Source of the DNA: a virus
Length of the DNA: 40,459 nucleotides
IMG/VR virus record: IMGVR_UViG_3300047462_000044
Coordinates: 1 to 40,459 of that record
Direction: 5' to 3' (one strand)
Positions 1 through 40,459 of the stretch are shown here, piece after piece. A program made the translations under genes and the position numbers. The notes under the pieces are model-generated. The model saw only the letters and a list, made by a program, of their open reading frames with translations. It did not search any database and was not told the origin of the DNA. The stretch's first letter is position 1, and every line of letters begins with the position of its first letter.

Positions 1-1
1 C

Positions 2-124
2 GAGGCCGGGTCGGTCGCGGGGGTCGATGCGGTGGGCACGCTGCTCAGCCGCCATTTCCCGTCCGCGGGCGAGCCCAGCCTGAAATTCCAGAACCAATTG
101 CCTGACCGACCGACTTTGCTGTAG
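2..124 (+). CDS. host gene, 3' end (partial)
   Basis: This frame is open from the window edge to TAG at 122-124 and gives about 40 residues ending LPDRPTLL. The GC-rich third codon positions contrast with the phage DNA that follows, so I read it as the C-terminal end of a host protein. Its last two Leu codons and stop lie inside the 11-base repeat at 116-126, so integration leaves the reading frame intact. I do not recognise the family from this fragment. If the phage is removed, the next host gene (start 40377) would begin 8 bases after this stop, which suggests one operon. Confidence 0.6.
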   Translation, partial: EAGSVAGVDAVGTLLSRHFPSAGEPSLKFQNQLPDRPTLL

Positions 125-126
125 AT
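116..126. other. attL core (11-bp direct repeat)
   Basis: TTGCTGTAGAT occurs here and again at 40360-40370, exactly where base composition switches between host and phage. The integrase gene lies next to this copy, as is usual in temperate phages. The core includes the stop codon of the host gene. The true crossover region may be slightly different from the 11 identical bases. Confidence 0.75.
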
Positions 127-318
127 CTTCTCCGACGAGATACCAACAAAATTACCCGAATATAACCACTTGATAACTTTTAAATTTCTAATAGGGTCAG
201 GGAGTTAGAATTGACTACTACCAACTTGAACCATTCCCCTTGAATTTCTGCACTGTAAACCAGCAGAAATGTCGTACTGAAATCCTACAGAAAATTAAGT
301 TTTAGCAATCTCGGGCGT
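127..318. promoter_or_regulatory. left att arm with candidate integrase/Xis sites
   Basis: This 192-base stretch holds no gene. It contains ACCAACTTGAAC (220-231), matched 11/12 by ACCACCTTGAAC at 40225-40236, and GAAATCCTAC (279-288), repeated exactly at 40278-40287. An 8-bp inverted repeat, ATTTCTGC/GCAGAAAT, lies at 244-251 and 263-270 with an 11-base spacer. Direct repeats on both sides of an att core are what integrase arm-binding sites look like, but protein binding is inferred. TCGTACTG (272-279) recurs at 9769-9776. Confidence 0.5.
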
Positions 319-1422
319 TCATCCTACCGCCTTCATTCTCGAACGATTCTGGTCAACCTGTCGTGCGTTCAGAATGTCTACCGCCTTTGCACTCGTAATG
401 TTCTTCTCCAGGTGGCTATATCGCATTGTGCTCATAATCGACTTATGACCAAGTAATTCCTTCACCTCAAATAGCGTCATCCCAGCCTTCAAAAGTCTTG
501 AAGCGAAAGTGTGTCTCATAATGTGAACGGAATGTGGCAGTCCAGCAGCCTTGATAACAGAGTTCAAATGCGATGTATCAAGGCTTCTGTGGTTTGTGAA
601 GTCAAAGTTAGGGAATACCCACTTCTCGTGTCTCTGACGTTCGTTTGGTCGTTTAGCCTTCGAGTGGAGAACGTATTCACTTCTGCGCTGCAACACTTGA
701 TGTAGCCGATTACTCATACGAAGGAACGATGGAGTAGAAGTCTTGGCTCTCCATATCTCAATCGTCTTCTCTTTCAAATCAACCTTGGACCATTCCAACC
801 GACAGAGTTCGTTGTTTCGCATTCCTGTATCAAGTAGGACAACAAAGACATCGTGCATTTCGTCTTTCAACATCTCAACAGCATTACCACGTTCAGATCT
901 CGTACGAAGGTGTTCAAACAATTGTTCTTCATCAGTATCAGAGAAGTAGTTCAATTTGATTGGCGATTGTTTGAGTGTTGGGATAGTCAAGTTAGGAATG
1001 TTGTAGATGTCTCGATTACCATCATTCCAAGCACCACTTAAACAAAGAACCTGAACTCGAATAGACGATTCTTTCTTGCCTTCACGAAGACGAGTCTGCA
1101 CATACTTCAAAATTTGTTTCTGGTCAAACTCCGAAGCATTGACATTGAAGTCCATATGCTCACCCATACTCTTGAATGCATAGATCGCATTTCGAATCGA
1201 TGACTTTGCAAGTGGTAGTTTCATATAGTCATCAATCAACTGCTGGATTGTGATTTCCTCCTTATCGTTTAGGTATTCCTTTCCGTGAAGTTCTGTTCTC
1301 CACTTTGCTTCCATCAACTCTGCTGACTTCTTATTCGCTGTTTTTGCACTCTTCACATACGTCTTACCATTCAACGTAAATTGGATACGGTAAAGTCCAC
1401 CTTTCTGCTTATAAACTCCCAT
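319..1422 (-). CDS. int: tyrosine recombinase, phage integrase
   Basis: A 367-residue site-specific tyrosine recombinase that should catalyse integration and excision at the 11-bp core. The catalytic set is visible: Arg202 (TGMRNNEL), Lys227 (RAKTS), His300 and Arg303 (HIMRHTF), His326 (LLGHKS) and the nucleophile Tyr335 (MRYSHLE). The N-terminal 55 residues (GGLYRIQFTLNGKTYVKSAKT) look like an AP2-type arm-binding domain, followed by a core-binding domain at about 55-160. I chose the ATG at 1422-1420 because AAGGAG lies 7 bases upstream on the minus strand; an upstream in-frame start would add 15 residues without a ribosome binding site. It is transcribed leftward, away from all the other genes except the holin-like gene at the far end. 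No excisionase is recognisable beside it. Confidence 0.95.
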   Translation of the reverse strand: MGVYKQKGGLYRIQFTLNGKTYVKSAKTANKKSAELMEAKWRTELHGKEYLNDKEEITIQQLIDDYMKLPLAKSSIRNAIYAFKSMGEHMDFNVNASEFDQKQILKYVQTRLREGKKESSIRVQVLCLSGAWNDGNRDIYNIPNLTIPTLKQSPIKLNYFSDTDEEQLFEHLRTRSERGNAVEMLKDEMHDVFVVLLDTGMRNNELCRLEWSKVDLKEKTIEIWRAKTSTPSFLRMSNRLHQVLQRRSEYVLHSKAKRPNERQRHEKWVFPNFDFTNHRSLDTSHLNSVIKAAGLPHSVHIMRHTFASRLLKAGMTLFEVKELLGHKSIMSTMRYSHLEKNITSAKAVDILNARQVDQNRSRMKAVG

Positions 1423-1544
1423 AATTAATCTCCTTGTTGGGCTTGAATCTACGTCCTTGACTATCAATCACTACCCGCCAAAAGCCAACATCAATGCAGA
1501 AATCGCCCTATAAAATTATCGTTGCCCTAAACAGATCATTGGTG

Positions 1545-1637
1545 GATAAATACAAACGCGAATCTGGCACGTTTCGCACAGCCATCTCCGGATTGTTGGG
1601 CAGTGCTGTTAAACCACCTTAACCGGTGGTTTTTCTT
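1545..1637 (+). ncRNA. candidate small RNA (motif to terminator)
   Basis: GATAAATA at 1545-1552 is a copy of the window's recurring promoter-like motif. It is followed about 58 bases later by an intrinsic terminator (1611-1637), and no ATG lies between. If the motif works like a T4 late promoter, the product would be an RNA of about 75-80 bases starting near 1558. It sits in the gap between the divergent integrase and the first rightward gene. Function is unknown; the RNA itself is inference. Confidence 0.35.
1611..1637 (+). terminator. intrinsic terminator
   Basis: AAACCACC (1611-1618) pairs perfectly with GGTGGTTT (1625-1632) around a 6-base loop, followed by TTCTTT. The T-tract is only on the + side. 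It would also stop + strand readthrough antisense to the integrase before the first rightward gene. Confidence 0.8.
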
Positions 1638-1646
1638 TATCTGAAC

Positions 1647-1654
1647 CATAAATA
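1647..1654 (+). promoter_or_regulatory. CATAAATA motif (T4-late-like)
   Basis: CATAAATA lies 15 bases after a terminator and 29 bases before the ATG at 1683. The leader contains ATCTCC (1654-1659), which can pair with GGAGAT (1673-1678), the ribosome binding site. Promoter activity is inferred from similarity to the T4 late consensus TATAAATA and from repetition through the window. Confidence 0.55.
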
Positions 1655-1682
1655 TCTCCGCCCAACAGAGAAGGAGATAGCA

Positions 1683-2015
1683 ATGACAGATTTCAAGAGC
1701 GTTAAGAAGGTAGAGATACCAAAAGCAAAACAATTCAAATATTTGCCACAGGTTAAGAAAGATTACAGACCAAGAGCCAGCTACGAATTCCTGACAAAGA
1801 AGGAAAAAGAAAGCGTTGATGGTTTTGATCTTAAAGACCTCAATTGGAACCTTGCACACGACAACGTACTAAATGTTTTATGGGTGTGTGGAATCCTTGC
1901 GGATAAGATCAAGAAATATCCAAACGCACCTGTAAGCTCCCATCACCAAGAAATTCTCGAGAAGATTGCACAGATATTCGAGGAGTGGGGCCTGATAAAC
2001 GAGAGACTGAAATGA
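1683..2015 (+). CDS. hypothetical protein (110 aa)
   Basis: I do not recognise this family. The ATG at 1683 follows AAGGAGATAGCA, a strong ribosome binding site; a GTG at 1626 lies inside the terminator and is not credible. The first 40 residues are rich in Lys and Pro, and the rest is predicted helical (NLAHDNVLNVLWVCGILADKIKKY, EILEKIAQIFEEWGLI in parts). It is the first gene of a rightward unit and its stop overlaps the next start (ATGA at 2012). It has no transmembrane segment or signal peptide. It could be an early regulatory or host-takeover protein, but nothing in the sequence fixes that. Confidence 0.75.
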   Translation: MTDFKSVKKVEIPKAKQFKYLPQVKKDYRPRASYEFLTKKEKESVDGFDLKDLNWNLAHDNVLNVLWVCGILADKIKKYPNAPVSSHHQEILEKIAQIFEEWGLINERLK

Positions 2016-2278
2016 TTCCAAAATATTTCGATGGTCGGTTCTACACAACTTGGAAACTCCCTCCACCATCAAACGTAATCATCCGACAAGAAAAACCAAA
2101 CGGACCAGTCTCATACACACGAGATGGATTCACTTGGAAATTACTTGACTCACCTCGAATGCTTGATGCTGCCCATAGCTGTGAAGGAATCAACAAGGAC
2201 TGGCTCTCAAAGGCAGTTAATGGATTCAAGATGCAGTACGTTCAGTGGCTAATTACAAAGGCTGTCTCTGTTCCCTAA
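2012..2278 (+). CDS. hypothetical protein (88 aa)
   Basis: An unrecognised protein starting at ATG 2012, which overlaps the stop of the preceding gene (ATGA) and so is probably translationally coupled to it. A GAGAGA stretch upstream may serve as the ribosome binding site. The N-terminal half is rich in Pro, Tyr and Trp (RFYTTWKLPPPSN, YTRDGFTWKLL) and looks like a small beta-rich fold; the C-terminal half looks helical. A longer start at 1985 is possible but would overlap the upstream gene by 31 bases. Confidence 0.65.
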   Translation: MIPKYFDGRFYTTWKLPPPSNVIIRQEKPNGPVSYTRDGFTWKLLDSPRMLDAAHSCEGINKDWLSKAVNGFKMQYVQWLITKAVSVP

Positions 2279-2337
2279 CCACTGTACAAACTATCAGTAA
2301 GACGGTTGTGTACAAGCCACCGAAGCGTAGAACACTG

Positions 2338-2361
2338 GTTGTCAGCAACGTCGCTGACGAC
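2338..2361 (+). other. 9-bp hairpin before 2378 gene
   Basis: GTTGTCAGC (2338-2346) can pair with GCTGACGAC (2353-2361) over 9 pairs, one of them G-T, around a 6-base loop. No T-tract follows, so it is not a standard terminator. It lies 16 bases before the start codon at 2378 and may be an RNA stability element or an operator. Confidence 0.4.
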
Positions 2362-2377
2362 ATTTGAAAGGTGTTTT

Positions 2378-2605
2378 ATGAAGAAATCAATCGTGAGAAA
2401 AGAGAAACGTGGTCGAAAGGGGAGTCGCGTAATAGAAGCGTTCAAGATGATACCGAAGAAACCAGTTCCACTTCTCTCGTTCTGTGAAAGGTTCAAGGTA
2501 TCGAAAAATACACTTTCACAAACGAGACGATTTGGTGTGATCAAATACAAAGTACACATGGTTAAGAAAGACGGTGTTTATTATATTTGGAAGGAAGCGG
2601 TATGA
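2378..2605 (+). CDS. small basic, possible winged-HTH protein
   Basis: A 75-residue, strongly basic protein starting at ATG 2378 after AAAGGTG. The N-terminus (KKSIVRKEKRGRKG) resembles a nucleic-acid-binding tail. The section from about 24 to 55 (PVPLLSFCERFKVSKNTLSQ then RRFGVIK) reads like a helix-turn-helix, and KVHMVKKDGVYYIWKE looks like a beta-hairpin wing. I therefore infer a DNA-binding regulator, but no known family is evident. It overlaps the following gene by ATGA at 2602. A start at 2306 lacks a ribosome binding site and would run through the hairpin. Confidence 0.6.
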   Translation: MKKSIVRKEKRGRKGSRVIEAFKMIPKKPVPLLSFCERFKVSKNTLSQTRRFGVIKYKVHMVKKDGVYYIWKEAV

Positions 2606-2841
2606 GTAATCGTTATCTACTTCGTGTTTCAACGTATCAAGATCACTTGATTCCTGTGAACTTGAATGATGAAGAGTACAAGAAGGTGATGGTAATGGAG
2701 GATGGACGAGATGTATTCGACTACTTCTACTTATCAGATCATCGTTTTCGGAGTTGGGTACTTCACGTAAGTGGTGTTCAATTTCTTCGACCTGTTCCTC
2801 TACGAACGAAGTTGTTGATACAAAAACATCAGGAGGTGTAA
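2602..2841 (+). CDS. hypothetical protein (79 aa)
   Basis: An unrecognised small protein starting at ATG 2602, overlapping the stop of the preceding gene. It has alternating hydrophobic residues (NRYLLRVSTYQ, WVLHVSGVQFLRPVPLRTKL) that suggest beta strands, with a charged middle (NDEEYKKVMVMEDGRD). It is the last gene before a strong terminator at 2857-2882, so the 2012-2841 genes probably form one transcript. No function can be assigned. Confidence 0.6.
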   Translation: MSNRYLLRVSTYQDHLIPVNLNDEEYKKVMVMEDGRDVFDYFYLSDHRFRSWVLHVSGVQFLRPVPLRTKLLIQKHQEV

Positions 2842-2856
2842 TCACTTGATGAATAA

Positions 2857-2892
2857 GTTGGATTTCACGGAAGAAATCCAACTTTTCTATTT
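2857..2892 (+). terminator. strong intrinsic terminator
   Basis: GTTGGATTTC (2857-2866) pairs perfectly with GAAATCCAAC (2873-2882) over 10 bp around a 6-base loop, followed by a T-rich tract. It ends the first rightward unit immediately before a new CATAAATA motif. Confidence 0.9.
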
Positions 2893-2905
2893 TTTGGCGT
2901 TCCTC

Positions 2906-2913
2906 CATAAATA
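2906..2913 (+). promoter_or_regulatory. CATAAATA motif (T4-late-like)
   Basis: CATAAATAG lies 32 bases before ATG 2945 and 23 bases after a terminator. The bases after the motif (gatttgcccacaac) closely resemble those after the 8836 copy (gatttagcccacaac), as if a whole leader module had been copied. Confidence 0.6.
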
Positions 2914-2944
2914 GATTTGCCCACAACACAAATAGGAGATTTCA

Positions 2945-3145
2945 ATGACCAAAGTACAAGTAGTTTTAACAGCCAAGCCTGAATCAATCAAAGCAATCCT
3001 TCAATACATCCAAATGTTCAATACAACTGGATGCGCAAAGGAAGACAAGGTGCATATCCGTTTCATAACAGCAGAAGACCTCGTTGAAAGAGTCAGTGAT
3101 GCTGTCAATGCTTACCACGCCTTAAAAGAACATAAGAGACAGTAA
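2945..3145 (+). CDS. hypothetical protein (66 aa)
   Basis: A small unrecognised protein. ATAGGAGATTTCA gives a clear ribosome binding site for ATG 2945. The pattern strand-helix-strand-helix (KVQVVLTA, PESIKAILQYIQMF, DKVHIRFITA, EDLVERVSDAVNAYHAL) suggests a compact alpha/beta fold. It leads a unit with the HNH-type gene 3150, which starts 5 bases after its stop. Confidence 0.65.
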   Translation: MTKVQVVLTAKPESIKAILQYIQMFNTTGCAKEDKVHIRFITAEDLVERVSDAVNAYHALKEHKRQ

Positions 3146-3149
3146 GACA

Positions 3150-3539
3150 ATGGCAAAAAGAACACCTAAACAAAAAAAATGGACAGAGGATTGGAATGAT
3201 AGACACCCTCAACACGTACGTTTGCATTCAATCAAGACGAGAGCAAAAAGGAAGGGATTGGAATTTAATCTAACACCATCGGACATTGTCATACCTGATG
3301 TATGTCCAGTGTTAGGGATTCCAATCATTCAAGGGCAGAGTGTTTCAAATGATAACTCTCCATCTATCGACAGAATTGATAACACTAAAGGATACGTGAG
3401 GGGGAACATTCGAATCATTTCAGACAGGGCAAATAAACTGAAGAGTGATGGAGCGTTGGAAGAGATCGTAGCAATAGCTGTCTATATGGCTACCCACTTA
3501 GCAAACACAAAGGAAGAGCCTCAAGGGGTTCATCCATAA
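3150..3539 (+). CDS. HNH-like nuclease, DRID/GYVxGN type
   Basis: A 129-residue putative homing-type endonuclease. Its core reads CPVLGIPI (52-59), then SIDRID (72-77), GYVRGNI (81-87) and the tail SDRANKLKSD (91-100). The same signature occurs in the products at 14654 and 24587, so the three are paralogues. This resembles phage HNH-family proteins in which D-x-I-D and N replace the classic DH...N arrangement; the usual general-base His is not obvious and an Arg (R75) occupies that place. The N-terminus is basic (KRTPKQKKW) and could bind DNA. It lies 5 bases after the preceding gene, and its stop overlaps the next CATAAATA motif. It may be a mobile gene in its own right. Confidence 0.75.
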   Translation: MAKRTPKQKKWTEDWNDRHPQHVRLHSIKTRAKRKGLEFNLTPSDIVIPDVCPVLGIPIIQGQSVSNDNSPSIDRIDNTKGYVRGNIRIISDRANKLKSDGALEEIVAIAVYMATHLANTKEEPQGVHP

Positions 3540-3542
3540 ATA
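3535..3542 (+). promoter_or_regulatory. CATAAATA motif (T4-late-like)
   Basis: The motif overlaps the stop codon of the HNH-like gene and lies 26 bases before ATG 3568. In the leader, TTGCC (3545-3549) can pair with GGCAA (3561-3565), placing the AGGAGG ribosome binding site in or next to the hairpin. Confidence 0.55.
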
Positions 3543-3567
3543 GATTGCCAGTACATAGGAGGCAACA

Positions 3568-3756
3568 ATGGAACACAACGAAGAACCAACAATAGTAGAA
3601 CGAATGCTGAATATGGCAATCGATCAAGGAGAGAAGATTGACAAGGCGATTACATCATTCTCGTATGGTCGTGAAGCATTTAAGAAAGCACTGATGACAC
3701 TATCAAAAGAAGAATTAGTAGATCTTCTTATTGATCTTTATAAGGAAACAAAATGA
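3568..3756 (+). CDS. hypothetical protein (62 aa)
   Basis: A small, helical, acidic protein with no recognised family. TAGGAGG lies 7 bases before ATG 3568. The C-terminus (LSKEELVDLLIDLYKETK) looks like an amphipathic helix that could mediate dimerisation. Its stop overlaps the next start (ATGA at 3753), so the two are probably coupled. Confidence 0.65.
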   Translation: MEHNEEPTIVERMLNMAIDQGEKIDKAITSFSYGREAFKKALMTLSKEELVDLLIDLYKETK

Positions 3757-4109
3757 ACAAAACAGAAGACGACTACACCAAAGGGTATGGAGATGGTTTG
3801 AAGGATGCTTATGACTATTGGAAGAGGAATGGAAAGCTGCCTGAACCAGCATCAAATACAGCACCAATGGATAATAATTTCAATGTTGTTGTTCATAGTA
3901 TTGATGAACCAGAACTAACACATTTTTGTCAAGTATGTGGAGTACAAGGAACAGAAATGATTAGAGGTGCTCAATGTTTCAACCCAAAGTACCCTTGGCA
4001 CATTGTTAGTAGACTTTATAAAAACAATTCCAATTCAAATGAAGACAACTCTGCAAAGGTGAAAGAACAATCAACTCAGCAAAGCAAACCCACCAGTAGA
4101 ATAATCTAA
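3753..4109 (+). CDS. hypothetical protein with Cys pair
   Basis: A 118-residue protein. Residues 5-26 (a Tyr- and Gly-rich stretch with KGYGDGLKDAYDYW) recall the short repeats found in small phage proteins. A CQVCG pair near residue 59, with another Cys downstream, could be half of a zinc site, but a second CxxC is missing. The C-terminal 35 residues are Asn/Ser/Lys-rich and probably disordered. No function is assigned. After the stop, CCCACC (4089-4094) can pair with GGTGGG (4111-4116). Confidence 0.65.
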   Translation: MNKTEDDYTKGYGDGLKDAYDYWKRNGKLPEPASNTAPMDNNFNVVVHSIDEPELTHFCQVCGVQGTEMIRGAQCFNPKYPWHIVSRLYKNNSNSNEDNSAKVKEQSTQQSKPTSRII

Positions 4110-4156
4110 AGGTGGGTGTGGACTTACGGAACTGCTAATGTCAATCAAAGGGATTT

Positions 4157-4345
4157 ATGAAAACAGTACGACAACAAGAACAAGAACTGTTCAACGATAT
4201 TAAGAATGATCCGGGAGCAATAGCATACGGACTATCCAATGATGAGATATGGGACTTGGTTAGGTTTATTCGTCGTGAGCAGATTGAGTCAGCAAAGATT
4301 AAGATACAACTGAATATGATGAAAGCAAAAGCAGCAAAGCCATAA
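4157..4345 (+). CDS. hypothetical protein (62 aa)
   Basis: An all-helical, charged small protein (RQQEQELFNDIKND, NDEIWDLVRFIRREQIES). AAAGGGA precedes ATG 4157. The family is unknown to me. It is followed after 11 bases by the zinc-finger protein at 4357. The C-terminus is Lys/Ala-rich. Confidence 0.6.
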   Translation: MKTVRQQEQELFNDIKNDPGAIAYGLSNDEIWDLVRFIRREQIESAKIKIQLNMMKAKAAKP

Positions 4346-4356
4346 GAAGAACAACA

Positions 4357-4728
4357 ATGACAATTCTAAACGTTAAGAAGCAAAGGGGATGGGGAGTTAA
4401 AACTTGCAGAATCTGTGAGAAGCGCCCCCGAATGTGCAAGACAAGTTCGTATTGCGTTCCGTGCAATCGCGCGTATATGAAAGAGTACCGAGCAAAAAAT
4501 ATTGATGTAATGCGTCAATATGAAAGCAAGCGGTTGAGAGACGCATACGCGAAAGATCCTCAACGATTCATTGAGAGTGCACGTGCATGGCAAAGAGACA
4601 ATCCTGAAAGATTGCGAGAGCGACGTAGAGAGTATTACAGAAAGAATCGCCATAAATTTCCTGAATGTCGAAAAGCAGCAGAAAGGAAGAAAAATGAAAA
4701 CAACAAAACTAACAAGAGCAAAAATTAA
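4357..4728 (+). CDS. orphan zinc-finger/basic module
   Basis: A 123-residue very basic protein. Its N-terminus has C17-x2-C20 and C33-x2-C36, a probable zinc site, followed by repeated short helices of the type RxYYRKNRxK and RAWQRDNPERLRERR. This repeat style is the N-terminal part of the HNH proteins at 5057, 14654 and 24587, but here no nuclease core follows. I infer a DNA-binding module of a homing-nuclease family that has lost, or never had, its catalytic part. Its 3' end overlaps the HTH gene at 4694 in another frame. The upstream site is weak (AAGAACAACA). Confidence 0.6.
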   Translation: MTILNVKKQRGWGVKTCRICEKRPRMCKTSSYCVPCNRAYMKEYRAKNIDVMRQYESKRLRDAYAKDPQRFIESARAWQRDNPERLRERRREYYRKNRHKFPECRKAAERKKNENNKTNKSKN

Positions 4729-4855
4729 AATCCTTCACGAAACAGGAGCAATTACCCAAACTGCTCTATCCCGTATCTTTGGAATATCTCAGCAGCAGAT
4801 ATCGAATTACTGCAATAATCGTACGACTTACCCAGCGAAAAAGAAAAAAGTTTGA
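4694..4855 (+). CDS. small HTH DNA-binding protein (53 aa)
   Basis: A 53-residue basic protein with a clear helix-turn-helix: GAITQTALSRIFGISQQQIS then NYCNNRTTYP. This resembles HTH modules of phage regulators and of homing-nuclease tails. I chose ATG 4694 because GGAAG lies just upstream, although this puts the start inside the preceding gene; a start at 4571 would add 41 residues in the alternate frame of that gene. A near-match to the promoter-like motif (CATAAATT, 4651-4658) lies 36 bases upstream. It is one of only a few candidate repressor-type proteins in the prophage. Confidence 0.6.
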   Translation: MKTTKLTRAKIKILHETGAITQTALSRIFGISQQQISNYCNNRTTYPAKKKKV

Positions 4856-4871
4856 GATTTTGGTCTTTATC

Positions 4872-5047
4872 CATAAATAGATTCAGAGGGGCGATTGCTC
4901 CGACCGTCTGGCCACGGTGTCTTGATGAGAATAACAACAAGAATAAACGACCAAGAACGAACGTCTCCTAAGGCTCGTTCATGTGCTTCGTACAGGAAAT
5001 AAGAACTCATCCTTCTGGCCAGCCTGTACGAAGCTTTCGTTTATTTT
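4872..5047 (+). ncRNA. candidate structured RNA, about 165 nt
   Basis: This 201-base gap between genes begins with CATAAATA (4872-4879) and ends with a 12-bp hairpin followed by a T-rich tail. Between them lie further hairpins: GGGGC/GCTCC (4888-4892, 4897-4901), ACCGT/ACGGT (4903-4907, 4914-4918) and GAACGA/TCGTTC (4955-4960, 4975-4980). The loop of the second (CTGGCC, 4908-4913) is complementary to GGCCAG in the loop of the last (5017-5022), allowing a loop-loop contact. No credible ORF lies inside. It could be a small RNA or a structured leader of the HNH gene at 5057. Confidence 0.45.
4985..5047 (+). terminator. 12-bp hairpin with T-rich tail
   Basis: GCTTCGTACAGG (4985-4996) is perfectly complementary to CCTGTACGAAGC (5023-5034) with a 26-base loop; TTTCGTTTATTTT follows. 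The long loop is unusual for an intrinsic terminator, so regulated termination is possible. The HNH start codon is only 10 bases further on. Confidence 0.6.
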
Positions 5048-5056
5048 GGACTGGCT

Positions 5057-5668
5057 ATGGATGAACAAAGAAAAGAAAAAGCAAAAAAGTATCGCTTAGA
5101 ATATTACAGAAAAAATAGGGAGCGAATACTATCGGAGCCTTCTAGAAAGCGTCAAAGAGCAAAATATAAGGCAACAAAAACACTTGAGCAGCGCCAACGA
5201 GATAACGAATCTTCGAAGCGATCACGTGAAAGGGCGAAGGTAGCAGGGAAAGAATATCCCTTTAAGGATTACTTCAAAGATCGTAAACAGTACATGAAGT
5301 CATATTGCAAAGAATGGGCAAAAAGCCATCCAGACTACTTCAACACTTACAATCGCAAGTACAGAAAAGATCCAAACAATAAAGCAAAGTTGGATCAGTA
5401 TTTTCGTCTATACATGGCAAGACGTGAAGAAGCGCAACCTCATTGGTTATCAGATGATCAAATCTGTGAAATGGCTGCTATGTACTACGAACGAGATAGG
5501 TTAAACGAAGAACAAGGCAGTACTAAAATATGCCCAGACCATTGGACAGTGGATCATATTATTCCATTAAAAGGCAAATCAGTTTGCGGGCTTCATGTTC
5601 CTTGGAACCTTCAGTTAATGAGACACAAGAACAATAGTTCCAAAGGCAATACCGTGGGGGAAGCCTAA
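5057..5668 (+). CDS. HNH homing endonuclease
   Basis: A 203-residue putative homing nuclease. The classic HNH core is at the C-terminus: VDHIIPLKG (165-173, Asp166-His167), VCGLHVPWNLQLM (176-188, Asn184) and KNNSSKGN (191-198). The N-terminal 120 residues are repeated basic helices (YRLEYYRKNRER and RKYRKDPNNKAK) shared in style with the other HNH genes, probably for DNA contacts. It has its own upstream motif and structured region (4872-5047). Its stop abuts the ATG of the primase-helicase gene (5669), so it occupies the junction precisely. Confidence 0.85.
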   Translation: MDEQRKEKAKKYRLEYYRKNRERILSEPSRKRQRAKYKATKTLEQRQRDNESSKRSRERAKVAGKEYPFKDYFKDRKQYMKSYCKEWAKSHPDYFNTYNRKYRKDPNNKAKLDQYFRLYMARREEAQPHWLSDDQICEMAAMYYERDRLNEEQGSTKICPDHWTVDHIIPLKGKSVCGLHVPWNLQLMRHKNNSSKGNTVGEA

Positions 5669-8260
5669 ATGTTCACATTCTTCTCAACAATGGAATCAAC
5701 GAAGCCAAGTGCAAGAGATTGGACTTGGATGGACTTCGTTAATGATGTCATGTCTGGGCACAAGATCGTGCCACCAGAAACGAAGCCTTATTGCTGGCAC
5801 TTCAATGCGTCAACTTACAAGAAAGGTGGAAGACGTGTTGGGTCTGATATCGAGACAGTCAATGCAATCATTCTAGACTTTGATGACTACGTAGAGTGGC
5901 AGACAACGATTGCTGCTTTCGCTGCGTTCAGGAAGCTTGAGTTCGTCGCATACACTTCGTTCAATCACCAGCGCTCAAAGGGAGAGTCAGACAGAGCACG
6001 TGATAAGTTTCGAATTGTTTTCCCATTTAAAACATCGTGTACCGTTAAAGAGTATCAAGAGATCAGTGATTACCTACTGACAGAATTCGCACCAAAGGCA
6101 GATCGTTGTTTAGGTAATCCAAATCAGATATTCACCTACGTTTACTGTGCGGAAGAGAATGCAGAGCAGGCAAACCTCTTCTACAACGAAGGAGAGTGGT
6201 TAGACTGGAGAACATTACCACGAACAGAAGCACAACCAGCATATGTTCCTGGCGTCTCTTTTAGTACACCATCAAAGGCAGATCATTACCTACCTGCGGA
6301 TCATATCTTTCAGTTAGGCAAAGGATTAATTCGGTTCGGGGATGTTAAAAGCAGAATTGGAAGAGTCTATTGCCCTCACCATCCAGATAAATCTCCTGGA
6401 TCGTTTCTCAATAAGACAAAGAACACGATCTATCACCATTGTTCAAAATGCGGGACAACGAAGATAGCGTATGAGGAACCAAAGCCAGAAGACGTAATTG
6501 AGGCGGCTGCAACAAGATCAGCTCCGCCAGTTCCAATGTCATCATCTCAAGTAGCAGCAATACAGAAAGAGATACTTGGAATTAGCGAAGATGATCCTGT
6601 AGAGCCATTCTCAAGAGAGCGTCGAGTTAAGTTGATTGAAAGACGCTGCATGACTGGCCTTCACGAAATAATGCTCCTCCAAGCATTCGAAGGGTTTGGA
6701 AAAAGCTATTACGCTGTATTGGAAGCTCGTCGTGGAAACAAAGTACTGTTCGCAAGCTCTTCTAATGAACAAGCTGCAGAACAGGCAAGCAGTTTCGAGA
6801 AGTTGGGGCTTCGTGTCCAATTGATACCTGGACGTGAATACCTTCTTCGAACTCTATACAAGGTGGAAGTTCAAAAGTCAGAAGAAACACATCCTTGGGA
6901 TTTAGAGCGGTTAAGTGAGTCTAAAACAAAAAAGTGGATTATGACGCACTTAAAGAAAACGGTAGAAGAAGCAGAGAAGATCTGGCTTCATTGCACACCA
7001 CCACAGGCAGACTTTGTAAATTACGATATTGTCTGTACAACGATTGCACGAACACAAAGCTTTGGAAAGATTCAAAGGGCACGTGCATCGTTAATGTTGG
7101 GGCGTGGTGTTTATCTCAAAGATGAAGAGAGGCACTTACCAAAAGATTGCATTGTGTTCTTCGATGATCCAGAGAAAACATACTTCACAAAATACGCACC
7201 ATATGATGAGAAGTACATTAAGCGCCAACAAGAGAAGAAGCGTAAGAAGATTGCAAAGAGTGAAGATGGTCAGTCCGAACTTGAACAACTCCAAGAAATC
7301 CCAACCACTAATAAGGCACGGTTAGTTATTGATGGAGTGTCAGTTAAAGAAACGACGATCAATGGAACACATTACTTCATTCGTCCAGATTCGTTAAAAT
7401 TGGGATATGGTCTCTTTGATGCACGATTAGTCTTCACAACAACAGAGCTGATAACAACATATCTGATTAAGGATATGTACCCAAAGATTTATCACCCAAA
7501 GTTAATGCCAGATCAAAAGATGTTGGCAGGTGAGATTACGATGATTAAATCTAATCTCGCCGGCGCAAAGAGAGATGCATTCCTACGACCAATTCTTGCA
7601 CGATTAAAAAAGGAAGGGTTTGAGTGTGAGTTGATTGCGGATGGGATAGGTGCGAAATACAACCTACTTAATTCCAAAGGGCAGAATCAGCTTGCGGAAT
7701 CAACAACTGTAATCAAGTTATCAGAACCACATTTTGAAGAGGTTAAGAAATACATTGATGAGCTAAACTGGGATCCAAGTGATGCATACCAGATGAAGTT
7801 AGCGTTGGCTCTTGATAAGTTGCAGCAGGCGATTGGTAGGAATAGTGGATATCGTTGGTCAGATCGTGAAGGGAAGCAGAGAAAGTGTTGCTATGTCGTG
7901 TGCGAACCACGACTACACGATGACCTTTTGAAAGCGATGAGATACCACGTGGAGACAATCGTATTACAGCCGTCCAAAGAGGTAGGTAGTAAGAAGGACT
8001 ATCAGAACTTAAGGGACGGTCTGTGTTGGTTTATAGCTCACCTGGACCGCTACCTGATGATGGAAGATACAAGTAAGAGGGGAGAGGGTAGAGATATGTT
8101 TTGGAGCGATATACAGACTTGCTTCGAAGAGACTCAGACGTTAAAGAGGGTGATATTCAAGAGGAGGTTGTTAGAAGCGATTAAGACCAAAATCGAAAAA
8201 ACCAAAGAGATCGCCCTATCAAATGCCCTCCAAAAACGTCTTCAGAAATTAGGGGAATGA
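5669..8260 (+). CDS. AEP primase, zinc ribbon and SF2 helicase fusion
   Basis: An 863-residue multidomain protein, most likely the replication initiator. Residues about 20-200 read as an archaeo-eukaryotic-type primase: hydrophobic strand plus DFDD near 70-74 (metal-binding), AYTSFNHQ and DKFRIVFPF near 112-120, then a TYVYC strand. Residues about 235-265 form a zinc ribbon (CPHH...HHCSKCG), as in primases. From about 330 there is an SF2 helicase: motif I AFEGFGKS (339-346, AxxGxGKS form), a DD pair in FFDDPE at 499-500 as motif II, and motif VI QAIGRNSGYR (720-729). Motif II has DDPE rather than DEAD. No separate polymerase, DnaB-type helicase or loader is visible, so host replisome use is likely. 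The ATG abuts the HNH stop; GGGGGAAG inside that gene can serve as its ribosome binding site. Confidence 0.8.
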   Translation: MFTFFSTMESTKPSARDWTWMDFVNDVMSGHKIVPPETKPYCWHFNASTYKKGGRRVGSDIETVNAIILDFDDYVEWQTTIAAFAAFRKLEFVAYTSFNHQRSKGESDRARDKFRIVFPFKTSCTVKEYQEISDYLLTEFAPKADRCLGNPNQIFTYVYCAEENAEQANLFYNEGEWLDWRTLPRTEAQPAYVPGVSFSTPSKADHYLPADHIFQLGKGLIRFGDVKSRIGRVYCPHHPDKSPGSFLNKTKNTIYHHCSKCGTTKIAYEEPKPEDVIEAAATRSAPPVPMSSSQVAAIQKEILGISEDDPVEPFSRERRVKLIERRCMTGLHEIMLLQAFEGFGKSYYAVLEARRGNKVLFASSSNEQAAEQASSFEKLGLRVQLIPGREYLLRTLYKVEVQKSEETHPWDLERLSESKTKKWIMTHLKKTVEEAEKIWLHCTPPQADFVNYDIVCTTIARTQSFGKIQRARASLMLGRGVYLKDEERHLPKDCIVFFDDPEKTYFTKYAPYDEKYIKRQQEKKRKKIAKSEDGQSELEQLQEIPTTNKARLVIDGVSVKETTINGTHYFIRPDSLKLGYGLFDARLVFTTTELITTYLIKDMYPKIYHPKLMPDQKMLAGEITMIKSNLAGAKRDAFLRPILARLKKEGFECELIADGIGAKYNLLNSKGQNQLAESTTVIKLSEPHFEEVKKYIDELNWDPSDAYQMKLALALDKLQQAIGRNSGYRWSDREGKQRKCCYVVCEPRLHDDLLKAMRYHVETIVLQPSKEVGSKKDYQNLRDGLCWFIAHLDRYLMMEDTSKRGEGRDMFWSDIQTCFEETQTLKRVIFKRRLLEAIKTKIEKTKEIALSNALQKRLQKLGE

Positions 8261-8466
8261 GTAAGATTTTTGTGTGATTTTGGCTCTGTTTACGAATTAG
8301 GTTATCTTTTCAGAACTCATTGATTTTACAGGGACAGATTTTCCAGTCCTTTTATTATATATAAAGAACGCGTGATTTGAATTTGATATGTACCTGCAAC
8401 GCTTCTTCGTTATCACCCTAATTGATTCCGTTGTCTCGCTCTCGATGGCTGGACGATGCTCGAGGA

Positions 8467-8796
8467 ATGAAACTAATTCAAATCTCAGCCTTCTACAAGA
8501 ACGATCACCCTAATGGAATCGGAATTACCCTAACAGAGGAATTTGGCGACCTCGACCAATTCCTCGAAATCATCCAAACCTCCTATAAGGCGATGTGGCA
8601 GGAGTCCGAACAGAACTCGGAACTACCCACGTTGATTTTAGAACTCCGTGGACAATTGATCTCCCTCGGTTTAAAGAAGGGTGATATTGGAATCCACGCT
8701 GGCTCAATCGTAATCGGTAATGTTTGGCTGTTGGAATCTCACGGACAGATGATTACGGATGAGTTCAACGGTCTCCAACTTGCCTATGTTGAGTAA
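8467..8796 (+). CDS. hypothetical protein (109 aa)
   Basis: An unrecognised, acidic alpha/beta protein (MKLIQISAFYKND..., EFGDLDQFLEIIQTSYKAMW, IHAGSIVIGNVWLLES). The ATG at 8467 is directly preceded by CGAGGA, which is closer than normal; TTG 8422 or 8431 are the alternatives in this frame, and a stop at 8419-8421 limits the extension. The 206 bases before it hold no gene; they are AT-rich and include TTTTATTATATATAAAG, which may carry a conventional promoter. The gene stands alone before a TATAAATA motif, and may be an accessory gene. Confidence 0.6.
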   Translation: MKLIQISAFYKNDHPNGIGITLTEEFGDLDQFLEIIQTSYKAMWQESEQNSELPTLILELRGQLISLGLKKGDIGIHAGSIVIGNVWLLESHGQMITDEFNGLQLAYVE

Positions 8797-8835
8797 TCGT
8801 TGTCTTTGACTTTGTTTGGTTAGATCGTGCTTCTG

Positions 8836-8843
8836 TATAAATA
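8836..8843 (+). promoter_or_regulatory. TATAAATA motif (exact T4 late consensus)
   Basis: TATAAATAG lies 34 bases before ATG 8877 and is followed by gatttagcccacaac and an AAGGAG ribosome binding site, nearly the same leader as at 2906-2944. It should drive the two-gene unit 8877-9415. Confidence 0.6.
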
Positions 8844-8876
8844 GATTTAGCCCACAACCAAACAAGGAGAGCGATT

Positions 8877-9014
8877 ATGAAGAAACTTATCTTCAAACTA
8901 ATTCAATGGTATATCAAGAGAGAAGCAGAATCTAAGCGTGAAGAAGATTACTGGCGCTATAAGGATGGTGAAGTAATTGATACGAATGCTGACCACTGGA
9001 AGAACAAGTCATGA
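8877..9014 (+). CDS. small hypothetical protein (45 aa)
   Basis: A 45-residue protein starting at ATG 8877 after AAGGAGAGCGATT. The first 14 residues are hydrophobic and basic (KKLIFKLIQWYIKR), possibly a membrane-associated amphipathic helix; the rest is highly charged (EAESKREEDYWRYKDG). It overlaps the exported protein gene by ATGA at 9011, so the two are coupled. It might help the exported protein, but this is only inferred from the arrangement. Confidence 0.6.
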   Translation: MKKLIFKLIQWYIKREAESKREEDYWRYKDGEVIDTNADHWKNKS

Positions 9015-9415
9015 AGAAGCTAACGTTAACCATTGCGCTACTTCTTTCAACACCAGTATTCGCAGCACCAGCAGTCCTTACAGACATTCCTGATTCCGAA
9101 GTTGGAACACAGCCAGCAGACACAGAGAGTTTTGCACACCAACTATATGATTCACGTCTCAAAGATTCAGATAGCGCAAAGTACAAAGTAGGTCAGCCTT
9201 TCAAGTGTTATCTGCGTGGTGCTCCTATCACCGGCGGCAAGATCAAAGAGTATGGTTGGTGTTTCGATGTTTCAATCAATTCTAAGAACAGCTTCGGTGC
9301 TTACACTGGATACCAAACAACTCACTTGATTGCTAAACAGCTTGAGACCGGTCAGTGGTCAGTTCATGAGTACAATCACAATATGTGGTTCAATGAACCT
9401 TGGTTGAAAGAGTAA
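9011..9415 (+). CDS. exported protein, candidate lysogenic-conversion gene
   Basis: A 134-residue protein with a clean Sec signal peptide (MKKLTLTIALLLSTPVFA, cleavage before AP). The mature part carries DSRLKDSDSAKYKVGQPFK, a Cys pair (FKCY...YGWCF) that may form a disulfide, and KNSFGAYTGYQT. This pattern matches small periplasmic proteins of unknown function that I recall from proteobacterial genomes. It is not a phage structural or lysis type. It follows a TATAAATA leader and is followed by its own terminator (9444-9465), so it forms a separate unit between replication and packaging genes, the usual setting of a moron. Superinfection exclusion or host envelope change is a guess. Confidence 0.75.
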   Translation: MKKLTLTIALLLSTPVFAAPAVLTDIPDSEVGTQPADTESFAHQLYDSRLKDSDSAKYKVGQPFKCYLRGAPITGGKIKEYGWCFDVSINSKNSFGAYTGYQTTHLIAKQLETGQWSVHEYNHNMWFNEPWLKE

Positions 9416-9443
9416 GCACCTACCACCTCTTCCGAATCTAACT

Positions 9444-9465
9444 ACCGGCTTTATGCCGGTTTTTT
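9444..9465 (+). terminator. intrinsic terminator
   Basis: ACCGGC (9444-9449) pairs with GCCGGT (9455-9460) around a 5-base loop, with a T6 tract. It ends the 8877-9415 unit. Confidence 0.85.
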
Positions 9466-10001
9466 AGTTTTATGTTTTTAGATTTCTGTTTCTATGACCC
9501 CAAATAAGGTGCGTTGTTTCCCAAAATTCCCCAAAAGACAACAGTTTTTTGAATTATTTTTCAATTATTTTCCGCCATTCAGCCCGCCAATAGGCGAATT
9601 TGCGAAATATTTTGAAATATTTTGACCTACAAAACCCTAATTTCTTCAACTGTTGCCAAAAACAATAGGGTGATAGTCGGATTTACAGTTCTTACACAGT
9701 TTTAAAAAGACAACATCTACTTTTTGAACTGTCTTGAACTGTATTTGCAGAAATCTCGCCGACTGTTTTCGTACTGCGTGGAAAATTTAAGTGCATTTTT
9801 CTGCAGTCAAATGTCTTGATCTGTTTATTCAGACTAAACATCACCTTAATTAATTCAAATCGTTCTCACTGCACTCCTACATTCCACACGATTAGACAAC
9901 AGTTTGTTCCTGATCGGGAAATTTCCATATGACCCTAATGTTTAATGTTGTCCTTTAGGTTCATGAAGACGATTGTGTCCCTAACAGTTAAGGAGACACA
10001 A
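9466..10001. other. non-coding control region / candidate origin
   Basis: No gene is visible in this stretch of more than 500 bases. It contains an AT-rich part (about 9545-9625) with the tandem 10-mer GAAATATTTT twice (9604-9613, 9614-9623) and two AATTATTTT copies. AGACAACAGTTT occurs at 9536-9547 and 9894-9905, with AGACAACA at 9708-9715. CTTGAACTGT and related AACTGT/ACAGTT words cluster at about 9685-9745. GCAGAAAT (9747-9754) and ATTTTTCTGC (9795-9804) recur in both att arms. Direct repeats beside an AT-rich segment fit a replication origin; scattered inverted words fit regulator sites. Neither is proven. No copy of the CATAAATA motif was seen here. Confidence 0.5.
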
Positions 10002-10187
10002 ATGATGAACACTGAACTGAAAGAGTTAATAACACTAATCAAGGCTAACAAGTCCAAGCCTGTCCAAAGTGTTGTCGACTCTTACTTCGGCTCAATCGTT
10101 TGGTCTGCCTTGAAAGATGAATACGAAAGCCTGACACCTGCTGAAAAGCAATCCTTGATAACCAAACTGACCAACGAGAGAAAGTAA
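10002..10187 (+). CDS. hypothetical protein (61 aa)
   Basis: A small acidic and helical protein starting at ATG 10002 after AAGGAGACACA; a second in-frame ATG at 10005 is equally possible, while the upstream starts at 9945 and 9963 lack a good site. Residues TELKELITLIKANK and SLTPAEKQSLITKLTNE look like two helices. Its stop overlaps the next start (TAATG at 10187). It is the first gene after the non-coding region. Function unknown. Confidence 0.65.
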   Translation: MMNTELKELITLIKANKSKPVQSVVDSYFGSIVWSALKDEYESLTPAEKQSLITKLTNERK

Positions 10188-10837
10188 TGAAAAGCAAAGG
10201 TAATAGGTTCGAACGTGGTTCGGGTGTTTACAAGTGCACCTGTTGTGGACGGAACACTCGTTCTACTGGTCGCGGTGATAACGAGAACGTTCAATTGTGT
10301 AGTGAGTGCTACGAACTTGCTGGTCACGATAACGAACTGACTGATACAGGAGAGACATCCAAAGAAACTGTTCGTGCCTATTTTGAAAAGCTGACATCTC
10401 ACGGTATTGACCCAACGATTCTGTTTCCTAACCTCCAAACCTACATTGAAACCAAAGAGAGTACTAACATGACGACTTCCACACTAACCAAAGAGACTAT
10501 CGACAAGATGAGCCGGAAGGACCTTCGCCTCACAGCAAAGGTGGCTGGTATCAAGTACGGCAAGCTTTCGGTTATGCAAATCCGAGAAGCCTTATTGAAT
10601 GCACCTGATGTTGTAACGGAGAAGCCGACGAAGAGTGCTAAGAAGAAGATTGCTACCAAGAAAGAAACCAAGGTTCGTAAGGAGCGTACTGGTACAAAGA
10701 TGGAAGCGGCGATGGAGATCATGCAGGAGAATGATGGTAAGTCTCGCAAAGAGATCATTGCTCTGTTCATGTCTAAAGCCAAGCTTACAAAGGCTGGTGC
10801 TGCTACCTACTACGCACTCTGCAAGAAGAAGATGTAA
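10187..10837 (+). CDS. zinc-ribbon, basic DNA-binding-type protein
   Basis: A 216-residue protein in three parts. Residues 17-41 form a zinc ribbon (C17-x2-C20 ... C38-x2-C41). Residues about 100-140 (LTKETIDKMSRKDLRLTAKVAG, then LSVMQIREALLN) resemble a SAP/LEM-like helical DNA-binding unit. After a Lys-rich linker, residues about 170-216 (AAMEIMQEN, SRKEIIALFMSKAKLT, GAATYYALCKKK) form a helical domain of a type I associate with small phage DNA-binding proteins. It lies directly before the packaging region, behind a terminator. A role in transcription control of late genes is attractive but unproven; no sigma-factor region is evident. Confidence 0.65.
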   Translation: MKSKGNRFERGSGVYKCTCCGRNTRSTGRGDNENVQLCSECYELAGHDNELTDTGETSKETVRAYFEKLTSHGIDPTILFPNLQTYIETKESTNMTTSTLTKETIDKMSRKDLRLTAKVAGIKYGKLSVMQIREALLNAPDVVTEKPTKSAKKKIATKKETKVRKERTGTKMEAAMEIMQENDGKSRKEIIALFMSKAKLTKAGAATYYALCKKKM

Positions 10838-10862
10838 CCAACACGGTACATAGTTGGTAGAG

Positions 10863-10890
10863 AAGCCCTCCACTGAGAGGGCTTTCTTTT
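10863..10890 (+). terminator. intrinsic terminator
   Basis: AAGCCCTC (10863-10870) pairs perfectly with GAGGGCTT (10877-10884) around a 6-base loop, followed by TCTTTT. It separates the 10002-10837 unit from the packaging genes. Confidence 0.9.
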
Positions 10891-11075
10891 GTCTATACCC
10901 ATAGTGCTGACAGTCAGTGTGCGCTGTAGCGACTATCCACTATGTTGTGATACTCGAGCACTGTTGACATCTATCGTGAGTATGTGAGCCAGGCGCCGTG
11001 AAACTAAAATAAATTTAAAATGTGTTGTGGTTTCTGTTTATAGCGTGAACCGTAAAAGGTGTTTGGACGACAACA
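10891..11075. other. inverted-repeat-rich gap, candidate cos/pac
   Basis: This gap lies directly upstream of the small terminase gene, where cos is found in HK97- and lambda-type phages. It holds CTGACAGTCAG (10907-10917, odd palindrome), CGCT-GT-AGCG (10922-10931) and an outer pair ATAGTG/CACTAT (10901-10906, 10938-10943) enclosing both, a three-way-junction layout. A GC-richer patch (about 10985-10999) is followed by an AT-rich run (11001-11022). I cannot place the cut positions. Confidence 0.4.
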
Positions 11076-11082
11076 CTAAATA
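11076..11082 (+). promoter_or_regulatory. CTAAATA variant motif
   Basis: ACTAAATAG is a one-base variant of the recurring motif, four bases before ATG 11087. It includes the same flanking AG as several other copies. GAGG just upstream of the ATG is too close to be a good ribosome binding site, so translation could be leaderless or depend on a longer transcript. Confidence 0.35.
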
Positions 11083-11086
11083 GAGG

Positions 11087-11773
11087 ATGAGCAAAAAACA
11101 AACGACGAATATTCCCACAGACTTCCCTGATGGCATTACTCCTAAAAATCTGAAACGTAAAAAAGGTCACGTAAAGACTGTTAAGGATCATGTTGGTGGA
11201 GGATACGCACGCATTCCCACAGATCCACTCTTGAGCAATGAAGAGTCCGGGGCTGTGATTGAGCGTGTTAATCAGTTATCAAAAGTAGTTGGTTTCCTTG
11301 CGACAAACGTTTCTGCACTGTCGGAACACTATGGCCAAATTCGCAGGAAGAAGCAATTTGATATGGGTGAAGTAACAGCACTCGCACGTAAGGGGTTAGG
11401 TAAGAACGCTATTGCAACGCTACTTGGCTTCTCTGCTAACCAATTCTCTCAACGTACTGACCTCGAGGAAGCATTCAACATTGGTCAAGCGGAACTCTCT
11501 GCAATGGTTGGCGACAGACAGATTGAACTGATGATGACAACAAAGGGACCGATCCTTCCAATCTTCTTGGGTAAGAACTATCTCGGTCAGAAAGATACAC
11601 CTGATACACAAGTCAATGTTCAGGTTAACGTTGGTGGAGACTTCAAATCAAAGCTGAAAGAGAAACTATTGCAGCCAAGTGCAACGGTCAATGTAGTTGG
11701 CGCAACGAATGCAACAGTAGAGAAGCCTATTGAAGCAGAATTTTCAGAAGTAAAACCAGGAACCAATGGATGA
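11087..11773 (+). CDS. terS: small terminase subunit
   Basis: A 228-residue protein placed directly before the large terminase and overlapping it by 8 bases, the standard position of the DNA-recognition subunit. Residues 96-125 (TALARKGLGKNAIATLLGFS and the following helix) form a helix-turn-helix with the 'Gly-Leu-Gly...IA..LG.S' look of small terminases, followed by a helical segment (EAFNIGQAELSAMVGDRQ) and GPILPIFLGKNYLGQKD, also typical. The first 55 residues are basic and probably flexible; the C-terminal 55 are low-complexity. It should bind the packaging site, perhaps the gap upstream, and hand DNA to the large subunit. Confidence 0.8.
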   Translation: MSKKQTTNIPTDFPDGITPKNLKRKKGHVKTVKDHVGGGYARIPTDPLLSNEESGAVIERVNQLSKVVGFLATNVSALSEHYGQIRRKKQFDMGEVTALARKGLGKNAIATLLGFSANQFSQRTDLEEAFNIGQAELSAMVGDRQIELMMTTKGPILPIFLGKNYLGQKDTPDTQVNVQVNVGGDFKSKLKEKLLQPSATVNVVGATNATVEKPIEAEFSEVKPGTNG

Positions 11774-13127
11774 TTCAGATTTTTCAATACTGGAACTAAC
11801 AAAAAGACGTTTCGGATATGAGGCAAATGCTATTGATGCTTACCTTGATACTCTTACACGTGATGAGTGCCTAACGCTTCTCTACGACTGGGAGTTCAAA
11901 GGACGTCCGAGCCAGCAATTACCTCCTGGTGATTGGTATACGTGGCTAATTCGTTCAGGTCGTGGTTGGGGAAAGACAGAAACAGGCTCTAACTGCTGCC
12001 ACATATGGGCTAAAGAAGACAAGGACGAGAGAATTCTACTCGTTGGAAAAGACTCTGACGAAATTAAAACCGCAATGATTGAAGGTCCGTCAGGAATCTT
12101 CGCGACTGCTCATCCAGACTTCACTCCTATGTGGGTTGATAAGAAACGTCTAATCCTAAGGTGGCCTAATGGGGCATTGGCGTTTGGTATTTCTGCCGAA
12201 GTCCCCGAAGACATCCGATCATTTAACGTAGGAAAGATTTGGTGGGACGAACCATTCAAATGTAAGCATCAAGAGGCAGTAGAAGAGCAGCTTGGGTTCG
12301 TTCTTCGTATTGGTAAGAAACCTCAACGTGTCCTTACTTCAACTCCACGTGCAACCAAGCTGTGTAAGAAGCTTACAAAGGACCCATCTACTGTTGTAAC
12401 AAATGGAGCAACATTTCAGAACTATGCATTGAGTGAAGTTGCTCTGCAAAAGATGAAAGATGCTTATGAAGGAACTCGTTTAGGTCAGCAAGAGCTCTAC
12501 GGTGAAGACATTGATGAGAATCCAAACGCACTATGGAAGTTTGTAGACATCGTAAGGAACCGCAAAGAGCCAACATACATTGACGATACTGGTATCGAAC
12601 ACTCTTTACTTGAAGAGATGGATAGGATTGTTGTGGCAATTGATCCACCTAAGACTGCTAACGAGAACAGTGATGAGTGTGGAATTGTTGTAGCAGGCAA
12701 GAAGGGGAATGATGGCTATGTGTTTGAAGATGCAAGCAAGATAGCAACACCTAAGCAATGGGCAACGTTGGCAATTGATCTATTCAAAAAATACAAGGCA
12801 GATCGAATCGTTGCGGAGGTTAATAATGGTGGCTTGATGGTTGAAGAGACACTTCGCAACGTCAATCCAAATATTCCGTACAAGCAAGTGACAGCAACGA
12901 GAGGTAAGGCAATTCGTGCAGAACCTATTGCAACTCTCTATGAACAAGGACGTATTCATCACGTAGGCATTCTTGGAAAGCTTGAAAACCAGTTAATTGA
13001 CTTCGACCCCTCGATGGTTTCAACAAAGAAGGCAGTAGATGACCGACTTGATGCGTGTGTTTGGGCGTTGACAGAACTGTTTGGTGAGGCAATTAAAGTC
13101 CCTCGCATTATTAATCTCAATGGATAA
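11766..13127 (+). CDS. terL: large terminase subunit
   Basis: A 453-residue DNA-packaging motor with ATPase and nuclease domains. Walker A is RSGRGWGKT (63-71), Walker B is KIWWDEP with Asp161-Glu162, and STPR near 190 is the coupling-type motif. The nuclease domain carries Asp293 (VAIDPPK), AEVNNGG near 348 and DDRLDACVWAL (425-435). The length matches HK97-like phage terminases. It works at the portal vertex and cuts concatemers. Its TAA stop (13125-13127) lies inside a GATAAATA motif that precedes the portal gene. Confidence 0.95.
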   Translation: MDDSDFSILELTKRRFGYEANAIDAYLDTLTRDECLTLLYDWEFKGRPSQQLPPGDWYTWLIRSGRGWGKTETGSNCCHIWAKEDKDERILLVGKDSDEIKTAMIEGPSGIFATAHPDFTPMWVDKKRLILRWPNGALAFGISAEVPEDIRSFNVGKIWWDEPFKCKHQEAVEEQLGFVLRIGKKPQRVLTSTPRATKLCKKLTKDPSTVVTNGATFQNYALSEVALQKMKDAYEGTRLGQQELYGEDIDENPNALWKFVDIVRNRKEPTYIDDTGIEHSLLEEMDRIVVAIDPPKTANENSDECGIVVAGKKGNDGYVFEDASKIATPKQWATLAIDLFKKYKADRIVAEVNNGGLMVEETLRNVNPNIPYKQVTATRGKAIRAEPIATLYEQGRIHHVGILGKLENQLIDFDPSMVSTKKAVDDRLDACVWALTELFGEAIKVPRIINLNG

Positions 13128-13130
13128 ATA
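13123..13130 (+). promoter_or_regulatory. GATAAATA motif (T4-late-like)
   Basis: The motif overlaps the terminase stop codon and lies 33 bases before the portal ATG at 13163. The portal leader has a weak AAGGA ribosome binding site. Confidence 0.5.
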
Positions 13131-13162
13131 ACCAAACACAACAAATTCACAAGGATTTTTCA

Positions 13163-14611
13163 ATGGCTGGCTTGATAACAACAATAAGAGACTACCTATT
13201 TGTACCGAAAGAAGTAAAAACCGAACAAGGATCTTCATCAGTTCTTGAGATAAAGAGCAATCCTTATAACGGTGGAACACTCGGTGGACTCGATAGCCAA
13301 GCATTCAAAACGTGGTTCTTTGGATTACACGCAGGGGATGAACCAGAAAATCTAACGTTTCCAATCGTTGCACGACAGGGGTTTGAACACAATGTCATCA
13401 CATATAAGTGCGTAATGACGATTGCAACTGGTATTGCAGACTTGACTTACAAAGTACGTAATAAGAAAACAAAGAAAGACATTCCTAATCATCCAGTTCT
13501 CGATTTAATTGCACGTCCTAATCCTATGCAAGGGCAGTCATCATTCCTTTCTCATGTTATTGCCGACTACTACTTAGATGGCAACACATTCATCGAGAAG
13601 GTAGGTCCTGGAGGCAACTCTCCTCCACGTAGATTATGGGCATTGCAGCCAAACTGGGTGCAAATCATCGTTGGCACCTCAAGAATCCCTGAAGCTTACT
13701 TTTATACTGCTGGTGGAATCGAATCAGGAGAGTCAAAAGAGTTTCCTGTTGATCCAATTACAGGTGAATCCGATGTCTTGCATATTAAGTCCTATGCACC
13801 ATTACGTGAGCAGATGAATGGTCGTGGCTTATCACCAGTTCGTTCAGCATGGAGACAGGTACTAACTCACAACGAAGGCGCACGTTGGAACTATGCACTA
13901 CTTAAGAACAGTGCTCGTCCATCCGGTGTCTTGACGGCAGAAAATGATCTAACAGATGAACAGATCATCCAGCTGAAAGAACAGATGGCGGAATTTTATT
14001 CGGGTTCATCTCGTGCAGGTAAACCAGCAGTGCTTGCAAATGGGTTGAAGTGGCAGGAACTCTCTTTAAGTCCTGTTGATATGGCATACCTCGAAGGTAA
14101 GAACAGTGTTGCAAGAGATATCTGTCTTGCACTTGGTGTTCCTCCATTGCTACTTCACATTCCAGGCGACACAACATACAACAACGTAGAGCAAGCAAAG
14201 TTATCCCTCTATGAAGAAACAATCCTTCCAAAGGCTAACCATCTTATCGATGAAATGAATCGTTGGTTGGTTCCAGACTTTGATCCAAACATTGAATTGT
14301 ATATTGACGTTGATGCAGTTCAGGCATTGGAACCTCGTCGTCAAGCAAAGTGGAACTCTGTTGCGAAGGCTTGTGGTGGCGTATTCCTAACGGTTGACGA
14401 GGCACGTGCACAGATGAACTTGGAGCCACTACCAAATGGCGCCGGTGCTGTAGTTGTTATCCCATCAATGGCTAACACACTTGAGAACTTGGTAGAGAAC
14501 CCACCAGGTCAGCCACAACCAAGTTCTAACACGAAGCCAACAGACGATACAGCCCCTGATAACGAACCAGCGCCTAGTGATCCAGATGAAGGTAATGACG
14601 TTAACGCCTAA
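13163..14611 (+). CDS. portal protein, HK97 family
   Basis: A 482-residue portal, the dodecameric channel at one capsid vertex through which DNA enters. Recognisable blocks are SAWRQVLTHNEGARWNYALL (in the wing/stem), NSARPSGVL, LSLSPVDMAYLEGKNSVARD, and ICLALGVPPLLL, all typical of phage_portal in the HK97 group, followed by NVEQAKLSLYEETILP. The C-terminal 50 residues are Pro/Asn/Asp-rich and probably disordered. Length and place after the terminase are as expected. A 5-bp hairpin (GTTGG/CCAAC) lies between it and the next motif. Confidence 0.93.
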   Translation: MAGLITTIRDYLFVPKEVKTEQGSSSVLEIKSNPYNGGTLGGLDSQAFKTWFFGLHAGDEPENLTFPIVARQGFEHNVITYKCVMTIATGIADLTYKVRNKKTKKDIPNHPVLDLIARPNPMQGQSSFLSHVIADYYLDGNTFIEKVGPGGNSPPRRLWALQPNWVQIIVGTSRIPEAYFYTAGGIESGESKEFPVDPITGESDVLHIKSYAPLREQMNGRGLSPVRSAWRQVLTHNEGARWNYALLKNSARPSGVLTAENDLTDEQIIQLKEQMAEFYSGSSRAGKPAVLANGLKWQELSLSPVDMAYLEGKNSVARDICLALGVPPLLLHIPGDTTYNNVEQAKLSLYEETILPKANHLIDEMNRWLVPDFDPNIELYIDVDAVQALEPRRQAKWNSVAKACGGVFLTVDEARAQMNLEPLPNGAGAVVVIPSMANTLENLVENPPGQPQPSSNTKPTDDTAPDNEPAPSDPDEGNDVNA

Positions 14612-14640
14612 GATTTATAGGTGTCGTTGGTGCTGCCAAC

Positions 14641-14648
14641 CATAAATA
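14641..14648 (+). promoter_or_regulatory. CATAAATA motif (T4-late-like)
   Basis: CATAAATAG ends only 6 bases before ATG 14654, and no ribosome binding site lies between. If transcription starts about 6 bases past the motif, as in T4, the HNH messenger would be leaderless. Confidence 0.5.
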
Positions 14649-14653
14649 GCACC

Positions 14654-15157
14654 ATGACTACAAAAGAACAGAGGCGCGTCTACTCGGAAAACTGGCGCAA
14701 AAAAAATAAGGAAAAGGTAAACGAATACCAACGTGAACGCTATGAGTCGTTAGGAGATAACAATCCACGCTGGAATAAAAGAAATCCAGAAGCGTTTAGC
14801 GAATGGAGTCGCAAATGGCGTATCGCAAATCCAGTGCGCCATTTGTATCAAGGAATAAAAGCAAGGGCAAAGCGAAACGGAATACCGTTTGACGTTACAG
14901 AAGAAGATTTGGTTATCCCATCTCATTGCCCAGTAACAGGAGTGAAATTAGAACATAGCCGTATGGAGGGTGGCAGACACAGACAAGCAGATAATTCACC
15001 TTCCTTTGACCGCATAAACCCAGCGCTCGGATACGTAAAGGGAAATGTTATCTGTGTTTCATGGCGAGTGAACAATATCAAATCAGACGCAACTCCTGAG
15101 GAGCTAATAAATATCGGGAACTACTATCAAGGATTAGTAAATGGCAAAGAAAAATAA
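14654..15157 (+). CDS. HNH-like endonuclease between portal and protease
   Basis: A 167-residue homing-type nuclease inserted between two head genes. Residues 1-60 are basic helices (YSENWRKKNKEKVNEYQRER, RKWRIANP). The core has CPVTGVKL (92-99), SFDRINPALGYVKGN (117-131) and SWRVNNIKSDATPEEL (136-151), matching the paralogues at 3150 and 24587. An Arg (R120) takes the usual HNH His place. I chose ATG 14654; a GTG at 14621 would run through the motif. The gene ends 17 bases inside the protease gene and carries its own upstream motif, and an AATAAATA copy near its 3' end sits before the protease start. This arrangement keeps the head genes expressed. Confidence 0.8.
   Translation: MTTKEQRRVYSENWRKKNKEKVNEYQRERYESLGDNNPRWNKRNPEAFSEWSRKWRIANPVRHLYQGIKARAKRNGIPFDVTEEDLVIPSHCPVTGVKLEHSRMEGGRHRQADNSPSFDRINPALGYVKGNVICVSWRVNNIKSDATPEELINIGNYYQGLVNGKEK
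15106..15113 (+). promoter_or_regulatory. AATAAATA motif inside HNH gene end
   Basis: The motif lies in the 3' end of the HNH gene, 28 bases before the protease ATG at 15141, the same spacing as at intergenic copies. It could give the protease its own promoter. Confidence 0.4.
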
Positions 15158-15839
15158 AGAGACATTCCTAACGCTTAAAGCAGTTGGTGATGATGGAACT
15201 ATTGAAGGTTATGGAAGTACATTCGGTGGATTACCAGATGCATATGGTGATGTTGTTCAGAAGGGAGCCTTCTCAAAGACCCTGCAAGATCGTGGCACGA
15301 AGGTAAAGATGCTATGGCAACACCGAAGTGATAGTCCTATCGGTGTGTGGGATTCCATGCAGGAAGACAGTCATGGATTAAAGATGACTGGTCGTCTGCT
15401 TCTTTCAATTCAACAAGGAAGAGAAGCCTATGAGCTTCTTAAAGCCGGCGCAATCTCCGGTTTAAGCATTGGATACATTCCTGTTCAGCAGGATTACGAC
15501 TCGAAAACCGGTATCAATACCATCAAAGAAGTGAAGCTTCTGGAAACAAGCGTCGTTACATTTCCGGCTAATACTTCGGCAACAATTACAGCAGTCAAGT
15601 CTGCGTTTGAAGAACTTGACGAAGAAAATAGAATAAAAGTTATCCACTTTATAAATAACCTCAAGCAATCGCCACTTGATAACAACGAACAGCCGCCAAC
15701 AGTAGAGGCATCTACTGGAAACACTGTAGAAGATACCAAGCCGGTAGAGCAGAAAGACAACAAGCCGCAGGATGAAGAACTGCACTTGCTGGAACAGCTA
15801 CTCGAATCCTTAAAACAAAGAAACAAAGGGATTCGATAA
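15141..15839 (+). CDS. HK97-family prohead protease
   Basis: A 232-residue serine protease that trims the capsid scaffold domain during head maturation. Catalytic His61 (LWQHRSD) and Ser109 (SGLSIGY) are visible with the spacing of HK97 gp4-type proteases, and GYGSTFGGLPDAYGDVVQKG at 23-42 is a standard family block. The last 60 residues (after about 170) are Gln/Glu/Pro-rich and probably act as scaffold or linker. It overlaps the HNH gene by 17 bases. It is followed after 25 bases by the capsid gene. TATAAATA at 15651-15658 lies inside the gene and has no start codon near by. Confidence 0.93.
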   Translation: MAKKNKETFLTLKAVGDDGTIEGYGSTFGGLPDAYGDVVQKGAFSKTLQDRGTKVKMLWQHRSDSPIGVWDSMQEDSHGLKMTGRLLLSIQQGREAYELLKAGAISGLSIGYIPVQQDYDSKTGINTIKEVKLLETSVVTFPANTSATITAVKSAFEELDEENRIKVIHFINNLKQSPLDNNEQPPTVEASTGNTVEDTKPVEQKDNKPQDEELHLLEQLLESLKQRNKGIR

Positions 15840-15864
15840 AACAAAAACAATTAAGGAAGTTTCA

Positions 15865-17088
15865 ATGAGCGCAGATATTAAGGCAGTGCACGAAGAACTT
15901 CTTCGTACAAACGAAGAGTTTAAGCACGAAGTAAAGAAGAATGGTGATAACGTTGATCGTATCGCAAAGGGTCTATTGGACCTTGAATCACAAATCAAGG
16001 ACATTAAGACATCTATTGTCGAAACGAAAGTTACTGACCGCGTAATGGAAGGTAAGGAACGTTCAAAGGAAGAGAAGCAGTTTTGGGGCTTCATGAAGGG
16101 CGATGTTACTGAACAGGAATATAAGCAGTACGTAAAGAGCACACAGGGCGTTGTAAGCACACCTGCAGATGGTGGCTATGCTGTTCCAACAGTACTTGAC
16201 CAAAACATCACAGCATTGCTATTGGAATTTTCCGATATGCGTTCTGTTGCAAAGAAAGTAACAATTGGTGGAAGCACTGGTTACATTCACACAATCAGCC
16301 AATCTAATGCAGCAATTGCATGGGGTGGTGAAACAGCTCCAACTGGAACTTCAAATGCTCCAACACTTGGTCAGGTAACAATCGTTCCACAGACCTTGAA
16401 TGCAGCACCAGAAGTATCAAGCCAGATGATCGAAGATGTATTCTTCGATGCAGAAGCATGGTTCATCGCAGAGGTTGTTAAGCAGATTGCTATTGCAGAA
16501 GGTACAGCCTTCATCAATGGCTTGGGTGCAGGTTCAAACCAGCCAACTGGTCTTTTGACTTATGCAACCAACAGTCTTGGTACAACAAGTTCAGCAGGTG
16601 CATTGTCTTTGACAGGTAACGCTCCAAGCTACACAAGCTTGAACACAATTACTGCTGCTAATGCTTCAGCAATTGGTTTCTACGACATCTACAATCTGCC
16701 ATATGCATTGAAGCCTCTCTACCGTAAGGGTGGTACATATGCAATGAACAGAGCAATCTTGTCGCAGATCATGACATTGAAGTCATCTACTGGTCAGCCA
16801 TTGTGGCAGCCAAGCATGATCGCAGGTCAGCCAAGCCTCTTGAACGGCTACCCAGTCGTTGAGATGCCAGACATGCCATCAGTATTGTCCACAACTTCAG
16901 GTACTCCAACATTGGCAATCACCTTCGGTGATTTCGGTGTCGGCTACACAGTTGTAGATCGTATCGGTACAACAGTTCAACGCAACCCATTCGTTAACTT
17001 CCCATTTGTTCGTTTCCAAACACGTAAGCGTGTTGGTGGTGGACTTGAGGATGGTAATGCCTTGGTTACATTGAATGTACTTGGCTAA
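15865..17088 (+). CDS. major capsid protein, HK97 fold
   Basis: A 407-residue capsid protein. Residues 1-60 form a charged coiled coil (EELLRTNEEFKHEVKKNGDN..) typical of the delta/scaffold domain cut off by the protease. The mature part begins near STPADGGYAVPTVL (about 98). Family blocks include MRSVAKKVTIGGSTGYIHTI, GGETAPTGTSNAPTLGQV, NQPTGLL and NPFVNFPFVRFQTRKRVGGG near the end. The length fits HK97-like proteins. AAGGAAGTTTCA precedes ATG 15865. A strong terminator follows, so abundant capsid transcripts should end there. Confidence 0.95.
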   Translation: MSADIKAVHEELLRTNEEFKHEVKKNGDNVDRIAKGLLDLESQIKDIKTSIVETKVTDRVMEGKERSKEEKQFWGFMKGDVTEQEYKQYVKSTQGVVSTPADGGYAVPTVLDQNITALLLEFSDMRSVAKKVTIGGSTGYIHTISQSNAAIAWGGETAPTGTSNAPTLGQVTIVPQTLNAAPEVSSQMIEDVFFDAEAWFIAEVVKQIAIAEGTAFINGLGAGSNQPTGLLTYATNSLGTTSSAGALSLTGNAPSYTSLNTITAANASAIGFYDIYNLPYALKPLYRKGGTYAMNRAILSQIMTLKSSTGQPLWQPSMIAGQPSLLNGYPVVEMPDMPSVLSTTSGTPTLAITFGDFGVGYTVVDRIGTTVQRNPFVNFPFVRFQTRKRVGGGLEDGNALVTLNVLG

Positions 17089-17116
17089 TAGTTAAACCAA
17101 CTATAAAGGTAAGGAT

Positions 17117-17142
17117 AAGGCAGCTTCGGCTGCCTTTTCTTT
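17117..17142 (+). terminator. intrinsic terminator after capsid
   Basis: AAGGCAGC (17117-17124) pairs perfectly with GCTGCCTT (17129-17136) around a stable TTCG tetraloop, followed by TTCTTTT. It separates capsid from connector genes, and a new TATAAATA motif follows 9 bases later. Confidence 0.92.
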
Positions 17143-17150
17143 TGCACGAC

Positions 17151-17158
17151 TATAAATA
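17151..17158 (+). promoter_or_regulatory. TATAAATA motif (exact T4 late consensus)
   Basis: TATAAATAC ends 6 bases before ATG 17164 with no ribosome binding site in between, predicting a leaderless messenger if it is a promoter. It restarts transcription after the capsid terminator. Confidence 0.55.
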
Positions 17159-17163
17159 CGCTT

Positions 17164-17367
17164 ATGAAAGTAGAAGCACTCACACACGTCCAACAGAAGA
17201 TTGGTTCCCTAACAGTAGAACGAGTTCAAGGTACTCACTTTGACCTTAATGATAACGATGCAGTAGCAGGAGAAGCAGCCGGTATTGTGAAAATCATCGA
17301 AGGTAAGCCACTACACAATGCCAACAATCGCCTTACAAAGGTTGAGAAGAAGATGGAGAAGAAATAA
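17164..17367 (+). CDS. hypothetical head protein (67 aa)
   Basis: A 67-residue protein at the position where small head-completion or decoration proteins occur. Residues HVQQKIGSLTVERVQGTHFDL and AAGIVKIIEGKPLH suggest a small beta fold; the tail is Lys-rich (NNRLTKVEKKMEKK). I cannot match it to a family. The stop overlaps the next start (TAATG at 17367). Confidence 0.65.
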   Translation: MKVEALTHVQQKIGSLTVERVQGTHFDLNDNDAVAGEAAGIVKIIEGKPLHNANNRLTKVEKKMEKK

Positions 17368-18176
17368 TGACAACCCTTGTAGTTGAAGATGGATCGATTG
17401 TTCCTGGTGCGAACTCTTACATTAGTTTGGCTAATGCACAAACGTACTGGGCTAACTGGGGCTATACATCTGCCACCATTGGTACTGATACAGGAGCAAT
17501 GACAACCGCTCTTTATCAAGCTGCCTACGCAATGGATCGTCTTTATGGTCGTTTCTATAGCGGCAAGGTTGCGAAGAACTCACCTCAAACTATGCTGTGG
17601 CCACGTCAACGTTATGCACACGAAGAAGTGCAAGTGTTTGTACAAGATCCAACTGGCTCAGGCGCATTACTGATTGCTTGTGTCATTGAAGGCACTATTA
17701 CTAACATCTATGTCATTGAAGGCGGTGTGAACTATACAGCACCAATACTAACGGTTGGTGGAATGTATTCAGGTACAAATACCACCCCTAATCCTGCAGT
17801 AATTACCGCAAATCTAACATCAGGTGTAATAACTTCAACAACAATAGTCAGTGGTGGCTCGGGTTATATCAGTCCACGAGAAATTGTAGATAACAATGGC
17901 AATCGTGTCAATATCAATCAAGTTCCACAGGCCGTCCTCGATGGTCAATGTGAGATGGCCGTTATTGCGTTATCAAATGGTGTTTCGGCTTTATTTCCAA
18001 ATGAAGCAGAAGATAGATACATCCAACAACAGATTGTAGAACTTGGTGTTGGTGCAAATCTCCGTAAGCAATTCTTCAATAAGGAAGCCACAGACATTGA
18101 ACGATATGAAGGTTTTCGCTTAATTGAACTACGTCTGTGGAGTGTAATGAATAGACAGATGGTAGTTACACTATGA
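17367..18176 (+). CDS. head-tail adaptor with inserted beta domain
   Basis: A 269-residue connector. Residues 1-84 (VPGANSYISLANAQTYWANW, YAMDRLYGRFYSG, LWPRQRY) and about 171-269 (VDNNGNRVNINQVPQAVLDG, EMAVIAL) together match the DnaT-like/adaptor family of head-tail joining proteins, normally near 170-190 residues. Between them lies an extra section, about 85-170, with two GxxY units (VIEGGVNYTAPILTVGG and VSGGSGYISP), a beta repeat familiar from large phage structural proteins. I read this as a surface domain inserted into the adaptor. It would sit at the neck of the particle. It overlaps the next gene by ATGA at 18173. Confidence 0.75.
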   Translation: MTTLVVEDGSIVPGANSYISLANAQTYWANWGYTSATIGTDTGAMTTALYQAAYAMDRLYGRFYSGKVAKNSPQTMLWPRQRYAHEEVQVFVQDPTGSGALLIACVIEGTITNIYVIEGGVNYTAPILTVGGMYSGTNTTPNPAVITANLTSGVITSTTIVSGGSGYISPREIVDNNGNRVNINQVPQAVLDGQCEMAVIALSNGVSALFPNEAEDRYIQQQIVELGVGANLRKQFFNKEATDIERYEGFRLIELRLWSVMNRQMVVTL

Positions 18177-18550
18177 GACCATTGAACTATTCGATTCTAC
18201 AAGCAGAGATCAAAGATAATATCGTTAATACATTTGGTGGCATTGCGGTCGTTGTACGTTTGTTAAACAACAATACTATTTCAACGTTTGGTGTATTCAC
18301 AAACGGCGATGCAAAGAATATTGATACTCGACAGAACCCAACTCTTACTACCGGTGAGACAGGTCGTTGGGTTTTGGTGCCTGGTGTAGATTTTGTTAAT
18401 CAACTAACCAATGCAGTCACAACACCACAAGTCGGTGCAACTGTTGAATGGGTGCAAAGCGGAACACAGTATAAGAAAACTATTCTTAGTGTTGCGACTA
18501 CTGCACCTCAGCAAGGAACGCCAGTTATGTTTACGCTTGGAGTTGCATAA
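18173..18550 (+). CDS. head closure / joining protein
   Basis: A 125-residue protein between the adaptor and the tail terminator, the usual place of the head-closure (stopper) protein. The sequence is beta-rich (GGIAVVVRLLNNNTISTFGVF, GATVEWVQSGTQYKKTILSV), but no diagnostic motif is visible, so the call rests on gene order. Start and stop overlap both neighbours (ATGA and TAATG), indicating translational coupling through the connector block. Confidence 0.55.
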   Translation: MRPLNYSILQAEIKDNIVNTFGGIAVVVRLLNNNTISTFGVFTNGDAKNIDTRQNPTLTTGETGRWVLVPGVDFVNQLTNAVTTPQVGATVEWVQSGTQYKKTILSVATTAPQQGTPVMFTLGVA

Positions 18551-19023
18551 TGGCGCAAAATTTTACTCAAATTCAGCAAGCGTTTGATACCGCTGTACAG
18601 ACAACTATCAGTGGCATTACCGGAATCAGTGGTGTCGCTTCTATAACATTCTTTCCAGAAAACAGAGCAATTAATTTTGCAATGCTGCCGGATGTCACCA
18701 CATCAGTAGGTATTCGTACAAATCTTATCCCAGCAAAGACGCTGGTTGAGACCCTTGGTACTGGCAGTTATGTTTCTATTCAAGGTCTTTACGCCATCGA
18801 CATTTTTACCGCAGTAAACCAGGGGTATAGCGGTGTACAACAGGTAGCAGATGCATTGTTAGCAGCATTTCCTCGAGGACTGATACTGACACTTACAGAT
18901 GGAGACAATATTACAATCAACACTTCTTCACCATCATCAAATGTGAATCAAGGCGCATGGTTGATGAATAAGCTCTACTGCCGACAGATCATTGTGCAGT
19001 GGTTTGGATACGTACAACCATGA
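18550..19023 (+). CDS. tail terminator-like protein
   Basis: A 157-residue protein resembling tail terminators of the DUF4128 type: an N-terminal helix (FTQIQQAFDTAVQTTI), the block GSYVSIQGLYAIDIFTAVNQGYSGVQQVADALLAAFPRG in pieces, and a closing strand pair (KLYCRQIIVQWFGYVQP). The protein caps the tail tube and joins it to the head. Its start overlaps the previous stop (TAATG), and its stop overlaps the next start (ATGA at 19020). Confidence 0.75.
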   Translation: MAQNFTQIQQAFDTAVQTTISGITGISGVASITFFPENRAINFAMLPDVTTSVGIRTNLIPAKTLVETLGTGSYVSIQGLYAIDIFTAVNQGYSGVQQVADALLAAFPRGLILTLTDGDNITINTSSPSSNVNQGAWLMNKLYCRQIIVQWFGYVQP

Positions 19024-19346
19024 GCGCAGTAAAGATCAGCATTCCATTGGAGACATTAGCTAAACGAAGCTGTGATGATTTAAAACAAGCATTCGCAAAC
19101 GAGTTTCTGGATCGAGTTAAAGAAAGGACGCCTGTTGACACTGGCCTGCTAAAAGACAGTTGGACGATTACAGTCAACAAGGGAAGCATTAGTCTAAAGA
19201 ACGATGCAAAGAACTCTGAAGGGCAGGAGTATGTGGGTTTTAGGGAATTTGGCACATATAAAATGCCTGGTGCGTTTATGGTTAGCACGACAATCCTTGA
19301 AAAACAGGACATCTTAAGAGTGGCAAAGAAGAATGCGGGTTTATAA
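19020..19346 (+). CDS. neck protein, HK97 gp10-like
   Basis: A 108-residue protein with the marks of the gp10 family: DLKQAFANEFLDRVKERTPVDTGLLKDSW is split over residues about 22-50 and includes the RTPVDTGLLK signature, then YVGFREFGTYKMPGAFM near the end. These proteins join head and tail. The start at 19020 (ATGA overlap) is preferred to 18999. It comes after the tail terminator, whereas in HK97 it comes before. Confidence 0.85.
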   Translation: MSAVKISIPLETLAKRSCDDLKQAFANEFLDRVKERTPVDTGLLKDSWTITVNKGSISLKNDAKNSEGQEYVGFREFGTYKMPGAFMVSTTILEKQDILRVAKKNAGL

Positions 19347-19353
19347 CTCCAAG

Positions 19354-19361
19354 CATAAATA
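19354..19361 (+). promoter_or_regulatory. CATAAATA motif (T4-late-like)
   Basis: CATAAATAA lies 36 bases before the tail tube ATG at 19397. The leader carries TAGGGAGTT as ribosome binding site. Confidence 0.55.
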
Positions 19362-19396
19362 ACAAGAACAACAATCCTTAGGGAGTTTTAACACCA

Positions 19397-20299
19397 ATGA
19401 CAATATTCACAACAGGCGCAGAAACGCGAGTCGCAATCGTCGCAGAAACCACACCAGGCACTACGCCAGTCACACCAACAATGTTGGTTCTTCCATTCGT
19501 TAAACTCGACTTGGAATACACACAGAACACTTACAAAGATACGAGCATTTTTAGTGATCGTATGGAAAGAGATGTCATTGCAGGTCTTCGTAAAGTTAGT
19601 GGTTCACTTTCCGCAAACCTTTCTCACCTCAATTATGCTCCTTTACTTCAAACTGCAATGTTCAACACATTCGCTTCAAAGGTATTGAAGACAGGAAACA
19701 CTTGGAACACATTGACGATTGAAGAGTGGCATTCAGATATTACAAAGGGATTTGTTTCAACTGGCTGTTTCGCAGATAAGCTTGCAATTAAGGTTCCAGT
19801 AAATGGAATCGTAACTGTTGATGCAACAATCAGCGGTATGAACTACTCCACAGAAACAGCAGCTCTTTCTTCTTCACCAACAGCCGCAGTATCTGAAGTT
19901 CCTTTCACTCACTTGGGTGGAACAATTCTTGAAGGCGGAACTGCAATTGCATATCTAACAGCAATTGATCTAAACATTGATAACGCCGCAACAGAACTTT
20001 CTGTTCTCGGTGCACAGACACCTGTTGGTTATACGCCTGGAATGTCAAGCGTCACAGGTACGTTGACAGCCTGGGTGCCTGACTTGACCTTGTTTAATAA
20101 GTTCATCAATCAGACTCAAACAAGTGTGAACTTTACATTGACAGATGGTACGAACACACTTCAGTTCAATCTACCAAACGTTACATACACTTCCGCAAAG
20201 AAGCCAGTAGCAGGTCAAGGAGCAGTTGTATTGACGCTTGCATTTACCGCTGTTCGTGATCCATCAACACAGAGCAACTTGATTATCACAGAGTCATAA
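19397..20299 (+). CDS. major tail tube protein
   Basis: A 300-residue protein that should polymerise into the tail tube. The start TGAETRVAIVAETTPGTTPVTP is typical of phage tail tube proteins, and the remainder alternates beta strands (KVSGSLSANLSHLNYAPLLQTA, GIVTVDATISGMNY, SSVTGTLTAWVPD, SVNFTLTDGTNTLQFNLPNV). It has its own motif upstream and a terminator-like hairpin downstream (20329-20358), fitting a highly expressed single gene. Confidence 0.88.
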   Translation: MTIFTTGAETRVAIVAETTPGTTPVTPTMLVLPFVKLDLEYTQNTYKDTSIFSDRMERDVIAGLRKVSGSLSANLSHLNYAPLLQTAMFNTFASKVLKTGNTWNTLTIEEWHSDITKGFVSTGCFADKLAIKVPVNGIVTVDATISGMNYSTETAALSSSPTAAVSEVPFTHLGGTILEGGTAIAYLTAIDLNIDNAATELSVLGAQTPVGYTPGMSSVTGTLTAWVPDLTLFNKFINQTQTSVNFTLTDGTNTLQFNLPNVTYTSAKKPVAGQGAVVLTLAFTAVRDPSTQSNLIITES

Positions 20300-20320
20300 T
20301 CTTAAACGTCTCTACAACAC

Positions 20321-20328
20321 CATAAATA
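20321..20328 (+). promoter_or_regulatory. CATAAATA motif (T4-late-like)
   Basis: CATAAATAC lies 34 bases before ATG 20362 and directly touches the hairpin that starts at 20329. A transcript starting about 6 bases after it would begin inside the hairpin. Confidence 0.55.
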
Positions 20329-20358
20329 CCTCCAAGCTCAACAACTTGGAGGTTTTTT
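20329..20358 (+). terminator. terminator hairpin overlapping the RBS
   Basis: CCTCCAAG (20329-20336) pairs perfectly with CTTGGAGG (20345-20352) around 8 bases, followed by T6. It looks like the intrinsic terminator of the tail tube gene. Its 3' arm is also the TTGGAGG ribosome binding site of the next gene. Long transcripts would end or hide the site here; a transcript starting at the adjacent motif would lack part of the 5' arm. Confidence 0.75.
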
Positions 20359-20361
20359 ACT

Positions 20362-20772
20362 ATGACGATCAGTTTATTCCCTGAAACAATTACCCACGAA
20401 TTAACACACCCTATTACTGGTGCACCTACTGGATTAACACTCGAATTGGTTGGTCAAGATCACGATGATGTCTATCAAGCACAACTTGATGTTGTAAAGG
20501 CATTACGTGCAAAACAAATCAAAGAAGTAACAGACATTGCAGTTTCCCTTGAGTTCAAAATCAAGGTGCTGGCATCGTGCATCGTAGGGTGGACAAACAC
20601 ATCTGAAGAATTCAAGGCTGTCTTTACGAAGCTTGGATTTACAGACGACACATTCTCACCAGAGAAAGCACTTGCACTTATCTCGATGAAGACAGCAGGT
20701 TGGATTCGTAATCAGATTGATTCAGCAATCAGTGAGCGCCAACGTTTTTTCAAGGATGCATCGAACTCCTAA
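20362..20772 (+). CDS. tail assembly chaperone, G-like
   Basis: A 136-residue counterpart of lambda gpG, the chaperone that loads tail tube subunits on the tape measure. It sits between the tail tube and tape measure genes, and contains TLELVGQDHDDVYQAQLDV and a helical second half (LEFKIKVLASCIVGW, SPEKALALISMKTAGWIRNQ). Seven codons before its stop lies T TTT TTC (20745-20751), a perfect -1 slippery heptamer. Slippage there joins it to the downstream frame to make a G-T fusion of about 257 residues. Confidence 0.85.
   Translation: MTISLFPETITHELTHPITGAPTGLTLELVGQDHDDVYQAQLDVVKALRAKQIKEVTDIAVSLEFKIKVLASCIVGWTNTSEEFKAVFTKLGFTDDTFSPEKALALISMKTAGWIRNQIDSAISERQRFFKDASNS
20745..20751 (+). other. 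-1 ribosomal slippery site
   Basis: T TTT TTC follows the X XXY YYZ rule in the reading frame of the G-like gene (CGT TTT TTC). After a -1 slip, the frame runs without a stop from 20751 to 21134. Position and geometry match the conserved lambda G/GT frameshift. Confidence 0.85.
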
Positions 20773-21134
20773 TCGGTGCAATCAGAAACAAAGTCAATCT
20801 TGATACACCAGGACCGGATGGTGCAAGTCAAAGAGATCACTTGTTAGGGGCAGTGCGAGCATCGGGTGGAAAGCTTCAACCTCCTGAACTCAATCTTCCT
20901 TGCGAACCTCCTGGCTGCTTCTTATGGCTGTGGATGATTTTTACGTCCTTGAACTACAGCCGTCAATACACAACGAATGCCATTCCTATTGCATTTACCA
21001 ATCAGGAAATCCTTGCGTGGTCTACTTTGAATGATGAAAAACTCTCGAAGCAAGAGTTAGCACTATTACGCCAAATGGACGTTGAGTGGATAAATACCAG
21101 AATACAACTTCAACGTGAGATGAATAATGGCTGA
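20751..21134 (+). CDS. T-like extension made by -1 frameshift
   Basis: The -1 frame is open from the slippery site to TGA at 21132-21134 and adds 127 residues (QGCIELLIGAIRNKV..., then ...CFLWLWMIFTSLNYSRQY and the helix SKQELALLRQMDVEWINTRIQ). There is no good independent start (only TTG 20841), which supports expression as the GT fusion. The T part should bind the tail tube protein while G coats the tape measure. Its end overlaps the tape measure start by 8 bases and contains a GATAAATA motif (21089-21096). Confidence 0.85.
   Translation, partial: QGCIELLIGAIRNKVNLDTPGPDGASQRDHLLGAVRASGGKLQPPELNLPCEPPGCFLWLWMIFTSLNYSRQYTTNAIPIAFTNQEILAWSTLNDEKLSKQELALLRQMDVEWINTRIQLQREMNNG
21089..21096 (+). 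promoter_or_regulatory. GATAAATA motif inside T frame
   Basis: The motif lies in coding DNA but 31 bases before the tape measure ATG at 21127, the spacing seen at intergenic copies. It may be a separate promoter for the tape measure gene, or chance. Confidence 0.35.
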
Positions 21135-23595
21135 TTCGATTTTAGAACTGATTTTTTCTGCGGACACGAAAGAGCTCGATGAAGCCAAGGAGAAGCTATC
21201 AGAGCTTGGTGAGCATATGCCTACTGTTGGTGAGGGCATTGAGAAGTTAGCACAATCGTTTAAAAATCTACCGGGTCCTATTGGTTTAGCAGCCGCAGCC
21301 GCAGTTGGATTCGCTCTCGGCTTGAAAGAAATGGTTGAAGGCACCCTTGAGGCAGAGACACAGCTTCTTGAATTATCAGAAGCGATGGGTGTTCCTATTG
21401 AAAAGGCACAGCCATTTATCGAAGCAATGGCGCTCTCGGGTATTTCAGGCGACAAACTAACAGCCTCTATGTCTAAGCTTGCACAGGCTGTCGGTCAAGC
21501 AATCACAGAACCAACAGGCAAGGCAGCAGACGCGTTCAAAAAACTTGGCATCTCCCAGGACGAACTAAAGAACGGCGACACAGAACAGATTATGAAGGAT
21601 GCCGCTGCTGGGCTTGACAAGTATGCCGACAGCGCATCAAAGACAGCCGCGATTCGTGAATTGTTTGGTAAGCAAGGTCCAGCAATTATAGCTGCTATGA
21701 AGTCTGAAGCCGAAATGGAAGAGAAGGCAAAACAGGCTCAAGCAGATTACGGAACTGCGGTATCAGAAGCGGACGCGAAATCAGCAAAGTATTTCGGCGA
21801 GACATTAAAGCTTGGTATGACTATGTTCGAAGGCGTAGCGATGTCTGTTACGAAATCCCTTCTTCCTGGCCTTCAAGTACTCGTAGATCAGTTCGCAGAG
21901 TCAGGTAAGCAAGGAGGAATCATGCGTGATGTCCTTGATGGATTGTCTGCAACTATTTCTGTAGTCTCAAAAGCAATCATAACTTTACTTGTTGAACCAA
22001 TACGCTTTGCAGCGGAATGGTTTAAGGAAGCCGGTGTTGCAATTGGTGCGTCAATGGCTGCAATCGCAGCCGCAGCACATGGGCATTTTGGTGAAGCAAA
22101 AGAAATCATGGTTCAAATGAATCAGGACCTAAACGCAATGGCTGCACAGTACGGAGAAGCAACTGTCAAGTTTGAGAAGGCGTTATGGGCCGGCAAGGAA
22201 GCTGTAGATACATGGGGTGAAGGTGTAGAAGAAGCAAAGCCGAAACTGGCCGCCTTTGATGCAAATGCTATCAAGGTAACTGACACCCTACAAAAATTAG
22301 CAGTTGAGTTGATCGGACAGACAGATGCATGGCGAGCAGCTGGTCAAGGACTTGAAGCATATAAACAAGCACAAGACAATGCCGCTATTGCAGCTAAGCG
22401 TTTAGAAATTGCAAAAGAGAATGGAAGTAAGCAAGCCCAAGACGAAGCAGAAGCACTTATGCGTGCAGCCAATGCAGCAAAGCAAGCAGCAACAGAAGAA
22501 GTAGCCGGTTGGAATCTAATCAATGGGCTTATAGAAGAACAAAATGCACTTGTGTCTCACAATACCGAACTTGAAAAAGCAAGAATGGAAATTGCCAAGA
22601 ATCCAGGAATGACCGAAGTAGAGAAGGCAGCATTGTTAGCACTTGCACAAAATGTTGATATGAAGAAACAGCAGTTGGAAGTCGATAAAGAGGTGCTTGC
22701 ACTAAATCAGATGGTTACCAAAAGCATTGACCAAGAAAAGGCATCAATGACTTTAAGTACCAATGCGTTGAAATTGTATAACGAGCAGTTGAAATTAAAA
22801 CAACAATACGAAAAGGATATGCAAGATAAGTCTGTTGATGAACAGAATAAGCTTACAGCGGCTTACAAAGCAGCAGACACAGCTCTCGTTAAAAATAATC
22901 AAGACACACTTGCATGGCAGCAATCAATGGCTGGCTTTACTGCAGGTGCCGGACAAGCGCTAACTAACTTATACGATCAATCAAAAAATCTAAATCAGAT
23001 CGGTGGCCAGTTAGTCACTACATTTGCAAACAATCTTGCTACCGCCTTTGAGAACATTGGTAAGAAAGGAACCAACTCTTTCGAACAGATGGGTATTGCG
23101 ATGGTTCAGTTCATTGAACAGACAATCGTAAAGATGGCGCTTATGAAAGCAATGATTACAGCTATTGATATGTTGCCAGGTGGTGCAGCATTCTTGCAAT
23201 CCATGAGTGCAGCAAACATGTTGAAGTCCGCAAATGGTAATGCGTTTTCAGGCGGATCGGTTATTCCTTTTGCCAATGGCGGCGTTATTGACGGACCTAC
23301 GATTGCGCCAATGGCATTGATGGGAGAAGCAGGACCAGAAGCAATCATGCCTTTACAGCGTGGAGCTGATGGCAAGCTTGGAGTTCATATGTCAGGTGCA
23401 AACGCCGGTGGCGGTATAGGCATCACAAACCACAATGCGACATTCGTAATCAACTCTAATCAGAATCCAAAGGACATTGCGAAGCAGACAAAGAAACAAG
23501 TAGCAACAATGGCGAAGTTCTCAAAGGGAAGCATTGCGAAGCAGCAGCGTCCAGGTGGATTACTAAATAACAGAAATCAAGCATTCGCAAGGTAA
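21127..23595 (+). CDS. tail tape measure protein
   Basis: An 822-residue tape measure that sets tail length and passes into the host during DNA entry. It is mostly helical with long Ala/Gln/Glu/Lys stretches, hydrophobic Ala-Gly segments near 50-65 (IGLAAAAAVGFALGL) and 295-320, and a C-terminal block FSGGSVIPFANGGVIDGP...LMGEAGPEAIMP typical of lambda-type gpH. By the usual rule of about 1.5 angstrom per residue the tail would be roughly 120 nm, depending on processing. It follows the G/T genes and is followed 9 bases later by the M-like gene, with AAGGAG between. Confidence 0.92.
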   Translation: MADSILELIFSADTKELDEAKEKLSELGEHMPTVGEGIEKLAQSFKNLPGPIGLAAAAAVGFALGLKEMVEGTLEAETQLLELSEAMGVPIEKAQPFIEAMALSGISGDKLTASMSKLAQAVGQAITEPTGKAADAFKKLGISQDELKNGDTEQIMKDAAAGLDKYADSASKTAAIRELFGKQGPAIIAAMKSEAEMEEKAKQAQADYGTAVSEADAKSAKYFGETLKLGMTMFEGVAMSVTKSLLPGLQVLVDQFAESGKQGGIMRDVLDGLSATISVVSKAIITLLVEPIRFAAEWFKEAGVAIGASMAAIAAAAHGHFGEAKEIMVQMNQDLNAMAAQYGEATVKFEKALWAGKEAVDTWGEGVEEAKPKLAAFDANAIKVTDTLQKLAVELIGQTDAWRAAGQGLEAYKQAQDNAAIAAKRLEIAKENGSKQAQDEAEALMRAANAAKQAATEEVAGWNLINGLIEEQNALVSHNTELEKARMEIAKNPGMTEVEKAALLALAQNVDMKKQQLEVDKEVLALNQMVTKSIDQEKASMTLSTNALKLYNEQLKLKQQYEKDMQDKSVDEQNKLTAAYKAADTALVKNNQDTLAWQQSMAGFTAGAGQALTNLYDQSKNLNQIGGQLVTTFANNLATAFENIGKKGTNSFEQMGIAMVQFIEQTIVKMALMKAMITAIDMLPGGAAFLQSMSAANMLKSANGNAFSGGSVIPFANGGVIDGPTIAPMALMGEAGPEAIMPLQRGADGKLGVHMSGANAGGGIGITNHNATFVINSNQNPKDIAKQTKKQVATMAKFSKGSIAKQQRPGGLLNNRNQAFAR

Positions 23596-23604
23596 GGAGA
23601 CACG

Positions 23605-23955
23605 ATGACAGCATTTGGAGGACTAACACCAAGTTCAGAATCACAACAGACACAACAAACGATGACGTATCGCATGTTGGACTTTAAGTATGGCAATGGC
23701 TATGAGGCTCGTCTTGGAGATGGTGCAAATTATCAAATTGATACATGGCAGATTACATTTGATAACTTGAACGCAACTGACTCGGCAACATTAAAAGCAT
23801 GGTTGCTTGCCAATCCTCCATTTACGACATGGAACGGCGATGGAGTCATTCTTCCATCTTCAAATACGTACTGGATAACAGAAGATGGCTGGCAGATGCA
23901 GCCTATGCCTGGAAACGTTAATGCCTTCACCTTCAACATATCACAGGCATTCTAA
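23605..23955 (+). CDS. minor tail protein, gpM-like
   Basis: A 116-residue counterpart of lambda gpM, a tail-tip component. Residues LDFKYGNGYEARLGDGANYQIDTW (in 28-52) and LKAWLLANPPFTTWNGDG match the family: 'FGDGYEQR..DG' and a Trp/Pro-rich middle. AAGGAG lies 7 bases before ATG 23605. An ACTAAATA variant of the recurring motif lies at 23562-23569, 36 bases upstream, inside the tape measure gene. Confidence 0.88.
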   Translation: MTAFGGLTPSSESQQTQQTMTYRMLDFKYGNGYEARLGDGANYQIDTWQITFDNLNATDSATLKAWLLANPPFTTWNGDGVILPSSNTYWITEDGWQMQPMPGNVNAFTFNISQAF

Positions 23956-23957
23956 CT

Positions 23958-24536
23958 ATGACGACACCAACAATTGAAGCAAAGCTATACGAAATTCATA
24001 CACAAGATGCATTGGTAGACTTGTTCTGCCTTGATGCATCGGCACTTGGAGGAGAGGTGTATTACTTCTCTCCACACATTTTCGCGAATGGCGAACTAAT
24101 CTCTTGGGGTGGACAAGTGTATCAACGCTTACCAATCGGTATTGATAACAACGAAGTCAAAGCATCTAACGCAGACCTTCCACAACCAACACTAACGATT
24201 TCCAATGTTGGTGGGCCGTTGATGTCAGCAATTGTTGCGTTAGGAGATTTAACAGGAGCAAAGCTTACACACACGATGACCTATGTTTCGTATCTTGATG
24301 GTCAGTCAAATCCATCTACAAGCGAGTACATTGGTCCGCAAACTTGGTACATCTATCAGCTATCGCAGTTGATGTCATCGCAGTCAATTCAATACACATT
24401 GGCGTGCGTCATTGATCGTCCTGGCTATATGTTTCCGGTTCGCCAAGTACTTCGTTATCCAAACATTAATCAACCAGACGGCATCTATTTCCCTGGCGTC
24501 AGTCCGTATCGCGTCAGTCAGTATCAATCGCAGTAA
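23958..24536 (+). CDS. minor tail protein, gpL-like, no Cys cluster
   Basis: A 192-residue counterpart of lambda gpL, a tail-tip protein. Residues ALVDLFCLDAS, YYFSPHIFANGELISWGGQVYQRLPI and VKASNADLPQPTLTISNVGG match the N-terminal part of the family. Lambda gpL is about 40 residues longer and its C-terminal part holds four Cys that bind an iron-sulfur cluster; here that part is replaced by RYPNINQPDGIYFPGVSPYR with no Cys. The C-terminus is directly followed by the HNH gene at 24587. Confidence 0.85.
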   Translation: MTTPTIEAKLYEIHTQDALVDLFCLDASALGGEVYYFSPHIFANGELISWGGQVYQRLPIGIDNNEVKASNADLPQPTLTISNVGGPLMSAIVALGDLTGAKLTHTMTYVSYLDGQSNPSTSEYIGPQTWYIYQLSQLMSSQSIQYTLACVIDRPGYMFPVRQVLRYPNINQPDGIYFPGVSPYRVSQYQSQ

Positions 24537-24560
24537 ATTGTTCTGCCGTGGGGACAATCA

Positions 24561-24568
24561 CATAAATA
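24561..24568 (+). promoter_or_regulatory. CATAAATA motif before HNH gene
   Basis: CATAAATAC lies 19 bases before ATG 24587. CTCC just after it (24569-24572) can pair with the GGAG of the ribosome binding site (24577-24580). A 7-bp hairpin (ATTGTTC/GGACAAT, 24537-24558) precedes it. Confidence 0.5.
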
Positions 24569-24586
24569 CTCCCAAGGGAGGTTTAT

Positions 24587-25084
24587 ATGATTGATGTCGA
24601 AGAAAAAAAGAAGAAAGCTAGAGCAATATCTCAACAATGGCGCAAGGCAAATCTTGAGAGAGTGCGCCAGAAAAATAAAGAATGGTGGATTGCAAATAGA
24701 GACGAATGTATTGAGAAGCGAAAACAATATGATCGTAAAAATCGGGACTCTATTGAAAGCAAAAGAAAGGAACGCCGATTACTTAATCCTCTACACACAA
24801 AATATATTGCAATCAAAGCAGGTGCAAAGCAACGGGGAATACCTTTTGCCATTAAGGAAGAAGAACTTCCACATATACCAAGTGTGTGTCCAATATTAGG
24901 TATACCACTGGAGATATTCAGTAAAGATAAATGCAAGCAAATATCACTCGATCGGTTCGATAACTCGAAAGGCTATGTTCCAGGGAACGTTATATGGATT
25001 AGCCATAGAGCGAATGCATTAAAGAACGATGCAACATTAGAAGAATTAGAACAAGTCCTTAAATACATGAAAGGACAGTTATGA
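24587..25084 (+). CDS. HNH-like endonuclease between gpL and gpK
   Basis: A 165-residue homing-type nuclease inserted in the tail-tip operon. The N-terminal 65 residues are basic helices (ISQQWRKANLERVRQKNKEW, KRKQYDRKNRDS). The core CPILGIPLEI (101-110), ISLDRFDNSKGYVPGN (119-134) and SHRANALKNDATLEEL (139-154) is the signature shared with 3150 and 14654. Arg123 stands in the usual HNH His place. It has its own upstream motif and GGGAGG ribosome binding site, and its stop overlaps the gpK-like start (ATGA at 25081), so it fills the junction exactly. Confidence 0.82.
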   Translation: MIDVEEKKKKARAISQQWRKANLERVRQKNKEWWIANRDECIEKRKQYDRKNRDSIESKRKERRLLNPLHTKYIAIKAGAKQRGIPFAIKEEELPHIPSVCPILGIPLEIFSKDKCKQISLDRFDNSKGYVPGNVIWISHRANALKNDATLEELEQVLKYMKGQL

Positions 25085-25821
25085 CCGATGAATGGAAGCA
25101 AGCGTTTCGTGAACACGTACTTAGGGAATATCCAAACGAAGCAGCAGGATTAAAAATAAACAACACATACTATGCGTGCACTAATATACATCCAGACCCA
25201 TTACATTACTTTCGCATTGATGGTCTTGAACGACTTGAACTAACGTTGAAGCATGGTCCAGTTGAAGCCGTATTGCATTCTCATCCATACGAGCTAAAGA
25301 CAAGTAAGCAATTCGTAATACAGAAATACAACCCCGCGTGGCCATCAGTAGGCGATCAAGCCGCGTTTATGGCTGACGATGTGGATTGGTATATCGTTGC
25401 AACAGACGGAGAAGGATTGTCTGCGATCAATGTGCTTACCCACGAGCCTCAGCCTCTTGAACGCCGAAGCTTCGCCTGGTTCACCTCAGACTGTTATGCG
25501 ACATGCCGAGATTGGCACGCACTGAATACAGGGATTCTCCTTCCGAACTTCACAAGGGAATGGGGCTTCTGGGAAAGAAACATAAATACGATTGAAGATA
25601 ACATGGCAACTTTAACGAATGCAGACAAGGTTCCAACAGAGAAGGCACAGATTGGAGATTTAGCGGTTATGTCTTTGGGTGGCGCTAAGGTGGTTAATCA
25701 CCTGGGCGTACTTTCAGGTAATAACGAATTTACTCACCAATTTATTGAACGCTATTGCATTGTTGATCGTTGGGATAAGTGGAAGCACAAAGCAAAGTAC
25801 ATGATTAGGTTTGCAAAATGA
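25081..25821 (+). CDS. tail tip protein, gpK-like (JAMM + NlpC/P60)
   Basis: A 246-residue counterpart of lambda gpK with two enzyme-like domains. Residues 1-130 form a JAMM/MPN domain: Glu20, His66-x-His68 (HSHP) and Ser89...Asp92 (PSVGD) give the metal site. Residues about 134-246 form an NlpC/P60-type cysteine peptidase with Cys138 (TSDCYATCRDW) and a His near 207 (NHLGVL). It probably cuts peptidoglycan during DNA entry or processes tail proteins. A CATAAATA copy (25581-25588) lies inside, 15 bases before an in-frame ATG (25603). It overlaps both neighbours by ATGA. Confidence 0.9.
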   Translation: MTDEWKQAFREHVLREYPNEAAGLKINNTYYACTNIHPDPLHYFRIDGLERLELTLKHGPVEAVLHSHPYELKTSKQFVIQKYNPAWPSVGDQAAFMADDVDWYIVATDGEGLSAINVLTHEPQPLERRSFAWFTSDCYATCRDWHALNTGILLPNFTREWGFWERNINTIEDNMATLTNADKVPTEKAQIGDLAVMSLGGAKVVNHLGVLSGNNEFTHQFIERYCIVDRWDKWKHKAKYMIRFAK

Positions 25822-26369
25822 TAAGAACAATCAAGTTATACGGTGCACTTGAAAAGGCAGCCAGTAAGAGTGAATACGAACTGAATGTAGATACCCAACA
25901 ACAGTTGTGGGCAGCACTTCGTTCCAAATCACAGAAGCTTGATATTGCACTCCGAAGAAACAAAGTCTGTATTGCAGCAACAGATAAGGATGGAAATAAG
26001 GCAAAAGCAATTCATCAAGGGTTTAGTTTTAGTCCAGCGGCAGAAGTCCTGCATATCGTTGCACATACAGAAGGAGCCGCTGTTGCTGGTATATGGCTTG
26101 TCGTAGAAATGATTGCCGTTGCAGTTGTTGTATCTGTTGTTTCTTCAATGCTGATTTCCACGATGACCAATAAGCATAGTTCTGGCGGTCAACGTTCAAC
26201 AATGTTCAATGGTCCTATTAACTCAACAGAGCAAGGTGGACCAATTCCTATTGTCTATGGTTTGAAGTGTCTCGTAGGCAGCACAATCATTTCTGTTGAT
26301 GAAGACTATTACAACACTGTCGGCAATAACTACTCACTACCTTCAAGCAACTATGGGGCATATCACTAA
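25818..26369 (+). CDS. tail assembly protein, gpI-like
   Basis: A 183-residue counterpart of lambda gpI. It starts with a ubiquitin-like strand pattern (IRTIKLYGALEKAA...), has a hydrophobic Ala/Val-rich stretch in the middle (about 87-120, GAAVAGIWLVVEMIAVAVVV) and a C-terminal part GGPIPIVYGLKCLVGSTIIS that is typical of the family. It helps assemble the J-like tip. Its stop overlaps the J-like start (TAATG at 26369). Confidence 0.88.
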   Translation: MIRTIKLYGALEKAASKSEYELNVDTQQQLWAALRSKSQKLDIALRRNKVCIAATDKDGNKAKAIHQGFSFSPAAEVLHIVAHTEGAAVAGIWLVVEMIAVAVVVSVVSSMLISTMTNKHSSGGQRSTMFNGPINSTEQGGPIPIVYGLKCLVGSTIISVDEDYYNTVGNNYSLPSSNYGAYH

Positions 26370-29300
26370 TGCTCAATAAAGAGAAGTTATACAAGCACAC
26401 AGAAGGTGCAGGAGGCGGAAAGGGCGGAGGTGGCGGCACTTCAGAAGGTCCTGACACATTAGTTACAGATGAAGTTATTAAGATTCTTCATTTGTTATCG
26501 GAAGGTGAGGTCAATCTATTCACCGGCGATGGTAAGTCAATCTACCTAAACAATGTTCCGTTGGAAAATCCTGACGGCACATACAACTTCGGTGGTTATA
26601 ACCAATCAACCGCTTCAACAAATATCTATACAGGCGCAGGTTCAACGTTCTGGGAATATCGAAACGGATCGCCATCACAAACACCGATGACGAACCCTGC
26701 ATTCCCATCATCATCAGAAGTCTTTACAGTCAATGCAGAAATGTTCGGAGGCACGACAAGTCCTTCCGTTGCACCATCACCTGTTATCTATTCTGTCTCT
26801 AATGCAGACGTAGGGTATTGCAAGGTAGCAATCAACTTTCCAAACGGACTTGAGAATGTAGACGGAAATGGAAACCTAACTGGTGATTCTGTTGAAATTG
26901 CTATCGACGTTGCACCTCACACTACAGATGCGTGGGTAAACGTAATTGAGACAACAATAAGCTATCAAGCATCACAATCATCAACAATTCAGTATCAAGT
27001 AAACACACCATCGGCTGGCGCATTGTGGGATATCCGTGCTCGTCGTATTACACAGGATAATTCAAGTGCAACACGTAAGAACCAAACATACCTATTGGAA
27101 GTGGAAGAAGTTCAGCAGATAACACTTCCCTATAACGGTATTGCTTATTGCGGTCTTGCACTTGATGCAGCAACAATAGGTGGCAGTGGTGCTTCAATTC
27201 CTACAATGTCGTTCCTTGTTGCAAAGGGACCGATTGCTATTCCTTCCAACTACACACCAGCTACGATTGCCGTAACAGGAACAGCAACTTATTCAGGTGA
27301 GTGGAACGGAACATTCACAACAGGCGCAACAGACAACCCAGCGTGGATACTGTGGGATATGTTGACGAACACTCAATATGGCTGTGGTTTATATGGGATC
27401 ACACCAGCAATGATCGATTCGTATTCCTTCTACAATGCTTCCGTTTTCAATGATACACAAGTACCGGATGGAAATGGAGGTTCAGGAACAGAACGTCAAT
27501 TCACATTCAATGCACCAATTCAGAATCGACAGGATATGTTGATGTCATTGCAGCAGGTAGCTGGAATGATGAATGCAGCACTTGGTATGCAAAATGGTTT
27601 GATTACTCTCTTCCAGGACCGACCAACAAACTCTTCATATCTCGTAACGAAGGCAAGTGTACTTCGTTCAGATGATAGCAAGCCTGTTTACTTCACTTAC
27701 TCATCTACTGCAAAGCCTGATCGTAATACAGCAGTTAATGTCACGTGGACAAATGCCTCTGACCTTCAATACCTACCAACAACATCTTCCGTTGTAGATA
27801 CAGCGGGTCTTACTCGATATGGATATAACCCAACTGACCTTGCAGCGTTTGGAGCAACTTCAGAAGGACAAGCATTACGTGCTGGTCGCTATATGCTCTA
27901 TGAAGGTCTCTACAACACACAGCAAGTAGAGTTCAAAGCAGGTATGGAGGGATACCTATACAACCTATTTGATGTCTTCGATCTGTTTGACGATGACTAT
28001 GCAACAACTGCTGTATCCGGTCGTGTCGTATCTGCAACCTCTGCAACTGTAACGCTCGATCAGGCTGTCACGATTACGGGCACTGGGTCGAAGATATCTG
28101 TTTGGTTGCAAGATGGCGTTACATACGAGAGCCACACAATTGCAAATTCTGCTGGAACGTACTCAACACTAACAATCAGTGGAACGTGGTCAACTACTCC
28201 AACGAAGCATTGCATCTATGGCGTTACATCAGGAGTGCATCCACGTCAATTTAGAATCAATAATCTTGCATACGATGGCGTTACAAAAGAAGTAACAGTC
28301 ACAGCCAAGCTCTACTCAAACACAAACTATGATTACGTAACAACTGGAATCTTGATTCCATCTAATGTCTACTCAACTGTTTCACAATCAGCGCCTGCAA
28401 CACCAACGAATCTGATTGCAACCCCATCGCAGTACATTGATGTCACAACAAAGACGGTTCAATACGCAATCACAATCTCGTGGCAGCCAGTAGCACAAAG
28501 TGGTGGCTATGTTGTTAAGTGGCAGAAAGATAATGGTGCGTGGACAAGTATTCCTCAGAGTGTTTCAACAAGCTTCACGTTAACACCAACAATCAACGGA
28601 AGTTATTCGTTCCTTGTCTACAACGTTAATATTGCCGGAAACTCTTCTGCTCCTGCTGCTGTCTCTTACACACAGAGTAATTCAGGTGGAGGCACCTCAA
28701 CTGTTCTATCTGAAATTACAAACCTATACGTCACAAACACAACTGGTGATACGTGGACAGGTCTTGACTTACCAGTTCAATGGACAAACCCATCAGCCAA
28801 CCAAGGCTTACTAAAAGACTTCGTTGTTACATTCTCAACAACAGGCGGAACTGTACTTCGAGCAGTAATTGTAGATGGTGTCGCAGGGGGAGCTACACAG
28901 CACTATACGTACACATATGCAATGAACGAGGCAGACAACAGCGGAACGCCACTGCGCTCTATTGTCGTAAAGGTTCAAGGTCAGGACTCAAGCAACAACT
29001 TGACTACTGGCATAAGTGCAACGATGACCAATCCCGCACCAGCAGTACCTTTGAACATTACTGCAAATGTAGGTCCTTCAATGGTGATTATTACCTGGAC
29101 ACCGGAAACATCAATTGACGTAGCAGGCTACATAGTTTGGATGTCTACAATGAGTGGTTTCACACCTTCAAGTGCAAATGCTACTGATTGTGGTCTAACG
29201 GCAATCGCAAGCTACACAGGACTAACACCTGGTGAAACAATCTATTATGAAGTAGCGGCATACGATGTGTTTGGAAAGTCGCTATCTGGTACCGGACTAA

Positions 29301-30571
29301 ATGTTTCGTCGCAGCTATCAGCAGTAATTCCAACAAACGTAGGAATTGCCTCTGGAAGTACATTGCCAGGAAGCAGCACAACAAATGGGTTCTTCTTTGA
29401 TACTGCCAATCAGACTCTCTACCAATGGAACACAAGCACAAGTGCCTGGGTGCAGGTAGGTATTACTTATGGCACGACACTTCCATCATCAGGTACAACG
29501 AACCAACAATTTTACGATACGGCAAACCAAACTTTGTATAGGTGGAATGGCACGTCTTGGGTGCCAGCTATTAATGGAGCATCGATCCAAGCAAATTCTG
29601 TTGCTGCTAATACAATCGTTACAGGATCACTAACATCTGCACAGGTAGCTACAGGCGGTTTACTAGCATCCAATATTGATACTGGTTCATTAAGCGCTGC
29701 TGTCGGATCATTCGGCTCGATTCTTGCAAATCTTATTGGAGCAACAACAGTTACAGCGACAACGCTAAACATTTCTTCGTTGAGTGCCATTACTGGGAAC
29801 GTTGGTACGTTGACCGCTGGAACGATTTCAAACAATAGCGGAACAAACACAATCAATCTATCCGCTACTGGTACAACACCATTTATTAATTCGCCAAACT
29901 TCTCAATCCTTGCAAATGGTAATGCTACATTCGCAGGTACATTGAGCGGTGCAATTGTTAATGCTGGCAATATGAACGTCAGCACACTTTCTGCAATTAG
30001 CGCCAATATGGGAACTGTTACAGCTGGTATCGTTCAGAACTCCACAGGTTCAGTTTCTTTGAATTTGAGTACAGGTCTTCTCGTTGTTAACAATGGAACA
30101 ACAATGAGCATTACCGGTAATGGATTTGGTGCTTCGAATCAGTTTATTGAGTGGCACGGTCCAACACAATCATCAGCATCAAATTACGCTGCCTGCACAA
30201 CTTCTAACGCAACTTCGTATGTAACAACAACCGGTGTTGAGTACTTCGCAGGACAGGTTAACTTCCAATACGGTTCAAATGGATATGGCGCTTACGTAAA
30301 GTTTCCACCTGATGCTTCTGGTCGTGTCTATATTCAACAGTATGGTATCTCAACTGGTTCTGGTGCTTCTCTAACAACCGGAGGCGGAAACGATCCAAAT
30401 ACCGTTACATATCCAATAGCATTCCCAACAAAATGCATCGGTTTTACGGCATCTCCAATCTTCAATAGTGGTGGACTCCCAGCTACGGTATTGAATGGAT
30501 TGCCTGGATTAAGTAGCTGTTCTGTATTTTCAGGTGGTTTCGTCTGTTCGTGGCAGGCATTTGGATACTAA
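26369..30571 (+). CDS. tail tip / host specificity protein, gpJ-like
   Basis: A 1400-residue central tail tip protein. The N-terminus (GGGKGGGGGTSEGPDTLVTD, EVIKILHLLSEGEV) and NPAWILWDMLTNTQYGCGL near 330 are typical of J proteins. From about 700 there are fibronectin-type domains (ATPTNLIATPSQYIDVTT..., VPLNITANVGPSMVIITWTP). Two similar linker units follow at about 995-1070 (GSTLPGSS..FFDTANQTLYQWN and GTTLPSSG..FYDTANQTLYRWN), then a long repetitive stretch with many Ser/Thr/Gly (LSAITGNVGTLTAGTISNN). The C-terminal 170 residues probably contact the receptor or carry fibers. Confidence 0.92.
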   Translation: MLNKEKLYKHTEGAGGGKGGGGGTSEGPDTLVTDEVIKILHLLSEGEVNLFTGDGKSIYLNNVPLENPDGTYNFGGYNQSTASTNIYTGAGSTFWEYRNGSPSQTPMTNPAFPSSSEVFTVNAEMFGGTTSPSVAPSPVIYSVSNADVGYCKVAINFPNGLENVDGNGNLTGDSVEIAIDVAPHTTDAWVNVIETTISYQASQSSTIQYQVNTPSAGALWDIRARRITQDNSSATRKNQTYLLEVEEVQQITLPYNGIAYCGLALDAATIGGSGASIPTMSFLVAKGPIAIPSNYTPATIAVTGTATYSGEWNGTFTTGATDNPAWILWDMLTNTQYGCGLYGITPAMIDSYSFYNASVFNDTQVPDGNGGSGTERQFTFNAPIQNRQDMLMSLQQVAGMMNAALGMQNGLITLFQDRPTNSSYLVTKASVLRSDDSKPVYFTYSSTAKPDRNTAVNVTWTNASDLQYLPTTSSVVDTAGLTRYGYNPTDLAAFGATSEGQALRAGRYMLYEGLYNTQQVEFKAGMEGYLYNLFDVFDLFDDDYATTAVSGRVVSATSATVTLDQAVTITGTGSKISVWLQDGVTYESHTIANSAGTYSTLTISGTWSTTPTKHCIYGVTSGVHPRQFRINNLAYDGVTKEVTVTAKLYSNTNYDYVTTGILIPSNVYSTVSQSAPATPTNLIATPSQYIDVTTKTVQYAITISWQPVAQSGGYVVKWQKDNGAWTSIPQSVSTSFTLTPTINGSYSFLVYNVNIAGNSSAPAAVSYTQSNSGGGTSTVLSEITNLYVTNTTGDTWTGLDLPVQWTNPSANQGLLKDFVVTFSTTGGTVLRAVIVDGVAGGATQHYTYTYAMNEADNSGTPLRSIVVKVQGQDSSNNLTTGISATMTNPAPAVPLNITANVGPSMVIITWTPETSIDVAGYIVWMSTMSGFTPSSANATDCGLTAIASYTGLTPGETIYYEVAAYDVFGKSLSGTGLNVSSQLSAVIPTNVGIASGSTLPGSSTTNGFFFDTANQTLYQWNTSTSAWVQVGITYGTTLPSSGTTNQQFYDTANQTLYRWNGTSWVPAINGASIQANSVAANTIVTGSLTSAQVATGGLLASNIDTGSLSAAVGSFGSILANLIGATTVTATTLNISSLSAITGNVGTLTAGTISNNSGTNTINLSATGTTPFINSPNFSILANGNATFAGTLSGAIVNAGNMNVSTLSAISANMGTVTAGIVQNSTGSVSLNLSTGLLVVNNGTTMSITGNGFGASNQFIEWHGPTQSSASNYAACTTSNATSYVTTTGVEYFAGQVNFQYGSNGYGAYVKFPPDASGRVYIQQYGISTGSGASLTTGGGNDPNTVTYPIAFPTKCIGFTASPIFNSGGLPATVLNGLPGLSSCSVFSGGFVCSWQAFGY

Positions 30572-30588
30572 CAATTGGCGTAGGTTCG

Positions 30589-30596
30589 CATAAATA
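30589..30596 (+). promoter_or_regulatory. CATAAATA motif (T4-late-like)
   Basis: CATAAATAG lies 23 bases before ATG 30619. CTCC (30598-30601) can pair with GGAG (30609-30612) of the ribosome binding site. Confidence 0.55.
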
Positions 30597-30618
30597 GCTC
30601 CAATCAGAGGAGTTATGA

Positions 30619-30993
30619 ATGTCGTCAAATGCACTAATTAGCAATGTTCCTACGGAACAAGACCTGCAATTTTATCAGGGTGCTCCATTTTCCTGGACGT
30701 TCGCAGTAACAGATAGCACAAATACCGCAGTCAATATGACTGGTGGAACGATCTTGGCAACAATTCGTGCTACTCAATCACGTACTGGCTCACTGATTGC
30801 AACGTTTGGTTTGTCCTGGATTAATCAAAGCCAAGGCGAGTTTCAACTCTACTTAACTTCTGCACAGACAGACACTTTTGCGTGGTCAGGTAATGCCTAC
30901 TACGACGTGATTTTCCAAGACGGAAACACACCACAGAATGATTATCCGTTGGTATGGGGCATTTGCACCCTACAGGGTGACATCAGCTACTAA
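30619..30993 (+). CDS. small tail/baseplate protein (124 aa)
   Basis: A 124-residue protein with the strand pattern of small baseplate or fiber-attachment proteins: DLQFYQGAPFSWTFAVTDST, NMTGGTILATIRA, GEFQLYLTSAQTDTFAW and AYYDVIFQDG are like the N-terminal domain of BppU-type proteins. It lies between the tip protein and the first fiber and may be the anchor for it. The call rests on pattern and location. Confidence 0.65.
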   Translation: MSSNALISNVPTEQDLQFYQGAPFSWTFAVTDSTNTAVNMTGGTILATIRATQSRTGSLIATFGLSWINQSQGEFQLYLTSAQTDTFAWSGNAYYDVIFQDGNTPQNDYPLVWGICTLQGDISY

Positions 30994-31005
30994 CGAGAAT
31001 AATAA

Positions 31006-34000
31006 ATGACAGTCAATGTAGATGTATTAGGTCCAGCCTTTTCAAGCACAATCACTCTTCAAGGTCCGCAAGGTACTCCTGGTGTAACACCAACTATTGT
31101 AGCTGGAGCAGGTATTGCGGCTTCGACAACAGGAACAACAACAACTATCGCTATTGGTTCTACGACTACATTAGCTGCGGGTGCAGGCTTAACACTTTCT
31201 ACTTCTGGAAGCACAACAACACTTGGTCTTACTTCAACAAATACATTGGCTGTCGGTTCTGGCTTATCATTAACAACAACAGGAAGCACAACAACACTTG
31301 GTCTTACTTCAACAAATACATTGGCTGTCGGTTCTGGCTTATCATTAACAACAACAGGAAGCACAACAACAATTGCATTGGCATCATCAATTAACCTTGA
31401 TGACTACTGTGCCTCGACAATTGGTTTCTGTACAAATGGTGTGACATTCGTAAGTGGTTCAGCAGTTGTTAACTTAAATCCTTCAAACACTTCAGCACGA
31501 TTCACATCAGCAATGGTGGGTATGTCCGTCAATGTTGGTGGCGGAACATATGCAACGATTACAACATATACAAGCCCTACACAAGTCACAATCTCTCAAG
31601 CATTATCGTATTCAACAGTAGAGGGAAGCATTGCTGTATTTGAAACAGGTCGTGATGATACAACTGGAATCAATAATGCGATTGCAGCGGCTTCAGCAAC
31701 AAAATCAATTATCAAGGCATCGGCACGTCCATACATCTATTCATCAACGATTTTATTGAATGGTATTCAAGGTCTTGAAGGTGTCTCTGACAACAGCACT
31801 TGGTTCATTGCAAAGACACCTTCTCAAAGTCAAAAGGGAAACTGCTTCACGTGGACTAATGCTCCATTAAGTCCATCCCTAAAGAACTTTAGCGTGTACG
31901 GTCCTTCAATGAAGACACCAGCATATTTGTCTTCAATGACATTGGCGGGTGGTCAACTAACTGCCGTAGTTACAAACGGTCAGACAATGGATACCAATGC
32001 ACCAATAATGCTATGGGGTGCTCGTAACGCGGCATTTGGCTTGCGTTGGACAAGATTTACAACAACAGGCACACCTACTTCAACAGGCTTCACAGCTTCT
32101 GCTACAACGTGGGATGGTCGTGCTGGATATGCAAGTATCTCCAATGTTGCTATTGCGTCTGGTGTTATTACTATTACGACATCAGCTACAAATACATTCG
32201 AATCAGCAGAAGTTGTATATCTCAATACACTAACAATAGCTACTTTCTTAAATGGTGTTTCATATCCAGTAGTTAATACAACGCAAGGAACAACCAGTGT
32301 TCAACTAACGGCACCTACGTGGTACGTCTCTTCTGTTTCAAAGAGCGGATCTACAGCTACGTACACAGGATCATTTCCAAGTGCATCATTCGCTGGAACC
32401 ACAGTTACGTTTGCAGGATTTACGAACACAGGAAACAATGGTGCATTTACTGTTACGAGCAATACATCAACAACCATTGTAGTAACGAATGCTTCTGCTG
32501 TTAATGAAACACCTTCAAGTTCCGCAACCGCGCTTCTTACAAGCTACACATCACATTCGGACAGTGGAACAATTGCCTATCTAAATGATGGTACATACAC
32601 AGATACGATGTCTGCCGTTCACGCTTATTCAGCTATTGAAATGTGGACGCATCCAGGTCAAGGCTACACAATTGTCAATCATCCAATGCTATCTGGAATT
32701 ACTGTTCAAGGATTCCAAGGTGCGTTGATTAATCTTCACCAACCTAACTATGGATACATTGATCGAGTCACTTGCTTAGGTAGCCAGTATAACGGTGGTG
32801 GTGGATTACTTTTGGAAAGTGCTCACCCAACAACTGGCAGATACACAGATCCATCAGCCTTTGAAGTCCGTGGTGGTTGCCAACTATATGGTGATTGCTT
32901 CGGTCTTGCAGCTATTGCGGCAGCTGGTCTAACAATCGGTATGGTTGGCAATAATGGTTCTGGTATTGCAGTGCTGCTTGAAGCCTGCTCTGGCGTTAAC
33001 TTGATTGGTGGCGATCTTGAATCGCAAACTCCATTGTCTGGTCAAACTGATCTATGGCCAGGAAACTGTATTGAAGTAGTTGGCGGATCTGGATTGCGAT
33101 TTAGTGGATTGAATCTCTTTGGTGGACCACAAGGTGGCGTAAGCGGTTCCAGTTCAGCATCGCAGAGATTCTTCTACGCCTGGAACGGTGCAACTGCATT
33201 TGAATATTCAGATATTGCACATCTTGGTCTATCTGGATACGTCCAAGCAACAAACGAAATTGTCGTTGATTCAACTTGCTCTAACTACTATGTAGGACGT
33301 GTTGGCTTAACAGGTAATGCTTCAAATGTTTCTCTCGCAGGAAACAACTTTGAAAGCAATATCCTTGGAATGAAGACAATCACTGGCAACTACTTGGGAG
33401 GATTAACGTTATCCGGTGAGACGGCGGCAACAAGTAGTCAGAATCACAGCAGCCCTGTTCTGTTTATTGCAGATACGTACTGGAACGGTAGCGCATCGTA
33501 CACAGGCGGTTTTACACTTCAATCGGTTCCAAACTCTGGAGCTAATCCTGCTGAAAACCTCTACATCTCACATAACGGCGCGTCAGGTGGTTCTTCACTT
33601 ATCTATCAGAGTGGTGCGTTTCAGGTAAGTGGAACTGGGGTAGGTTCTACTTCAACGTCGTTTTCATCACCATCAATCAGCGCAACAACATTCACAGGTG
33701 CGTTGGTAGGTAATGCAAGCACAGCAACGTTAGCGACGACAGCAACATTAGCAACCACTGCAACAAATATTGCAAGCGGTGCAGCAGGTTCAATACCTTA
33801 TCAAACTGGCTCTGGTGCAACTTCAATGTTGGCAACTGGAACTGGAGTATTGGTTGGAGGTACAACACCTTCGTATTCAACTACTCCAACTCTAACAGGT
33901 ACGAATTTCACAGGGATTCCTAACACTGCATTGACTAATAGTTCGTTGACAGTATCTGCTGGTACAGGACTATCAGGTGGTGGGTCTGTTTCTCTCGGTG

Positions 34001-34890
34001 GAACAATTACTCTAAACAATGGCGGTGTCACATCGAATGTTGCAGGTACAGGAATCAGCGTATCAGGAGCAACAGGAGCTGTAACTATTGCAAACACTGG
34101 TGTTACATCTATTACAGGAACAGCCAACCAAGTAGTTGCCAGTGCATCAACTGGAGGAGTAACACTTTCACTACCACAGAGTATTGGCACAACAAGCAAC
34201 GTTACGTTTGGCGGGGCAACTGTTAATTCATATTTAACAGCAATCACATCGTCTGCTGCTACATCAAGCAATAACTACAGTTCACCAACAATCTATGTTC
34301 AAGATACGTATTGGAATGGATCGGCATCAGCAAACGGTGGGTTTACTATTCAGGCAGTGCCTTCATCAGGTACATCACCAGTCGAAACTCTAAACATTAA
34401 TCATTCGGGTTCATCTGGAGGTTCAACAATCAGCCTAAATGGAAACTTTCAAGTATCCGGTGCTGGATACGTTTCCAAATACAATAGTACCCTAACAGCG
34501 GGTGTTGGTATTGCAGCAATCTATGGTGTAGCAAATCTTACAGCGCTGACAACTAATATTGCAGCGACAACAATTCTATCTACAACTTCAGCCGGTCTAT
34601 TCAGATTCTCTGTTTATAGCACCGTCACAACAGCAGCCACATCATCTTCAACCTTACCTGATGTTGAAGTGATCTACACGGATCAAGACACGAGCGTTGT
34701 TCGTACAGTTGAAGTAACGGCAGGTAATAGTGGCAACACAACATCCACAAGTGCCGCACAGGACGTAATCATCAATGCAAAGAGTGGAACAAATATTCAA
34801 TATGCCGTTGGACAGAACCAAGCATATGCATCAAGCGGGGCGACAGCAATGCAGTACGCATGCCGCATCAGACTTGAGTACTTGGGATAA
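31006..34890 (+). CDS. large tail fiber / tailspike with beta-helix
   Basis: A 1294-residue receptor-binding protein. It opens with a short collagen-like piece (LQGPQGTPG) and Thr/Gly repeats, including an exact 25-residue tandem duplication. From about 215 (GRDDTTGINNAIAAASATKS, YIYSSTILLNGIQGLEGVS) it reads like a pectate-lyase-type right-handed beta-helix, running to about 790. Two related units follow (QDTYWNGSASANGGFTIQ... near 1100 and ADTYWNGSASYTGGFTLQ... near 820), each ending in GxFQVSG. Low-complexity linkers (GSIPYQTG, SITGTANQVVASAS) are shared with the protein at 34896. The C-terminus is a beta-rich head (SAGLFRFSVYSTVTT). Whether it cuts polysaccharide cannot be told from sequence alone. 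Confidence 0.82.
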   Translation: MTVNVDVLGPAFSSTITLQGPQGTPGVTPTIVAGAGIAASTTGTTTTIAIGSTTTLAAGAGLTLSTSGSTTTLGLTSTNTLAVGSGLSLTTTGSTTTLGLTSTNTLAVGSGLSLTTTGSTTTIALASSINLDDYCASTIGFCTNGVTFVSGSAVVNLNPSNTSARFTSAMVGMSVNVGGGTYATITTYTSPTQVTISQALSYSTVEGSIAVFETGRDDTTGINNAIAAASATKSIIKASARPYIYSSTILLNGIQGLEGVSDNSTWFIAKTPSQSQKGNCFTWTNAPLSPSLKNFSVYGPSMKTPAYLSSMTLAGGQLTAVVTNGQTMDTNAPIMLWGARNAAFGLRWTRFTTTGTPTSTGFTASATTWDGRAGYASISNVAIASGVITITTSATNTFESAEVVYLNTLTIATFLNGVSYPVVNTTQGTTSVQLTAPTWYVSSVSKSGSTATYTGSFPSASFAGTTVTFAGFTNTGNNGAFTVTSNTSTTIVVTNASAVNETPSSSATALLTSYTSHSDSGTIAYLNDGTYTDTMSAVHAYSAIEMWTHPGQGYTIVNHPMLSGITVQGFQGALINLHQPNYGYIDRVTCLGSQYNGGGGLLLESAHPTTGRYTDPSAFEVRGGCQLYGDCFGLAAIAAAGLTIGMVGNNGSGIAVLLEACSGVNLIGGDLESQTPLSGQTDLWPGNCIEVVGGSGLRFSGLNLFGGPQGGVSGSSSASQRFFYAWNGATAFEYSDIAHLGLSGYVQATNEIVVDSTCSNYYVGRVGLTGNASNVSLAGNNFESNILGMKTITGNYLGGLTLSGETAATSSQNHSSPVLFIADTYWNGSASYTGGFTLQSVPNSGANPAENLYISHNGASGGSSLIYQSGAFQVSGTGVGSTSTSFSSPSISATTFTGALVGNASTATLATTATLATTATNIASGAAGSIPYQTGSGATSMLATGTGVLVGGTTPSYSTTPTLTGTNFTGIPNTALTNSSLTVSAGTGLSGGGSVSLGGTITLNNGGVTSNVAGTGISVSGATGAVTIANTGVTSITGTANQVVASASTGGVTLSLPQSIGTTSNVTFGGATVNSYLTAITSSAATSSNNYSSPTIYVQDTYWNGSASANGGFTIQAVPSSGTSPVETLNINHSGSSGGSTISLNGNFQVSGAGYVSKYNSTLTAGVGIAAIYGVANLTALTTNIAATTILSTTSAGLFRFSVYSTVTTAATSSSTLPDVEVIYTDQDTSVVRTVEVTAGNSGNTTSTSAAQDVIINAKSGTNIQYAVGQNQAYASSGATAMQYACRIRLEYLG
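31207..31371 (+). repeat. 75-bp exact tandem repeat in fiber gene
   Basis: A 75-bp unit occurs twice without a mismatch (31207-31281, 31282-31356), followed by the first 14 bases of a third. Each encodes 25 residues (GSTTTLGLTSTNTL and on to LSLTTT), so gain or loss keeps the frame. The exact match at DNA level points to recent duplication. Confidence 0.95.
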
Positions 34891-34895
34891 TAACA

Positions 34896-35720
34896 ATGAC
34901 AGTCAACTACGTATCAACAGACCACGGCATTCTACAATTAACATACTCTGACCTTTCGGGAACAATTGGTAGTTCTGCATTCGCAGGAACGGCAACGAAC
35001 GGCTATAGCCTTCAGTTAGTTTCCGGTGTTCCTACCTGGGCAAGTGTTTCCGCAACTAATGCTACAAACCTTTCAGGTGGAGCAGCAGGATCAATTCCAT
35101 ATCAGACTGCCGCATCAACAACAGCCTTCTTGGCAGCTGGAACTAACGGGTATGTCCTAACACTATCTGGTGGATTGCCGACTTGGGCAGCAAGTGGTGC
35201 AAGTGGTGTTTCATCAATCACAGGAACAGCAAATCAGGTAGTGGCATCAGCATCAACCGGTGCTGTGACGTTAAGCCTGCCACAGAGCATTGCAACAACA
35301 TCTTCTCCATCGTTCAGCGCTGTTACTTCAACAGTCGCTACCGGAACTGCTCCATTCACAGTTACGTCGACCACACCAGTAGCCAACCTTGCGGCAAACA
35401 CAGCAAGTATTCCGCAAAACTCTGAAGGTGGTGCCTACACAGCAGTCCTTTCAGATGCAAACAAACACATTTACTGCACAAGTGCTTCTGCAAACACTCA
35501 AACAATCCCTGCTAACTCATCCGTAGCATATCCAATTGGTACAACACTTACCTATGTTGCCTTTGGTGCTGGAACAGTAACAATCGCAATTACAACAGAC
35601 ACAATGTACTTGGCAGGTGCGGGAACGACGGGTAGTAGAACTCTTACACAATACGGCATTGCGACTGCTCTAAAGATCACTTCCACATCTTGGATTATTT
35701 CGGGGGTCAATCTTTCGTGA
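34896..35720 (+). CDS. tail fiber protein, C-terminal type
   Basis: A 274-residue fiber protein. Its middle (GGAAGSIPYQTAAS, LSGGLPTWAASGASG, SITGTANQVVASASTGAVTL) repeats linkers of the preceding fiber. The C-terminal 110 residues (YTAVLSDANKHIYCTSASAN, VAYPIGTTLTYVAFGAGTVTI, YGIATALKITSTSWIISG) match a compact beta domain common at the end of phage fibers, used for trimerisation or binding. It may be a duplicated fiber tip. Its stop overlaps the GIY-YIG start (GTGA at 35717). Confidence 0.78.
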   Translation: MTVNYVSTDHGILQLTYSDLSGTIGSSAFAGTATNGYSLQLVSGVPTWASVSATNATNLSGGAAGSIPYQTAASTTAFLAAGTNGYVLTLSGGLPTWAASGASGVSSITGTANQVVASASTGAVTLSLPQSIATTSSPSFSAVTSTVATGTAPFTVTSTTPVANLAANTASIPQNSEGGAYTAVLSDANKHIYCTSASANTQTIPANSSVAYPIGTTLTYVAFGAGTVTIAITTDTMYLAGAGTTGSRTLTQYGIATALKITSTSWIISGVNLS

Positions 35721-36301
35721 ACAATATATTTTATGTCTATGCGTATCTACGAAAGGACGGCTCACCTTACTACATAGGCAAAGGATGTGGTAACCGTGCT
35801 TACGAAAGATCACAGCACATGAAATGTGGTGGAAAAGTGCCGAACGCTAAGTCACGTATACATTTCATTGCAAAAAACCTGACTGAAGAAGAAGCATTAA
35901 AATTTGAAATGATACTTATTGGGAAGTTAGGTCGTAAAGATATAGGAACTGGAATTCTTCGTAATTTAACTGATGGTGGAGAATCTATTAAAGGACTTTC
36001 AAAAGACACAATTCAAAGACGCGTAAAAAAACGATTGGAAAGTGGATGGAAGCATTCCGAAGAGACAAAAAACAGATTGTCTCTCCTCAAGTTAGGAAAA
36101 CCATCACCAAAGAAAGGAATACCAACAGGGAAAGTTAGTCCGAGTTGCTTTAAACGAGGACGTATACCTCATAACAAGGGCAAACCTCGTTCGAAAGAGA
36201 CTAAACAAAAACAATCTATTGCTATGAAGGGACGACAGTGGACCGAAAGCCGAAAACAAAAAGTCCGAGAGACATGGCAAAGAAAGTTAGGAAACATGTA
36301 A
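35717..36301 (+). CDS. GIY-YIG homing endonuclease
   Basis: A 194-residue Seg-type homing nuclease. The GIY-YIG core is FYVYAYL (5-11) and YYIGKG (18-23), with GNRAYER (25-31, catalytic-type Arg) and LKFEMILIGKLG (a catalytic-type Glu). The C-terminal part carries NUMOD3-like DNA-binding repeats (WKHSEETKNRLSLLKLGKP, PHNKGKPRSKETKQKQS). I prefer GTG 35717, which overlaps the fiber stop, to ATG 35690; GGGGG upstream could serve as ribosome binding site. Its stop overlaps the following start (TAATG at 36301), so both boundaries are exact. Confidence 0.88.
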   Translation: MNNIFYVYAYLRKDGSPYYIGKGCGNRAYERSQHMKCGGKVPNAKSRIHFIAKNLTEEEALKFEMILIGKLGRKDIGTGILRNLTDGGESIKGLSKDTIQRRVKKRLESGWKHSEETKNRLSLLKLGKPSPKKGIPTGKVSPSCFKRGRIPHNKGKPRSKETKQKQSIAMKGRQWTESRKQKVRETWQRKLGNM

Positions 36302-37053
36302 TGTCTATACAAGCGTTGAACATTGCAAATTGGAGAACGGTGTCGTCTGGTGCCACAGTCAGCATTCGTCAGTGGCGTATGGGAACGAACAACCAATCGA
36401 CCTCAACGACAAATATTACCAACAGTTTCTCATCTTCAACATTGGCAGGAAGTGCAATTGTCCTCAATATCTGTTTCTCGAACGATAACGGGCACATCTC
36501 AGCCACACCAACCGATACGAAAGGCAATACCTATACATTAAGAGCAGAGAGTGCTGACACAACAAGTAATGGTGATGAGCGATTCCAGGTATGGGTGTGT
36601 CAAAGTGCTGTTGCGTTGGCAACGACAGACACGATCACATTTAGTCCATCAACGGACTATTCGGAGATGGATATCTATGAAGTCACAGGAACAACTGGCT
36701 TCTTGGCTGGCAGTGGAAACAATACCGGAACTGGATATCAAGCAGGTATAGGGGCATCAGCAAGCTTGTCTTCGGGCTCTATTGCTTGCGGAACAGGCAA
36801 TTGTTTCCTTATGGGCTGGTCAATGAACACCCTGGATAATGGCACATCACCATTTTATCCAACCGTAGCAGGTGTACTAACGAGTGGCGGTCAGTGGTTC
36901 GATGATGCAACTGTAACACCAGCAAATGCTCCTCTTGCTACGTGGGGATATGCAAGTACATCCAATTACGGAACAAATCCAATTCACTTTACTTCGTCAC
37001 CTAATTCCACCGGAGACCAGTACGTAACTTACGGAATTGCCTTTTCAAGGTAA
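36301..37053 (+). CDS. beta-rich tail/adhesin protein (250 aa)
   Basis: A 250-residue protein with a repeated Ser/Thr/Gly-rich beta pattern (SFSSSTLAGSAIVLNICFSND, ATPTDTKGNTYTLRAESADT, SIACGTGNCFLMGWSMN). This is the type of beta-sandwich seen in phage adhesins and some exported bacterial proteins. It begins immediately after the GIY-YIG gene; a start at 36238 lies within that gene and is less likely. It should be part of the distal fiber array. No enzyme motif is visible. Confidence 0.7.
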   Translation: MSIQALNIANWRTVSSGATVSIRQWRMGTNNQSTSTTNITNSFSSSTLAGSAIVLNICFSNDNGHISATPTDTKGNTYTLRAESADTTSNGDERFQVWVCQSAVALATTDTITFSPSTDYSEMDIYEVTGTTGFLAGSGNNTGTGYQAGIGASASLSSGSIACGTGNCFLMGWSMNTLDNGTSPFYPTVAGVLTSGGQWFDDATVTPANAPLATWGYASTSNYGTNPIHFTSSPNSTGDQYVTYGIAFSR

Positions 37054-37060
37054 GTAAGTT

Positions 37061-37068
37061 GATAAATA
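37061..37068 (+). promoter_or_regulatory. GATAAATA motif (T4-late-like)
   Basis: GATAAATAA lies 26 bases before ATG 37094 in a 40-base gap, with AAGGAATTGCAGA as leader. Confidence 0.5.
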
Positions 37069-37093
37069 AGAAGAACAACTAAGGAATTGCAGA

Positions 37094-39226
37094 ATGACGA
37101 TACAAACATCACTGACATATGGAGGATCAGTCTTAACCTGTGGCGGTGCTGTACTCGTTATTTACACATCTGGTAGTTCTCCATCTATTACTTCGAGCTC
37201 ATTGCCATCAGGAACAAGTGGCACTGCTTATTCCTACACAATGACTGAATCGGGTGGAACAAGTCCTTTTACCTGGGCTATTACATCTGGAACATTACCA
37301 AGCGGATTATCATTCTCATCTTCTGGTGTATTCAGTGGAACACCAACGACAACAGGCACAACGTCTCTTACAATTCAGATTACCGACGCAGCATCACTAA
37401 CAGCATCTGCGTCGTATAGTTTAGTCATTGGTTCTTCTGGCACAGTTACGATTACTACAAGTTCATTGGCATCAGGAGTCAATGGACGTGCATATTCACA
37501 AACATTGGCAGCAACAGGTGGCACAAGTCCTTATACGTGGGCAGTGACATCTGGAACATTGCCAACAGGAATCTCACTATCGTCAGGTGGCGTGTTCAGT
37601 GGAACGCCAAGCGTATCTACAACAGCAAGCCTAACTATCCAAGCAACAGACTCTGCATCTAATACTGCAACACATTCATATAGCTTGGTAATCAATCCTG
37701 CGCTATCAATCACCACATCTTCGTTGCCAGCAGGAACAAACGGAACTGCATATTCAGCAACAATGGGAGCAACAGGCGGAACATCTCCTTACACTTGGGC
37801 AATTACTTCAGGAACATTGCCAACAGGTATGTCGTTCTCAAGTTCGGGTGTCTTCAGCGGCACACCATCTGTAACAACAACAGTTAGCCTAACGATTCAA
37901 GCAACCGATGCAGCTTCATACACTGCATCTACCACATTGTCATTGGTAATTAATGCAGCATCTGGAAACTTGATTCTTTATTCAGGAACAGTGGGAGCAA
38001 TCTACAACACAACAATCTGGCCACCTGGAAATGATTACAGCAGTGGTGTCACATACAACAACACAACGAACTTACAGTCTGGACACTCATACAATCTTGC
38101 AATCACTGGTTCGTATCAGTACATCCAACAAGCAACTAACTGGCCAACTATTCAGGATGGGGGAACGAATGGATACAACCTATCTCCATACACAAAGTTG
38201 CAGTTTGACTGCTACCCAACAGGTGGCGTTGCATTAAATGGAGGTGTATTCCACTACCAGCGTACAGCAGGTAATGACATTGCAGTTTCAACGAATGTCC
38301 AGTCAGGTGCAATGGTAACGATTACTGGACTAACGCTTACACAGAATGCTTGGAACTATGGCGTTACATTGCCATTGGTCTACTTCGGTGGTTTATCACA
38401 ATACAACTACTACAAACTCTTGGTTCAGATTACGACTGGTGGAACGATGTTGATGGATAACGTTCAGTTCGTCCCAGGCAATGTTGGTTGGATATACCGT
38501 GGCAACTCGAGCCTTGAAAGTGGTTGGGTGGAATCTTCAACAAACCTAACAACGAACTACTCAGCATTGGTCAATAATCTGCTATCAGGTGGAACATCTA
38601 CTTCACCTAACAACAGCGGTACATTTGCACTCAATGCTTCACCAAGCCCTGCAACAAACTTCACTGGTTCAATCAGCGGAACAACTCTAACTGTTTCTGC
38701 CGTAGCGTCTGGAACTATCGCAATTGGTCAAACAGTTCTCTGTGATTCAATAACAAGCCCATCTACTTGCCGTATTGTTTCGGGTTCTGGCTCCACTTGG
38801 ACATTGAGTTCAAGCCAAACCGCTGCATCTCAAACAATGACATCTTGCGTACAGCCATATGATGTCTGCTCAATGCAGTTGAATACAACAGCAGTGAATG
38901 CAATCTGGAGAGCAAACTACAGTGCTGGCTTCAGTATTTCTCCTTACACAAACTTCGCATTTGGTGCCATTGCAACAAAAAGTGGATATGGATATCAAGT
39001 CCAATTCTACAACACTTCAGGAACTGCAATCGGAAGCGCAGTTACGATGACAACTCCGAGCGATCAGGGTGTCTACAGTGGAACGACAGGAAGTTGGGCA
39101 GTCTATAACGCAACATTGAGTTCATTTGGATTGGGTGTTTCGACCATTGGCGGCGTTTCAATCAAAGATATGAGTTCTAACACGACAAATACTATCTACA
39201 TCTCAGCGTTGGGATTCTGGTCCTAA
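37094..39226 (+). CDS. adhesin with three Ig-like repeats
   Basis: A 710-residue receptor-binding or carbohydrate-binding protein. Three Ig-like (He_PIG-type) repeats of about 85 residues occupy roughly 33-287; each runs from ITxSSLxxG, through SGGTSPFTWAITSGTLPSGL-like centres, to FSGTPxxxxTxSLTIQxTD. From about 295 (LILYSGTVGAIYNTTIWPPG) to 470 a jelly-roll-like domain resembles carbohydrate-binding modules, and 480-710 (SLESGWVESSTNLTTNYSAL...) looks like a second, related one. This is the last structural gene and the most likely host-range determinant. Confidence 0.8.
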   Translation: MTIQTSLTYGGSVLTCGGAVLVIYTSGSSPSITSSSLPSGTSGTAYSYTMTESGGTSPFTWAITSGTLPSGLSFSSSGVFSGTPTTTGTTSLTIQITDAASLTASASYSLVIGSSGTVTITTSSLASGVNGRAYSQTLAATGGTSPYTWAVTSGTLPTGISLSSGGVFSGTPSVSTTASLTIQATDSASNTATHSYSLVINPALSITTSSLPAGTNGTAYSATMGATGGTSPYTWAITSGTLPTGMSFSSSGVFSGTPSVTTTVSLTIQATDAASYTASTTLSLVINAASGNLILYSGTVGAIYNTTIWPPGNDYSSGVTYNNTTNLQSGHSYNLAITGSYQYIQQATNWPTIQDGGTNGYNLSPYTKLQFDCYPTGGVALNGGVFHYQRTAGNDIAVSTNVQSGAMVTITGLTLTQNAWNYGVTLPLVYFGGLSQYNYYKLLVQITTGGTMLMDNVQFVPGNVGWIYRGNSSLESGWVESSTNLTTNYSALVNNLLSGGTSTSPNNSGTFALNASPSPATNFTGSISGTTLTVSAVASGTIAIGQTVLCDSITSPSTCRIVSGSGSTWTLSSSQTAASQTMTSCVQPYDVCSMQLNTTAVNAIWRANYSAGFSISPYTNFAFGAIATKSGYGYQVQFYNTSGTAIGSAVTMTTPSDQGVYSGTTGSWAVYNATLSSFGLGVSTIGGVSIKDMSSNTTNTIYISALGFWS

Positions 39227-39249
39227 AAGACCAAAAAGGAATAAATATT

Positions 39250-39651
39250 ATGGACAACAATGAACAGGACTTTGTAAAGCAGATGGTCAACGATATTCGT
39301 GAAGATCTAAAAGACCATCGAAAAGAGACTCGTGAAGATATAAACAAACTTCGTGAGCAGATTCAGGAAGTCAAATCAACCGTAGATATCAATCACAATC
39401 AGTTGGTACGAGTTGAAAGTCAGTTGACAGCAACAGATGCGCACAAATCGTTCAAGGTACTCAAGCAGCAAGTATGGGCAGGCTTCTTATTGGTATTCGT
39501 AACCGTTGGTGGTTTAGGAATCAGTTGGTATCAGATTTCAAGTGAACGACACCAACAAACTGTCTCGTATGTTCAAGACAATCGTCAGCATATGGATGAG
39601 ACTGCTGAACAGACACTTCAAAGAGCAAGACAGCAATCCAAAAACGATTAA
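39250..39651 (+). CDS. coiled-coil single-TM protein, holin-like
   Basis: A 133-residue protein: residues 1-62 form a charged coiled coil (DIREDLKDHRKETREDINKL), 75-94 a single transmembrane segment (VWAGFLLVFVTVGGLGISWY), and the rest a polar tail. This layout recalls XhlA-type lysis-accessory proteins. It lies after the structural genes where lysis genes are usual. AATAAATA (39240-39247) ends 3 bases before the ATG; AAAAGGA upstream of the motif is the likely ribosome binding site, so here the motif may be incidental. No endolysin is recognisable beside it. Confidence 0.65.
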   Translation: MDNNEQDFVKQMVNDIREDLKDHRKETREDINKLREQIQEVKSTVDINHNQLVRVESQLTATDAHKSFKVLKQQVWAGFLLVFVTVGGLGISWYQISSERHQQTVSYVQDNRQHMDETAEQTLQRARQQSKND

Positions 39652-39893
39652 GGGTTGGTATCATTGTCTTTATCCAACCACTTACTTGCAAGATGATGTC
39701 CTGAAATCAAACCCACGTAAATGCCAAAGTACTCCGTGGTCAACTGGTTGGACACAGTGAGATACACGATAACCAATGTTGCAATGACGAATCCACACGA
39801 CAAGATTGACTTTGCCAATCCATATCTACCTGAATCATCTTTAAGTAAGTCTGCAATGTAGGTTGTAAGTGTTGAACGCAATTTAGTGAACAT
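39648..39893 (-). CDS. holin-like membrane protein
   Basis: An 81-residue protein with one strong transmembrane segment (28-47, AKSILSCGFVIATLVIVYLTV) and a second, weaker one (53-70, TEYFGIYVGLISGHHLASKW), and a charged tail (LDKDNDTN). The pattern 'S-G-R-x-x-L-A...' before the first segment and a short Gly-containing second one fits small phage holins. It is encoded opposite to all late genes and overlaps the end of the previous gene by 4 bases. On the minus strand CTAAATA lies directly before the start, with TATAAT a little further up and no ribosome binding site near by; a leaderless messenger is possible. Confidence 0.65.
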   Translation of the reverse strand: MFTKLRSTLTTYIADLLKDDSGRYGLAKSILSCGFVIATLVIVYLTVSNQLTTEYFGIYVGLISGHHLASKWLDKDNDTNP

Positions 39894-39914
39894 CAAGTAT
39901 TTAGATTATACTTG
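39894..39914. promoter_or_regulatory. inverted repeat, candidate operator
   Basis: CAAGTAT (39894-39900) and ATACTTG (39908-39914) are perfect 7-bp arms with a 7-base spacer. The repeat covers the minus-strand TATAAT and CTAAATA in front of the holin-like gene and is upstream of the HTH gene at 39936. It could be the operator for that HTH protein, an inference from location. Confidence 0.5.
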
Positions 39915-39935
39915 GTCCTTTTAATGGGGATGTTT

Positions 39936-40199
39936 ATGGCAGCGAAGAAGGCAGGGCGTAAATCTATTGACCCTAAAGTAAAGGAACAAGCACTCGAACT
40001 TCTCAGGGGTGGCAAATCTGCAAAGGAAGTTAGCGATACATTGGCACTTGGATATTCAACGGTAATGAACTGGACAAAGAAGAAAGTAGCCAAGAAGAAA
40101 TCATCAAAGAAGAAAAGTGCTTCTCCAAGCGACGACATTGAGTTGTTGAAGCTTGAAAACGAATACCTGAAGAAGAAGCTGGCTTACTACGAGGGGTAA
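39936..40199 (+). CDS. HTH protein with leucine-zipper tail
   Basis: An 87-residue DNA-binding protein. Residues about 11-49 (DPKVKEQALELLRGGKSAKE, VSDTLALGYSTVMNWTKKK) form a homeodomain-like HTH as in IS3-type OrfA proteins; a Lys/Ser-rich linker follows, then a zipper-like helix (IELLKLENEYLKKKLAYYEG, 68-87). There is no transposase partner or inverted repeat, so I do not call it an insertion sequence. It is divergent from the holin-like gene and nearest to attR, so it could control lysis, excision or lysogeny. ATG 39936 is chosen for GGGGA upstream; starts at 39912-39933 are possible. Confidence 0.65.
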   Translation: MAAKKAGRKSIDPKVKEQALELLRGGKSAKEVSDTLALGYSTVMNWTKKKVAKKKSSKKKSASPSDDIELLKLENEYLKKKLAYYEG

Positions 40200-40359
40200 A
40201 AAGAAAGGTGGAAGCACGGATGCAACCACCTTGAACTGGATATAACACCAGTATTACCATCCTACCGTCAGTCGATTGAAATCCTACTGTTTTCCTACCG
40301 TTCGACGGAGTAGTGCAATTTCACTCTATTTTTCTGCGGGGTTTCCTCTTTCCCCTGGA
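40200..40359. promoter_or_regulatory. right att arm with candidate integrase/Xis sites
   Basis: No gene is present. ACCACCTTGAAC (40225-40236) and GAAATCCTAC (40278-40287) repeat words of the left arm in the same orientation. CCTAC[CT]GT occurs three times (40261-40268, 40283-40290, 40294-40301). ATTTTTCTGC (40328-40337) recurs at 9795-9804. AGGTGG/CCACCT (40206-40211, 40226-40231) can form a hairpin without a T-tract. Recombinase and excisionase binding is inferred. Confidence 0.5.
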
Positions 40360-40370
40360 TTGCTGTAGAT
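40360..40370. other. attR core (11-bp direct repeat)
   Basis: TTGCTGTAGAT repeats 116-126 exactly, and GC-rich host sequence begins immediately after it. Confidence 0.75.
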
Positions 40371-40376
40371 AAGCGG

Positions 40377-40459
40377 ATGCGCATCACGCCACTCGTCTGG
40401 ACCCGGTCGCGGGCTTTGTCTGCGTTGGTGCTGGGCTTGTGCGTGGCCGGGTGCGCGGT
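40377..40459 (+). CDS. host lipoprotein, 5' end (partial)
   Basis: ATG 40377 opens a GC-rich frame to the window edge: a basic start (RITPLVWTRSR), a hydrophobic stretch (ALSALVLGLCV) and a lipobox (VAGC). This is a lipoprotein signal peptide, so the product is exported and anchored by its Cys. The rest lies outside the window. In the phage-free chromosome it would begin 8 bases after the stop of the gene at the left edge. LolB is one possibility for a short lipoprotein in such a setting, but nothing here proves it. With the phage in place, it may have lost its original promoter. Confidence 0.65.
   Translation, partial: MRITPLVWTRSRALSALVLGLCVAGCA

Follow-up and report, generated by a model that had tools for sequence, protein, structure and literature searches.

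The window analyzed here, a single virus record of 40,459 bases, raises the question of why a phage with lambda/HK97 gene content should carry, before most of its genes, a short motif resembling the late promoter of phage T4, and what would read it. A first-pass annotation had proposed a T4-late-like promoter, with a host sigma factor, an unknown phage protein or a start-associated repeat as its possible basis.

Prophage and gene content

The sequence TTGCTGTAGAT occurs just twice in the window, at its two ends, and the sequence outside both copies is GC-rich. The left flank codes for a protein C-terminus, and this peptide is 53% identical to a TPM-domain protein from a Pseudomonadota genome. 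Together, the att cores at both ends, the GC-rich ends and the TPM-domain flank indicate a whole prophage of a high-GC proteobacterial host.

116-126, + strand: attL core TTGCTGTAGAT, falling on the stop codon of a TPM-domain gene of the host
319-1467, - strand: tyrosine integrase, likely start ATG at 1422 (phrog_1, 5.7e-47; PF00589, 2.8e-24)
40360-40370, + strand: attR core TTGCTGTAGAT, before the start of a host lipoprotein-like gene

Genes for a terminase, portal, head protease, HK97-type capsid, tape measure and J-like tail protein are read rightward, and the only genes assigned to the - strand are that of the integrase and one for a small membrane protein (39648-39893). By gene content alone (J-like tail protein, tape measure and HK97-type capsid), the phage would be placed in the lambda/HK97 type. 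Despite integration, no CI/Cro-like repressor was recognized among the early-region proteins scanned.

Five IMG/VR contigs were found to belong to the same family, with capsid identities to the window of 90% (L011), 49-50% (L016), 51% (L175), 44% (L176/L271) and 37% (L177/L283, whose portal is 47% identical). Within the family, the window alone extends over the left arm. Other searches gave little: megablast of the window against phages returned no match, scans with the portal and the terminase as single proteins found no relatives, and that with the integrase found one 29% relative only.

A number of other features were noted in these genomes. The window holds several EndoVII/HNH-like genes (3150-3539, 14654-15157 and 24587-25084), and L011 has one at 1279-1788; some lie directly behind the motif, and they also match, with lower scores, the Srd/sigma70-decoy families of T4-like phages. 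The element GCCCA(A)CA(A) lies shortly before the ribosome site in the leaders of 2945, 8877, 1683, the integrase (on the other strand) and L016 1716. A long non-coding stretch free of the motif (9416-10004; L011 1-677) precedes the unit at 10005-10837 and is a candidate origin or early control region.

Copies of the motif

A recount of ATAAATA in the window gave 19 copies on the + strand and none on the - strand, in agreement with the first-pass annotation, whose positions were also right except at 15651, where the 8-mer begins at 15650 and the core at 15651. Its figure of fifteen copies in gaps or on a stop codon likewise stands, as thirteen fall entirely between genes and two share bases with a stop codon. 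The base before the core is C in ten copies, G in four, T in three (8837, 15651 and 17152) and A in two, so that the minority first base given for two copies is in fact found in three. From the end of the core to the next start the distance is mostly 18-35 nt, in keeping with the 19-36 bases annotated; the two copies placed at 6 lie 5 nt from the core end, a further one lies 2 nt away, and four lie at 130-229 nt. CTAAATA is considered a member variant; at 11076 it is conserved in three phages as CTAAATAG[A/T]GGATG. The copies and variants, all on the + strand, are as follows.

1546-1552, +: ATAAATA copy, 130 nt before start 1683; terminator-like hairpin downstream
1648-1654, +: CATAAATA, ahead of start 1683 and just after a terminator; the interval from motif to +1 holds the anti-SD arm TCTCC
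2907-2913, +: CATAAATA, before start 2945
3536-3542, +: CATAAATA, at the stop codon that ends gene 3150-3539; start 3568 follows
4873-4879, +: CATAAATA, 177 nt before start 5057 (HNH-like), which is followed by the replication protein 5669-8260
8837-8843, +: TATAAATA, before start 8877; GTAAATA at the matching place in L016
11076-11082, +: CTAAATA variant, with start 11087 lying 4 nt downstream; L011 and L016 conserve it
13124-13130, +: GATAAATA, at the stop codon of the terminase gene and ahead of portal 13163; L011, L016 and L175 conserve it
14642-14648, +: CATAAATA; ATG of 14654 (HNH/EndoVII-like gene) exactly on the predicted +1
15107-15113, +: AATAAATA, before protease 15141; conserved in five of five relatives
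15651-15657, +: TATAAATA, within the protease gene and 207 nt ahead of capsid 15865; read as the codons ATA-AAT, unchanged across six phages
17152-17158, +: TATAAATA, behind a terminator; the predicted +1 coincides with the ATG of 17164; site in six of six phages
19355-19361, +: CATAAATA, before tail gene 19397
20322-20328, +: CATAAATA, before 20362; a CCTCCAAG/CTTGGAGG hairpin would hide the SD in read-through RNA, as at L177 6463
21090-21096, +: GATAAATA, ahead of tape measure 21127; L177 has it too
23563-23569, +: CTAAATA, probable variant copy, before start 23605
24562-24568, +: CATAAATA, predicted SD-masking hairpin, before HNH/EndoVII-like gene 24587
25582-25588, +: CATAAATA, inside gene 25081-25821
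30590-30596, +: CATAAATA, predicted SD-masking hairpin, before 30619
37062-37068, +: GATAAATA, before 37094
39241-39247, +: AATAAATA, 2 nt before start 39250

Dinucleotide shuffling of the window gave a mean of 5.9 copies over both strands, with a largest value of 14. A codon-preserving shuffle, in which synonymous codons were permuted inside genes and gaps were dinucleotide-shuffled, gave 2.5 +/- 1.5 copies on the + strand (maximum 8 in 1000 shuffles) against the 19 observed, and 3.6 on the - strand against none. The annotation had named this shuffle as a check on its reading, and the motif proved enriched at gene starts, with 15 copies at 40 nt or less upstream of a start where 0.85 were expected (maximum 4).

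Around the copy at 1546, a terminator-like hairpin lies ~60 nt downstream (1558-1640), so that an RNA of ~80 nt may be made. The best predicted duplex of this putative RNA among the phage translation starts is with the leader of gene 1683 (shuffle p = 0.016); the integrase leader ranks fifth (p = 0.08).

Conservation within the family

The annotation had also suggested looking for the motif in related phages. The five relatives carry a further 29 copies at matching gene boundaries, against ~2.4 expected from dinucleotide shuffling. Every one of these lies on the coding strand, with no copy opposite; the six phages together thus have 48 copies against 0. The motif is kept while the GC content of the family climbs from 43 to 51%. 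As a control, 299 other proteobacterial HK97-type loci (4.83 Mb), fetched by capsid, portal or terminase similarity, were counted and held 152 copies of ATAAATA on one strand and 153 on the other. Given this lack of bias, the motif marks this six-phage family and not HK97-type phages generally, and chance or codon bias as its source is ruled out by the codon-preserving shuffle and the control loci. Two further groups were considered as carriers of the motif and dropped: alphaproteobacterial prophages with terminases 36-43% identical (18 copies vs 15) and large phages of Rhizobium and Stenotrophomonas whose J-like tail protein is similar showed no bias.

Syntenic sites occur before the portal, the protease and the small post-capsid gene in the relatives covering those places, at capsid identities down to 37%. 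The post-capsid place has, in six of six phages, a terminator-like hairpin with a T run, followed within ~10 nt by the motif. The copy in the protease gene, ~200 nt ahead of the capsid gene, reads ATA-AAT in all six phages while the neighboring codons vary. ATA makes up 4-10% of isoleucine codons in these phages and AAT 30-55% of asparagine codons, and an invariant pair with the rare ATA amid varying neighbors argues for selection on the nucleic acid and not on the protein.

Promoter-like signature

In a column profile of the 48 aligned sites no -35 element was found. Besides the C before the core (29 of 48 sites), the strongest column lies 6 nt past the core (A in 36 and a purine in 42 of 48). 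This base is a purine at 18 of the 19 window copies (permutation p = 0.0006) and at 24 of 29 copies in the relatives (A in 23 of 29). A preference for A specifically gives p = 0.10 in the window alone when the maximum over 30 columns is taken, and is significant in the pooled set, where p values are optimistic because homologous sites are not independent. The late box of T4 is numbered -13 to -6 and works without a -35 element (PMC2988020). With the present box numbered as in T4, the base 6 nt after the core becomes +1, and a purine is found at the equivalent base in 14 of 18 T4 sites of the form TATAAATA (from 66-113 kb). The ATGs of genes 14654 and 17164, as well as that of the 17164 homolog in L011 (8295), fall on the predicted +1, and leaderless mRNAs are predicted for these genes. 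Several copies directly follow terminators.

These observations suggest that the motif is likely a promoter with T4-late geometry. The SAS repeats and stoperators of mycobacteriophages are likewise short, one-orientation motifs in small gaps, and the annotation had offered them as an alternative. A role other than that of a promoter, whether in RNA processing, as a repeat tied to gene starts or as a repressor site resembling a stoperator, would fit the single orientation (19 vs 0) and the placement in gaps, and the fact that no repressor was identified in this temperate phage leaves room for one that binds the motif. Unlike SAS repeats, however, the copies lie at no fixed position immediately before starts (2-229 nt), and one conserved copy is intragenic; this reading also leaves the conserved +1 purine, the ATGs upon it and the copies directly after terminators without explanation. 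The SAS/stoperator alternative is accordingly disfavored, and we regard a non-promoter role in general as very unlikely.

Predicted masking of ribosome sites

At four window copies (1648, 20322, 24562 and 30590) a CTCC-type arm complementary to the Shine-Dalgarno sequence (SD) of the next gene lies within the 6 nt from box to +1, and the same is seen at L016 9273, L176 3954 and L177 6463. Owing to this position, RNA begun at +1 would lose the arm and read-through RNA would retain it. Swapping arms among 31 sites gave p = 0.0016, and shuffling spacers gave p = 0.005 over 17 sites and p = 0.016 for the window alone. Masking of the SD as a general feature was considered and dropped, as it holds at a subset of sites only. 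In T4, ribosome sites are masked at the genes e, soc, 49 and I-TevI, and the late transcripts of e and I-TevI escape the mask (PMC3014915). Like T4, the present phages have endonuclease genes among those predicted to be masked (24587 and L011 1279, both EndoVII/HNH-like).

Comparison with known late systems

The resemblance to T4 late promoters (TATAAATA, or NATAAATA in cyanophages) extends to the core box at -13 to -6, with 48 copies of NATAAATA in the six phages, to the lone box without a -35 element, to a purine at the start (predicted here) ~6 nt on, to many short units, and, at some genes, to ribosome sites that would be hidden in RNA reading through from upstream. The CTAAATA variant resembles the late promoter of Aeh1, and the late promoter reported for S-PM2 has the sequence NATAAATA (PMC2984593). 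The differences are also clear. The gp55-gp33-gp45 systems belong to T4, KVP40, 44RR, Aeh1 and T4-like cyanophages, whereas here the phage integrates, has lambda/HK97 gene content and yielded neither gp55 nor gp45; C is preferred at -13, several copies would give leaderless starts, and positions -5 to -1 are A or T in 113 of 240 cases against 66 of 90 in T4. Since no gp55 or gp45 was found and this segment is not AT-rich, the motif cannot be filed as a T4 late promoter, and on sequence grounds membership of the T4-type system fails. The first-pass interpretation is partly supported: its promoter reading is strongly backed by conservation, the +1 purine, the predicted leaderless starts and the placement of terminators and hairpins.

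The mechanism of T4 late transcription has been described as confined to T4-related phages, or as clearly distinct from what other bacterial systems use (PMC2988020). In the titles and passages of the open-licence papers searched, this late promoter is named in T4-like and other large phages only. Within the present genomes, the order of head and tail genes resembles that of a lambda-type late operon, but a promoter would stand before nearly every small gene group. Phages of the lambda type have a single antiterminated late operon.

Candidates for the factor reading the box

Searches in six frames found no gp55 (phrog_234 and phrog_12791, E up to 10), as the annotation had supposed, and no sliding clamp gp45 (phrog_223); general family scans of the early-region proteins named no gp33. 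The gene for the factor has to be expressed independently of the box, which makes three rightward units that lack the motif candidates.

8467-8796, + strand: unit without the motif; 109 aa; conserved in L016, where it also lacks the motif
10005-10837, + strand: two-gene unit without the motif; 60 aa, and 216 aa with Zn-ribbon/HTH-like features; conserved and likewise without the motif in L011 and L016
39924-40199, + strand: unit without the motif; 91 aa; transposase-type HTH and coiled coil

A scan for sigma70 promoters ahead of these units scored below chance and is uninformative. The unit at 10005-10837 appears to be the best candidate source of the factor. Its larger protein (10187-10837) begins with a Zn-ribbon-like segment and ends in a small helical domain, the latter also present in large phages, some with T4-type genes and one with T4-type head genes. 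The AlphaFold model of this 216-aa protein is poor, and Foldseek returned no sigma-like match for it. The N-terminal ribbon is absent from the homologs in L011 and L016, and Delftia phage PhiW-14 and Rhizobium phages have one of a similar kind. In the AlphaFold model of the 91-aa protein, the helices fit a helix-turn-helix and a coiled coil.

The enrichment, strand bias, conservation, +1 purine with start codons upon it and hairpins at a subset are seen directly in the sequence; from them we infer promoter function in vivo, the lateness of the promoters and the nature of the reader. Most likely, the motif serves as the -10-like box of a late promoter that is not of the sigma70 kind, and its reader would be an unrecognized, probably phage-encoded factor. 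According to this model, CATAAATA (NATAAATA, variant CTAAATA) would be the sole core element, from -13 to -6, and RNA polymerase with a factor other than the housekeeping sigma would bind it without a -35 element and start RNA on the purine 6 nt downstream. Each copy would start a short transcription unit, giving about one promoter per one to three genes and not one long late operon; some copies would start leaderless mRNAs on the AUG itself. At the subset with an anti-SD arm between box and +1, read-through RNA would be poorly translated and box-started RNA translatable. The factor would most likely be phage-encoded, unlike gp55 in sequence, and made from a unit without the box. Against this stand the failure to find gp55 or gp45, the base composition of -5 to -1, and the finding that no window protein was recognized as sigma-like, the model of 10187-10837 being poor. 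Even so, we consider a T4-late-like promoter family with short units and a non-housekeeping specificity factor, most likely encoded by the phage, to be probable.

The same promoters could be read by an alternative sigma factor of the host, or by a host sigma with a phage activator, which would tie lytic growth to a host regulon. No sigma factor was recognized in the phage, and a host factor would need no phage gene; but the 299 other proteobacterial HK97-type loci give no such motif signal, and we know of no host sigma with this lone box. This reading seems unlikely to us. Less probable again is reading in trans by the gp55, gp33 and gp45 of a co-infecting T4-like phage, by which superinfection would switch the prophage on. 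Satellite P4 uses the activator of P2 in trans, a possible precedent for late promoters read by the factor of another phage. The match of box and geometry to T4-type late promoters would agree with such a helper, as would the missing gp55 and the occurrence of the 10187-10837 domain and of EndoVII-like genes in large phages, some with T4-type genes. Unlike P4, however, the prophage has a full virion gene set of its own and no helper known to us; the replication gene also lies behind a copy (4873), and the -5 to -1 segment differs from that of T4. A phage-encoded factor is favored over both a host sigma and a co-infecting phage.

The box, start geometry and masking of T4, in an integrating phage with no detectable gp55 or clamp, would point to a new phage factor, a host sigma not known for such reading or the late machinery of another phage. 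The six genomes supply 48 candidate promoters and a short list of candidate genes. Tentatively, but quite plausibly, this integrating lambda/HK97-type family may run most of its genes from T4-late-type promoters by way of a factor unrelated in sequence to gp55, in which case the logic of the T4 late promoter (a lone box, short units and unmasking by choice of start point) would have arisen, or been acquired, outside the T4 lineage.
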